From Halichondria panicea (Eukaryota; Porifera; Demospongiae; Suberitida; Halichondriidae), in NCBI RefSeq assembly GCF_963675165.1, contig NC_087377.1, forward strand, positions 16,782,518 through 16,846,517: a DNA stretch of 64,000 bases, written 5' to 3'. This document shows positions 1-64,000 of this stretch, one piece after another. Both the position numbers and the translations under genes were made by a program. Every line of letters starts with the position of its first letter. Position 1 is the first letter of the stretch. The notes beneath the pieces are model-generated. The model was not told the DNA's origin. It ran no database searches and saw nothing but the letters and a program-made list of their open reading frames with translations.

Positions 1-15
1 TAATATATAACAGTC

Positions 16-134
16 TCATAACAAGTTCAGGTCCTTGGTTGGGGTCTTGTCCGAGGGTAGGGTGGACGCCTTCTCCCAGAATCCAAAATCTATCTCCTCT
101 TCCGAGTCAGACAGTGAGGAGTGGGGCTCGGGAA
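16..134 (-). CDS. 3'-terminal exon of an unrecognised minus-strand gene (copy 0)
   Basis: Read on the minus strand, this exon starts after a CTCAG acceptor and encodes an acidic run SDSEEEIDFGFWEK followed by a Ser/Thr/Lys-rich tail ending DLNLL and a stop at 16-18. The same exon recurs about 200 bp downstream of Kelch copies B, C, D and E, always convergent with the Kelch gene. In this copy the reading frame is open, including the Trp codon that has become a stop in copies B and D. Its presence at the window edge implies that another Kelch gene lies just upstream. I do not recognise the protein. Confidence 0.45.
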
Positions 135-764
135 CTGAGGGGTTAAAGAGTCACATGGTCATAGTCATACTGAGTGGAAGTTTGAGGGCTTAGGAAGTAA
201 GGGGGGAGAAAATCACATGATAACAGTAGCTATAATTTATACTGGCTAAATGCAAAATGGCTCAACTATGATAAAAGGGACACCACACACAACACATGTA
301 CGGGTATAAAATATGTACGTTCTGCTGCAGAAAATCATGCAGCACCATGCAATCAGATTGCAGACTGCTAACGTAATGCATTTCAGCACCAATCAGATTG
401 TATAGTTCTTACGTAATGCATTCCTTGGCTTCCCAGCTCCTCCCCTTCTCTGCAGCAAGCTGAGCTCTGTGGTTAGAGGCACGGCTAATATTAACTATAT
501 TCATAGTTAGTATGGGATGCAGCAGAACGAATGCTAGATAGGGCTGAAACCTGTCCCCCCATTTTATGGCTGGGGACGGGCACGCCCATCTAACACATCA
601 CATGCTGAAGTACCTACCCACACAAATAATCAAAGTGTTATACAGTAGTGTACAATGTATAATCTGGTAACGGGAGCCATATAATTAAACTAGACTAGAG
701 GCTGAAACTTTTGAGAAAGGAGTTGTAGTAGGATCATAGACACTATTATTGCACTACATAACTA

Positions 765-1560
765 GTGTTCAAGCTGGCGCTGTGCTAATGCCTCTCGCCA
801 TGTTTTTGCTTTCGCTCAAAGTATTAGAGTGTTATCTATAATGAATTTTATATTAAAGTTAGCTTATCTATATAAAGTCACTGAGAAGAAAAGACTTATT
901 TACATGCATCTATTGTAAGTTGTTATTTATTGTATTATGTGGCTTACCAGGACATCAAGAAAGAAGAAAATTGATTCTCTGTAGTTCAGTGTATATAATA
1001 TCTAAGAAGAAAAGACCTGTGTACATGCATATTGTTATCTATATTGTTATATGGTAGTGTTTTGTGGCTTACCAGGCCCTCAAGACAAAGATGATTCTGC
1101 CAGGAGGATCTGGATCTGGATCTTGGATATTATTTTCTCACACACGTGGGGAATGAGCGCGCATGCGCATTACATCCACAGGAATAATTAAAGGGTGTGT
1201 CCAAAGAGATCAATTTCACAAATGACTACTAGCTAGCCTCGATTCCAGGCCGCTTGAACCGGCCTGGAATCGAGGCTAACTGCTAGCTAGCTGTTTTAAC
1301 AGATATTTTCTGAGTATTGTAGCTAACAAAAAGCTAGCGCTTTAGTGCAAGGCTAACTCATATGTTGAATAGAAAGTTTGTGCGGACAGATGATGCTATG
1401 AAAGATTCTGCAACAGCCTTCAATGTGAGTCAAACTAGCCATAACTCGAGAAAGAAGCTTTAGTTTGCTAATCCACGAATCAAAATCCAAGAGAACGTGG
1501 CTAGAAGCCTATAGAAGCTGTTAGTTTTCGTCGCATTGCAACCGTTGAGCAGTTATAGTA
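765..1560 (-). repeat. Dispersed repeat, inverted relative to the copy at 14686-15636
   Basis: About 800 bp matches, on the opposite strand, the segment inserted in a transposase intron at 14686-15636. Shared landmarks are the block around 780 (AAGCTGGCGCTGTGCTAATG), the 'gggtgtgtccaaagagatc' block near 1195, and the 'aactcgagaaagaagcttta' block near 1445. It lacks an open reading frame. A small foldback element (1234-1278) has jumped into it; the other copy lacks that insertion. Confidence 0.6.
1234..1278. repeat. 45-bp foldback element (AGCCTCGATTCCAGGCCG family)
   Basis: Two 18-bp arms (AGCCTCGATTCCAGGCCG and its complement) surround about 7 bp. The empty site is visible in the related repeat near 15045-15055, and a 3-bp ACT duplication is plausible. 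It is one of at least eight family members in the window, with arms carrying T or C at one position. Confidence 0.7.
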
Positions 1561-1684
1561 GTTGGGCGGAGCCCGACCGTCCCTAACGGGAGGTTGGGTT
1601 TCAAACCTATGTCAGGATCAGAGGAGGCTGGAACCACTTGACCTTAGCTAATTAAGGTCACTAATTGGATTTATCCAAACTTCT

Positions 1685-1983
1685 CTTGCAGACTACTTCA
1701 AGCCTAGTTTTTAGTGTCTATCAGTTTAAAACGTTATTTTTCAGGGGGGGTCAAATTTTATTTTCGCCAATTTTGCTCAGAAGCAGAGATACAATCAAAA
1801 GTATTGCTCTTGCACTAGCCTCGATAGCAGGAGCGGTTTGTTCTCTAGGTCACTGCATAGCTGGCTTTGAGACTTATATTTCTGCTTCTGAGCAAAATTG
1901 GCGAAAATAAATTTGACCCCCCCCTGAAAAATAACGTTTTAAACTGATAGACACTAAAAACTAGGCTTGAAGTAGTCTGCAAG
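1685..1983. mobile_element. ~300-bp foldback MITE with ~100-bp arms
   Basis: Positions 1685-1788 are repeated almost perfectly as the reverse complement at 1881-1983, with a loop of roughly 90 bp. The tips read CTTGCAGACTACTTC. It is a non-autonomous inverted-repeat element with no transposase. A degenerate piece of the same terminus recurs near 47393-47425. Confidence 0.75.
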
Positions 1984-2039
1984 TAGCCTCTATCCCAGCC
2001 CCTCTCACTAGAGGGCCTGGTAACCACTGTTTGCGCGTG

Positions 2040-3680
2040 GGTGGATTCAATAGTAAATTTGTTAGTAAAACTCTTTGTAATTTATCAATTAACCTTTTGT
2101 ACTATGGTCACCCATGTGGTTGATTAAACTATTTAGTGTCAAGAGAGAGAAATCAAACCCATCAAGGTACTAGCAGTCAAACCGCAATGGTTCCAGTGCA
2201 TGCTCCTACGTGGAGTTTTATTTTCTCATGAATATATTAATGAGCTATTCGCAATTGCTTGCGCAAAAGTAGCATTTTTTTATAACCCTCTTCCCTTTGC
2301 AGTTTGTTTCCTGCTTCCTGCACCAATCGATTACACATGGCAGGAACTAAATATAGCCACAAAGCAGTCACGTGGCTTAGAAACTTCAACACAAACAAAT
2401 TTAGACAAATTTACATGCCACAGCAAACTGAACTGACAAATTGTTGCAAAAGTATATGAGATGAATTTGAACATGTTTAGTGCTATCTTATAGGATTGAT
2501 GAACATTTATATGTAATTGTTTTTCGTGTCGATCCATTGAGAGTCGAGAATGCATCGTTGAAAATGCTGTATAAAAAACCACAAAATAGTACTAGTTGGA
2601 GAGATGTGAGCACACAATAAGCCACATTTTGTGTATTACATCCAACAGACGTCCTCCTCAATACATTCTAAGCATCGTCCAAATCAGTCGTACTTGTATT
2701 CTGTGGTACGAAAAATATGCTATTATTACAGGTCAAATATTTTTTTAATCAGGAATTGCCTGAACAGACCAATGTATATGCTTACCCCACTGTAGAGAAG
2801 CTCAGCTAACCTACCCAGCTTATTTAGTATACCTAGCAAGTGGAATAAACCTGTAATGTTACTCATAAATTATTCCTGAACATCCAACATTAACGAGCAA
2901 CAGGTTAATTAATCTCACCGTTATTTGCCACGTAACAGCGAGTTTTTAAATGTTAGCAGCAGTGGGATACAGCCATTATTACTGTGGCTGTGGACCAGGG
3001 TGTACTTCTGGTCCATTTGCAGAGAGATTGCTGAAACGAAAGAGCCGGAAATTGAATTGGACTCAGACAGCGAAGACCAGTGACAGTGACAAGGAGAATA
3101 TAGAGACAAAAGTTATCAATGGCCTGGAGTAAAAGACGAATTGATAGATATGCCAACATGACTGAACATTTAACCATACATAATGTTTTAACTATGCTCT
3201 TTGTATTGTTTACACACTATTTATGATATATTCACAATGTAGTGCCATCTACAAAAGTCAACTGACAAATTGTTGCAAAGAGAATACACTTACAAAACTC
3301 TGCATACACTTAGCTTAATAACATTGGAACAGACTTATATAGTTAGAAGTTGTGTCCCACCCGTAACAGACTAGCTACTCCATGTAAAAGCCCAAAATCA
3401 TGTTTACAGGAATGGCAATTTTGGCTACATTACGTATACTCAACAAAACTTGCTTCAACTTGAAGTATACGCCTAATTTCAAACATATACTACAAAACCA
3501 ACTTCTGTACTTACCTTCTGAGCTTTGAACAGCTTCTAACAGTGGTCTGGGTCTATGCTACACAGCTCTAACTACAGGCAGCTACTCACACAATGGCACC
3601 AGCTATTTGCTTCCGGACACGCCCACTTCCTGGAAAATAAACTTCTCGCATTTATTCCAGTTGCTGTTCGACTGCTAGTA
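2040..3680. other. Intergenic stretch without a supported gene
   Basis: AT-rich DNA with short open frames only. A 60-codon plus-strand frame at 2950-3132 ends in a Lys/Glu-rich tail, but I see no splice signals linking it to other exons, no homologue in the window and no known domain. Nothing else can be supported. Confidence 0.4.
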
Positions 3681-3682
3681 CC

Positions 3683-3735
3683 TAGCCTCGATTCCAGGCC
3701 GATTAAAATACTTAATCGGCCTTGAATCGAGGCTA
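3683..3735. repeat. Foldback element (AGCCTCGATTCCAGGCCG family)
   Basis: An inverted pair of the 18-bp arm around a short spacer, flanked by CTAG-rich DNA. Same family as 1234-1278 and 4056-4158. Confidence 0.65.
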
Positions 3736-3976
3736 GCTAGTACCTAGCTATGAGATGTTCATCTAGCCTTGTTTTTGAAGCTTGATCTTGGCATCTTCAA
3801 ACATACTATACTATCTACGAGGGGTCCGACACTCCGTGAAATCTTGTACACCTACTTTTGAAATCTTTTGAAATCTCATAAAATCTCATGAAATCCCGAA
3901 ATCTTGAAATCTCTGAAATCCCACCTTTGACCTCATTTTCCGTAATCTTATTGTAATCTCAGTGTCATGCCTTGAC

Positions 3977-4024
3977 TAGATGGGCGTGGCCTGCCTACAA
4001 AAAGGGGACGGGCACGCCCATCTA
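3977..4024. repeat. Small inverted repeat with TAGATGGGCGTG ends
   Basis: TAGATGGGCGTG at the left and CACGCCCATCTA at the right form a 12-bp inverted repeat nested inside the 500-bp element. A related right end occurs near 572-594. Confidence 0.5.
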
Positions 4025-4055
4025 TGCCTTCATGACCGAGGTGCATGACTAACTA

Positions 4056-4158
4056 TAGCCTCGATCCCAGGCCGATTCGTCTCTAATTGAACGCTAGGTC
4101 GCCTTGAGGAGGCGACCTAGCGTTCAATTAGAGACAGATCGGCCTGGGATTGAGGCTA
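4056..4158. repeat. 103-bp foldback with long stem
   Basis: Arms of about 47 bp fold back almost perfectly around a 5-bp loop. The outer 18 bp are the AGCCTCGATCCCAGGCCG family arm; the inner part is unique to this copy. If transcribed it would make a long hairpin. It is nested in the Mutator-like MITE. Confidence 0.75.
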
Positions 4159-5187
4159 GACTAACTAGTGCAAGTGTTGAATGACGGTAGAACTTTCAAT
4201 CTTCAATCCCAGTGATGCTCTGTAAAATCTCTGAAATCTTTGAAATCTCTGAAATCTTTGTGAAATCTCGAGATTTTGAAATCTTGTACGCTAAAAATTA
4301 CAGTTCCGGACCCCTCGATACTATCTATGCTTCAACGCTGTCCAATCTACTATCTATTGCAAAGTGCCATGACGTCATCATCATTTTTGTGGCTATATAA
4401 TAGGAAAAAGAAAACATTGAGCTTCATTTTGGATCATTTTGATGCAGCATAAACTGTATATTGCAAATAATACAGCAGTATGAACATAGTGTAAATTTTG
4501 GTATTGAAATCTGTTGAAATCTGGACCCGGGCCTTAAGTGCGCAGAGCAGAAAGTGACCCTCAGAAAGTGAGTGACCCACAGAAAATCACCTTCAGAAAG
4601 TGACCCTCAGAAATTGATGCCCTCAAAATACACAAGGAAACTATACCCTCAGAAAATCATACCCATGTAAATTTTCACCCACAAGAGAACTGTAACTGGC
4701 AGAAACTGACCCTCATACCCACACCACATACTGTATATACCAACATCAATATTGAATTCTGAGTATGATCCCTGTCAGTGTGTGCGTGGGTATGATTATC
4801 CAATAACTTCCTTTTGTGAGTATGTGTGGTTGTCTGGTCCTCAAGTGTCTCTAATTGAATGCGGGAAGGCGGCTTTTGTCATTACACTAGTCTCCTTATG
4901 AAATCATTATTTTGAAATGAATATCATTAACACAATAATATTATTCTGTGCTCATGGACCATTGTGCACATGCATAGGAAATAGAATATTTGTGGACAGT
5001 GGGAGTCTGGACCAGAAACCAGAGTATCACTTAAAGTGGTGTAAATGTACTGTAACAACATACTGTACACTATTATAGCCTCGATTCCTTGATTATACAG
5101 CCACAACATGCTACTGTTGCATTTATGTGCGTACATAATTCGTGTGCCCATAATTATTATGCCATATCTACGTTATTGGGTTATAAT

Positions 5188-5541
5188 TAGGCCCTGATAA
5201 ATTATGCTTTTATTTTCCCCCTTAATTCTTGAAAAATGTGCCTATTATTCTACGATTATTGTCATAAAAAATACGATTATTCTCTAATTATTCTCCCAAA
5301 AATGTGACATAAACATTATAGACAGAATTAGTAGACATAAACACAGCACACAACTGACACACGACATATGTTATCTTGCTGACTTGAACTAATCCATAAT
5401 AACACCTTCAGCCATTTTTGCCATGAGAACATCATTATGTAAAATTTAATAATTATAAGGATCTTTACAAAAATGAACATTAATTTTTTGGACACCTAGG
5501 GATATGCTAAAATTATTCTGAGCATAATTTATCAGGGCCTA
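5188..5541. mobile_element. 354-bp MITE with 21-bp perfect terminal inverted repeats
   Basis: The left end TAGGCCCTGATAAATTATGC and the right end 5521-5541 are exact reverse complements over 21 bp. The interior is very AT-rich and non-coding. I could not define a clear target duplication. Confidence 0.7.
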
Positions 5542-5954
5542 GTTATATAATCAATAGTTATATAATCAATTCAAATAATTATAGCAGATCTACACTACTC
5601 TTGACCGGGCAGCACTGCACTGTGGGGCCGTAAGGGGGAACCCTCTGCAACAGCACAATTTAATGGTCCACCGGACTGTCTACGTTTAGTTGCCGTACAT
5701 CGATGATCCCCCCCCCCCCGGACCCCTCTACGGCAGAAAATATTGCCGTATCCGGGGGGAAGGGACCAATGTATTCAACAAAGAACAAAGATATTAGTCG
5801 CGCCGGGCCGCCGCTGCCTAGCGCCCTCCCTACGGGCGGCGGCGCACGACGTCGAGGTGACTACAAAGATATTAATTTTGTTATTGCTGCATCCGGCCAT
5901 GGGATAAAAATTGTTTTTCTACTGTAACTTCAATGCTGTGATCTGAATGAAAAT

Positions 5955-5990
5955 ACTGTAGCCTCTGGATTATTATCAGTGAGTGCAGAC
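5955..5990 (+). promoter_or_regulatory. Conserved 5' leader and splice donor of Kelch-kinase copy A
   Basis: The block 'ctctggattattatca' followed by GTGAGT is repeated upstream of copy C (ending 32316) and copy F (ending 61690). In all three a CAG acceptor lies a few bases before the ATG of the Death exon. This supports a non-coding first exon ending at 5978 and an intron in the 5' untranslated region. Confidence 0.5.
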
Positions 5991-6136
5991 AGCACTGTTT
6001 ATACTGTAGATGGTTTAGAGCTAGCTAGTCTATATAGCTTTACTTATGGTGGCCGACAGGGTCACCCGCTGCCGCCGCCGCCTAGTATTTTATCAGTATG
6101 TCTCTATCCATCCCACACTCTGCAGAGCTAGAGAAG

Positions 6137-8907
6137 ATGTCTGACTATCTCACAATAGCAGATCTAAAGAGATTGTACCTCGTCACGTTTGATGCTCGAA
6201 TCAAGTGGCGAAACATCTTGCTTATTCTTGATGTACCCTCAGCTACAATTGACAGCATTGGGAAAGAATGGAGCAACAATCCTAATGACTGCTATCGTGA
6301 GGGTTTGAAAGAATGGCTTAATGCAGAAGGAGAGAAAAGCTGGAAAGATATGGTGGAGGCTTTGTCTAGTCCCATCGTGGGTGAATTTCACATAGCCAAG
6401 ACCATCGAGAAAGATCATTTACAGTCTACTTCAGAGGGTAAGCATTAGTTCAGCACAGGAATGCATATCTCATAATTAGTTGGTATAATTTAACCCCCTG
6501 CCCCCCCCCCCCCACACACACACACGCACACACACACGCACACACACGTGACATACACACATAATGTTCTGCAGATGACCAAAATCGCCAGTTGATCAAC
6601 GACAATTTGATCATTTTCCTAGACGAGCTTCTTGGTAAAGGTGCATTTGGAGCAGTCTTCAAAGGCAGCTACGAGGGCGAGATGTGTGCCGTCAAAGTTC
6701 TGCTTCACGATGCTGTGGAGATGCAGGCAAGTATTTCAATCGGCAAAAACGAAGAAGCTAGCAATGCAATTGATCGTGAGTGATTTTCTCAAGTCGTTCC
6801 AGCACCCAAACGTTGTTCAGTTTCTGTCGACTGCCACGCACCCCAAATCAGGTAGTACAATCCTCATTGTTGAGCTGATGGATTGCAATCTGAGATCCTA
6901 TTTCTCTGGCCTTGGTGAAGAGTCCCTCACTAGCGAATGTGAAATTAGTCTCTCCAAAGACATGGCTTGTGGTCTGGCCTTCATTCATAGCAAGCAGATT
7001 ATCCACCGTGACCTCTGTGGCGATAACGTCTTGCTGAAGCTTACACAACCAGTGCCTATCGCAAAAATTTCCGACTTTGGTATGTCACGATTATACGATC
7101 CCTCCAAGCTTAGCCAAACCCTCACAGCTGTTGGTCACCGTAGAGGGTATCTACCTCTCGAAGCTATTCGATTGGATGAGGAGAATTACGATAATAGCGT
7201 GGATGTTTTTTCCCTTGGGGCGATTATGGTACAGATTGTTCGCAAGCTAAAGACAGTCAAATCTGTGGAAGATGGATCATTCCATGTTGCCCGGATCCCT
7301 CGCACACACAGGTTGAGGAAGCTTATCGACAGTTGCTTGCAAGAAGACATGAGGAGGAGACCATCTGCCAGGGACATCTGTGAGTCAATTTACATTTTAG
7401 CTGTTACAGCTAACACTATACACTCTACGAAAAAATCAAATTCGTCTTTATTAATGTTGGTTCGATTTTTAGATGATGACCTGACTAGATGCTCAGACAC
7501 ATTGGAGGCAACAAAGAGAGAGTCCAAGGACATTCAACCAGTCAAGAAGGTGCGTACATGTAGTGTGTGAATGAGATTCCCACAGCAGCAATGCATGGAT
7601 GCTGTCTTGTATGTTAAGCCGTAACTACACATGCGTTTGAGTGTGCCTATAATTATGTACTCCGTTAGCGAAAATTGTCAAAAACAGAGACAGGTGAGAC
7701 GAAATGCACCAGTTTCTTATTTTATTATTGTAGAGCTATATATAGTAGAAACTTTAATCCGATATATCTGTACCATACATTCTATTAGACTGGTGGGCGT
7801 GGCCTCTTAAGCTAATTAGAGAAAGTGATTTAGTGTGCATGCAATTATTGCTACAAGTAACACTCGCTTGTTAGTAGACACTATCCTAATTAATTATACT
7901 CATTCATTATTTAGGGTCCCCCTCTCAGAGAGTTGAGACCTCCACTCACTCTGATATGGAAAAGAGGAAAAAATTTGCCAACCAAGATGGGTGGCGCGGT
8001 ACGGAGTGTTGTTATCGGTGACACGGTGTATGTTGGTGGAGGGTACGGAAATATTAGTCTTGATGACAATTGTGACGAGTGTACAGTGATGAAGCTCAAG
8101 CAAGATCAATGGACCAAACTACCAGAGTACACTGCCAAGTGGTTCTCTATGACATCACTCACTAATCGACTAGTGCTGGTGGGAGGACAGGATCCGGGAA
8201 CCAGTGAAGAAACCAATCAACTTGCAGTGTTTCAAGCAGGAAAATGGACTCGCCCGTATCCACCAATGAACATTGCTCGTTTTTCCTCAACAGCTGTCTC
8301 CTTCAACAACCACATTATTGTAGCTGGTGGGGGTATTAAAGGACAGTTCTCCTCCTCTGTGGAGGTGTTGGACGTGGCATCAAGAAGATGGTACATTGCT
8401 CAGTCACTACCTAGCCCATGATCAGTACTGAAATCGACTCTCATAGGAAACACCCTCTACCTAATGGGAGGGTTGGATCACACTGGGGAAACCAAGTCGG
8501 TGCTCCACGTCAACCTCGATGAACTTATTGCCAATGCCCTTTCTGGGGCAACCAAATCGGACAACTTGAACCTCAAGGAACTCGTTGCAATTGCCCTTTC
8601 CAACCGGGACCCACCCATTCTCTGGCAGACCTTACAGGAAGTACCACTCGTGTTCTCAGCTCCTCTCAGTATTGGGAGGTCACTCTTAGCCGTTGGTGGA
8701 CGGGACGACAGACGCAACCCAAGTTCATCGATCTACCTCTACCAGCCTGACACCAGGAGGTGGGTGAAAGTGGGAGATCTGCCTACTGCACGATACGGCT
8801 GCACATGCTCAGTACTTTCTAGTGGAGAGGTCATTGTAGCCGGAGGACAGACAGAACTATATTCTGATCGTATTCAAATTGTGGATTTCTTTTCTATAAG
8901 TGATTAG
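6137..8907 (+). pseudogene. Kelch-kinase family copy A: Death-kinase-Kelch, inactivated
   Basis: Exons are 6137-6437 (Death domain, beginning MSDYLTIADL), 6575-7379 (kinase), 7473-7549 (short linker) and 7915-8907 (Kelch). The kinase has the Gly loop GKGAFGAVFKG, AVKVL lysine, HRDLCGDN catalytic loop and DFGMSR. Three lesions are visible against copies B and C. A 2-bp deletion near 6782, just after the DRE of helix C, shifts the frame. A CGA-to-TGA change makes a stop at 8419-8421 in the middle of the propeller. The 75-bp exon before Kelch has lost most of its body. The linker exon also lacks an internal 279 bp. The Kelch part carries an extra tandem segment near 8530-8605. An in-frame ATG at 6098 exists upstream, but copies C and F start at MSDY. 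Confidence 0.85.
6500..6550. repeat. C-run and CA microsatellite in the Death-kinase intron
   Basis: A poly-C tract followed by CA repeats. The same intron carries CA repeats in copies B, C and F, so the microsatellite predates the duplications. Confidence 0.8.
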
Positions 8908-9009
8908 TTATTTTGTGGAGTTAACATTGTTCAACGATCAATCTTGATTTTTTTATTGTGTTGAAAAAAGCTTTTCTAGATATTAAGTTCAACATTGAAA
9001 GCATAATTA

Positions 9010-9115
9010 CAGAATAAATGAAAGCACCGGGGGGTGCTGATGCCTCGGTGGAGATGCCAAAGCTACATAACATGTGGACATAAAGCTACTGTAGCTATTA
9101 TGATGGCCATAAATA
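9010..9115 (+). repeat. Repeat fragment shared with 44036-44110
   Basis: The block 'tgaaagcaccg-gggtgctgatgcctcg' through 'gctacataacat' is shared with 44036-44110, where it forms one end of a larger repeat. It lies just downstream of Kelch copy A. Non-coding. Confidence 0.5.
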
Positions 9116-9464
9116 ATTATTTATTAAAAATGGAACAGAAAATTATGATATTACATTGTTGAATAGAAATTACTGAGGTTCGATTTAAATGATGAAGCAG
9201 AGGGGCAGAGGGGCTATTAATAACTTCTAGTGGTAAAGAGTTCCATTTCGGTATTAAAAAGGAATGCTTGTGGGATGAGGTACCCACATGTGGTGTAAAG
9301 AGAATTTGATTGTGTGGATGGCGGGGAGAACTGAACACACTGAACTTTGTATAATAATTATGCATTCAAGTTGTGCGTACTTTTTGTTTACAGCAGAATT
9401 TTAAAACCAGAAACGTCCAAAAAAGCAATCCTTCTTTCATTCTGCTTACAAATTCATGCTTTCT

Positions 9465-9550
9465 CCTAGCCTCGATCCCAGGCCGAGTTTTCGTTTTTAT
9501 AACGGTTAGGCGAACAACTAGGCCTGGTACTAGTTGTCTGCGCATGCGTC
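9465..9550 (+). repeat. Short repeat with AGCCTCGATCCCAGGCCG end and GCGCATGC tail
   Basis: Contains the family 18-mer, then 'ttataacggttaggcgaacaa', an 'actaggcctggtactagt' inner palindrome and a GCGCATGCG tail. The same order occurs at 41226-41310 and, inverted, at 42395-42482; a shorter inverted form is at 41084-41143. Confidence 0.6.
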
Positions 9551-10054
9551 AGTCGATTCTGACAAATGGATATTCTCGTTCACTTTCGTGACATTTATAT
9601 TCGTGTACACAACCAAAAATCCACATACATGATTAGGATATGTGAGAGGTGCACTTATTATACTGATGTGTGCACAGAACCGTATCAAATCTATTTACTA
9701 TACAAGTGGATCATATATGTGTTAAAGATGTGTGTGTAATATGTACTTCACTAAGATTGCAAATCTGATGTTCAACTATGTATCACAAGTGAGGAAGGAG
9801 CTGCTCTGCTACACATCTGTGCATGTGAGCAAATGAGAGCTTGTTGAGTGACATGAGTGATTAATATGAGCCTTGCTAAGATTCTTGGAGAGTTAAAGGG
9901 TGAGCATGAGCTGAAAGGACATACAGTTTCTTGTCCAATTTGCCCAGTACATAAAAGCAAGGCCTTCTGATCAAAATCTGTGATTGTGTATATTAGTATT
10001 AGCACTTAAACCCAATTGTTTATTGTTACTGTAGCTATTAAGAAGCAGGCACTG

Positions 10055-10912
10055 ATGCTCGCTGACAGTGTGGAAAGGTGCAAACTCCCACGAAGGTTTA
10101 CAGAGTTACTTTGGTTTTTTTTTATTGTGTAGGGTAGAACAACTGGCCAGACAGCTCAACGCCAAACAGCTAATAGACGTCAGTCATCTAGACAGTGGAA
10201 ACACGTGAGTTACTTTCTATTATACTGTGTATGCACTGATGATCAAAATTATAATTTTAGGCTTACAAGTCGAAAATTGTCGTTTGACGACATTGCAGAT
10301 GAGGGGGTTGATGATCTACTACTTCCCTGTTATAGTCTAGACTCTGTGGTAGGAGTGATTTTTTACAAGACATCTACATTAATGGTATATTAATACTCAT
10401 AGCAAACTGCTGATGACCCGGACCCCACTGATCGTGATGGTGGTAGTTTTAATCATCCCACATATTCGTGAGTAATACGAATACAAAGCATGTGATTTAT
10501 ACCACAATGCCTGGTACAGTGCTAGTGGTTGGTTGACAAGTCGTCGAAAGACATCTATTAGTAAGAAGATATATACCAAGGTACGTTACCGTTTATAGTA
10601 ATAAGCATATAAATACCCATTAACCTACACATAGAAATCAACAATCAGCACACCTTCCAAGATTGCAGAAAGGAAGAGGCTCAAGCATCCAAGATGCAGT
10701 GGTAAACGTAAAGAGAGTCTGAGCTGTTACGATTGTGCTAGTGTAAGTTATGACTTTTTATCATCTGTTTTTATCGATCAATATCTGTATACACGTACAT
10801 GCAGTGGTATGATTCGGAAAACCAAATATCTCATAAGAAAGACTTGCAGACACAAGAAAGAACTGTACATAACTCCTCCAAAGCTTTGGAACATTTATTT
10901 CTCATCTTCTGA
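10055..10912 (+). CDS. Spliced gene of unknown function within the transposon
   Basis: Seven exons join in one open frame: 10055-10095, 10133-10204, 10261-10348, 10403-10467, 10520-10580, 10635-10742 and 10805-10912. All introns are short and GT-AG, and the phases agree, giving about 180 residues from the Met at 10055. The exon may begin earlier, after the acceptor at 10034, so the start is uncertain. The protein has an acidic patch around FDDIADEGVDDL, then Lys/Arg-rich segments and a pair of cysteines in SLSCYDCAS. I recognise no family. It converges with the gene at 11236-12565. Intact splicing over seven exons argues for a real gene. It is probably an accessory gene of the transposon, which is inference from position. 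Confidence 0.6.
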
Positions 10913-11235
10913 CGATGAGTAATAATTAGTGTTACTTTTCTTTGAAATTAGTGTTTATTAAGGTAGTGTGATGAACTTTGAACTTTCCATTGAGAATTAA
11001 TGAACCATGACTGTGCATGTGAGGAGTAAAGATAGTGTTGGATCAAAATAATGATTAATGCAAGTCGAGAGAAGTAAAGAGATGATTTGTTGGGCAGAGA
11101 TATAATTGAGGTAACACAATAATAATAACACCTAGTCGATAATACAAGTGGTGATTGATATCGAGTATAAAGAACGATAATTGAAAACAAGAGTCAGTCA
11201 TGCATGTGACGTACAGTTGCCTGAAACCTATACAC

Positions 11236-12565
11236 TCATTGAGCAGGTGTTCCTTCTTGTGTCAGCGTAATGTCAGGATACGATACGGGGTACTCATTGT
11301 ATGGGTGATGCTCATCTTCCTCAAATAATGTCTCCCATTCTGACTCCTCGACACCATTTTCATAAACATCCGAAAGCCATGTTTTAAAGCCTTCATGAAA
11401 CCTGTGCTGAGCACAGGCCTGATTTTCTCTGACATATTTGCGCTGTATAATAATAATAATTTGGACAGTAAAATTTGGCTGGAACTAACCATCAAAACAA
11501 GGTGCCTCAAGTAGTTCGGTTCGACTTTCTCTGTTGAGGCCTTCAAGAAATCGATGAGGTTACGACATAACGAGACTGTGTCTTGAAGACAAGCATTTGG
11601 GTATGGAGGAATTCCCAATATCTATATGGAGTATAAAGTATACATTCATTACGGTATAAGTTATAACCTTCCTTCTTTCTTCAGTTCGGAAAATTGAAAG
11701 CATATCTTTGGCCGCCTTGATAGCAACAACAACTTTGTATTTTTTGGTGAAGTCATCTCGTGATAGAGTATCTTTAACAACGTCCTGCATATATTGTATA
11801 TACTGCAAGACAATACTGATGAAGTTCGACTTACATTCACTTCATTTTCCTGAGGATACGAATTTAGTGTCTCGCAAAACAAGTTGGCAATCTTGTGCTT
11901 AAGCTCCACCTAAAACATAATAATTAATCGATATTTTTGGGACAATTTTTATATACAAAGAAGTTGACCTACCTCATAAGGAGAATTTCGTATTGTATAA
12001 CTTTTCTTTTCCTGTGTTTCGATTAGTACTTTTAGTTCTCGAAAACTTCTGCTGATTACTGTCTCCATAATATGGCTCAACCTTACGTCAGTGGCCTTCA
12101 CCCGTTCCAAAATTTCCTGCTGCTTGCTTGCAATAAGTGTAACACTATCTATTATTATGCATTGCAATGTCAGATAGACGTGACTAAAAAATGTTATACT
12201 CACTTTCAGCAAGAGTAGATATTTGCTCTGACTGAGACCTCCGTGATTGCACATCACTGAGCCCTGTATATAATAGCAAAACATCAGTAAATAGCATGAT
12301 TTATATAGTTTACCATCTCCACTGCTTCTTCTCTGAGCCAGCACATCGACGGTAGCATCATCCCCATTACCGGATGCACCTCCATCAGTACGACTTGGCA
12401 CTGAACCACCTGCAACATGTAGGATGAGCAATTTTTCAGATTATAGGTCATTAATATAACTTAATCAAACTCACTCCTGTGGGGGGTTCTGAGTGTTGTA
12501 ACAGGACGGGGAGTGTTCCATGAGCTTGTACTTATTCTACCTCGTGCAGATAGCAAGCGAGACAT
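11236..12565 (-). CDS. Spliced gene of unknown function, divergent from the transposase
   Basis: Eight exons on the minus strand join without a break: 12475-12565, 12314-12409, 12204-12263, 11973-12148, 11835-11909, 11668-11802, 11490-11621 and 11236-11442. They give 324 codons including the stop, 323 residues. The protein starts MSRLLSARGR, has a Ser/Gly/Arg-rich N-terminal third, a central helical part rich in Lys and Glu (probably coiled), and an acidic C-terminus containing the patches EESEWETLFEEDEHH and NEYPVSYPD. No catalytic motif is visible and I do not recognise the family. The start is about 205 bp from the transposase start on the other strand, so the two probably share a promoter. 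A second, non-transposase protein is common in CACTA-type elements, so a DNA-binding or regulatory role is possible but not shown. Confidence 0.65.
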
Positions 12566-12770
12566 GATCACATCGATCTAATAGAGTCAAATCTCATGAA
12601 TTTGTCAGCGGATCTCTTCTTCCAGTCTCGGTCACTGCGCAATGGTGGCCAATGTGCGCGCTCACGTGGATAGATCTAAGGCACGTGAATTCTTATTTTT
12701 GAATAAAGAAGTAAAGCACTTTTGTTGAGGTTCCCCTTAATTGCAGCTTGGAAGGTTCAATTAACACAAT
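12566..12770. promoter_or_regulatory. Bidirectional promoter region between transposase and accessory gene
   Basis: About 205 bp separate two divergent start codons (12565 on minus, 12771 on plus). The interval contains GCGC- and CACGTG-like words (CTCACGTGGA near 12662, GCACGTGAA near 12682). No TATA box stands out. Assignment as a shared promoter rests on geometry. Confidence 0.4.
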
Positions 12771-15700
12771 ATGGCAACATCAATAGGTACATACAATGTG
12801 TCTAATACTCTGTATTAATTATCATAATTACTAAGGTGCAAATTGGTGCGAAGTGTGCCAAATAGACTGCTCATTTAAGTCTCGTTATGAGAGGCATCTA
12901 AAGACAATGAAGCACAAGCATCAAGCTTCAATTCATTCCTTAATGGCGGATGTTGATGATGGTGGTATCCAGGATGACTCGGACGATCAGGGAGGGCATG
13001 TAGAATGTGATGATGACTTTCAGGTAAACTCAAGCAATAGTACTTAATACCGTTTAATTATAAGCCGCTAGGTTCTACCTGATGAAGATTATAACGATGA
13101 TGACGATGATGGTGAGGATACAGAGGATGAGTTATATGACACACTGCAAGGTACATTGTATTCAGTGTTCACAATGTTAGCTAGCTACGTTACGACTATC
13201 TTTACTTACCAGATACTATTCAAGTTGTGTGCAATGCTTCATCGTCCTCTGATTCGTATTCTCCATTCCCATCGAAACAACATGCTTTACTCTATCTTTT
13301 GCTTCACTGTCCACGACCGATTGTGAGTTGTTTGTAAGCATCTACCATTGTACTTGTTATGTGTTATAGGGAGAAACAAACTTAAAATTCGTTTGGTTTG
13401 CAATGATTCAGAAGCAGATGAACCCTTGTTTGCCATCGATACATCAAATAAAGCAACTTGTTTTGCCTGTTTTTGAGCCCCCAACGAAGGTACCTTTCTT
13501 TGTTCATGCATGTCAAACTTTGTGTATTAACTTCCTACTCTTAGTATTATTCATCTGATGGGACACCCTTTTATGCAAATTCAATGATGGCAACAATACG
13601 TCATTGCTTCGCTAATCCATTGTTTGCAAGTGTAGTCCAGAGGTATCCAGTTCAGCCTGACATGGAGTTGATGTAAGTAGTTTATTGCATGTACGTGTGT
13701 ATGTATTTAATGAATTTGAATATTCCAGGGAAATGTATCATGGAGAGCGCTGGAGAACAGACCCAAAACTTCAAACCCCTATGGCTGTTTTGCCTGTGGG
13801 TCACGTGTTTGTCAACGACTTTGTTATAGTCTCACATCCACACTTTGGAAGTATATGTGTGAAGGTTCACAGATTTTACTGCAAGGTATTATAGTATAAT
13901 TATGTTTAAACCGTAAACTTACCTGTGCATACATGCATGTATACAGGGTTCTGAGTTGCATATCCAAGCACATATATTGCTTACATGCACTGGACCAATT
14001 AAAAATAGCATTCACATCAGTTGTCTACCTGTATCCTGAGCCGGGTGCTTTGGTTATACTTGAATCTTCTGACTTCAAGGTTATGAACATTCTAACTATT
14101 GTTTCACCACCTAGCTCCCTACTTCGATATATGTTGGATTCAAACACTCTCAAACAACTTGGAATGAAGGTACATGTATATGATTGCTGGCACGTATAAT
14201 TATTTAAAAAAGTCATAGTATTACTAATGTGTACCTGTATAATTATAATGCTTTGCAGGAATTTGAGGATTTCATTCAACCTCATCCACTTAAGTATTCA
14301 GGATTAGGAAAGCCTGTTGTCACTGCACCAATTATTCTTTACTCTGACGATACAAGTGGAAATAAGAGTAAAAAGTGGAACTGTTTTAACAGTTGGTGTT
14401 TCCTTGTGGCAGGACTTCCGCGTAGTGAAAATTCTCAATTACGTAACATACACTTTATTACTTGTTCCAACAAGGTTTCTGTGTTGGATATGTCACGACC
14501 TGTTGCTGAGGATATCAAAACACTCCAAGAGGGAATAACTGTCTTTGATGCATTTCTCAAAACTGAGGTTATTGTGAGGGCACCTGCGATTTGCTTGATT
14601 GCTGATAATCCTCGCGCAGCAGAAGTTAATCATCGAGGTGGAAGTAGCAGGAAGTACTGCAGAAAGTGCATGGTATAATTATGACTCGAGGCGTAGCCGC
14701 ACGAGGGATACTGTAAAGCTGACTGTGTGTGTACGTGTGTGTGTCTGTGTGTCTGTTCCAGCTGTAACTGCTCAACGGTTGCAATGCGACGAAAACTAAC
14801 AGCTTCTATAGGCTTCTAGCCACGTTCTCTTGGATTTTGATTCGTGGATTAGCAAACTAAAGCTTCTTTCTCGAGTTATGGCTAGTTTGACTCACATTGA
14901 AGGCTGTTGCAGTCTCTTCAGAATCTTTCATAGCATCATCTGTCCTCACAAACTTTCTATTCAACATATGAGTTAGCCTTGCACTAAAGCGCTAGCTTTT
15001 TGTTAGCTACAAGACTCAGAAAATACCTGTTAAAACAGCTAGCTAGCAGTAGCCATTTGTGAAATTGATCTCTTTGGACACACCCTTTAATTATTCCTAT
15101 GGATGTAATGCGCATGCGCGCTCATTCCCCAGAGCCAGATCCTCCTGGCAGAATCATATTTTTCTTGAGGGCCTGGTAAGCCACAAAACACTACTATAGA
15201 TAACAATATGCATGTACACAAGTCTTTTCTTCTTAAATATTATAATTATACACTGCATGAACTACAGATCCAATTTTCTTCTTTCTTGAGGTCCTGGTAT
15301 TAAAGCCACATAATACAACAATAGATGCATGTAATAAGTCTTTTCTTCTCAGTGACTTTATATAGATAAGCTAACTTTATGAAATAATTATGCACTTCTG
15401 CTTATAATTAATTGAAAACAAAATGTTCTTCTTTGTTGCTTCCTAGATCCTTGAGGTCCTGGTATAAGCAGCCACAAAACACAACAATGATACCATAATT
15501 ATACAATTGCAAGTCAGTTTTAGACAGATTATTTTATACACTTTTTCCTCTTCTATACTTTCTCTTCTATACTTTTGAGCGAAAGCAAATCATGGCGAGA
15601 GGCATTAGCACAGCACCAGCTTGAACACTAGTTTAATTATGTGATACGTTTTGTATGTACATGTATAATTATTATAGGTTGACAGAGAAGTTGATCCTGT

Positions 15701-17668
15701 TGATGTGAGCACTCTACGTACGAAAGATGTATCACTTAGCCAAATGAGAACTATACAGTCTGCACGGACAGAGTCTGAGAAGGAGAGTCTTCGAACTAGC
15801 TTTGGACTTCGTGAACGAGAAAATCCCATGCTGTCATTGAACGTTGATTTATATCAGTAAGTTTAAGTACAACTTTTAGGGGTACATTAAGTCTGACAAT
15901 AACAACATACTATTGCCCTTTTAGATCGACACCTGTTGAATGTCTCCATACGATTTTGCTCGGCCCGGTCAAGTACTTACTGAAACGCTTCATTGCTGGA
16001 TTAAAAAAGGAACAAAAAGCAGAAGTTCTGGCTATTGTTCAACAATTCAATTATTCTGGCTTTGACGTTCGACTGTATGGAAACATAATCAAACACCATT
16101 GTTCATTTGTTGGGAGGGATTACAAAGCCTGGGCACAGGTATTTTATTGAGTAAAATATAATAATGTCTATACCAATGCTTAGATGGCTGCTTTTATTGT
16201 GACCCCATATGTGACTACCAATGAAAGAAAATTATGGTTGGCACTTTTAAAAGTGAGTGCACTACATTTGGATGTGTATACATGTACATGTATATTATGC
16301 ATTTTAAACTCTATACCCTAGTTTGCGTGTGTATAGGTGTTCAGACTGGCATATTGTGTTCCATTTAATCCAAATTGTTCTGAGGAAAGCAGACAAGTAT
16401 GTAAGGGGTTTGTAGACCTGGTAAAGGAATACAACCCACAAATGCTTAAAAAAATGAAAGTGCACCTACTGCTCCACCTTGTGGATGACCTCTGTGACTT
16501 CGGTCCCACTGCTGCTTTCAACACTGAAAGGTTAATGTTTAAATCGTGTACGTAAAATGATATGTGACACTTTTTTCGTCTTGTGTTTGCAGGTGTGAAG
16601 CCTTTAATTCATTGATGAGGGAGCAGAAAATTTTTTCAAACAGACGAGCCCCAAGTCGCGATATTGCTGTTTCGTTTTCAACGTTAGAAGCATTGAGATT
16701 TGTCTGCTCAAGTGGCTATTACCAGAGTGAGACAAATGAGGATTTTCAACAGTGAGTAATAATTTTGCTAGTTGGTTTACCTACGTTATACTTGTATAGG
16801 TGTGGTGCTGGATTGACTAATCTTTACAACCAGCATGCAGTACAAACTGTTTTGAATGGTGTCTCGTCAAAATCACTAAATCTTGGCAAGGCTATATATC
16901 AGTCTGGAGCACTGAGAATATTTACTATACATGCATGGATTATTTTATCTGCATCTAGAAACAAGGCTCAACCAAGAAATTGAAAGATGTTGCCTTGTCT
17001 TTCAATGGCGCCAATCAGATGTATGGTGAAGTCTCAAGAGAATATGATATACATTCATTACCGTCTTTCTTGAATTTGGATGTTTTGGTGCAAACATATG
17101 GAGCAGTTTATTCCCAAAAGGGTCAACTCGTCAATAATGGACACTATGTACGAATTACTCCTTGCTTGAATGTAAGTGTTTAATATCAATTTACATATAC
17201 AATGTACCAATTATTATATTTCAGGTTGTGTACGGACTCCTGTTGACATGTGTTACGCTGGACAATTTAACCTACTGCATTCTACAGGAGCTCGAGTTGC
17301 AGCAAGTTATGGGTTTCACCGTACACAATGAGCAAGACTGTCCCTTGTTAACTTTGACAAAAACATTGTGTGTTGTTCCATCTAGTGCTGTTATTACACA
17401 TATTTCAGTGATTCATCAATGTACTAGCACTTGTAACATTACTACGCAGCCTTTCACAATCGAACGAGAACGAGAGCAACTTAGTAATGAAAAACTTGTT
17501 CATTATCAGGATTTTTCTAATGATAATTATGTACTGTTTGAATGTCTTCTGTATGAATCAGTAATTTTTATAAGTTGTTCTCTAGCTATTTTAACTGCTG
17601 CATGTCAACACATCATTGTCTCTGCCAACCTGCATGATTGTATTATTACAATTAAAACCAAGCACTAG
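12771..17668 (+). pseudogene. Plavaka/KDZ-like transposase, 17 exons, probably inactivated
   Basis: Exons join in phase from ATG 12771 to stop 17668, about 998 codons. Residues 6-32 form a zinc finger (CEVC, then H12 and H5 spacing, as in U1/matrin types), followed by a long acidic stretch. Family landmarks are SDDTSGNKSKKWN near 370 (a DD pair), ADNPRAAEVNHRGG...YCRKC near 455-478, TPVECLHTILLGPVKY near 540-555, and HLLLHLVDDLCDFGP with RRAPSRDIA near 680-725. These match the order in fungal Plavaka/KDZ transposases. Exons: 12771-12786, 12836-13023, 13072-13150, 13213-13322, 13370-13489, 13545-13672, 13729-13885, 13947-14169, 14259-14672, 15678-15856, 15925-16138, 16184-16252, 16337-16530, 16593-16751, 16800-16890, 16959-17171, 17225-17668. 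Exon 13947-14169 is 223 bp, one base too many, so the frame breaks near 14020. The donor at 16891 is GC rather than GT. Confidence 0.75.
14686..15636 (+). repeat. ~950-bp repeat inserted in a transposase intron
   Basis: This is the inverted partner of 765-1560. It begins near 'gaggcgtagccgcacgaggg' and ends at 'cagcttgaacactag'. It lies wholly inside the intron between exons ending 14672 and starting 15678, making that intron about 1 kb while its neighbours are below 150 bp. The start motif recurs at 63464-63485. Confidence 0.65.
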
Positions 17669-17689
17669 CTAATTAATTTTCTTCATATT

Positions 17690-17869
17690 TAAGTATCTGT
17701 ACCAGATCATGTACAATGCTGAATCACAACTGTACAGCTTCCGTACACATCTGCATGTGCTATCACTTCCGTAACACATCATTGCCCAGATGAAATGTAC
17801 AAGTTCAATTGTACACAACTGTACGGACTTGTACACGGACACAAGACAGATCAGGGCTTTTTGGTTGTG
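17690..17869. repeat. TGTAC-rich subterminal region of the transposon
   Basis: The words TGTACA, CGTACA and TGTACGG occur at least seven times in about 130 bp (17708-17835). Clustered subterminal motifs bind transposase in CACTA-type elements; that role here is inference. Confidence 0.4.
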
Positions 17870-17871
17870 TA

Positions 17872-18200
17872 GTGTGTTTGTGTGTCTGTGTGTGTAGACC
17901 GCTACAGCTGCTCAAGGATGAATTAAGTGCAAGTAAGAGTTTCTATATGCTTCTAGTTATGTTTACTTGGATTTAAATTCATGGATTTGCAAAATAATGC
18001 TTCTTTCTCGAGTTATGCCTAGTTTTGCTTACTTGGAATGCTATTGCAGCCTTTTCAGAAGAGTCAGTCCGTAACAAAACTTATTTACCGAGTGTTACTA
18101 CTCTACTTAGTAGTTAGCTCTGCATTAGAACTCTAACTATTGGTAGCTGCAAGAGCTGCAAGGCTCAATTTTTGACTTGAACGTTTGGCATCCATCGTTT
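17872..18200 (+). repeat. Repeat fragment related to 14686-15636 and 44340-44560
   Basis: Shares 'gagttatg-ctagtttt-ct' and 'tggatt--attc-tggatt' blocks with those two repeats, more diverged. It directly abuts the proposed right end of the transposon. Confidence 0.5.
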
Positions 18201-18835
18201 TTAACAACAATCATGGTTGATCATTACCCACTATTCGGTTGATTGCATCATAGATGAGAGTAGAAGAGGGATTGGAAACTGAAGTGATTCACGTGATGTT
18301 TTACGATGAAGTCTACATAGTGGCTCTGGGACCATCCGTGTATCTCCTCATAACTCCCGCAAAAGCCCAGGAAACTTATTGTGTCCAAAGCATACATCTC
18401 AGAGCTACTACCCCCATTACTGAATCACATGCCCCCTGATAGTAGGTATCAATCGGAAACAAAGAAAATATAATCTCGATTGTCGTGAAGTAGCTAGAGG
18501 TACACAGAGCGCTTTTTCATGCTTGTGTTCCTATTCTTTCAAGTAGTCCACTGTCTTGTCCAGTACCGTTCCCTTGCTGTACACATATATACTGCAGTCA
18601 GGGAAACATGACATGAGGGTGAGACATGTACATGGAGATAACAAAAAACATGCTTAGTTGCTATTAAAAAATATCATAGATCATTAATTTTATATCCAAC
18701 TAACTACATGTGTATACACAATGAACTCTGCTGGATTCACTGTGCTCTATACACTGTGCATGCTTAGCAATAATAGGAAATTTAGGCTTAAAAACCAAGT
18801 TACTGGATAGCAAAAAATAATAATTGTCCAGATAT

Positions 18836-19165
18836 AATTGGAACAGATTTTTATAGAGCATGCGGAGTGTCCGGAATAATTAGAACAAGCAAGCAGCTGC
18901 ATGTGAGCTAGCTAAGTTTAATAAAACAGTGTGCGACTGAATAGTTGCACTAACTATCTAAAACTAGCTACTCAAAGCAATCTAACTGCAGCACTCTAAG
19001 TCTTACTTGCCGTCTATGAATGGTAACTCAACTTTTCAAGGTATTGTCCGGATATTTAGGAACAAATGTAATATTAAAGTACTGGAGTGTCCGTTGTATT
19101 AGAACAACGAAAATTGCCCAAAAGAGTGTCCAGGGTAATTAGAAGTGTCCGATAAATTAGAAGAT
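18836..19165 (+). repeat. Six degenerate ~20-bp units GTGTCCGgaTAATTAGAAC
   Basis: Units start near 18836, 18868, 19045, 19088, 19124 and 19145, each with TGTCC followed about 8 bp later by ATTAGAA or a close variant, all in one orientation. The intact USF copy lacks this block in the corresponding intron, so it lies in DNA inserted into copy 1. Confidence 0.5.
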
Positions 19166-20596
19166 ATATGGCAGTAGATATGGAATATTAGGCTTAAAAA
19201 ACCAAGTTAGTAGTTATTTCGATGGCTTTCAATAGTACTTTAGTACACACACTCACAGACACACACACTCACCCCGACAATGGAACCAGTAGTTGCGTCT
19301 TTCTTCTGACAAGCAGGCACTATCTGAGCCAGTACCTTGATGAGCTCGATGATCCTGTCCCGACGCCGACGCTCAACTGGGCGTGGGAAGAACAACAACA
19401 ACTGGTAATTATCGTGTTTAGGGCATGTACAATGAAGCTGAGCCAATTGGCAAAATGAATGAACCTTGACATCACACACACATGTACACCAACTGTACAG
19501 TATAAAAACCAAGGCATAATTAATAATTAAGATGGACAATAATGCATTTACAGCATTAGATAGCCTCTACACAACAAGTTATTAGTTTTGAAAGTGGCAG
19601 ATTTGATGTTAAAGCTTTGTAACTGTACTTTGTGGGAAATGTGATTATGACCACGTACGTACATGTACATCTATTGTACACTCTAACTTTCGGTATTGAA
19701 TTTGCATCACCTTCATTGTGTGTAGCCTTCCTCTGAGCTTCCCTGTTGGTGGCCATATCCCCAGACCTGCAAACCAACCACCATAATAACAACACTCCTT
19801 ACAGTTACCGTATTACTAGAATGTTTTGCAAGCATATGCACATTTTGCGAGGGTTGATCAATTCGCAACAATAAAATCGCAAAACCTAAAGTATGACTAT
19901 AAATACACACGATTATTGCCAGAACGCAATAGTTAGCAGTTAGCACAATCGCAAAGGATCAACTTTGTTGCTGATTGGTAAAGGTTTTTCACCAACAGCA
20001 AAATATTCTAGTAATACGGTATGTAGCAAGAATGATGCTTTCCCTAACACACACTGTCATACATGTTATGCAGAGGTAGGCAATCACATGAACTGTGTAC
20101 TCACAACTGCATTTGAACGATGGGGTCGGCCGTGTGATAATCCATAGTTGATATCCCGCTCATCTTGGGTGCTATAGGTCGACCCATTGCATGCAGTATC
20201 TCAGCACTACTGGATGGTGGGATCATCACATACAGAGGACCTGAACACACACAACAACATAGTAAAAACTCAACACCACTTCCAAGAAACCTCAAACATT
20301 AGCAATAATACTCATGGTTCTACATGTAATTAGTATGTACAAGCACTTGGATAACTTATCGAGGACTATAACTTCTGGATTTGGCAAAAAAGCAATCGTC
20401 ACACTGATAAATTTGGCCTTCTTTATTCACCATTAATTTTTGGCCAGACTCTGAAAGGGGGTGGTCTGTCCACCATGCTGCATTTGGATGAGGGCGTGGC
20501 CTATAGCGTTGAGGGTGGAGCCATCCTCAGAGGTCATGTCAGAGGGCAAACTATCATCGCTAGTTAGCGTGTGGACCTCCTGTGTGAGTGGGCAGG

Positions 20597-20601
20597 AACA
20601 A

Positions 20602-20637
<36 letters not shown>
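20597..20637. repeat. GT microsatellite in USF copy 1
   Basis: Pure GT repeats next to the acceptor of a USF exon. The orthologous intron has a longer tract at 31117-31186 and a shorter one at 61135-61150. Confidence 0.9.
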
Positions 20638-21457
20638 CGTTATTTGGGAGGTAGTTACCATCATGCAAATTCTACCAATGTAATACGAATGCGAAAATAA
20701 TACGAAAACGAAACATCTTAGAAGCCGGATACCTTTAAAAAAGCGTTTTTAAGTGCTAGTTTTTATAATTATGTTACTTGGTGTGAACTGTGTGTGTGTG
20801 TTACCTGGGTATCATGCACTAGTCTCATGAATCAGCCGCCGTTCTTTTGGAACCACCGTCTGAGTACTCTTGTCATGAAGTCATTTCAAAATGGAATGTT
20901 GATTGCTCACAAAACGTCTTAGAAGCCGGATAATACCTTTAAAAAAGCGTTTTTAAGCGCTAGTTTTTGTATATTACTTGGTGTGAACTGTGTGTGTGTG
21001 TTACCTGGGTATCATGCACAAGGCCAAAGTTAGGGCCCAAGTCACTGGCCTGTAGCTGCTCCACACTCTCCCCATCATCACTCTGACTTATCTCTATCTC
21101 AAACTGTGAACTGGGTACCACCTCTTCAGTAGCGATAGTAACCGTCTCCACGTCGGTCGGCTCTGTCCCTACGTGTAGTATCTCTGTATTAAAACAGTTT
21201 TTAAGTGTTTGTTTTTATGTTACTTGGTGTGAACTCTGTGTGGGTACATACCTGGGTATCATGCACAAGACCAAAGTTAGGGTCCACATCATAACCAACT
21301 ACACATTATACACAAGTACCGTACTTGTTCAATTTAAGGTGACCCTCCAAATATGCGACACCCTCGATCTTAGGTAATTTTCTGACCTCTAAAAGTAGCG
21401 ACTGCTGCGTGTGACAATTATTTTTTTATGTTGCATCCTAAATAGTGGTGAAACCAC

Positions 21458-21516
21458 AGCCTCGATTCCAGGCCGCTAGAAACAATATAATTTTAAGCAG
21501 CCTGTAATCGAGGATA
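21458..21516. repeat. Degenerate foldback element (AGCCTCGATTCCAGGCCG family)
   Basis: The right arm has diverged (CCTGTAATCGAGGATA). The same copy, further diverged, is present at 31815-31873 in USF copy 2, so this insertion predates the duplication of the block. Confidence 0.6.
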
Positions 21517-21780
21517 GTAGAGTAACCTCCAATTAGATGCGACCCTCTAAATATGCGACACCAGGAATTTTTCTCAACCTCCAAAAGAAATGACATCTCG
21601 CTTTGTAATTATTTACGAATAAGTACATTACCTTGTTCTTGATGAAGGTTCCTCAGTAGTCCCTGTCCATGGACTAATGTCTTCAGCCTTCACCAATACA
21701 GACATATAGTTTGATCACTTGCGCTTTGCTCGCGCGCTCAGAGCTTCAAAACTGACTGCACAATTTCTGTTTTTCTTCGA

Positions 21781-22380
21781 ATACCCGCCTCAACCTAAAA
21801 GCTTGAGTCTGGTCAAACTCACATTGTGGTTTGGTTCAAGTGTGTCCAGGAATTTCTTGGACATTTAATTGGCCACAAGTGGGTGTGGAACATGAATAAA
21901 ATTATAGTCTACATGAATATCATTATAGCTAACCGCCACAGCAGCATGGATTGTTACTAGTAGAAAGAATTAGCCCCAGACATGCAGAAGGCGACGTAGG
22001 AAAATTCATGGAGAGAGTTGTAAGGATATGATACTAGAACTCTCCAGACTAGCAACAGGACCTTTGGAACACCTTGTCGAAATTACAGCCTAAATGCTCA
22101 TTTATGTGAATGTGACCGTCGACCATGGTTTCATGGCCCTCTAGCTCTGTGCAATGATGGCTTCAAGCTCAGTGTTTTTCTCGTAGGCTTTCAACTCCTA
22201 GCCTTAATTGATACACTGTCTGATATAGCCCTCTGTGTATGTTCTGTCCCTAACATGCGGTGGCTTGTGGCTTTATCACTATGCTTGTGGGCGTGTAGTC
22301 CACTTAACTTTGCTGACTGTGCAGAACAAAGTTCATATGTGAGTTGGACCAGACTCAAGCTTTTAGGTTGAGGCGGGTAT
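21781..22380. mobile_element. 600-bp MITE with ~48-bp terminal inverted repeats and TCGA duplication
   Basis: The left end ATACCCGCCTCAACC and its continuation to about 21828 are repeated as reverse complement at about 22333-22380. TCGA flanks both sides (21777-21780 and 22381-22384). USF copies 2 and 3 lack it at the equivalent site upstream of their first exon, so it entered copy 1 after duplication. No transposase. Confidence 0.75.
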
Positions 22381-22384
22381 TCGA

Positions 22385-23440
22385 GACTAGCAAAAAGCTA
22401 CAGCATGCCTACGCATTGCAAACTCTAAATAAAAGCTGTTAGCATCGTAGATAGTAAGCCAGAATCAAGCGTGGAGACATCGTAGACGAGGGCTTACCTA
22501 GTAAAGACTAAAGAGACTAAATATCTAAATTTAGCTCAGTTTTTTTTCTTGAGTTCAGAACAGACCCACTTGATTAATTATTACAGCAGTATAGTCTACT
22601 CTACTCTAGTCTTTCATACTTTCATACTGAAAGAAAAGATGAATGTTCAAAGAATGTAATTAAAAGGTCGCGATAATTAGCTAATTAGAGCTAAGGTTAA
22701 TCGTGTCCTCCCTCCTCTGCTGTGGGTCAGGTGGCATATCCCTTTCCTTGCCATTCTTGAAATCTGGAACAGGAGCGTCTTTAGGTCGATCAATTAGTGT
22801 GGATCCCGCCTCACCACGCCTCCATGTCATTCTAGATCAGGCTAGCAATTCTAGCTGGGACTCCCAGTTCTAGCTCCTTTTGTTTAGCGTGTCAGAGACT
22901 GGGAGAAGATGATTGGCACTCCCTGGCTCCTTTGGATGTACAGCTGTCCAGATCCCTAGAACATACCCTCCATTCTGACGAGTTATCAGTGCATAGGGTG
23001 CTTACTAGATTCTTGCCAGCCAGTACAGTTCAAGCTACACACAGCACCGCTCAACTATTCTCTACCCCATTATCTAGCTAAATCTGGTCCAACTAGACAG
23101 CAGACACAGCTAGTTAATTCAGTAAAGCCAGGGGTAGCCCTACTTCTACGGTTGTTCAGTACCCACGGTAACAATTCCTCTGGGCTGGGCTAACTAGTTG
23201 AGCCACGCCTCCCAATTCTCAAGGCTAGGTACATGTCTCTGTCTAGCTGCTTCTTCAGCTTCTTGCTCAGTTTTGTGGCTTAGAGAAAGGCCAGCTACTC
23301 AGGGGGAAGAGTCCAGATGAAAGTCTGGCAGCCAGGTGACGTCCAAACGGTCAGTTATTCTTTCCACCAACTTTTTAATCTAGTCTAATCCTGCCTGCAC
23401 TGCTACTACTACTACTGCACTAGACTCGCCAGCCAGCCCT
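22385..23440. other. Gene-free stretch
   Basis: I see no splice-supported open frame and no copy of the tandem family here. The DNA has CTAG-rich words but no clear inverted repeat. Confidence 0.4.
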
Positions 23441-23450
23441 TGAGAAAGGG

Positions 23451-23668
23451 ACTGGTCAAACTCCGTGTAGAGACTCGTGTAAGGTTTGCCACGATATTTG
23501 TGGCAACTAACCGCATGCGGTTACCGCAAGATCAATGATAGTGACGTTTCACTAGAAAACTCTACGTATCACATGCAGTATACTGACGTCACGAAAACCG
23601 CAGCCACTTAAAATATTTTCTGATATGCTGACTGTGCAACACAAGTCTCAACACGGAGTTTGACCAGT
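23451..23668. mobile_element. ~218-bp MITE with 28-bp imperfect terminal inverted repeats
   Basis: ACTGGTCAAACTCCGTGT...GACTCGTG at the left matches the reverse complement of the right end with two or three differences. The interior is non-coding. No target duplication could be fixed. A CAGGGGCGTAGC sequence, common at hAT-like termini, follows at 23697. Confidence 0.55.
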
Positions 23669-24180
23669 CTACTGTTTGCCTGCAACAGTGACGCACAGGG
23701 GCGTAGCTACCATTGTTTCCTGGTTGCCCAGAAACCCCCCCCCCCCCAGGAGCTGCTGAGAAAATTGGGCAGGGCTCCCTATAATTGAAATCATGCAGCC
23801 CTGCCCATCTTTTCACACGTGGCTGCAAATCAATAATCAGAGCAGCACCGTGAAGCGTTTCACTTTGGCTTTGTCTCAGCTAGTTAGTCTCAGCTAGCTA
23901 GCTACCTCAAACAAAGAAGACCAAGACTTAAGTTCTAGATCTAGTATCAATCCTGAATGCTCCAGTATTCTGAGACTCAGCTCTAAGCACAACTTTATTC
24001 AGGAAGTGTACAAGTTTAGAACAATCTCAGCCACATGAAACCTCTCAGGTAAATGACATTTAATTGTTGCTCAGCTAGACTAGCAATACACAATTGGCAC
24101 CTGCATGCCTAGTATATATGTTACGTCTATAGCTAGCTAGCTAGCTTCTCACAAACATGTAAAAAAGTCATGAACAATAG

Positions 24181-24210
24181 CAGGAGTACATGAATATTCA
24201 TGTACTCCTG
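24181..24210. repeat. Perfect 30-bp palindrome
   Basis: The sequence CAGGAGTACATGAAT is followed directly by its exact reverse complement. It lies about 70 bp before the truncated start of Kelch copy B. Confidence 0.9.
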
Positions 24211-24281
24211 ACAATAGTCAATAACAGTAGGTGTGCCCCAATCAAGAGGGTGTGGTACCGGAAGTGGGCGTGGCCTCAAAA

Positions 24282-27182
24282 ATCGAGAAAGATCATCTAC
24301 AGTCTACTGATGCAAGCAATCCTACTGATGTGAAGTCAGAGGGTAAGCACTAGTTCAGCACAGGGATGCATATCTCATACATGATGCTTAGTTTATTAGC
24401 TAGCTTCTATAATATTCACCCGGGTCCCTCTCATAAACACACACACACACACACACACACAATGTTTTTACAGTTGACGAAAATCACCAGAAGATCAATG
24501 ATGATTTAACTGTTTTCCTAGACGAACTACTAGGTAAAGGTGCATTTGGAGCAGTCTTCAAAGGCAGCTACAGTGGCAAGATTTGTGCAGTCAAACTTCT
24601 AATTTACGAGGCTGTAGAGATACAGACAGGTTTCCCAACCGGCAAAAGTGAAGAAGCCAGCAAAGCATTTGATCGTGAGTGTGAGTTTCTCCAGTCACTC
24701 CAGCACCCAAACGTTGTTCTGTATTTGTCGACTGCCAAGCATCCCAAATCAGGTGGTACAATCCTCGTTGTTGAGCTGATGGATTGCAATCTGAGATCCT
24801 ATTTCTCCAGCCTTGGTGAAGAGTCCCTCACTAGCGAATGTGAAATTAGCCTCTCCAAAGACATGGCTTGTGGTCTGGCCTACATTCATAGCAAGAAGAT
24901 TATCCACCGTGACCTCTGTGGCGATAACGTCTTGCTGAAGCTAACACAGCCAGTGCCTATCGCAAAAATTTCCGACTTTGGTATGTCACGGCTATACGAT
25001 CCCTCCAAGCTTAGCCACACCCTCACAGCCATTGGTCACCGTATGGGGTATCTACCTCTCGAGGCTATTCGATTGGATAAGGAGAATTACGATAATAGCG
25101 TCGATGTTTTTTCCCTTGGGGTGATTATGGTACAGATTGTTCAGAAGCTGAAGACGGTCAAATCTGTGGAAGATCGATCATTCCATGTTGCTCAGATCCC
25201 TCACACACACAGGTTGAGGAAGCTTATCGACAGTTGCTTGCAAGAAGACATGAGGAGGAGACCATCTGCCAGGGACATCTGTGAGTCAATTAAATACATG
25301 TGTTGTACATTTTACCGCAAATAATTTATGAGTCTACGATTCCGACATTTTGTTTGGAAAAAGTTCCTTATTGAAGATTTAACTTTTACTTTAGATTCTT
25401 CACTGACAAGCGACTCTGACACAGTGGAGGCAACAAAGAGGGAGTTCAAGGACACTCAAGTAAATCAACTTTTACATCAAGTATCTGAGAAAGACACCCA
25501 TTCACAAGCATCTATCGATCGGCTTCAAGCTGAGCAAGTTTGTGGACTAGAAGAAGTGACCACTCCTCAACAAGAACAGTTTGAAGTTCAACCCAGAGAA
25601 ATTGATCATCTAGTGAAGTTTCTACAGATACAACCTCGGGTGGACACTCAACCAGATAATAACTTGACTGCAGATGTTGACCTGACAAGTGGCTCGGACC
25701 CAGTGGAGGAAACAAAGAGGGAGTCAAAGGACCCTCAACCAGTCAAGAAGGTGCGTACATGTAGTGTGATAATGAGATTCCCACAGCAACAATAGTATTG
25801 TACCTTAACATGCATGGATGCTGTCTCATGTGTTAAGCCGTAACTACACATCCGTTTGAGTGTGCCTATAATTATGTACTTCCTTTAGTGAAGATTGTCT
25901 CGTTCTGTTGTAGAATTTTCATTAATGATATTCACGTCTGTGTTTGATTTCCACCAACGTTCCCCTGTACAGGCACACGGGGGACAGACTGAGCACAAAG
26001 ATGCTGAGCTGGTCAGGAGAGACGCCATCATTCAACAGCAGAGACTGGTGACACAAAATGCACCATTATATTATTGCAGAGCTATAGTAGAAGCTTTGAT
26101 CTCTTATAATCGTACTGTACATTCTATTAGACTGGTGGGCGTGGCCTCTTAAGCTAATTAGAGAAAGTGATTTAGTGTGCATGCAATTATTGCTACAAGT
26201 AACACTCGCTTGTTAGTAGACACTATCCTAATTACACTCATTCATTTTTCAGGGTCCCCCTCCCAGAGAGTTGAGACCTCCACTCACTCTGAAATGGAGA
26301 ATAGGAAAATACATGCCAATCAAGATGAGCTTCTCGGTACAGAGTGTTGTTATCGGTGACACAGTGTATGTTGGTGGAGGGATTGCATACGGTGATCGTG
26401 ACAAGTGTACAGTGATGAAGCTCGAGCAAGATCAATGGACCAAACTACCAGAGTACACTGCCTATAGGTTCGCTATGACATCACTCGCTAATCGACTAGT
26501 GCTGGTGGGAGGACATGATTCAAGAAACAAAAAACCCACCAATCAACTTGCAGTGTTTGAATCAGGGGAATGGACTCACCCGTACCCACCAATGAACATT
26601 GCTCGTTATTCCTCAACAGCTGTCTCCTTCAACAACCACATCATTGTAGCTGGTGGGTGTGATGATAAAGTACGTGCCCTCTCCTCTGTGGAGGTGTTGG
26701 ACGTGGCATCAAGAAGATGGTACATTGCTCAGTCACTACCTAACCCACGATCAGTACTGAAATCGACTCTCATAGGAAACACCCTCTACCTAATGGGAGG
26801 GTACAATCACACTCTGAGTGCAACCAAGACAGTGTACCACGTCGACCTCACTGAACTCGTTGCAAAGGCCCATTCGAACCTGGACACACCCACTCTCTGG
26901 CAGACCTTACAGGAAGTACCACTCGTGCGGTCAGCTCCTCTCAGTATTGGGAGGTCACTATTAGCCGTTGGTGGATGGGACGACAATGTCAACCCAAGTT
27001 CATTGATCCACCTCTACCAGCCTGACACCAGGAGGTGGGTGAAAGTGGGAGACCTGCCTACTGCACGACTCAACTGCACATGCTCAGTACTTCCTAGTGG
27101 AGAGGTCATTGTAGCCGGAGGACAGACAGATGCACTTACCAATACTCAAACTGTTGATTTCTTCTCTATAAGTGCTAATTAG
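24282..27182 (+). CDS. Kelch-kinase family copy B: kinase-linker-Kelch, 5' truncated
   Basis: The last 61 bp of the Death exon remain (24282-24342), starting at IEKDHLQS; everything upstream, including the ATG and the Death fold, is replaced by unrelated DNA. The rest is open: kinase exon 24474-25280, linker 25395-25750, short exon 25973-26047 and Kelch exon 26253-27182. Splice sites and phases match copy C. The kinase keeps the Gly loop, AVKLL lysine, HRDLCGDN and DFGMSR; the APE-equivalent reads LPLEA. No in-frame ATG precedes the catalytic lysine, so the copy can only make a full kinase if an upstream exon supplies a start. The Kelch exon has six GG-bearing blades, with its own loop residues (for example GGIAYGDRDK, TAYRF, ARYSST). 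Could be a truncated pseudogene with a still-intact 3' part. Confidence 0.8.
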
Positions 27183-27382
27183 TTATTTTGTTAATTGTTT
27201 CTCTTTAATTGTGCGATGAGTTTATAACGATATTGATATTCTTTTTATTATGTTGAGACAATTAAGTTGCAACAGAATTTTATCGCATATAATTATAGTT
27301 ATTATGATGACATGAAGTGGTACATACATAATTACATTGCCAGAAAATAGTACAAAAACAGACAAAATAATATTTAACAGTC

Positions 27383-27895
27383 TCATAACAAGTTCAGGTC
27401 CTTGGTTGGGGTCTTGTCCGAGGGTAGGGTGGACGCCTTCTCCTAGAATACAAAGTCTATCTCCTCTTCCGAGTCAGACAGTGAGGGGTGGGGCTCGGGA
27501 ACTGAGGGGTTAAAGAGTCACATGATCATAGTCACACTGAGTGGCCAGTTTACGTGAGGCCCCTCTCTTTCTTAGCAGCATAGTAGGCTTATCTTTTCCG
27601 GCCCCCAGTTATCCTAATGGAACTGAGGGGTTAAAGAGTCACACGGTCATAGTCACACTGAGTGGCCTTCTTAGCAGCATAGTACGCCTAAAGGTGTGTG
27701 TGTGTGTGTGTGGGGGGGGGGTCGTACATGATTGTACATTGCACACCTCAAATAGGACACACTATAGCTGACCTTGAATGACTTTAAGGGACTCTACAAA
27801 GTATGACACAAATACATTTTCCAGCTAATGTACTCTGTACCTCTACCTCCATTCTCAGTGCCTCTTCTTGTCTCCTCAACACTTGGCCGGGCTGA
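27383..27895 (-). pseudogene. 3' exons of the unrecognised minus-strand gene (copy B)
   Basis: The terminal exon (27383-27501) carries TAG in place of the Trp codon of FWEK. An upstream exon near 27843-27893 encodes PGQVLRRQEEALRMEVE, and a small one near 27670-27690 encodes AYYAAKK. It is near-identical to 36003-36514. Function unknown. Confidence 0.45.
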
Positions 27896-27899
27896 AAAA

Positions 27900-28500
27900 T
27901 GGCCGCATAACTGGGGGCCGGAAAAGATGAGGGGCGGAAAAATCAAACAATAGTACAGAAGACAAATCGATCAGTCAATCTACAATTAGAACTAGAGCAC
28001 TGAAGTGCTACCCTCGGCAGTGTCCTGTAGCCAGGATAAACAACACATGGACACATTCAAACTGGTAGTGTGATGAAGGGTCTGGTACACGTACTGTACA
28101 ATGTCATGTACAAATATTGTGAGCTAGTGTTCTCAATTGACACACGTTTCCCTGTACACACCTAAACTGCATACATTGAAGCATACCTTGTATACAAGTG
28201 CATGTACATACAGACTAGTAAGCATGCTAGGTTCCCATTCTTTGTACTGTACATTCAATACTACACAGTTAACTCATTGCACTGCATAACTACACATTAT
28301 ACACACGTACCTTGTTCTTGATGAAGGTTCTTCTCAATGCCAGCTAATGGTTAGCTCATGCACAAGCAGTCGATTACCAGGCCAACTTTCGAGGAAGTGC
28401 GGCTTGAGATGGAGGCTAGGCTGCACATAATTATAATGGGCGTGGTTACATATAAATGGGCTTTGCTACAATATTCTTCTCAAAGAGCTCCACACAAATA
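27900..28500. other. Spacer between the two convergent or tandem minus genes
   Basis: Contains about 28 bp identical to the USF first-exon donor region (28317-28345, 'accttgttcttgatgaaggttc'), cut off abruptly. This is a fragment left by recombination between repeat units. Otherwise no gene is seen. Confidence 0.5.
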
Positions 28501-28630
28501 TCATGTATAAAAACTATGTATACATAATAATACTGACAATGTAGCTATAGTAAGTGAAGGAGAGATTACTAAAAAACACACGTTAAAACTAGAACAGTAT
28601 AAACAGTCCACAATTATAATATACTGTACA

Positions 28631-31113
28631 CTACTGTTGAGAGGATTGGTCCACCGTTTCCATAGACATTGAATCTTGCCCGGGGCTACCAGCACTTGAG
28701 TTGCTTGTGAGCACATTCTGAGCCAGAATCAGAGTGTTGAGCAGACTAGCAGCAGCCGCGGCAGAGAGACCACCACCACCACCACCACCGCCATTGTTGT
28801 TGGCTTGTGACAGCATGGAGGATTTCGGTACAGGAGTGGACGGAGAAGTGGTCGTGCTCGCAATAGAGGATAGAGTTTGTACGAGTGAGCTTAAGAGTGG
28901 TGTGTTTGGATTAGAGGCTCCAGTCGGCAGCGATGATTGTAAGAGAGGAGAGAATTGTGACGAAGCTGACAAGTGCATAGGTTGTGCTTGCGAAGGTGTC
29001 AGGCTGGAGACAATGCCACCTAGTTGTTGTAGGGATGAGATAGAACTTGGTGTTTGGTTGTGTGCCAGTGAGGTCAACAGAGGGCTGTTGGTGAGGTTCT
29101 GCGCCAGGGATAGTAGTAGTTGCTGTGCTGCTACATTGTTAGTTTGTTGTGTGGATTGTTGTGGAGGGGAGACAGAAGTGGTCGGTGGTGAGTGGGTCAC
29201 TACTGTGTTGAGGAGACTCTGGGCCAGAGGAGAGTTTAGAAGTTGCTGGTTAGGTTGCTTTTGACCAGAGGAAGCAGCTGCATCGATTCCAAACTGGATA
29301 ATCTGTGCTCGAAGAAATGCGTTCTCTTTCTCTAGGACTTGGATCTGGTTTTGAAGCATTGCTAAAGCGTTGGTTGATTTCTCTGCGATTTTGGCACTGG
29401 CTGTGAGTTGTTCGTTTTGAAACACAAGCTCTTTCAAGTAGTCGACTGTCTTGTCCAGTACCGTTCCCTTGCTGTACACATACTGCAGTCAGGGAAACAT
29501 GACGTGAGGGTGAGACATGTACGTGGAGATACAAAAAAAACATGCTTAACTATTAGCATATTAATATTATGTGCAACTACAATCATGTGTTATATACGAT
29601 GGCCTCTGCTGGATTCTATGCTACTAGTAACTAACATAACACTGGGCTCTACACTAATGCATGCTTAGCAATTTAGGCTTAAAAAAACCAGACATTTCGA
29701 GGGCTAGTACTTTTCTAATAGAAACAAAATTATAACTGAAAAATGAAGGACTGCGAAAACCAAGTTAGTAGATATTTCGATGGCTTTTCCAATAGTACTT
29801 TAGTACACACACTCACAGACACACACACTCACCCCGACAATGGAACCAGTAGTTGCGTCTTTCTTCTGACAAGCAGGCACTATCTGAGCCAGTACCTTGA
29901 TGAGCTCGTTGATCCTGTCCCGACGCCGACGCTCAACTGGGCGTGGGAAGAACAACAACAACCGATAATTATCGTGTTTAGGGCATGTACAATGAAGCTG
30001 AGCCAATTGGCAAAATGAATGAATCTTGACCTCACACACACACACACACACACGCGTACACCTACTGTACAGTATAAAATTAAAATCAAGGCATACTTAG
30101 ACCTTTACAGCATGGATGGATAGCCCCCACACAGCAAATAAGTTATTAGTTTTAGAAGTGGCAAATTTGTATTTTGTGGGAAATGCTTCTATTTGATTAT
30201 GACCACGTACGTACATGTACATCTGTTGTACACTATAACTTTCAGTATTGAATTTGCAGCACCTTCATTGTGTGTAGCCTTCCTCTGAGCTTCCCTGTTG
30301 GCGGCCATATCCCCAGACCTGCAAACCAACCACCATAATAACAACACTCCTCACAGATACCGTATTACAGCGAGCATATGCGAATTTTTGCCAGAACGAA
30401 ATAGTTAGATCGCAAAGGGTTGCCGATTTGGCTGATTCGCAAAGGTTTTCACCAACAGCAAAATATTCTAGTAATACGGTATGTAGCAAGAATGATGCTT
30501 TCCCTAACATACTGTCATACATGTTATGCAGAGGTAGGCAATCACGTGAACTGTGGACTCACAACTGCATTTGAACGATGGGGTCGGCCGTGTGATAATC
30601 CATAGTTGATATCCCGCTCATCTTGGGTGCTATAGGTCGACCCATTGCATGCAGTATCTCAGCACTACTGGATGGTGGGATCATCACATACAGAGGACCT
30701 GAACACACACAACAACATAATAAAAACTGACTATTAACATTTTTCAACACCACTTCCAAGAAACCTCAAACATTAGCAATAATACTCATGGTTCTACATG
30801 TAATTAGTATGTACAAGCACTTGGACAACTTATCGAAGCCTATATATAACTTTTGGATTTGCCCCAAAAAATGTATCGTCACACTGATAAATTTGGCCTC
30901 CATTACTCACCATTTTGGCCAGACTCTGAACCAGAAGAGGTGCTCCTAGTGATGAGGAACTGAGATGAGGGGGTGGTCTGTCCACCTTGCTGCATCTGGA
31001 TGAGGGCGTGGCCTATAGCGTTGAGGGTGGAGCCATCCTCAGAGGTCATGTCAGAGGGCAAACCATCATCGCTAGTGAGCGTGTGGACCTCCTGTGTGAG
31101 TGGGCAGGAACAA

Positions 31114-31177
<64 letters not shown>

Positions 31178-32044
31178 TGTGTTCGTTATTTGGGAGGTAG
31201 TTACCATCATGCAAATTCTAACCATGTAATACGAAAGCGAAAATAGTACAAAACGAAACGTCTTAGAAGCCAGATACTTTTAAAAGGCGTTTTAAGTGCT
31301 AGTTTTTAAGTGCTAAGTTTTTATATGTTACTTGGTGTGAACTGTGTGTGTGTGTGTTACCTGGGTATCATGCACAAGGCCAAAGTTAGGGCCCAAGTCA
31401 CTGGCCTGTAGCTGTTCCACACTCTCCCCATCATCACTCTGACTTATCTGTATCTCAAACTGTGAACTGGGTACCACCTCTTCAGTAGCGATAGTAACCG
31501 TCTCCACGTCGGTCGGCTCTGTCCCTACGTGTAGTATCTCTGTATTAAAACAGTTTTTAAGTGTTTGCTTTTATGTTACTTGGTGTGAACTCTGTGTGGG
31601 TACATACCTGGGTATCATGCACAAGACCAAAGTTAGGGTCCACATTATAACCAACTACACATTATACACAAGTACCGTACTTGTTCAATTTAAGGCCACC
31701 CTCCAAATATGCGACACCCTCGATCTTAGGTAATTTTCTGACCTCTAAAAGTAGCGACTGCTGCGTGTGACAATTGTTTTTTATGTCGCGTCCTAAATAG
31801 AGGTCAAACCACACCCTCGATTCCAGGCCGCTAGAAAAAATATAATTTTAAGCATCCTATAATCGAGGATAGTAGAGTAACCTCCAATTAGATGCGACCC
31901 TCTAAATATGCGACACCAGGAATTTTTATAAACCTCCAAAAAGAAATGACCTCTCGCTTTGTAATTTAATATTATTTATGAATAACTGTACCTTGTTAAT
32001 GTTCTTGATGAAGGTTCCTCAGTAGTCCCTGTCCATGGACTCAT
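28631..32044 (-). CDS. USF-like bHLH leucine-zipper transcription factor, complete copy 2
   Basis: Exons on minus: 31361-31539, 30911-31091, 30563-30698, 30263-30318, 29833-29936 and 28631-29482, all in matching phase. The USF-specific region reads GPLYVMIPPSS...RPIAPKM. The bHLH begins HNEVERRRRDRINELIKVL, as in vertebrate USF1/USF2, followed by SKGTVLDKTVDYLKEL for helix 2 and a zipper ending LEKENAFLRAQI. After it comes a Gln/Ser/Pro-rich tail with a Gly run, longer than in vertebrate USF. An acidic SDDGESVEQL exon and a Thr/Ser-rich exon precede it. USF proteins bind CANNTG E-boxes as dimers in the nucleus. A first exon with ATG at 32042-32044 (31992-32044) is conserved but ends in phase 2, while the next exon needs phase 1, so the 5' end is unresolved. 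This is the only one of three copies with bHLH and zipper both whole. Confidence 0.85.
31117..31190. repeat. Long GT microsatellite in a USF intron
   Basis: About 35 GT units just upstream (minus sense) of the acceptor at 31092. Confidence 0.95.
31608..31660 (-). pseudogene. Duplicated partial USF exon
   Basis: Encodes VDPNFGLVHDTQ followed by a GTATGT donor, a second version of the LGPNFGLVHDTQ end of the acidic exon. It is present in copies 1 and 2 (near 21250-21300 in copy 1). No acceptor gives an open frame, so it is probably a dead exon duplicate or an unused alternative exon. Confidence 0.45.
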
Positions 32045-32289
32045 GTCTTCAGCCTCCACCAATACAGACAAATAGTTTGACCACTTGCTCAGAGCTTCAA
32101 GATTGACAGCGCAATTTCTTCTTCTCTCTAGCTAGCTAGCTATGGAAGTGAAAGACCAGCCATGTGGTTTAGCAATGTTATCGCACGTGACAGCTATTGT
32201 TTATTCTGCAGAGAAAGAGGGAGGGTCTCGTTGTAGCTGAGCTAGCTGTTGTCCTGTATTTCTGTATCGTGCCTGGTATCAAGCTGTGA

Positions 32290-32330
32290 AGATACTGTAG
32301 CTCTGGATTATTATCAGTAAGTGCAGACAG
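32290..32330 (+). promoter_or_regulatory. Conserved 5' leader and donor of copy C
   Basis: Same leader block as 5955-5990, here ending in GTAAGT after 32316. The matching acceptor is CTACAG at 32453-32458, five bases before the ATG. Confidence 0.5.
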
Positions 32331-32463
32331 CACTGTTTTATTTTCTGCATATAGATCTACGGTACATGGTTTTAATGATATAATTTGCACACACCAAATA
32401 TTGATACATAATTACATGTACCTTCATATCATTGTTTATCTTATTCCACACTCTACAGAGAAG

Positions 32464-35400
32464 ATGTCTGACTATCTCACAATAGCAGATCTAGGAGATC
32501 TATACATAGCTACGTTTGATGCTCGAATCAAGTGGAGAAACTTCTTGCTAGTTCTTAAAATACCCTCGGATACCATCGACAGCATTGGTACAAAATGGAG
32601 AGATGATCCTGATGACTGCTATCGTGAGGGTTTGAAAGAATGGCTGAAAGGTGGTGAGAGACGCTGGGAAGATGTTGTCAAAGCTTTGTCCAGTCCCATT
32701 GTAGGCCACGTTGGCATAGCTAATACCATCGAGAAAGATCATCTACAGTCTACTGATGCAAGCAATCCTACTGATGTGAAGTCAGAGGGTAAGCACTAGT
32801 TCAGCACAGGAATGCATATCTCACACATGATGCTTAGTTTATTAGCAAGCTACTATAATATTCACCTGGGTCCCCCTCATAAACACACACACACACACAC
32901 AATGTTTTTACAGTTGACGAAAATCACCAGTTGATCAACGATGATTTAACTGTTTTCCTTGACGAGCTACTAGGTAAAGGTGCATTTGGAGCAGTCTTCA
33001 AAGGCAGCTACAGGGGCGAGATTTGTGCAGTCAAACTTCTAATTTACGAGGCTGTAGAAATGCAGACAGGTTTCCCAACCGGCAAAAGTGAAGAAGCCAG
33101 CAAAGCATTTGATCGTGAGTGTGAGTATCTCCAGTCACTCCAGCACCCAAACGTTGTTCTGTATTTGTCGACTACTAAGCACCCCAAATCAGGTGGTACA
33201 ATCCTCGTTGTTGAGCTGATGGATTGCAATCTGAGATCCTATTTCTCCAGCCTTGATAAAGAGTCCCTCACTAGTGAATGTGAAATTAGCCTCTCCAAAG
33301 ACATGGCTTGTGGTCTAGCCTACATTCATAGCAAGAAGATTATCCACCGTGACCTCTGTGGCGATAACGTCTTGCTGAAGCTAACACAGCCAGTGCCTAT
33401 CGCAAAAATTTCCGACTTTGGTATGTCACGGCTATACGATCCCTCCAAGCTTAGCCACACCCTCACAGCCATTGGTCACCGTATGGGGTATCTACCTCTC
33501 GAGGCTATTCGATTGGATAAGGAGAATTACGATAATAGCGTAGATGTTTTTTCCCTTGGGGCGATTATGGTACAGATTGTTCAGAAGCTGAAGACGGTCA
33601 AATCTGTGGAAGATCGATCATTCCATGTTGCTCAGATCCCTCACACACACAGGTTGAGGAAGCTTATCAACAGTTGCTTGCAAGAAGACATGAGGAGGAG
33701 ACCATCTGCCAGGGACATCTGTGAGTCAATTAAATAATTAATGTGTTTTACATTTTACCGCAAATAATTTGTGAGTCAATTGTGTGTTGTACGATTCCGA
33801 AATTTTATTCGGAAAAAGTTCCTTATTGAAGATTTAACTTTTACTTTAGATGCTTCACTGACAAGCCACTCTGACACAGTGGAGGCAACAAAGAGGGAGT
33901 CCAAGGACACTCAAGTAAATCAACTTTTACATCAAGTATCTGAGAAAGACACTCATTCACAAGCATCTATCGATCGGCTTCAAGCTGAGCAAGTTTGTGG
34001 ACTAGAAGAAGTGACCACTCCTCAACAAGAACAGTTTGAAGTTCAACCCAGAGAAATTGATCATCTAGTGAAATCTCTACAGATACAACCTCGGAAGGAC
34101 ACTCAACCAGATAATAACTTAGCTGCAGATGTTGACCTGACAAGTGGCTCGAACCCAGTGGAAGCAACAAAGAGGGAGTCAAAGGACACTCAACCAGTCA
34201 AGAAGGTGCGTACATGTAGTGTGATAATGAGATTCCCACAGCAACAATAGTATTGTACCTTAACATGCATGGATGCTGTCTCATGTGTTAAGCCGTAACT
34301 ACACATCCGTTTGAGTGTGCCTATAATTATGTACTTCCTTTAGTGAAGATTGTCTCGTTCTGTTGTAGAATTTTCATTAATGATATTCACGTCTGTGTTT
34401 GATTTCCACCAACGTTCCCCTGTACAGGCACACGGGGGACAGACTGAGCACAAAGATGCTGAGCTGGTCAGGAGAGACGCCATCATTCAACAGCAGAGAC
34501 AGGTTAGACAAAATGCACCATTATATTATTGCAGAGCTATAGTAGAAGCTTTGATCTCTTATAATCGTACTGTACATTCTATTAGACTGGTGGGCGTGGC
34601 CTCTTAAGCTAATTAGAGAAAGTGATTTAGTGTGCATGCAATTATTGCTACAAGTAACACTCGCTTGTTAGTAGACACTATCCTAATTACACTCATTCAT
34701 TATTCAGGGTCCCCCTCCCAGAGAGTTGAGACCTCCACTCACTCTGAAATGGAGAAGAGGAAAAGACATGCCAATCAAGATGGGTACCTCGGTACAGAGT
34801 GTTGTTATCAGTGACACGGTGTATGTTGGTGGAGGTACTGCAGTCAATGATCGTGACATGTGTACAGTGATGAAGCTCGAGCAAGATCAATGGACCAAAC
34901 TACCAGAGTACACTGCCAAGTACTTCGCTATGACATCACTCGCTAATCGACTAGTGCTGGTGGGAGGAAATGATCCAAGAAACAACCAACCCACCAATCA
35001 GCTTGCAGTGTTTGAGTCAGGGGAATGGACTCACCCGTACCCACCAATGAACATTGCTCGTTCTTTCTCAACAGCTGTCTCCTTCAACAACCACATCATT
35101 GTAGCTGGTGGGGATGATGATAAAGGACGTACCCTCTCCTCTGTGGAGGTGTTGGACGTGGCATCAAGAAGATGGTACATTGCTCAGTCACTACCTAACC
35201 CACGATCAATACTGAAATCGACTCTCATAGGAAACACCCTCTACCTAATGGGAGGGTGGGATCACACTGGGATAACCAAGACAGTGCACCACGTCGACCT
35301 CAATGAACTCATTGCAAAGGCCCATTCGAACCTGGACACACCCACTCTCTGGCAGACCTTACAGGAAGCACCACTCGTGTGGTCAGTTCCTCTCAGTATT

Positions 35401-35634
35401 GGGAGGTCACTATTAGCCGTTGGTGGACAGGACGACAGTGTCAACCCAAGTTCATCGATCCACCTCTACCAGCCTGACACCAGGAGGTGGGTGAAAGTGG
35501 GAGACCTGCCTACTGCACGACACAACTGCACATGCTCAGTACTTCCTAGTGGAGAGGTTATTGTAGCCGGAGGAAAGACAAAACCATTTGGTAATTATCT
35601 TGAAACAGTTGATTTCTTTTGTATAAGCGATTAA
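32464..35634 (+). CDS. Kelch-kinase family copy C: intact Death-kinase-linker-Kelch protein
   Basis: Five exons, 32464-32788, 32914-33720, 33850-34205, 34428-34502 and 34708-35634, join in phase to 829 residues. Residues 1-95 are a Death domain (KWRNFLLVLKIPSDTIDSIG, then a Trp-containing helix). Residues about 120-375 are a protein kinase: GKGAFGAVFKG, AVKLL Lys, DRECEYL Glu, HRDLCGDN, DFGMSR; the APE motif is LPLEA. Class is tyrosine-kinase-like or TKL by overall pattern. Residues 378-520 are a Glu/Gln-rich linker, partly helical. Residues 521-829 are six Kelch repeats, each with a GG pair and a Trp. No signal peptide or membrane helix is seen, so it is probably cytosolic. A plausible role is binding a ligand through Kelch and signalling through Death-fold contacts and phosphorylation. 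This is the reference copy of the family. Confidence 0.9.
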
Positions 35635-35754
35635 TTAGTTATTGTAATATGTTGTGCATTGTTAACAATCTTTTTGAAAAAAGTTTTCTAATTAAGTTCG
35701 CATATTTCGTTTATTTTTATTCGAACTTATTTTAACGGAGGATGGACAATTAAT

Positions 35755-35990
35755 TATAATTTTATTCAAACTGTTGATTTCTTCTCTATAAGTGCTAATT
35801 AGTTATTTTGTTAATTGTTTCTCTTTAATTGTGCGATGAGTTTATAACGATATTGATATTCTTTTTATTATGTTGAGAAAATTAAGTTGCAACAGAATTT
35901 TATCGCATATAATTATAGTTATTATGATGACATGAAGTGGTACATACATAATTACATTGCCAGAAAATAGTACAAAAACAGACAAAATAA
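35755..35990 (+). repeat. Second Kelch 3' end downstream of copy C
   Basis: After copy C's own stop and a distinct 3' region, the last 12 codons of a B/D/E-type Kelch exon ([10 protein letters not shown] and stop, 35767-35802) and its 3' flank reappear. This is a join between two repeat units, as left by unequal crossing-over or gene conversion. Confidence 0.75.
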
Positions 35991-36002
35991 TATTTAACAG
36001 TC

Positions 36003-36514
36003 TCATAACAAGTTCAGGTCCTTGGTTGGGGTCTTGTCCGAGGGTAGGGTGGACGCCTTCTCCCAGAATACAAAGTCTATCTCCTCTTCCGAGTCAGACA
36101 GTGAGGGGTGGGGCTCGGGAACTGAGGGGTTAAAGAGTCACATGATCATAGTCACACTGAGTGGCCAGTTTACGTGAGGCCCCTCTCTTTCTTAGCAGCA
36201 TAGTAGGCTTATCTTTTCCGGCCCCCAGTTATCCTAATGGAACTGAGGGGTTAAAGAGTCACACGGTCATAGTCACACTGAGTGGCCTTCTTAGCAGCAT
36301 AGTACGCCTAAAGGTGTGTGTGTGTGTGTGTGGGGGGGGGGGGGTCGTACATGATTGTACATTGCACACCTCAAATAGGACACACTATAGCTGACCTTGA
36401 ATGACTTTAAGGAACTCTACAAAGTATGACACAAATGCATTTTCCAGCTAATGTACTCTGTACCTCTACCTCCATTCTCAGTGCCTCTTCTTGTCTCCTC
36501 AACACTTGGCCGGG
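36003..36514 (-). CDS. 3' exons of an unrecognised minus-strand gene (copy C)
   Basis: On minus: an exon 36464-36514 encoding PGQVLRRQEEALRMEVE between a TTTTCAG acceptor and a GTAC donor; a short exon starting at 36307 encoding AYYAAKK; and a terminal exon 36003-36121 encoding PEPHPSLSDSEEEID, FWEKASTLPSDK and a DLNLL end. The Trp codon is intact here. The join between the short exon and the terminal exon is not resolved in phase. I do not recognise the protein; the charged helix and acidic tail suggest a cytosolic adaptor-like C-terminus, which is a guess. It converges on Kelch copy C. Confidence 0.4.
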
Positions 36515-36939
36515 CTGAAAAATGGCCGCATAACTGGGGGCCGGAAAAGATGAGGGGCGGAAAAATCAAACAATAGTACAGAAGACAAATCGATCAGTCA
36601 ATCTACAATTAGAACTAGAGCACTGAAGTGCTACCCTCGGCAGTGTCCTGTAGCCAGGATAAACAACACATGGACACATTCAAACTGGTAGTGTGATGAA
36701 GGGTCTGGTACACGTACTGTACAATGTCATGTACAAATATTGTGAGCTAGTGTTCTCAATTGACACACGTTTCCCTGTACACACCTAAACTGCATACATT
36801 GAAGCATACCTTGTATACAAGTGCATGTACATACAGACTAGTAAGCATGCTAGGTTCCCATTCTTTGTACTGTACATTCAATAGTACACAGTCAACTCAT
36901 TGCACTGCATAACTACACATTATACACACGTACCTAATC

Positions 36940-38880
36940 AGGGGCGTACACAGGGTGGTGCTTAGGGTGCTCCAGCACCCCCATCCAGACTCTGGTGCTC
37001 CAGCACCCTATACAGACTCAGAGAAGCTCAAGTAGATAGTTCAACCATCACTGCCAGGCTGGCTAGAAGGAAGCTACACTTACTGCAGCTATCTACAGCT
37101 TAATAGTGATAGTTACAATAACTTTATACCAGTTAGATCTAGCTAGCTAGCTAAGCTGGCCTAAAAAACTTACTTTTCTTCAATCGTTACTGGGATATCC
37201 ATGGGAACTAGTAAAGAGTGGGGAGGGGCTCAATAATAAGGCTAGGCAGCAGGAAGTGGTTTGCTGTATCAGAACACTTGATTGCTTCACAACAAGGTTC
37301 TTGGATCCAGGTACATGAGGTACATGAATGTATAGTATAATTATATAATTAAGCCTACATGTATGTACAATAAATTATAATAATAATCAATGTTTGCAAT
37401 GTAAACTACAAAGTCTCTTTTCCTCAACATCAAGGTACTGGTGGTCATACTTTGTACGCTGCCTGTCACCTCCTGGTAAGCTGGTCAATCTTTGAGTGGC
37501 CTGAAAAGAAAAGAATCAAGACTGTCGTCAGATCAAGCAAAGGAACAAACGTTTATCATCACTTACACTTCTACATTTACACAGAGTAGACTAGACATGA
37601 TTGCATTGACATTTGACATACCTTAAGAAGAGTTGGCTAGAGTTTGCCATCCCAGGCGAATTGAGCTTCTGGTCATAAACATTCTTGACTTGCTGATGGC
37701 ACTGTACTGTTGTATATTATATACTCTCAGTACTGTGCATCATCTAGAAAACAGTGGGCGTTGCCGACAAAAGGGGTGTGACACCCTGAAGTGGGCGTGG
37801 TTTAAATTTTGCGGCGCGCTTCGCGCGCAATGAGCACCCCTCCATTGACTGAATCCTAGGATCGCCCATATGGCAAGCGGTTTGTAACATAAGTATTATT
37901 ACGGCCCTCACGTCATGCTGTAAAGCACGTCACGTAATGTAGGATGTGCAAGGAACTGCGCATGTGCAAAGTGGAAAAGGATGTGGACCTCCTTGGAGCA
38001 TGAGTGTTACTGCAGTTATACATGGTGGCTGGATGTCCCTCTATATCAGAGACTGTTAACTCTCTTTCCTGATGTCATGGTGTTGTGATGATGCAAAAGG
38101 TGTAAGCGGCTCAACTTTAAATCATAACCGTTGATGTACAAACAGACAGTGAAAGCCTTACTCTCAACTCTTCACAAGTGCAGTGCAGTTCATTTTTCCC
38201 CTCAATCATCACAACACTGATGTATATACTAGCATTGGTGAATGTGCTATTTGGCTGGTTATTAATCTCTTTGTGGAGGAAATGCAAGTGCCCTGTGAAG
38301 AAACCTTTTACAGTAGCTTTCTCAACTGAAGGCAGAGCCTCTAAAATCGGCTCCCTCTCTGACTACACAAGACTGTGGTGATCTGAATGATCCACGGAGG
38401 AGAACTCTATCATGAGGTGGGTATAAAGTATATTATGTGTGTACAGTATCATCGACTCTCGCTATTCTGGCTCTCTGAAGTACGGCCACCTCAATATACC
38501 CGCCATTTGGTTTGGCACGGATTGCTAGCTATAATTGTTTATACTACCACACTTGCCCTGAAATGTATACCTGCCAGTTCTGGCTGCCCCTAACTATATG
38601 TGATATATACGTTTTTATTTTTATTACGGCCGGATGTGACGTTTTGGGTGTAGTTTGGCAGACAAGGGCATTATCTTTGCACCGCAAAATCATGCAGTCA
38701 TTAGATTCGAGGTAGGGTCGTTTTAGCCACGGCTATTTTCTGAAATGTGGCTACCTCGCTATTCTTGCCAAGCTCCACTGTCTAAGTGTGGCTGGATTAA
38801 CAATGTATGTGCATGGCATTGCATGCATGTGTGTGTGCAAATTAATAAAGTGTGTTTTATCGTTGTGTTTTCCATTCAGG
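36940..38880. other. Repeat-rich stretch without a supported gene
   Basis: Starts with a CAGGGGCGTACACAGG-like terminus (near 36942) and a duplicated 'gtgctccagcaccc' word, which resembles the end of a hAT-like element. The segment 37865-37890 ('tatggcaagcggtttgtaacataa') recurs inverted at 47227-47255, so these are ends of one repeat family. Short open frames here have no splice or domain support. Confidence 0.4.
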
Positions 38881-38900
38881 TTTTTGAGTTGATTGAATCA

Positions 38901-40007
38901 TAGATTGAAGAGTTAGAGGGATAGGAAACAGAGTGGTGCACGTGATGATTTTACATTGAATCTGCAGTGGAGCCTCGAAAATTATCCGCGTTACTCCCTA
39001 TATGAACGAGGCTATTAAGCACATTTTTGCCGGGTAACTCCCAAAGCTGTGTTTCCTCGAGAAATCATCTCTTTCAGCAACTTATAACACGCCTAGTCCA
39101 TGAGCCACGTGTAGTACTTGCTAATGACTGACCACACCCAGTAAAAAGAGACTTTTCAATAAAGTTATATGTTCCCAAGGCTGTTTTAGAGCTATTGGAA
39201 CATGTAACGTGTAAGCGTGCTGGTTATGACTACTACAATAGGTATAGACCTTGAAATATAAGTGAGTTGCACCAAGGGCGTATACAGAGAAGAGGGCATG
39301 CAACTCACTATGTATCCTACGTACTCATCCGACTTGGTATTAGAGACCGGATATGCTAAAAATAGAATCCAGTATACGGACGTGAACAAGTGGGCGGTGT
39401 TGTTTACGGAGTTATAATTATGGGCGTGTACATCAGAGCTGCCTAGCTAGCTAGCTAACATAACAGTGCAGTATTATTTTAGAGAAGTGTCATGACCAGT
39501 CCTAGTCCAGCCAGGTCCAAGACAACCCCTTCGAGCATGAAGTTGAGTGCTGGGCGCATTGTTAAGAAGTACCAGAGACTCAGGAAGACAGATTATTGTA
39601 CCTAGGTTTCATCTTCTTGGAGTTGCAACTGTTGGATGGTTTGCCTTTGCCTTTGACACTGCTAGTACAAGCCATACTGCTGCTGAGAACTAGTTTTACT
39701 ATGCTGCAATCGAGCTAGCTAGCTGGCACAGATATAAAAAATACTTTGATTTACCTTGTGCGGTCAAAGGTTACGCGTGGGCGTTTTTGTGGGCAGTTCT
39801 AAAAATAGCTCAATACGAGTTGCATGCCCTCTTCTCTGTATACGCCCTTGGTTGCACGGACTAAGCACAGTTACTTGTAGTTTATTATGCACTGCATGGG
39901 TGTAGAAATAGATATTGTTGTGATGGCCTCGATTAAACTGCAGCGTATATAGCGCAGATGTTACTCGAGATACCAACCGTTTCCTATCCCTATAACTCTT
40001 CAATCTA
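38901..40007. mobile_element. MITE with TAGATTGAAGAGTTAGAGGG ends, interrupted by a second element
   Basis: The 30-bp end at 38901-38930 is repeated inverted at about 39978-40007. Without the nested element (39273-39850) it is about 530 bp and matches 63492-63988 in inverted orientation along most of its length. Non-coding. Confidence 0.8.
39273..39850. mobile_element. 578-bp nested MITE with 7-bp target duplication
   Basis: CAAGGGCGTATACAGAGAAG and about 14 more bases at the left are repeated inverted at the right end (39817-39850). GTTGCAC flanks it on both sides (39266-39272 and 39851-39857). The copy at 63492-63988 shows the empty site with a single GTTGCAC. A 7-8-bp duplication fits a hAT-like non-autonomous element. 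A short frame MTSPSPARSK at 39493 has no support as a gene. Confidence 0.85.
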
Positions 40008-40455
40008 TGATTGAATTAAGCTGTTGAGATGCATGGTAGTGTGCGGCCATTTATAATAATAATGCTGTATCCAGCGTGAGTTTTTAAGCCGTGGCTATTT
40101 TCTGAAATAGCAGCTTGCCTGATAGAGTGGACATGGTCACTAGGTAGATTGTTGTGTTAAGATCTATACACTTATATATAATTATAATTATGCTTCGATC
40201 AAGTCCAGCTCATGCAGTAACGATTGGTCTATAGATACAATATATTTAATCTGCTATAATTTATTTATACCTTTTACAGGAAGCTAGAATTATATTAGCT
40301 GTTCCTGGTATAACTGCATGATCACCTAAAAAAAGCTTGCTGAATGGAACCTCATGCACAGACTGTCAGAGCTCACTTCACTTTGCATGGTCCAGTGATA
40401 GCTATACATACACGAGCTGATAGCACCAGATTCTGTGATGGCAGTCCTAAATTTA

Positions 40456-40574
40456 ACTTGGCCACTTTGGTCCACTGCGCATGCACTGTGTAAAAGCTGA
40501 TAGCCATGGCAGCAGAACCTAATTTCATATACGCACCAGATTCTAAATTGAAGTTGGCCACTTTGGTCCACTGA
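40456..40574 (-). repeat. Local direct duplication
   Basis: The 23-mer 'a-cttggccactttggtccactg' occurs at 40456-40478 and 40552-40574, with related sequence between. The spacing is 96 bp. No gene is supported. Confidence 0.5.
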
Positions 40575-41083
40575 TCCATCAGCAATTATGTATACCAGGT
40601 CTAAGATTTGTTGATTCACCTTATAGCTGCTACAATACCATGCATATGCACCCTCAATAGCCTTCACTCCTTTTTAAGACTTATTGTATGAATGGAAGTG
40701 TTAGAACTAACGGTTCTTAAGAATACTCCAGGTAATAAAGATAGAGAAAGAAAGCAAAGCAAATCTGAGTACCTGAGTTTCTTTAAAGTGGTTTGTCAGA
40801 TATTATGATACTGTTGAAATTGGTGTATAGGACACTACCAACAAGAAACGATAATCTGTCGTTTAATGCAATTATATATAATAATACACAGGGATAATAA
40901 TTATCGGCAACTACTAAAGCTATATAGAAATCCTGGTAAGACTGCAATGTTATGCTATATTTTTAGCTCATAAAATTAATGTTCACTCTGGAATAATAAA
41001 CTCTAAACTCGTTGAACCTATTTACTTATAAATTATTATTATGTATATTTATCCTCACGTGATTTTTTGTGTTTATGCCATGC

Positions 41084-41310
41084 TAGCCTCGTTGTTCGCC
41101 TAACTGTTATAAAAGCGAAAACTCGGCCTGGGATCGAGGCTAATGCCATGCATGTGTTTTCTGAAATAAGATTTAATTTGTCACTGCATGGTGTCTCAGA
41201 ACTAACTATATATAGCTAGCTAAAGCTTAGCCTCGATCCCAGGCCGGGTTTTCACTATAACGGTTAGGCGAACAACTATAGGCCTGGTCCTATATAGTTG
41301 TCAGCGCATG
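41084..41310. repeat. Two foldback-family copies in opposite orientation
   Basis: 41084-41143 reads toward CGGCCTGGGATCGAGGCTA and 41226-41310 starts TAGCCTCGATCCCAGGCCG. Both contain the 'ttataacggttaggcgaacaa' core. Together with 9465-9550 and 42395-42482 they form one subfamily. Confidence 0.65.
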
Positions 41311-42394
41311 CTTAAAATTTTCATTGTATTTGTGTCGGCTAATTAACCAATAATACATTGTATTATAGAAAATTCACAGATACCGTATGCCGGTGGAAAA
41401 TTTCGAGGTGTTTTTTAATTTCGCGTTTTTTGTGGGTGGCTGCATGCAGAACACGAAAATTAGAACCCGTGGAAGGCTTCATATGCGCATGCAAGATAGG
41501 TGCCACAACACCCTACTACCCGCGAAATGTTCTAAATATTGAAAATTTTCCACCCGTATGGTGCATATAGTATACACATTATAGAGAGCTGCTTCACAAG
41601 GAGAGTTGCCATGCAGTTGTGCTGCAGCATGATTATAGTGACCCAGCTAGGGCATGTAACTTCATGGATGATGATTGAATGCCTCAAATTATGAAGGTTT
41701 AGCAGGCTGCTGGACCTCTCTGATATTCTAGACCTCTATTTGTAACTCATAATTTATGTTTGAGAAAGGTAGATTCTCTTCATGGCTCTGAGCTGCCAGA
41801 AACAACACTCGAATGAACAGGTATACATATACACTCCAGTCCTGTGAGTATAGGAAAGATTACCAAAGACAAAAAGAGGGTTTCAACCTTACCTCACACT
41901 ATCCAGTCTCCTCCCTTAGTAGAAAAGAGGAGCACTGTTGGGATAGCTGGATATTATCATTGCTCTTGTGCAGAGAAGTATAGACATTCTATAATAATAT
42001 ATGTGTACATGCGATGTAAATTAAATGTGTCGTATTAAACAGGTCATTGTCAATCCCTCTGATGATGGCACCACCAAGTCCTCTAGCTCACATGCACTCT
42101 TCACTTCATCCACCATAAGATAATTATACCAATGATGGATCTAGATCTTTCCAAACAAAAATGACTTGATATGATAGAACCACACAACAAATCTGACCTT
42201 GACGAGCTTTAATTGTCAAGATTTGTAGCCTCCTCACTTGTTCTTCTGTCTTCAGAATAATGTTTTCTAAATAATTAAGAGCCATTCCAATCGATTAATG
42301 ATAAACGGGATACTGACTGCTAGTACGATAGTACACGAATATAAATGTGAACAAAAATATCCATTAGTCTAATTTTTAATCTACTTGAATGACT

Positions 42395-42482
42395 GGCGCA
42401 TGCATGCGCAGACAACTAGTGCAGGCCTATAGTTATTCACCTAAACGTTATAAAAGCGAAAACTCGGCCTGGGATCGAGGCT
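42395..42482. repeat. Foldback-family copy, inverted
   Basis: Reverse-complement order of the 9465-9550 repeat, with GCGCATGCATGCGC at its outer end and CGGCCTGGGATCGAGGCTA at the other. Confidence 0.65.
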
Positions 42483-44035
42483 AGCTATAATATAAAGCTA
42501 CGACAATTCAGATGTAGATTAAATCTGGAATGTACCTTGCCATGTCTTGAACATGCACACGCATACATTGCATGCAAAAATAGTTTTTTTATGCATGAGT
42601 CTAATCTATAGCTACACAATTGTATTGGCCGCATCTCCTTTAACACGCAGGAAGAAACATCAATGATCATTAACTCTATCTGCTGCCATTGACTATAAGT
42701 TGGACTTACTATTCCTCACGAATACTAAACTATTAATTTTTATCTTTACACTATATACTTGTAATAATTTATACACTTGTACACCTATCCCTGGTGGTGT
42801 GTTAATTGTTATTATTGTTGTAACATGCATGATAATTATTACTACATGTTTTACTTCATTGAAAGACATAAATTTCTGTCATTTTAACACTAAAATACGA
42901 TGATGCATCCCATATAACATATGTGTTTTTGCTGTGCTATAGCTAGCTTACTCTCAGTGTCATCCTTCATTTCAATCAATCACCTTCATGGATGTTCATA
43001 ATAATTATATGATTATCGTCAATTCTAACAATAACTCCCTTTCATTATATAGGTAGTATTGTTTTGGCTTATAGCTATGTACTGCATGCATACTCTCATT
43101 AATCATTTTTCATGTTGATAATTATGAGCTTTGTTTACTGAGCATCACAATGGCATGCATCAAAATAATAATTATGTAAGAATAACATCAAAATTGAGTC
43201 ATCATGGTCATGTTTTATACCGTAATCGTTAACATAAACTGCAAAACTTGTTCATACAAATCAATGCCAAACTCATCAGAAGGTGCTAACGGATTAACAG
43301 CTTGCTGTAGGAGAGCAAAATTCTCTGAACTTAGCCTTATTGGCACCTCAGGCACAACTATAGAACGTCCCTGAGACGGGATGGGGCCTTCCATATCAAT
43401 TCCATATTCTTCCTCCACATTCTCAAAAAAATCCAAAGCTGCGAGTCGTGCTGCAAAAGTAGTGCCCCTGTTGTAAACAACTGGTGTGGAGACTTACGGT
43501 GTGCAGTTCGGATTGAGTGATGGTTCCATCCACCAATGAACAGTGCAAGTGCCTGATTAATACGTGGAATGAACACATTATAATGAAGGGAATACAGATG
43601 TGTCTCATTCAAACAGTCTAATAGATCCACTTGTTCCATAAAGTAAAACAGCTTGTAAAAGAGAATAGTCACAGCGGTGCATGTCCCTCCATATAGTCGC
43701 TCTATGCGTTGATTATGGACCGAGGCTCCTACAATCACACTCCTCATATCATGTCCTAACATGTGACGTGCGACCAATACATTTTCCCCACCTTGGTCCA
43801 TTCTTATAATTATACGAGATGGCAGCTGATGCTTTTGAACTGCACACAAAAATAATTCGTACACGGTTGACGATTTATTATTGCCACAACACTTCAAGAA
43901 AGTCACCAGCCTACTGCAGCCGTCAATGCAGCCACGAGTGACGATTCTCCATCTAATAAGCTTATGATGTGAATCTGAAACAAGATAATTCAACCATAAT
44001 TAATTTTAATGTGATGAAAATTAGTCAATACTATA

Positions 44036-44577
44036 ATGAAAGCACCGCGGGTGCTGACGCCTCGATGGAGATGCAAAAGCTACATAACATAAAGCTACTA
44101 ATAGCTTTTATACACATGATAAACATTTTTGATTTTGCTGCATGCAAACTTAGAGTGGGTAATGATTGACCATGATTATTTAAACAATAAAACAATCGAT
44201 GCCAAAAGTTCAAGTCTAAAATTAATGGCTGCATCAGCAGAGCCTTGCAGCTCTCTTCTCACTCTTGTAATGCAGCTACCAATAGCTAGCATTCTAGTGC
44301 AGAGCTAACTACTAAGTAGAGTAGCAACACTCGGTAAATAAGTTTGGCTACGTGCCCGGCTTCTGAAAAGACTGCAATGGCATTCCAAGTAAGCAAAACT
44401 AGGCGTAACTCGAGAACGAAGCATTATTTTGCAAATCCACGAATTAAAATCCAAGTAAACATGACTATAGAATCCTATAGAAACTCTTACTTGCACTTGA
44501 TTGCAGTCTACACACACATAGACACACAAACGTATACCTCGCTTGCGCATGCGCACCGAGGCATAATAATGGTCTAA
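44036..44577 (-). repeat. Dispersed repeat inside the integrase-gene intron
   Basis: Matches 17872-18200 inverted ('aggcgtaactcgagaa-gaagca' block) and 9010-9115 at its other end. It carries GCGCATGCGC near its right end. Non-coding. Confidence 0.55.
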
Positions 44578-44599
44578 CTGGTTTGGGTTTACGGGGCTG

Positions 44600-45960
44600 C
44601 CCAGGGTAATTAAAAGCGTATCACATACGGATCAGTAATTGCACAGGGTTCAAACAACAGCTGCGGCTAAAAATATTATTAAAATTCCTGAGAACGGCAT
44701 CATAAACGATTAGGTTACTCGTATAAGGGATTAAGAACACTCATAACAAACACAGGCAAGGGCCAATTAGAAGCCTTGCCATTGCTTGTTACTCGTACTA
44801 CTTGATCAGAGGCTGCAGCTATATACGATATTTTGCTAGCAATTAGAATTCGAGAGACCAGAAAGGTGTTCATTACGTCTACTAACGCTCCAGTAAAATG
44901 AGACCGCTTCCTTTTTTGCCTTTGGAAAGGGCTACTTTTAACCGTGCGTAAAGAATCTCACGCACGGAATAACTCTTCTTTGATAAGAATACACAAGTCA
45001 CAAATTAATACTCGCGCTTATTTATTAATGTTACCATGCAGACTCAATTACAAACACATCTATGGCTGCTTGTCGCGGCTAAATGTTTGGCATCCATCCA
45101 CGCATTATGTAATTTGTGGTTAGTTCTACGCTGGGACAACTCTTTGATAAGTAGCATACCAGTTCAACAGGAAGTGGTTTAGCAGGTAAGTTCTTTTCAC
45201 CTGCACAAACTCAAAGTCTACCATGTGAAAGTCTACACTAAAAAGCTGCTACTTAGCTAGCAGCTACTGTAGATACCAGTATCAATATGACTCAGAGGTG
45301 ATTACGGTTAAAGTTTATTGAGGCTACTATTTGAGAGCGGCTTTTATCGCACTGAAGATGGGGATTAATTTTAGAGGCTACTACTATTTGAGTGTGGGCT
45401 TTATACAAGGGCAGATTTTGACGAATATCAAAAGGATGATACCGTATATTTATTCGATCTAAGGTGACACTTTTAAAGCCTAATTTTGGAGGTTGAAAAA
45501 TTATGTTGAAGTCTTGGTGTTGCATATTTGATCGTTGTTTCTCTATAGAGGCTATATAGTTTGACCTCTATTTAGAATGTGACATACAAAAATATTGTCA
45601 ACACAGCAGTCGCTACAGTATAGCCGGACCACGAATATTTTACCCAGCGACCTTGACTACCTTTACCTGCAGTGCAAGCAGAAATTAAGATCCACGAATG
45701 GACTTCCTCCCGCTCCCCCCCTAAACATCTGCATTCAGGAATATGGAAAGGCAATCTCAAAACCCACTAGAATTTATCCTAGATCGACCTTCGAATGAAC
45801 ACCAGTCATGTCTCTGTTATTAATTATTAAACAGGGTGTTAAAATAATTATGGTGACTTTTAGACCCCCCTTATTTCCACTCGCTACTTCAAAGTCCTGT
45901 AAATGACACCCTGCTGACTAAATAACCCGAAATAACCTGCTATACAGTACTTTTAGAGGT
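44600..45960. other. Gene-free part of the integrase intron
   Basis: Contains partial copies of 'gcgac--ctctaaa' style repeat words also seen near 21350-21560 and 31690-31900. No open frame with support. Confidence 0.35.
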
Positions 45961-47077
45961 TACAAAATTGCATATTATGGAGGGCCGTGCATGTCCCATA
46001 TTTGGAGGGCTGCTTTACATGGATACCTTTAGCTATTTTCCAACAATCAACATCAAGCTTTTGGGAGACTTAAAGAAGGCCTGTAAGGCCTTAAAGTTAT
46101 TGCGGGGGACAAGATTAATCCCTCTTTCCTATTTTTCCTATAATTATATCTACATGTATATGGTTCCAGTTTTCAATATACATTTACAAAAACTTGTACA
46201 AATAATAATTATACCCACCAATATGCCAGAGGGAGTTTGGACCAGCAACTGAGTAAGGCTATCGTCGACTTAGACCACCCATCAATCTTGAAGCTGCACT
46301 TAATGGGTCAGATGACCTTAGAGAACATCGGACTCTATCCCTTGACATTAATCCCATTCTTCTCAGCCTTCCACATACCATCATAATGACTCTTAACGTC
46401 GGGGATTCTGAATGAATTTCCTTGACAATTCTATTGAGCTCATCATTTGATAAAGTTGTTGCAGAGTCATCCAGCAATTCAAACTCAACTCGTCTTCTGT
46501 ATACACTAGTAAAACATGTATTACTTATGTTTATCAGTCAAAAACTTAATTATATATGATCATACAAGACACACCCAGCAGGGCCGCAATTTCAGTCTAG
46601 TTAAAATTTAGTGATGATAGGTACACTAGTTGTTCCTTTTCAATTTCAAACTTAGGTCTTCCTCTTCCCAAGATTCTTCTAGCAGCTTGATACTGGAATT
46701 TGCTGGTTTCTACATCCAACATCTCTTCATATTGCACCCACTGTCTGTGTACACTTCTCAGGCACTCTAGTAGATGAGCCAAATTCGATTGATTACTAGC
46801 TCATCTTCTTCTCCAACTTCAGAACCCCCTTGCAGCATTTGATCAGATAGTTGCATGCAAGTACTCAGACAAACTTCTAGTCTTGACAAAACATAGTCAC
46901 AAAATTCTCGATTCGCTATTCATGTTGATGTTCTGTGTTCTCTAGGAATCTACTGACATCAATAAAGTATTGACTCCATGCTCCAAACAATTCATCCTGC
47001 TCAGCCATTCTAGCTAGCTAGCTTGTTATGAAAGCTAAGGCATGCAAGGTTGCTTATGCGCATGCGCATATGAAAAG

Positions 47078-47205
47078 GTTATAAGGTCACGTACGTCATG
47101 CTATAAGGTTATGTACGCCACGTTATAAGGTCACGTACCCATACGTACGTCATGCTGTATGCCACGTTATAAGGTCACGTACGTCATGTTATAACATTCA
47201 AACGT
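47078..47205. repeat. Tandem ~23-bp units TTATAAGGTCACGTACGTCATGC
   Basis: Four to five degenerate units rich in the palindromes ACGTACGT and CACGTA. Several units also contain TATGCCACG or TACGCCACG variants. Lies just inside a repeat terminus (47227-47255). Confidence 0.6.
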
Positions 47206-47264
47206 CATAACGCCATCATTTCTTTATGTTACAAACCGCTTGCCATACGGTAGAGACTCTATCT

Positions 47265-47710
47265 ACGGTGGCGGCGGCTTAACCTCGAGGTTATGTCGGG
47301 TGTTTACTTGGTGGAGGCGGCTTAGCCTCGAATATATTAATGTGTGGATGTGAATAAGATAATGTTGGACCACTTGACCTTTAATTAACTAATTATTGGC
47401 AGACTACTTCTCAAGCTTGTTTTTAGTGTTTGGGAGGGATTGTGGAGTGGTCAAGACCACAGTTGCTCTAGCCCTGACCTGATATCAGGCTGCTCATGGT
47501 CTCGAGGCTAGCTAGCACAGGAGCAACCCTCTGTTTCTCTATTAGCTAAGGTCAAGTGGTTCTAACTTCACGGCTGGCCTTTACATTTTCGAGGCTAAGC
47601 CGCCGCCACCAACCACATTGCCGTCACCAACTGACACTCGCCGCCACCCTGGAGGTTAAGCCGCCGCCAACAACTGACACCTGCCGCCACCAAGTAAACA
47701 CCGCCTCCTA
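47265..47710. repeat. GCCGCCACC-rich inverted repeats
   Basis: 'ggtgtttacttggtggaggcggcttagcctcga' near 47300 recurs inverted near 47588 and 47690, with several GCCGCCGCCACC words between. It sits directly upstream of the copy D leader. Confidence 0.55.
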
Positions 47711-48071
47711 ACACAGCAAATTCGTTTTCTTTTGGCACTATTCACCTCTCATAAGAAAGGGGGTGTATCTTGTAGAGAGATAATACTGAGAAGCTGAGAT
47801 TATCAGTGGTTTTGTGGGTCCTTCACCAGTTCACTTCCTATCTATTATCCCTTGACTTTAATAGAGCTAGCTAGGGCCTATAAGGAGTGAGTAGCCACCA
47901 AGGTGAGTGCGTGATTCATATCTCATTCTATAGCCCATCTCAAAGTTGCAATAGTCTCAGTTTAACTTCACTGAATAATATAATGAGCCTTTTAGATTGT
48001 ACATGCTAAAATTGATGTGCACCATATGCCATTGTATGAAATGTCCTGGTCCACTCACAGGCTAACTGTCA

Positions 48072-50859
48072 ATGGCCACTCAAGCAACCCCCGACCATTC
48101 TCCAGAGTATCTGTCCTTCCAAGAGAACTTTGAAGCATTGGTGTCCACATTCAAAGCTCAACCTGCTGCATACGCTGATAGCCTCTTCTCCAATGGCTAC
48201 ATACCAGATGAAGTTCTCGAGTACTCTAGACTAAATGGAGTTATGAACTCGGATAAATCTCGAAAGATTCTGGATACTATCATCCATCAAATTAAGCTCA
48301 ATCCCAGTGTATTCCACGACTTTATCGCTGCCATTGCTGGCCCTTCTACTGACGATGTTGTCAAGAAGCTACATGATAGTTACGAGCTTCACAAGACTGC
48401 GACCAGCCGTGTTGAACAGCCGCAACTCTCTCCACCCCCACACCAGCAACCTCCACCAGAGGCTCCGACGTCCTTCAGCTTCCCACACCTCAACACCTCT
48501 AGCCTTGATGATGATGTTAAAATTGAATTAGAGGATCGGCTCATACGTGATACAAGAGAAATGATTATTAGGTTCACTGCTTTTACTCTAATTATACAAA
48601 GATCATTTGAAAACCAACGGATCCCATTGGATCAGATTAAAGATTCTCTTCTCAGCCTCGAATCTTTCAACGACGGGATTGGAGTTAAAGTCCTTGAGGA
48701 AAAAGATAAGCAAAAGATTGAAAATGCCAAAAATTTGTCCCAAGTCTTCATGACTCTACGTGCTTACATCTCCTTCTTCAATTATGAGATAGTGCAGTAC
48801 CTCATCCAGCTGCTGGGATCACCAGACGACCGAACACAACTGCGTGAGTATTGTTCTGCACTTAATGAGTTCTGCCAGCGAAATGTGTTTGAAGTTCCGG
48901 CCGAAGCTTTCTCTTCAATATCTCGTATCAAAACGGCTAAAATGTTTGTTCTCAAGTGCACTGAGCGAGTAGCCACACTGGAGTATGTAAAAAGGCTGAT
49001 TCCGAGAATTGCTGAAGCCCTTGGTCTACAAAGAGCAGCGCTACAACTCAGTTCAGTCAGACAAGGCTGCTTGGAGCTCCACTTTCTCATCACTGTAGCT
49101 GTTGCCAAGTGTATCTACCCAGTGTCTCCTACTGTACAGTCTGCTCTCAGTGCGATGGGGGTCAAAGTTCTCACCTGTGGAAGTACGGATGAGGTGGAGA
49201 CATTACTGCTGGAACAGTAAGTTCTTGAAGAGGCACTATATACCCGTACTCCTGGCATAATTATAATAATTATATACCGTAAGTTAATTAACTAACAAGC
49301 GTAGGCCCTATATATATTATAATGAATATATAATTACAAGTATGTACATGTCATGTACAGGGATCTGAGCAAACTCAAACTAGAAGGTGTTGAGAAGATG
49401 TCTAAAGACACAAGAACGAGCACGACAACCTTCACTCAAATGAAGGACACTAAAGGTATGAGTGTTTGGCCAACTTGATATCCTATAATCTTTCTTTTAG
49501 ATACAAGAGGCTCGGACACAGTGGAGGCAACAAAGAGGGAGTCCAAGAACACTCAACCAGTCAAGAAGGTGCGTACATGTAGTGTGATAATGAGATTCCC
49601 ACAGCAATAATAGTATTGTACCTTAACATGCATGGATGCTGTCTCATGTGTTAACCGAATATACGCCATGACGTCACGTTGCGAAACACCCCCGCAGCCA
49701 TATTGATTTTTTAAAAATGCACAAATTTAATCAGTTCTTAGAAAACTGTTTGTAACTTGTCGACTTTTGATTGTGCAAGTTAGACTAGGAAGAAAGACCA
49801 GTCAAAGATCTACAAGATGATGCCCGAATCGCTTACTATCTCGAAGGATTGGTTGTGATCTGCTTCTGTCAAGCGGTAAGTAGTAGTTACGTATAATACT
49901 GCTTTGTTACATGGCTTTTTAGATTCGCTAGAAGCTTCATACAGCCTAATACTTATTGTAGTAAGTATATAGGACGTAGCTGTAAAGTTTGTAGTGCTGA
50001 GAAGCGTTGCTTAGCGTTTTTTTGTGCAGCTACACAAGGTACTGGGGACGGTGGCTTATAACCTGAGGCAGCTATGTGTAAAGAGAAACAGTGGCAGTGG
50101 TAAAAAGGTGAGTACAAGCTTCCTAAGCTGTATGTTGACTCTACTGAATGTTTAGAGTCTACTTTAGGGCCTGCATCACCTATTATAGACTTCAATTTAT
50201 TTAAAATCAGGCCCATAAAATTAATATTAAAAGTACAACCGGTTGTAGTTGCTACAGTACTTGTTTGTACTTATTGCATGCGTTTGTAGAATCGCTAGAA
50301 GCTCTGGTACTGACTGTACATGGTAGATAGTAGTTGTATCTAGAATTAGTAGTGCTAAGCAGCATTGATTAGCCTTCTTTGTGTACGTACGTACACTACA
50401 TGTAGGTGTGACTGGATCCAATAATCCGGAGGTGGGGCCACGTATGTACAGTGAACAGAGGAACAGTGGCAGTAGCAGCGAGGTGAGCCAGGATACGTAT
50501 TACGTTTGTTGACTACACTAACATTATGTTTAGAACTCGTGTGTATAACCTATTATGTAATTATAATTATATAGCCCTTGAATAGTAAAATAATAGCCTC
50601 GCCTTTTGTTCTTTGAGCCTTGAAAAACTTTTTTTTTACCATCAGTAACGATTATAATTCTTTGCGTAACTAACAATAGATATAAAAAGTGTCTGATGTC
50701 TGTGGCTACTGCTGATACTTTGCTGTCACACTATGCACTGCCACTGGGTCCCTTTTGGAGTACCTTGGAGTCGCCTCTGTCAAGAGTAGAATACACGGTT
50801 AGACACACGCACACATACAAGCATACACAAACACTCCCGTACACACACACACACACACT

Positions 50860-50890
<31 letters not shown>

Positions 50891-50995
50891 GCGCACGCAA
50901 ACACACACACACACACATACGTACGCAAACACACGCACGCAAACACACGCACGCAAACACACACACACACACACATACGTATGCAAACACACACA

Positions 50996-51029
<34 letters not shown>

Positions 51030-52766
51030 TCCATTTACACGCATACACGCGCACAGACAATGCCATGTACAGGAAGGTTGACGTTGGTGGTAGGACGTTC
51101 ACAACAGTGCTCAGCTCATGCAGTGTCGATGTCCTATCCAGATCTACATTTTTGATAATTTAATGTTGTAATTATTGTTGTACTGTACCGGGTATTTGAT
51201 GTTCTTGTTTTTATTCTATACATTGAGTGAAGCCATTTTATTTGTTGCATTTACCTTCAAGCTCCTCTCCAAACTGTTCTCAATCAGAAAACTCATCATC
51301 ACTGCCCTCCATGACTGGCACATCTCTGTTACCTTGCTGTACTCTGGCTACTGGGTCTTCTATGTCAATCTGTGCAGGTCCCAGAGCTAGTGGGTAGCCT
51401 ACAATTTCATGCAGCACCTCCTCACTGATCTAGTGTGGCCTCTTAGCCATGCTAGTAGCTCTATATAATTTTTTGATAGTGTTTGTTCATGCCAATAATT
51501 AATATTTAATTTGTAAACTAGCTACATATTCAAGCGTGTATTGCCAAAATATTTTCTGCACAGTACGAAGTTTTGACTGCATAATTATATACTTACCTGA
51601 ACAGTAACTGGACGTAGTAGTAGCGTTAAAATAGCAGCAGCCGCTCCCTGGTTTCTTTAGAGCAGAGAGAAGCCGGATTACTGCGGTTGACACAAAAATG
51701 CGTCTATGGCGTCATACCGACATACGCATAAATGCATCTGCGGCTAATTAGAGAAAGTGATTTAGTGTGCATGCAATTATTGCTACAAGTAACACTCGCT
51801 TGTTAGTAGACACTATCCTAATTACACTCATTCATTATTCAGGGTCCCCCTCCCAGAGAGTTGAGACCTGCACTCACTCTGAAATGGAGAAGAGGAAAAG
51901 ACATGCCAATCAAGATGGGCATCTCGGTACAGAGTGTTGTTATCGGTGACACGGTGTATGTTGGTGGAGGGTTTGCAGACAATGATCGTGACAGGTGTAC
52001 AGTGATGAAGCTCGAGCAAGATCAATGGACCAAACTACCAGAGTACACTGCCATGTACTTCGCTATGACATCACTCGCTAATCGACTAGTGCTGGTTGGA
52101 GGATATGATCCAAGTAACAAGAAACGCACCAATCAGCTTGCAGTGTTTGGGTCAGGGGAATGGACTCACCCGTACCCACCAATGAACATTGCTCGTAATT
52201 CCTCAACAGCTGTCTCCTTCAACAACCACATCATTGTAGCTGGTGGGCGTAATGAAGAACCTACCTCCTCTGTGGAGGTGTTGGACGTGGCATCAAGAAG
52301 ATGGTACATTGCTCAGTCACTACCTAACCAACGATCAGTACTGAAATCGACCCTCATAGGAAACACCCTCTACCTATTGGGAGGGTACGATCACACTGGG
52401 AGTGCAACCAAGACAGTGCACCACGTCGACCTCAATGAACTCATTGCAAAGGCCCTTTCCAATCTGGACACACCCACTCTCTGGCAGACCTTACAAGAAG
52501 TACCACTCGTGTGGTCAGCTCCTCTCAGTATTGGGAGGTCACTATTAGCCATTGGTGGACGCGATGACAGAGACAACCCAAGTTCATCGATCCACATCTA
52601 CCAGCTTGACACCAGGAGGTGGGTGAAAGTGGGAGACCTGCCTACTGCACGATACAGCTGCACATGCTCAGTACTTCCTAGTGGAGAGGTCATTGTAGCC
52701 GGAGGACTGACAAAACCGTTTACTAGTATTCAAACTGTTGATTTCTTCTCTATAAGTGCTAATTAG
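48072..52766 (+). CDS. Kelch family copy D: CARD-like domain, helical domain, Kelch (no kinase)
   Basis: Exons 48072-49216, 49361-49455, 49501-49568 and 51843-52766 join in phase to about 743 residues. The first exon encodes 381 residues. Residues about 15-105 look like a CARD-type Death fold ([19 protein letters not shown], then helices ending FIAAIAG). After a Pro/Gln linker, residues 150-300 form a helical domain with [16 protein letters not shown] and [14 protein letters not shown], seen in multidomain proteins of sponges and cnidarians (from memory). Exon 3 encodes [19 protein letters not shown], the same junction peptide as copies A-C. The Kelch exon is 924 bp with six blades. The 75-bp exon is absent, but the phases still fit. 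The intron before Kelch is 2.3 kb, with unrelated DNA from about 49654 to 51744. No kinase is present, so the propeller is attached to a different signalling module. Confidence 0.8.
49654..51744. other. Unrelated DNA in the copy D intron
   Basis: Sequence leaves the family consensus after 'gatgctgtctcatgtgtta' and rejoins it at 'ctaattagagaaagtg'. Between lie low-complexity CA repeats (50805-51045) and two similar blocks beginning 'cgctagaagct' (49927 and 50293), perhaps a small duplication. No gene is supported. Confidence 0.5.
50805..51045. repeat. Compound CA microsatellite with CGCACGCAAA interruptions
   Basis: About 240 bp of CA repeats, with variant units CACGCACGCAAA and CATACGTA. Open frames across it are low-complexity artefacts. 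Confidence 0.95.
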
Positions 52767-52964
52767 TTATTTTGTTAATTGTTTCTCTTTAATTGTGCGA
52801 TGAGTTTATAACGATATTGATATTTTTTATCATGTTGAGAAAATTAAGTTGCAACAGAATTTTATCGCATAAAATTATAGTTATTATGATGACATGAAGT
52901 GGTACATACATAATTACATTGCCAGAAAATAGTACAAAAACAGATAAAATAATATTTAACAGTC

Positions 52965-53083
52965 TCATAACAAGTTCAGGTTCTTGGTTGGGGTCTTGTC
53001 CGAGGGTAGGGTGGACGCCTTCTCTCAGAATACAAAGTCTATCTCCTCTTCCGAGTCAGACATTGAGGGGTGGGGCTCGGGAA
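52965..53083 (-). pseudogene. 3' exon of the unrecognised minus-strand gene (copy D)
   Basis: Same exon as 16-134, but the FWEK Trp codon reads TGA. Downstream flank (53084-53440) matches 135-720 at the window start, so copies 0 and D are closer to each other than to B, C and E. Confidence 0.45.
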
Positions 53084-53588
53084 CTGAGGGGTTAAAGAGT
53101 CACATGGTCATAGTCACACTGAGTGGAAGTTTGAGGGCTTAGGAAGTAAGGGGTGAGAAAATCACATGATAATAGTAGCTATAATTTATACTGCAAAATG
53201 GCTCAACTATGATAAAGGGATACCACACACAACACATGTACTGGTATACAATATGTACGTACTTACATGCTGAAGTGCCTACCCACACAAATAATCCAAG
53301 TGTTATACAATAGTATGTATGATCTGGCTAAGCAAGTAACGGGAGTAATAAAATAAAACTAGACTATAGGCTGAAACTTTTGAGAAAAGAGTTTTAGTAG
53401 AATCATAGACACGTACTTTATTGCACTACATAATTATACTTCCAGTGAAACAGTAAAACTACTACTGTACTCTATAATTTATAGAACCCCTATAGAGTGA
53501 CAAGATTAAGTAGGCACTTGCAAGAAAACGTATGTACAGGTGTATCGATCACTACAACTCTACACACTAACTGACGCGACACAACTCA

Positions 53589-53648
53589 TTAGTCGAGCCA
53601 CTTTGATTTCTTGCTCTTGGACTTAAACAAAGCCGAGTCAGCACTCAT
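53589..53648 (-). CDS. Short Lys/Ser-rich exon, conserved with 59890-59949
   Basis: After an acceptor-like TTGCACAG, the minus strand encodes MSADSALFKSKSKKSKWLD and a stop. At 59890-59949 the copy has a TGA within KSKSKK. It may be the last exon of a minus-strand gene. Function unknown. Confidence 0.35.
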   Translation of the reverse strand: MSADSALFKSKSKKSKWLD

Positions 53649-54521
53649 CCTGTGCAACAGAGAACAGTTAGCTACTTAACTTCTAGGGAGACAATAAAAA
53701 GAGTGATTGTGCTTTATCTGCATTCAAGTGGTTGTATAGTGATATACAGTGTTAGCATGTACCGTAGCAGGTGAGGTGCAACATTTCACGTTTTTCGGGG
53801 CAGAGCAGCAAACGTGAACATTAAAACTGGGATAAAGCTATTGATGGGTGTACATTGAAACGTACAATAACCAATACTCTAGCCTTTATAGGAGTACTAA
53901 AACAGGGCCCACATTAGTTGGTGGCAACATTCCTGTCCTATGAATTGCATTTTTTGACATGCTCAAATAGTTATTCATGGACACAGACACGTAAACCACA
54001 AATTAGAACTAACAATTAACCAACGCATATAAATAAGCATAATCACAATTTGCAGAACGGAGCTTTGGCTCCAACATGGTTTCAGACAAGGCCCAAGGCT
54101 ACGGCCCAAAGGCCCTGTCAGGCAGAAATATGACTTGTGCATAAACAAATGGCTCTGGCCAAACACAAAAAGTGTGAAAACTCCTAATATTGATTCCAGT
54201 AGGACACTTCTAGGGGAGTTGTCCTTTTGGGTACTACAGAGCATTTATAAAGTCCACTGCTAAGCAACAATTATACAACCAACTGAAAATGCATTCTCAA
54301 TATGCAATAATAATTAGATGTCCTTTTTGCCAGCTAGTTTCGTAGTTCTGGATGGGGATCAATCCCGTACATGTACAATGCTAATACTAAGATCATGATG
54401 GCAGATTGTACATGTACATGCACGAGCTCAAAGACAGATTATTATGGCCTGGGGGTATGCACATTTTGACATTCGAAATTTGGGAAAAGCTATTTCACAA
54501 TTATAATATGATTGCATTTAC

Positions 54522-54640
54522 CGGAGAGGTGTGGAGGAGGCAGTTACCACTGGAGAGAAGCTTGCTCTCGGAGGTTTGAACTCTTGGGCATTCAGGTTGA
54601 ACTTGACGTCTTTGCATTGGGGTTCAGCTTGAACATAGCC
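54522..54640 (-). CDS. Exon with a PAM2-like motif
   Basis: A 119-bp minus-strand open exon lies between a CCTCAG acceptor and a GTAAAT donor. It encodes FNLNAQEFKPP, which fits the PAM2 pattern (hydrophobic-N-x-N-A-x-E-F-x-P) used to bind the MLLE domain of poly(A)-binding protein. No other exon is firmly linked, so the gene is unknown; the exons at 53589 and 52965 lie downstream on the same strand. Confidence 0.4.
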
Positions 54641-54649
54641 CTGAGGAAT

Positions 54650-55540
54650 TGCAAACTCAGTACACGTACACGTACATGTACTAAACTATGCGTGTTATTT
54701 AAATATTGTCCACGCTTATTTTCCACAATTTGGGCATGAATTTCATACTGATTAAAGCACACTATGCACTATAAAGAAGCTACCGTATATAGCGGGTATA
54801 TTTCGAGGGTATTAAAAAGGTAGACTGGCGCGTAGCGCGAGCGACTGGCCAACTGCTTATCAGTCACTCGTCTCAGCGGAATATATGGATCATAATTATG
54901 ACACTACCAAACATGATAGATAATGTGGTTAAATTTTGCTGTAGCTACTATGGAATGCACTGAATCCCCTGAAGTGTAAGTGCGGTTACAATTAATTACA
55001 GGGCTAATATGACGTTGAGCAATATCTGATAGGCTGCAATGCTCGTTGCAGCTGAGACGAGTGACTGATAGGCAGTTTGCCAGTCCCTCGCGTGCGTAGG
55101 CTCCTCTACATACATGTACTAGTTTACAACAGTTTTTCCGGACCATCCAAATACAATACTTGGGTACAGTGAACATGAAAATGTTGGCAGTAGGTATATC
55201 CTATCAGGCTATTAAATAACAACACTATCACTCACTCATCATCCTGAGTTTGTCATCAGACTTGCATCTTTACCAGCAGCTTCGTCATGTAGGATCATCT
55301 GATTGGCCAGGAACTTGCCATCCCCACCTCCTCAGCAATGGTCTCTCTCCATGGTCCTGGCTATGTCACTGTGGTCTACAAATTATAGGGCTGGACAAAG
55401 CCTCCACCTAACACTGAGACAATAGTAGCCATTTGCTCCACGCTTCAAAATGACCACGTGGTTTGCTGATTCAGCAGTTATTTGCATGTGATTGAATAAG
55501 AAAAGGGGCGTATCTTGTGTAGCTGTCAAGCTAGCTAGCT
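54650..55540. other. Upstream region of copy E
   Basis: Contains an inverted pair 'cagt-actcgtctcag--g' (54860-54880) and 'gctgagacgagtgactgat' (55048-55066), with 'gccagt-cctcgcg' flanks, likely a MITE spanning about 54825-55100. No gene seen. Confidence 0.45.
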
Positions 55541-55562
55541 GGGTCAACTTTTAATACTAGCA

Positions 55563-58500
55563 ATGTTTTCTTTGCGAGATGATGCTGACTTGAGGGAGTT
55601 TGTGCTGGAGAATGTGGAGCACTTTGGAGAGGAGAGAGTTCTAGGAACTGGCTCCTATGGCTCTGTTCAAGAGGTCAGTCACTGCATGCTCTGTTTCTGT
55701 GCACTGTCTCTAGTGTATCTGCTAGCTATTCAAGTGTGACTGCCTCCATGCACAGGTGATGATCAATGGTGAGGTGTATGCAGCCAAGAAGATCCACGAG
55801 GTTCTCCTGGAGACGGACGAGCGTGGTGGAGTGGCCAATCTAGCTGGGAACTACCGCCGAGAGTGTCGACTCATGGCTCGCATCCGTCACCCCAACATCA
55901 CCCAGTTCATTGGGCTGTGTTTCGTGACTGGCTCTCGACTGCCCCTCCTGATCATGGAGAGGCTGGACTCAAGTCTGGACGATCTCCTGGAGTCCACCCC
56001 CAACATCCCCCTCTCTGTCACCCAGTACATTCTGGTCTGTGTGGCTCGAGGGCTGCTCCACCTGCATCGTGAGTCCGTGGTCCATCGTGACCTCACTGCC
56101 AGGAACGTCCTGCTGACGGCATCTCTGAGAGCCAAGATCACAGACTTTGGTAACTCTCGTATCGTGAATCTGGAGCCTGGTCGACTGGCCAGGACTCTGA
56201 CGAGGTTTCCTGGGACACTGGTGTACATGCCGCCCGAGGCCCTCTCTGACAGAGGTCACAGTGTGTACGGACCCAGTCTGGACGTCTTCTCTTTCGGAGT
56301 GCTACAACTGTTTGCACTCACACAAGTATGTGTGTAGTTAATGATATTCATAGGTTAGATTCCTGGTGACCTTTCATGCAGTGAATTACCTTATAAGTAT
56401 TGTGGTTGTATGTGTTGGGGAGATCCCCCTTTAATATTGTTGACCTTCAGCAAATGCATTTTGTATGTGTATGATTGTGAATATACGTGCACTCATTTTC
56501 TCCAGACATACATAAAAACAATCATGACAGTCAGTATTCACATGTTCTTTCACTCGTGTCATTGGACTAGGTGTTTCCAGGAGATCTCCTTGCCCCCACG
56601 TACAGCGACCCCAACAACCCAGACCACCTCCTGGCTCGCTCAGAGTTTGAGCGTCGAGGTCCCTACACGGCTCTCCTTGAGAGGAGTCTGGCGGGTGGAC
56701 GTGAGCACCCTCTGTTTGGTCTGGTGAAGGAGTGTCTGGCCAACACCCCAGAGAGAAGACCGACCACCGCTGAGCTCCTCTCGTCTCTGGAGGAGGTGGA
56801 GAGGGAGATGGACGGAGGACTGCTCCAGCTGGACATTGGACGAGTGAAGACTGCCAGGACCCTCAGGGCAAAGGAGAAGAGGATAGAGGCTCTACAGGTG
56901 AGTCCAGTCCAGTGAGCTAGTAGGTGCAAGGGTCTGACACTGCATGCTGTACTCTGTTTTCAGAGAGAGGTGGTCCAGAAGGACAGGATACTGGAGAGGA
57001 AAGATGAGCAAATAGTACAGAAAGATGAGCAACTTACTGAGAAAGATGCACTTCTAGTGCAAAAAAACAACCAACTCGAACAGAGCGTTGCACTACTGGC
57101 ACAAAAAGACGATCAACTTGTTCAAAAAGATGAGGAAGTAGCGGACAAAGATACTCAGCTGGCTAGACAGCAACAGGTCAGCAGAACCAGTTTATTTTAT
57201 TCATTATAAGCTATTTTGTTCAACGAGCTAGCATGTTGATAACCTTTTTTTATACAGATATTGAATAGTGTCCGTGCTAATGCTGCCACCAAAGATGGTG
57301 TGATTGCTGACAAGGACAGACGACTCAGTGAACAAGAGTCAACGATCACTGATCTCATTTCCCAGAGAGAGGCTGCTCTAGTTGAGAGGGCCGCTCTCTT
57401 ACAGGTATTATAGTAGTCACCAAATGCACACACTCTTATACGCTAGTATTATACTACAATAATGATATTTGTTTGCGTACATGTAGCTAAGTGTGTCGAT
57501 GAGATTCCAACAATAGTAGTATACCTCAACAATTGATGCTATTGTATAAATCATGCTAAGCCGCTAACTACACATCCGTTTGAGTGTGCCTATAATTATG
57601 TACTTCCTTTAGCGGAAATTGTTGTTTGTTCTCGTTCTGTTGTAGAATTTCCACTACTGATATTCACGTCTGTGTTTTAATTCAAAGATTTCCACCAACG
57701 TTCCCCTGTACAGGCACACAGGGAACAAATTGGGCACAAAGATGCTGAGCTGGTCAGGAGAGACGCCATCATTCAACAGCAGAGACAGGTGAGATTAGTA
57801 CATTAGAGAAAGTGATTTAGTGTGCATGCAATTATTGCTACAAGTAACACTCGCTTGTTAGTAGACACTATCCTAATTACACTCATTCATTATTCAGGGT
57901 CCCCCTCCCAGAGAGTTGAGACCTCCACTCACTCTGAAATGGAGAAGAGGAAAAGACATTCCAATCAAGATGGGCATCTCGGTACAGAGTGTTGTTATCG
58001 GTGACACGGTGTATGTTGGTGGAGGCTATGCACACAATGATCGTGACATGTGTACAGTGATGAAGCTCGAGCAAGATCAATGGACCAAACTACCAGAGTA
58101 CACTGCCAGGTACTTCGCTATGACATCACTCGCTAATCGACTAGTGCTGGTGGGAGGAAATGATCCAAGAAACAACAAACCCACCAATCAACTTGCAGTG
58201 TTTGAGTCAGGGGAATGGACTCACCCGTACCCACCAATGAACATTGCTCGTACTTTCTCAACAGCTGTCTCCTTCAACAACCACATCATTGTAGCTGGTG
58301 GGCGTGATGATAAAGGACGTACCTCCTCTGTGGAGGTGTTGGACGTGGCATCAAGAAGATGGTACATTGCTCAGTCACTACCTAACCCACAAACAGAACT
58401 GAAATCGACTCTCATAAGAAACACCCTCTACCTAATGGGAGGGTTCGATCACACTCGGAGTGCAACTAAGACAGTGTATCACGTCGACCTCAATGAACTC

Positions 58501-58824
58501 ATTGCAAAGGCCCTTTCCAACCTGGACACACCCACTCTCTGGCAGACCTTACAGGAAGTACCACTCGTGTATTCAGCTCCTCTCAGTATTGGGAGGTCAC
58601 TATTAGCCGTTGGTGGACGGGACGACAGACGCAACCCAAGATCATCGATCCACCTCTACCAGCCTGACACCAGGAGGTGGGTGAAAGTGGGAGACCTGCC
58701 TACTGCACGATACAACTGCACATGCTCAGTACTTCCTAGTGGAGAGGTCATTGTAGCTGGAGGAGAAACAAAACCGTTTACTTATATTCAAACTGTTCAT
58801 TTCTTCTCTGTAAGTGCTAATTAG
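55563..58824 (+). CDS. Kelch family copy E: tyrosine-kinase-like kinase, coiled coil, Kelch
   Basis: Seven exons (55563-55673, 55756-56325, 56571-56897, 56964-57176, 57258-57404, 57714-57788, 57898-58824) join in phase to 789 residues, starting MFSLRDDADL. The kinase occupies about residues 20-310: GTGSYGSVQE, AAKKI lysine, YRRECRLM glutamate, HRDLTARN, DFGNSR and MPPEAL. HRDLTARN is close to the tyrosine-kinase HRDLAARN and differs from the HRDLCGDN of copies A-C and F. Residues about 330-455 are a coiled coil built of near-heptad QKDEQL-type repeats (KDEQIVQKDEQLTEKDALL). The 25-residue exon before Kelch (HKDAELVRRDAIIQQQRQ) continues the same periodicity and is shared with B and C. The Kelch propeller has six blades. 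No Death domain, signal peptide or membrane helix. Coding DNA of the kinase exons is more GC-rich than that of copies A-C and F. Confidence 0.9.
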
Positions 58825-59023
58825 TTATTTTGTTAATTGTTTCTCTTTAATTGTGCGATGAGTTTAGAACGATATTGATATTCTTTTTATCATGTTGAGA
58901 AAATTAAGTTGCAACAGAATTTTATCGCATTAATTATAGTTATTATGATGACATGAAGTGGTACATACATAATTACATTGCCAGAAAATAGTACAAAAAC
59001 AGACAAAATAATATTTAACAGTC

Positions 59024-59142
59024 TCATAACAAGTTCAGGTCCTTGGTTGGGGTCTTGTCCGAGGGTAGGGTGGACGCCTTCTCCCAGAATCCAAAGTCTA
59101 TCTCCTCTTCCGAGTCAGACAGTGAGGGGTGGGGCTCGGGAA
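59024..59142 (-). CDS. 3' exon of the unrecognised minus-strand gene (copy E)
   Basis: Open through the FWEK Trp to the DLNLL stop, like 16-134. A match to the PGQVLRRQEEAL exon follows near 59383-59433. Upstream flank continues to 59570, where it switches to the type of flank seen after copy D. Confidence 0.45.
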
Positions 59143-60209
59143 CTGAGGGGTTAAAGAGTCACATGGTCACAGTCACACTGAGTGGCCAGTTTACGTGAGG
59201 CCCCTGAGGCCCCTCTCTTTCTTAGCAGCATAGTAGGCCTAAATGTGTGTGTGTGGGGGGGGGGGTCGTACATGATTGTACATTGCACACCTTCAAATAG
59301 GACACACTATAGCTGACCTTGAATGACGTTAAGGGACTCTAGAAAGTATGACACAAATGCATTTTCCAGCTAATGTACTCTGTACCTCTACCTCTATTCT
59401 CAGTGCCTCTTCTTATCTCCTCAAGACTTGGCCGGGCTGAAAAATGGCCACATAACTGGGGGCCAGAAAAGATGAGGGGTGGAAAAATCAAACAATAGTA
59501 CAGAAGACAAATCGATCAGTCAATCTACAATTAGAACTAGAGCACTGAAGTGCTACCCTCGGCTGTTGACATAAATAATAAAGATCTATAGAAACCAGAG
59601 GAGTGTTATACAATAGTATATATGATCTGGCTAAGCAGCAAGTAACGGGAGCAATAAAATAAAACTAGACTATAGGCTGAAACTTTTGATAACGAGTTTT
59701 AGTAGAACTAATAGTATCTTATTGCACTAGATTATCTACAGTGAAACAGTATAGCTGTACTCTAGAGGTGGCATAGGTCCGCTATGGAGTCCATTAACCT
59801 GACTGTATTCTATAATAATCTCTATAGAGTGACTAGAATAAGAAAAGCTTCACTACAACTCTACACACTAACTGACGTGACACAACTCACTAGTTGAGCC
59901 ACTTTCATTTCTTGCTCTTGGACTTAAACAGAGCCGAGTTAGCACTCATCCTGTGCAACAGAGAAACATTATTATTAATCAACTAACATTGTTAGTACAA
60001 ATACACAGTGTTAGTATGTATTAGCCTTTGATTGCATGAACACTAATTATCCGCTCATGCAAGCGTGTAATCAGAGACTAATTGCTTGAGCTGCACTGCA
60101 CCTGTCGAACCTCCTCTGGATACACAGTGTCAGCAGGTATTAATTATGACCACGTACGTACATGTACATCTGTTGTACACTCTAACTTTCAGTATTGAAT
60201 TTGCAGCAC

Positions 60210-61392
60210 CTTCATTGTGTGTAGCCTTCCTCTGAGCTTCCCTGTTGGCGGCCATATCCCCAGACCTGCAAACCAACCACCATAATAACAACACTCCTCA
60301 CAGTTATCGTATTACTAGAATGTTTTACGAGCGTAATTATGCGAATTTTTAAACAATAATATTGCAAAACCTAATTTTGGGTAAATACACACGATCCTTG
60401 CCAGAACGCAATAGTTATAGATCGCAAAGGGTTGCCGATTTGGCTGATTCGCAAAGGTTTTTCACCAACAGCAAAGTATTCTAGTAATACGGTATGTAGC
60501 AAGAATGATGCTTTCCCTAACATACTGTCATACATGTTATGCAGAGGTAGGCAATCACATGAACTGTGTACTTACAACTGCATTTGAATGATGGGGTCGG
60601 CCGTGAGATAATCCATAGTTGATATCCCGTTCATCTTGGGTGCTATAGGTCGACCCATTGCATGCAGTATCTCAGCACTACTGGATGGTGGGATCATCAC
60701 ATACAGAGGACCTGAACACACACAACAACATAGTAAAAACTGACTATTTTTCAACACCACTTCTAAGAAACCTTATTTTATAATTAAAACATTAGCAATA
60801 ATACTCATGGTTCTACATGTAATTAGTACGTACAAGCACTTGGATAACTTATCGAAGCCTATATATAATTTTGGATTTGCCCCCAAAAATGTATCGTCAC
60901 ACTGATAAATTTGGCCTCCATTACTCACCATTTTGGCCAGACTCTGAACCAGATGAGGTGCTCCTAGTGATGAGGAACTGAGATGAGGGGGTGGTCTGTC
61001 CACCTTGCTGCATCTGGATGAGGGCATGGCCTATAGCGTTGAGGGTGGAGCCATCCTCAGAGGTCATGTCAGAGGGCAAACCATCATCGCTAGTTAGCGT
61101 GTGGACCTCCTGTGTGAGTGGGCGGGAACAACAAGTGTGTGTGTGTGTGTGTTCGTTATTTGGGAGGTAGTTACCATCATGCAAATTCTAACCATGTAAT
61201 ACGAAAGCGAACAAAAACGAAACTTCTTAGGAGACCTTGTTTTTAAGTGCTAGCTTTATATGTTACTTGGAACTGTGTGTGTGTTACCTGGGTAGGGTAT
61301 CATGCACAAGGCCAAAGTTAACTACACATTAATATTAACATGTACCTTGTTCTTGATGAAGGTTCCTCAGTAGTCCCTGTCCATGGACTCAT
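60210..61392 (-). pseudogene. USF-like gene, truncated copy 3
   Basis: Kept on minus: first exon 61346-61392 with its ATG, Ser/Thr-rich exon 60929-61109, USF-specific exon 60576-60711 and basic exon 60210-60265. The acidic exon is almost gone; only about 35 bp near 61285-61320 remain, with a small insertion. The bHLH and zipper exons are absent: sequence below 60140 is unrelated. It cannot encode a DNA-binding dimer. Confidence 0.75.
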
Positions 61393-61669
61393 GTCTTCAG
61401 CCTCCACCAATACAGACAAATAGTTTGACCACTTGCTCAGAGCTTCAAAACTGACTGCACAATTTCTTCTTTTCTGTTTCTCTGGAAGCACCACGTGGTT
61501 TAGTCATTATTTGGAGGCTACAAAGAAGAAGAAGAAGAAGAAGGTTTAGTAATGTATGTGTTATTGCACGTGACAGATTATTGTTTATTCTGCAGAGAAA
61601 GAGGGCGTATCTTGTTAGTTGCTGTTTTTCTGTATTTCTGTATCATGCTGTGAAGATACTGTACTGTAC

Positions 61670-61705
61670 AGAGCCTCTGGATTATTATCAGTGAGTGCAG
61701 ACAGC
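61670..61705 (+). promoter_or_regulatory. Conserved 5' leader and donor of copy F
   Basis: The leader block seen before copies A and C, here ending at 61690 with GTGAGT. The acceptor CTACAG is at 61818-61823, five bases before the ATG. Confidence 0.5.
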
Positions 61706-61828
61706 ACTGTTTACTGCATGTACATGATTTAGATGGCATGATATAATTTGCACACACTAATTCTGACATAATATAATTATAATTATTATACATTCATTGT
61801 TTATCTTATTCCACTCTCTACAGAGAAG

Positions 61829-63072
61829 ATGTCTGACTATCTCACAATAGCAGATCTAGGAAAACTATACATAGCTACGTTTGATGCTCGAATCAAGTGG
61901 CGAAACTTCTTGTTGGTTCTTGAGATATCCTCTGATACCATCGACAGCATTGGTACAAAATGGCGAGACGATCCTGATGACTGCTATCGTGAGGGTTTGA
62001 AAGAATGGCTGAAAGGTGAAAAGAGACGCTGGGAAGATGTTGTCAAAGCTTTGTCAAGTCCTATCGTAGGCCACAGTGACATAGCCAATACCATCGAGAA
62101 AGATCATCTACAGTCTACTGGTGCAAGCAATCCTACTGACGTGAAGTCAGAGGGTAAGCACTAGTTCAGCACTGAGGAATCACACATGATGCTTAGTTCG
62201 TTAGCTGCTATAATATTCACCCCCCCCCCACACACACACACACACACACACACAATGTTCTACAGTTGACCAAAATCACCAGGATATCAATGAGGATTTG
62301 ACTGTTTTTCTAGACCAACGACTTGGTAAAGGTGCATTTGGAGCAGTCTTCAAAGGCAGCTACAAGGGCGAGATTTGTGCAGTCAAAGTGCTGCTTCACG
62401 ATGCTATGGAGATGCAGGCAAATATTCCAATCGGCAAAAGTGAAGAAGCTAGCAAAGCATTTGATCGTGAGTGTGAGTTTCTCAAGTCACTCCAGCACCC
62501 AAACGTTGTTCTGTATTTGTCGACTGCTAAGCACCCCAAAACTGATGGTACAATCCTCGTTGTTGAGCTGATGGATTGCAATCTGAGATCCTATTTCTCT
62601 GGCCTTGATGAAGAGTCCCTCACTAGCGAATGTGAAATTAGCCTCTCCAAAGACGTGGCTTGTGGTCTGGCCTACATTCACAGCAATAAAATTATCCACC
62701 GTGACCTCTGTGGCGATAACGTCTTGCTGAAGCTTACACGACCAGTGCCTGTCGCAAAGATTTCTGACTTTGGCATGTCACGATTATACGATCCCTCCAA
62801 GCTTAGCCACACCCTCACAGCCTTTGGTCACCGTATGGGGTATCTACCTCGCGAGGCGAATCGATTGGACAATGAGAACTACGATAATAGTGTGGATGTT
62901 TTTTCCCTTGGGGCAATTATGGTGCAGATTGTTTGCAGACTGAAGACGGTTAAATCTGAAGAAGATCGATTATACCATGTTGCCAGGATCCCTCACACAC
63001 TCAGGTTAAGGAAGCTTATCGACAGTTGCTTGCAGGAAGACATGACGAGGAGACCATCTGCCAGGGACATCT
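61829..63072 (+). CDS. Kelch-kinase family copy F: Death and kinase exons, 3' part not seen
   Basis: Exon 61829-62153 encodes the Death domain (MSDYLTIADLGKLY, KWRNFLLVLEIS). Exon 62266-63072 encodes the kinase: GKGAFGAVFKG, AVKVL lysine, DRECEFL, HRDLCGDN, DFGMSR. The APE-equivalent reads LPREA rather than LPLEA. Both exons are open and in phase, ending in the same GTGAGTCAATT donor as the other copies. No linker, 75-bp exon or Kelch exon follows in the remaining 930 bp, which is mostly repeats. Either the Kelch half lies beyond the window behind a repeat-filled intron, or it has been lost. Confidence 0.85.
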
Positions 63073-63491
63073 GTGAGTCAATTATAATTATGTGTTTTAC
63101 GTTTTAGCATAGATAGAGTGTAAGAGGGATTGGAAACGGCAATAGAACCGGATGAAACCATCCGTGTTTCGGATGTATGTATAATTATGATTAGGCTAGG
63201 CCACCGGGCTTGAATCGAGGCTATACCAAGGGTGACTGGCTATGAGTAGCAAGAATACAGAAGACAGGGCTGATGTCATGAGCAGCAAATTTGATCGCTC
63301 CTGCATACATACTGCATATGCTGTAGGGGAGAGCTTGTAGCATCATGGACCTCCTCTGAATCTCACTTTAGACACTATAGATAGGCTCTAAAGATAATTA
63401 TTATTATGCCTGTTGGCCATTTGGAAATATCAACTGTCTGTTGTTGGTCATTATGCCTCAAGGCGTAGCCGCACGAGGGATACAGTAAAGC

Positions 63492-63988
63492 AGAGATTGA
63501 AGAGTTAGAGGGATAGGAAACGGTTGGTATCTCAAGTAACATCTGCGCTACGCTGCGGTTTAATCGAGGCCATCACAACAATATCTATTTCTACACCCAG
63601 TGCATAATAAACTACAAGTAACTGTGCTTAGTCCGTGCAACTTACTTATATTTCAAGGTCTATATATACCTATTGTAGTAGTCATAACCAGCACGCTTAC
63701 ACGTTACATGTTCCAATAGCTCTAAAACAGCCTTGGGAACATTGGAAAGTCTCTTTTTACTGGGTGTGGTCAGTCATTAGCAAGTACTACACGTGGCTCA
63801 TGGACTAGGCGTGTTATAAATTGCTGAAAGAGATGATGTCTCGAGGAAACACAGCTTTGGGAGTTACCCGGCAAAAATTTGTTCATAGGGCGTAACGCGG
63901 ATAATTTTCGAGGCTCCACTGCAGATTCAATGTAAAATCATCACGTGCACCACTCCGTTTCCTATCCCTCTAACTCTTCAATCTATGG
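63492..63988. mobile_element. ~497-bp MITE with 30-bp terminal inverted repeats and GTAAAGC duplication
   Basis: Starts AGATTGAAGAGTTAGAGGG and ends with its inverse. GTAAAGC flanks both sides (63485-63491 and 63989-63995). The site of insertion is a 'gaggcgtagccgcacgagggatac-gtaaagctgact' repeat whose empty form is at 14692-14725. It matches 38901-40007 without the nested element. Confidence 0.8.
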
Positions 63989-64000
63989 GTAAAGCTGACT

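Follow-up and report, generated by a model that had tools for sequence, protein, structure and literature searches.

About 30 residues on one face of a six-bladed Kelch propeller are under strong diversifying selection in a large gene family of Halichondria panicea, and the rest of the propeller is constrained. We consider it likely that the family provides a germline-encoded repertoire of receptors inside the cell, in which a signalling head is joined to a propeller that is diversified on one face. The evidence comes from one genome in one assembly. It was gathered around the window, the whole stretch of 64,000 nucleotides that was analysed (C1:16782518-16846517), whose introns and domain content identify the source as a eukaryote.

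Genes in the window

Genes A, B and C in the window are of the K1 kinase type, gene E is of the K2 kinase type and gene D carries a 384-aa CARD-like module. All features given here are on the plus strand. Gene C was modelled from the sequence as five exons with GT-AG splice sites, which join into one 829-aa frame with a single terminal stop. The exons encode a Death-like domain (32464..32788), the K1 kinase (32914..33720, in frame, Pfam Pkinase 1.9e-37), a linker (33850..34205), a short linker that is coiled-coil-like by eye (34428..34502) and the Kelch propeller (exon 5 = Kelch exon C, 34708..35634). The maximal 19-residue hydropathy of the protein is 1.27 and it contains no transmembrane-like stretch, which suggests a cytosolic product.

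Gene B consists of the remnant of a Death-like exon (24252..24350, where only residues 79-111 were matched), a K1 kinase open frame (24437..25321, with the exon proper from near 24480 by analogy with gene C), a linker open frame (25325..25792) and Kelch exon B (26253..27182). In gene D the 384-aa module (48066..49217; CARD-like by eye only) is followed by a linker match (49503..49607) and Kelch exon D (51843..52766), the coding sequence of which is identical to that of copy L027, ≈549 kb away. Gene E has a K2 kinase exon (55726..56334, Pfam Pkinase 2.9e-31) and Kelch exon E (57898..58824). Gene A (6137..8904) has its Death-like domain at 6137-6445, its K1 kinase at 6623-7567 and its Kelch part at 7915-8904. 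An in-frame TAG lies at 8419-8421 inside this Kelch exon (7915-8907), which matches the other Kelch copies of the window at ≈70-72%. Gene A is probably decayed, and copy A was excluded from all counts. The next gene (61829..63104) has a Death-like domain (61829-62161) and a K1 kinase (62262-63104); no Kelch exon of this gene was found within the window.

Family size and signalling heads

A search of the genome (131 Mb, 39 contigs) with Kelch exon E gave at least 128 Kelch exons, a lower bound (467 candidates at first look, 128 scored matches). All 128 have E values of 2.1e-162 or lower, and two contain an in-frame stop. On contig C1, 53 Kelch exons lie at 15.48-16.14 Mb, all 53 on the minus strand, and 47 lie at 16.71-17.39 Mb, all 47 on the plus strand. 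The main array therefore consists of two inverted arms and is ≈1.9 Mb across. The window is part of these arrays. The remaining exons are found near 11 Mb on C1 (3), on C6 (21) and on C28 (4). Searches for relatives in other genome contigs and in viral contigs returned stretches that matched the pattern, none of which was confirmed.

For the sequence analyses, 75 Kelch entries were extracted and 64 distinct copies were kept. The entries removed were three that represent loci C, D and E again, five duplicates of others, A and L051 (stops) and L014 (altered C-terminus). Identical Kelch copies are D and L027, as well as L029, L030 and L031. Alignment A1 comprises 60 sequences and leaves out L027 (identical to D), L035, L042, L044 and L068. 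L076 is the sole C6 member of the 64-copy set and is also one of the 11 C6 copies that were scored separately. For the last intron and the 3' flank, 45 or 44 copies had enough flank.

The module in front of each Kelch exon was called by position: of the modules lying upstream on the same strand at a distance of up to 7 kb, the nearest one was taken, with gene models drawn from sequence alone. Among the matches listed, this gave K1 for 68 of the 128 exons, K2 for 42 and the 384-aa CARD-like module for 12, with none found for 6. Twenty six-kb loci show the same heads before the Kelch exon: Death-like plus K1 in 15, a K2 kinase in three and the 384-aa module in two. The K1 exons have the catalytic motifs of kinases, with HRD and DFG in all 15 stretches listed and the usual lysine motif, ICAVK, in 14 of them (absent from L054). 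The K2 exons are near-constant and 95-100% identical to that of gene E in 45 of the 48 family matches listed; their PDB matches include IRAK4, with an EGFR chain as the top match. There is one stop in the K1 stretch of L047 and another in L046, one of four K2 copies. The Death-like exon has Death as its highest-ranking Pfam family, but the assignment is weak: seven of 14 members gave a match, at E 0.003 at best, and the gene C exon scored 12.2 bits vs a cut-off of 22.6. For the 384-aa module there was no Pfam match above the cut-off and no PDB match up to E 10.

Diversifying selection in the Kelch exon

We compared the codon models M1a and M2a on the 64 distinct copies, using our own implementation and FastTree topologies. 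On two trees, M2a gave 2dlnL values of 1822.8 and 2247.9, with omega at 11.0 and 13.5 for ≈10% of the codons, and the same 30 sites were recovered on both (PP>0.95). In Kelch exon E, where residue n begins at 57898+3(n-1), the selected codons span 57976..58785 on the plus strand and encode residues 27, 28, 44, 46, 51, 71, 72, 88, 95, 119, 120, 136, 140, 141, 167, 183, 188, 189, 224, 225, 241, 245, 272, 273, 290 and 292-296. As controls, the Death-like and K1 exons of these genes, with 16 distinct copies of either exon, yielded a single site apiece at a 2dlnL of 9.2 and 26.5, respectively; the K1 control is thus not flat. When the scaffold columns were shuffled among copies, M2a returned a 2dlnL of 234.9 with 13 sites and an omega of 4.2; for the unshuffled scaffold minus the 30 sites it returned 117.7 with 9 sites. 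Recombination inflates the test, only the main 30-site set is safe, and given the signal from the shuffled scaffold we restrict the claim to that set.

The earlier note had compared copies B, C, D and E and proposed positive selection at residues clustered around the GG pairs and the first strands. All variable strings that it quoted, in three sets, are found in these copies, and the five clusters that it named in copy E contain 2, 3, 3, 2 and 6 (=16) of the 30 selected sites. Most differences in the clusters do change the amino acid: among copies B-E this holds for 28 of the 30 selected codons, and none of the 30 differs by synonymous changes only, a count that is circular in that the sites were defined on a set including B-E. 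Among the other 278 codons, 41 differ by amino acid-changing and 15 by synonymous-only substitutions.

The circularity was avoided by choosing sites on B-E alone and scoring them on the 60 other copies. The 18 sites with at least three residues among B-E have a pN of 0.504 and a pS of 0.038 (ratio 13.4), the 50 sites with two residues have a pN/pS of 3.37 and the 238 codons that are invariant in B-E have one of 0.55. In the 11 distinct C6 copies, the 30 sites have a pN/pS of 7.5 and the remaining codons one of 0.77, and 18 of the 23 C6 sites with at least four residues belong to the set of 30. The ratio of non-synonymous to synonymous change at the loop sites is therefore far above 1 in the 60 other copies, under M2a and in the C6 copies, as positive selection demands. 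By pN/pS (0.55), constraint on the scaffold beyond the sites that vary in the window is not very strong.

Across the 64 distinct copies the scaffold barely changes; at the protein level, 92 of 306 well-filled columns are invariant among them. Entropy exceeds 1.75 bits in 22 of the 306, and the maximum, 13 amino acids, is reached at residues 44 and 88. The pattern recurs per blade: one or two selected residues immediately precede strand A, one follows directly on GG and at least one more lies a few residues further on. Selected positions are enriched relative to the rest in Tyr (11.1 vs 2.4%), Arg (13.1 vs 5.7%), Phe (7.0 vs 1.8%), Trp (3.9 vs 2.2%) and also Ser. Binding surfaces are often rich in these same residues.

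Location of the selected sites

AlphaFold2, run on 60 family sequences, predicted a six-bladed propeller for exon E (pLDDT 89.5, pTM 0.89). The Pfam Kelch_1 match (1.3e-28), the six modelled blades and the Foldseek matches all identify it as a Kelch-repeat beta-propeller. The 50 best Foldseek matches listed (E 1e-17 to 1e-15) include KLHL3, designed Kelch proteins, KLHL20 and KLHL12, with KEAP1 further down among the natural or solved Kelch domains.

In the predicted structure all 30 selected sites fall in two classes of loop, 11 in DA loops and 19 in BC loops, when loop names are assigned by hand from the strand list (the D strand at 215-217 was itself placed by hand) and DSSP bridges of 1-3 residues (e.g., 88-89, 136-137, 290-292) are counted as loop. 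None of the 30 lies in the main strands, the AB loops or the CD loops. These two classes, DA and BC, cover 129 of the 308 residues, and the concentration of sites in them has a P of 5e-13 (5.6e-5 when the comparison is limited to residues in loops). In an antiparallel four-stranded blade, the DA and BC loops are on the same face. The predicted sites are thus not scattered over both faces and the strands. DSSP marks many of them as isolated 1-3-residue bridges within the DA and BC loops.

The earlier note had also likened the variable positions to the ligand contacts of KEAP1. In that protein, Tyr334, Tyr525 and Tyr572 presumably follow right after GG and Arg483 lies further along the BC loop, while we take Ser363, Arg415, Ser508 and Ser602 to stand just before strand A. 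All eight are among the ligand-binding residues of KEAP1 (PMC6891428), and the likeness fits with these loop positions.

Sequence exchange between copies

Linkage between sites in the Kelch exon decays within a few tens of nucleotides. For 50 two-state sites in 63 C1 copies, r2 drops from 0.15 for pairs less than 10 nt apart to 0.06 at 25-50 nt and to 0.016-0.019 at greater distances, where it is close to 1/n; the decay was matched by 0 of 1000 permutations. The same holds for 21 synonymous scaffold sites, with an r2 of 0.23 below 15 nt and 0.018-0.027 beyond 40 nt (0 of 1000 permutations). At 24 sites, the 63 C1 copies show 60 different combinations.

Exchange does not seem to follow the arrays or the attached modules. 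Scaffold distance is 0.0435 both within and between modules and 0.0436 within and 0.0434 between arms; inside an arm it shows no relation to how far apart the copies lie (rho 0.03). These equal distances do not support a scenario in which each Kelch exon stays tied to its own module. No structure by arm or module was seen in the last intron or the 3' flank either. Copy C and L024 differ by 0.9% in the intron and 0.6% in the 3' flank, yet at 28 of 34 variable residues. Since linkage is gone beyond 40-50 nt and neither the arm nor the partner module groups the copies, we interpret the data as gene conversion that often moves short tracts between copies throughout the arrays, combined with selection that would keep the contact residues diverse.

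A putative receptor repertoire and its alternatives

In the receptor reading, the signalling head (Death-like plus kinase, a second kinase or the 384-aa CARD-like module) would be coupled to the Kelch propeller, whose variable face may bind variable non-self ligands, either microbial proteins or allotypes. Binding would then activate the attached kinase or death-fold signalling. Gene conversion would keep the scaffold uniform and reshuffle the contact residues, and selection would keep the copies different from each other. The products would accordingly be candidate cytosolic non-self receptors with an exchangeable sensor and a putative immune role. A bolder version, which we hold only tentatively, is an antibody-like germline system in an early-branching animal, with more than 100 freely recombining Kelch exons, a paratope-like face, three cytosolic heads and sets of specificities that differ between individuals. 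The receptors would offer concrete molecules and contact residues for the recognition of microbes or kin in an animal that lacks adaptive immunity, and the family would amount to a naturally occurring library of Kelch-based binders that share one scaffold.

The variable residues sit in loops, and unimportant loop residues might drift freely under relaxed constraint. Drift of this kind should not outpace neutral change, and the pN of 0.50 at the sites is several-fold higher than synonymous divergence (0.04-0.06) and than the average divergence seen among 45 copies in the last intron (0.076) and in the 3' flank (0.126), which argues against a simple loss of constraint; together with the empty AB and CD loops it makes this explanation extremely unlikely. 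Targeted hypermutation of the same codons, by an AID-like or a template mechanism and with or without selection, appears improbable to us. It would fit the sites that vary solely in the first two letters of the codon (residue 27 reads NNC throughout), the sites that read NNC or NNT and the fourfold third positions, which are ≈2.5 times more different at variable codons (0.12 vs 0.048). Parsimony, however, assigns to the first, second and third positions of the selected sites 13.2, 16.0 and 5.6 changes per codon (1.14, 0.93 and 1.53 elsewhere), and 34% of the possible third-position changes there are non-synonymous, so that the amino acid effect plus the background synonymous rate predicts ≈6 changes at position 3 against the 5.6 seen. 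Non-synonymous divergence at the variable codons is at least 12 times background, whereas synonymous divergence is 0.65-2.5 times background depending on the count. A template-type (DGR-like) mutator had been suggested by the NNC and NNT sites and was dropped on the codon-position count. The variable codons may still have a modestly raised mutation rate or a greater age, because both the fourfold positions and the path-averaged pS (0.137 vs 0.064) are higher there.

An assembly artefact or a mixture of haplotypes could account for the identical copies and for some C28 and C6 matches that score equally, but 64 distinct open copies carry the 30-site pattern and the 11 distinct C6 copies vary at largely the same sites, which leaves this explanation very little room. 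We also give little credence to KLHL/KEAP1-like substrate adaptors diversified for many endogenous or toxic substrates. The Kelch domains of KLHL3, KLHL20 and KLHL12 are indeed the best natural Foldseek matches listed, with KEAP1 lower; the heads, however, are kinases or the CARD-like module, and no BTB or BACK match was found in the 9 distinct window frames scanned (of 22 long frames in the window). A variable face that reads labels of self and non-self among conspecifics, rather than microbes, is possible though on balance unlikely. In the fungal analogue, het-d/het-e serve in allorecognition (PMC1805685), while a copy number above 100 would suit broad sensing at least equally well. The receptor repertoire stays the probable reading.

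Comparison with known systems

Among the open-access matches listed, with most subscription papers outside their coverage, there was no description of a hypervariable Kelch family. Work on sponges mentions Kelch-motif genes among those differentially expressed after microbial signals (PMC6208332) and Kelch propellers and kinases among niche-dependent gene families (PMC11000336). A figure legend in PMC6993872 names a Kelch motif in a list of domains that occur next to Eph-like kinases. PMC10037820 was set aside; its passages deal with plants. The NLRs of the sponge Dysidea avara likewise form large families of immune receptors inside the cell, and CARD or DEATH heads occur in some of them, yet they combine NACHT with LRR, and the abstract of that report mentions no Kelch sensor (PMC12909245).

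IRAK and Pelle resemble the K1 type in that a Death-like domain precedes a kinase, the Death match being weak in our family. IRAK is not known to carry a Kelch sensor. KLHL proteins and KEAP1 are BTB-BACK-Kelch adaptors, and to our knowledge there is no hypervariable family among their Kelch domains. They share the six-bladed Kelch fold, and in KEAP1 the ligand is probably bound on the same face, given the contact residues in PMC6891428. Instead of BTB and BACK, gene C has a Death-like domain, a kinase and a linker before the Kelch propeller; the models of genes D and E are partial at their first exons.

The fungal HNWD proteins have a NACHT core. In the Kelch family a kinase stands in contrast to this core of HNWD proteins and NLRs, and no NACHT match was found in the 9 window frames scanned. 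According to PMC1805685, het-d and het-e of Podospora anserina carry positively selected codons at four places in each WD40 repeat, two of them in the d-a loop and two in the b-c turn, on one face, and the 10 HNWD members show concerted evolution among them. Both systems have a propeller, a recognition domain in HNWD and a putative one here, with selected sites in d-a and b-c loops and exchange between copies (PMC1805685), the latter evident here from the decay of linkage and the lack of arm or module structure. The propellers themselves differ, being WD40 in HNWD and of Pfam Kelch families, with no WD40, in exon E. HNWD genes exchange repeat units and vary in repeat number (PMC1805685), whereas our family keeps all six blades within a single exon and exchanges stretches of at most ≈50 nt between paralogs; the 10 HNWD members compare with at least 128 Kelch exons and three types of head. 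HNWD is the closest analogue in mechanism and in the topological placement of the sites, and because the propeller, the core domain and the unit of exchange differ, the Kelch family is not a member of it. If the receptor reading is true, the arrangement known from fungi, in which selection and exchange between copies diversify the d-a and b-c loops of a propeller, would have arisen independently in an animal, on another type of propeller and joined to other signalling heads.

Structure of the Kelch array

Genes B and C, both copies of the K1 type (kinase exon following the Death-like exon), lie within a duplicated segment (24282–28312 and 32728–36935), the two parts of which share ≈95 and 99% DNA identity. 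In gene B the greater part of the Death-like exon has been lost. In 8 of the 15 loci examined, a (CA)n-type run of 18–66 nt directly precedes the K1 kinase exon on its 5′ side, adjoining the splice acceptor. Such runs are located at 24437–24461 and 62229–62254 in the window and in the family loci L039, L041, L043, L047, L048, L052, L053, and L057; they might favour recombination.

The array also contains two minus-strand frames of other kinds. The frame at 43358–43996 encodes an integrase core domain (rva_4; Pfam, 2e-59) and is probably a transposon. The open frame at 28631–29485 has the look of a bHLH-leucine zipper, which we take to be USF-like, and gave no match in a Pfam scan.

Related clusters on other contigs

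Clusters related to the 384-aa module (the third head of the family), over its second half, and to the Death-like domain were observed on contigs C5 (2.73–3.18 Mb) and C12 (5.9–6.14 Mb) of the same genome. Two more big clusters, on C3 (0.87–1.71 Mb) and C11 (4.4–6.5 Mb), consist of kinase frames with 45–51% identity to K2, the second kinase head, and possibly represent other receptor families of similar design.
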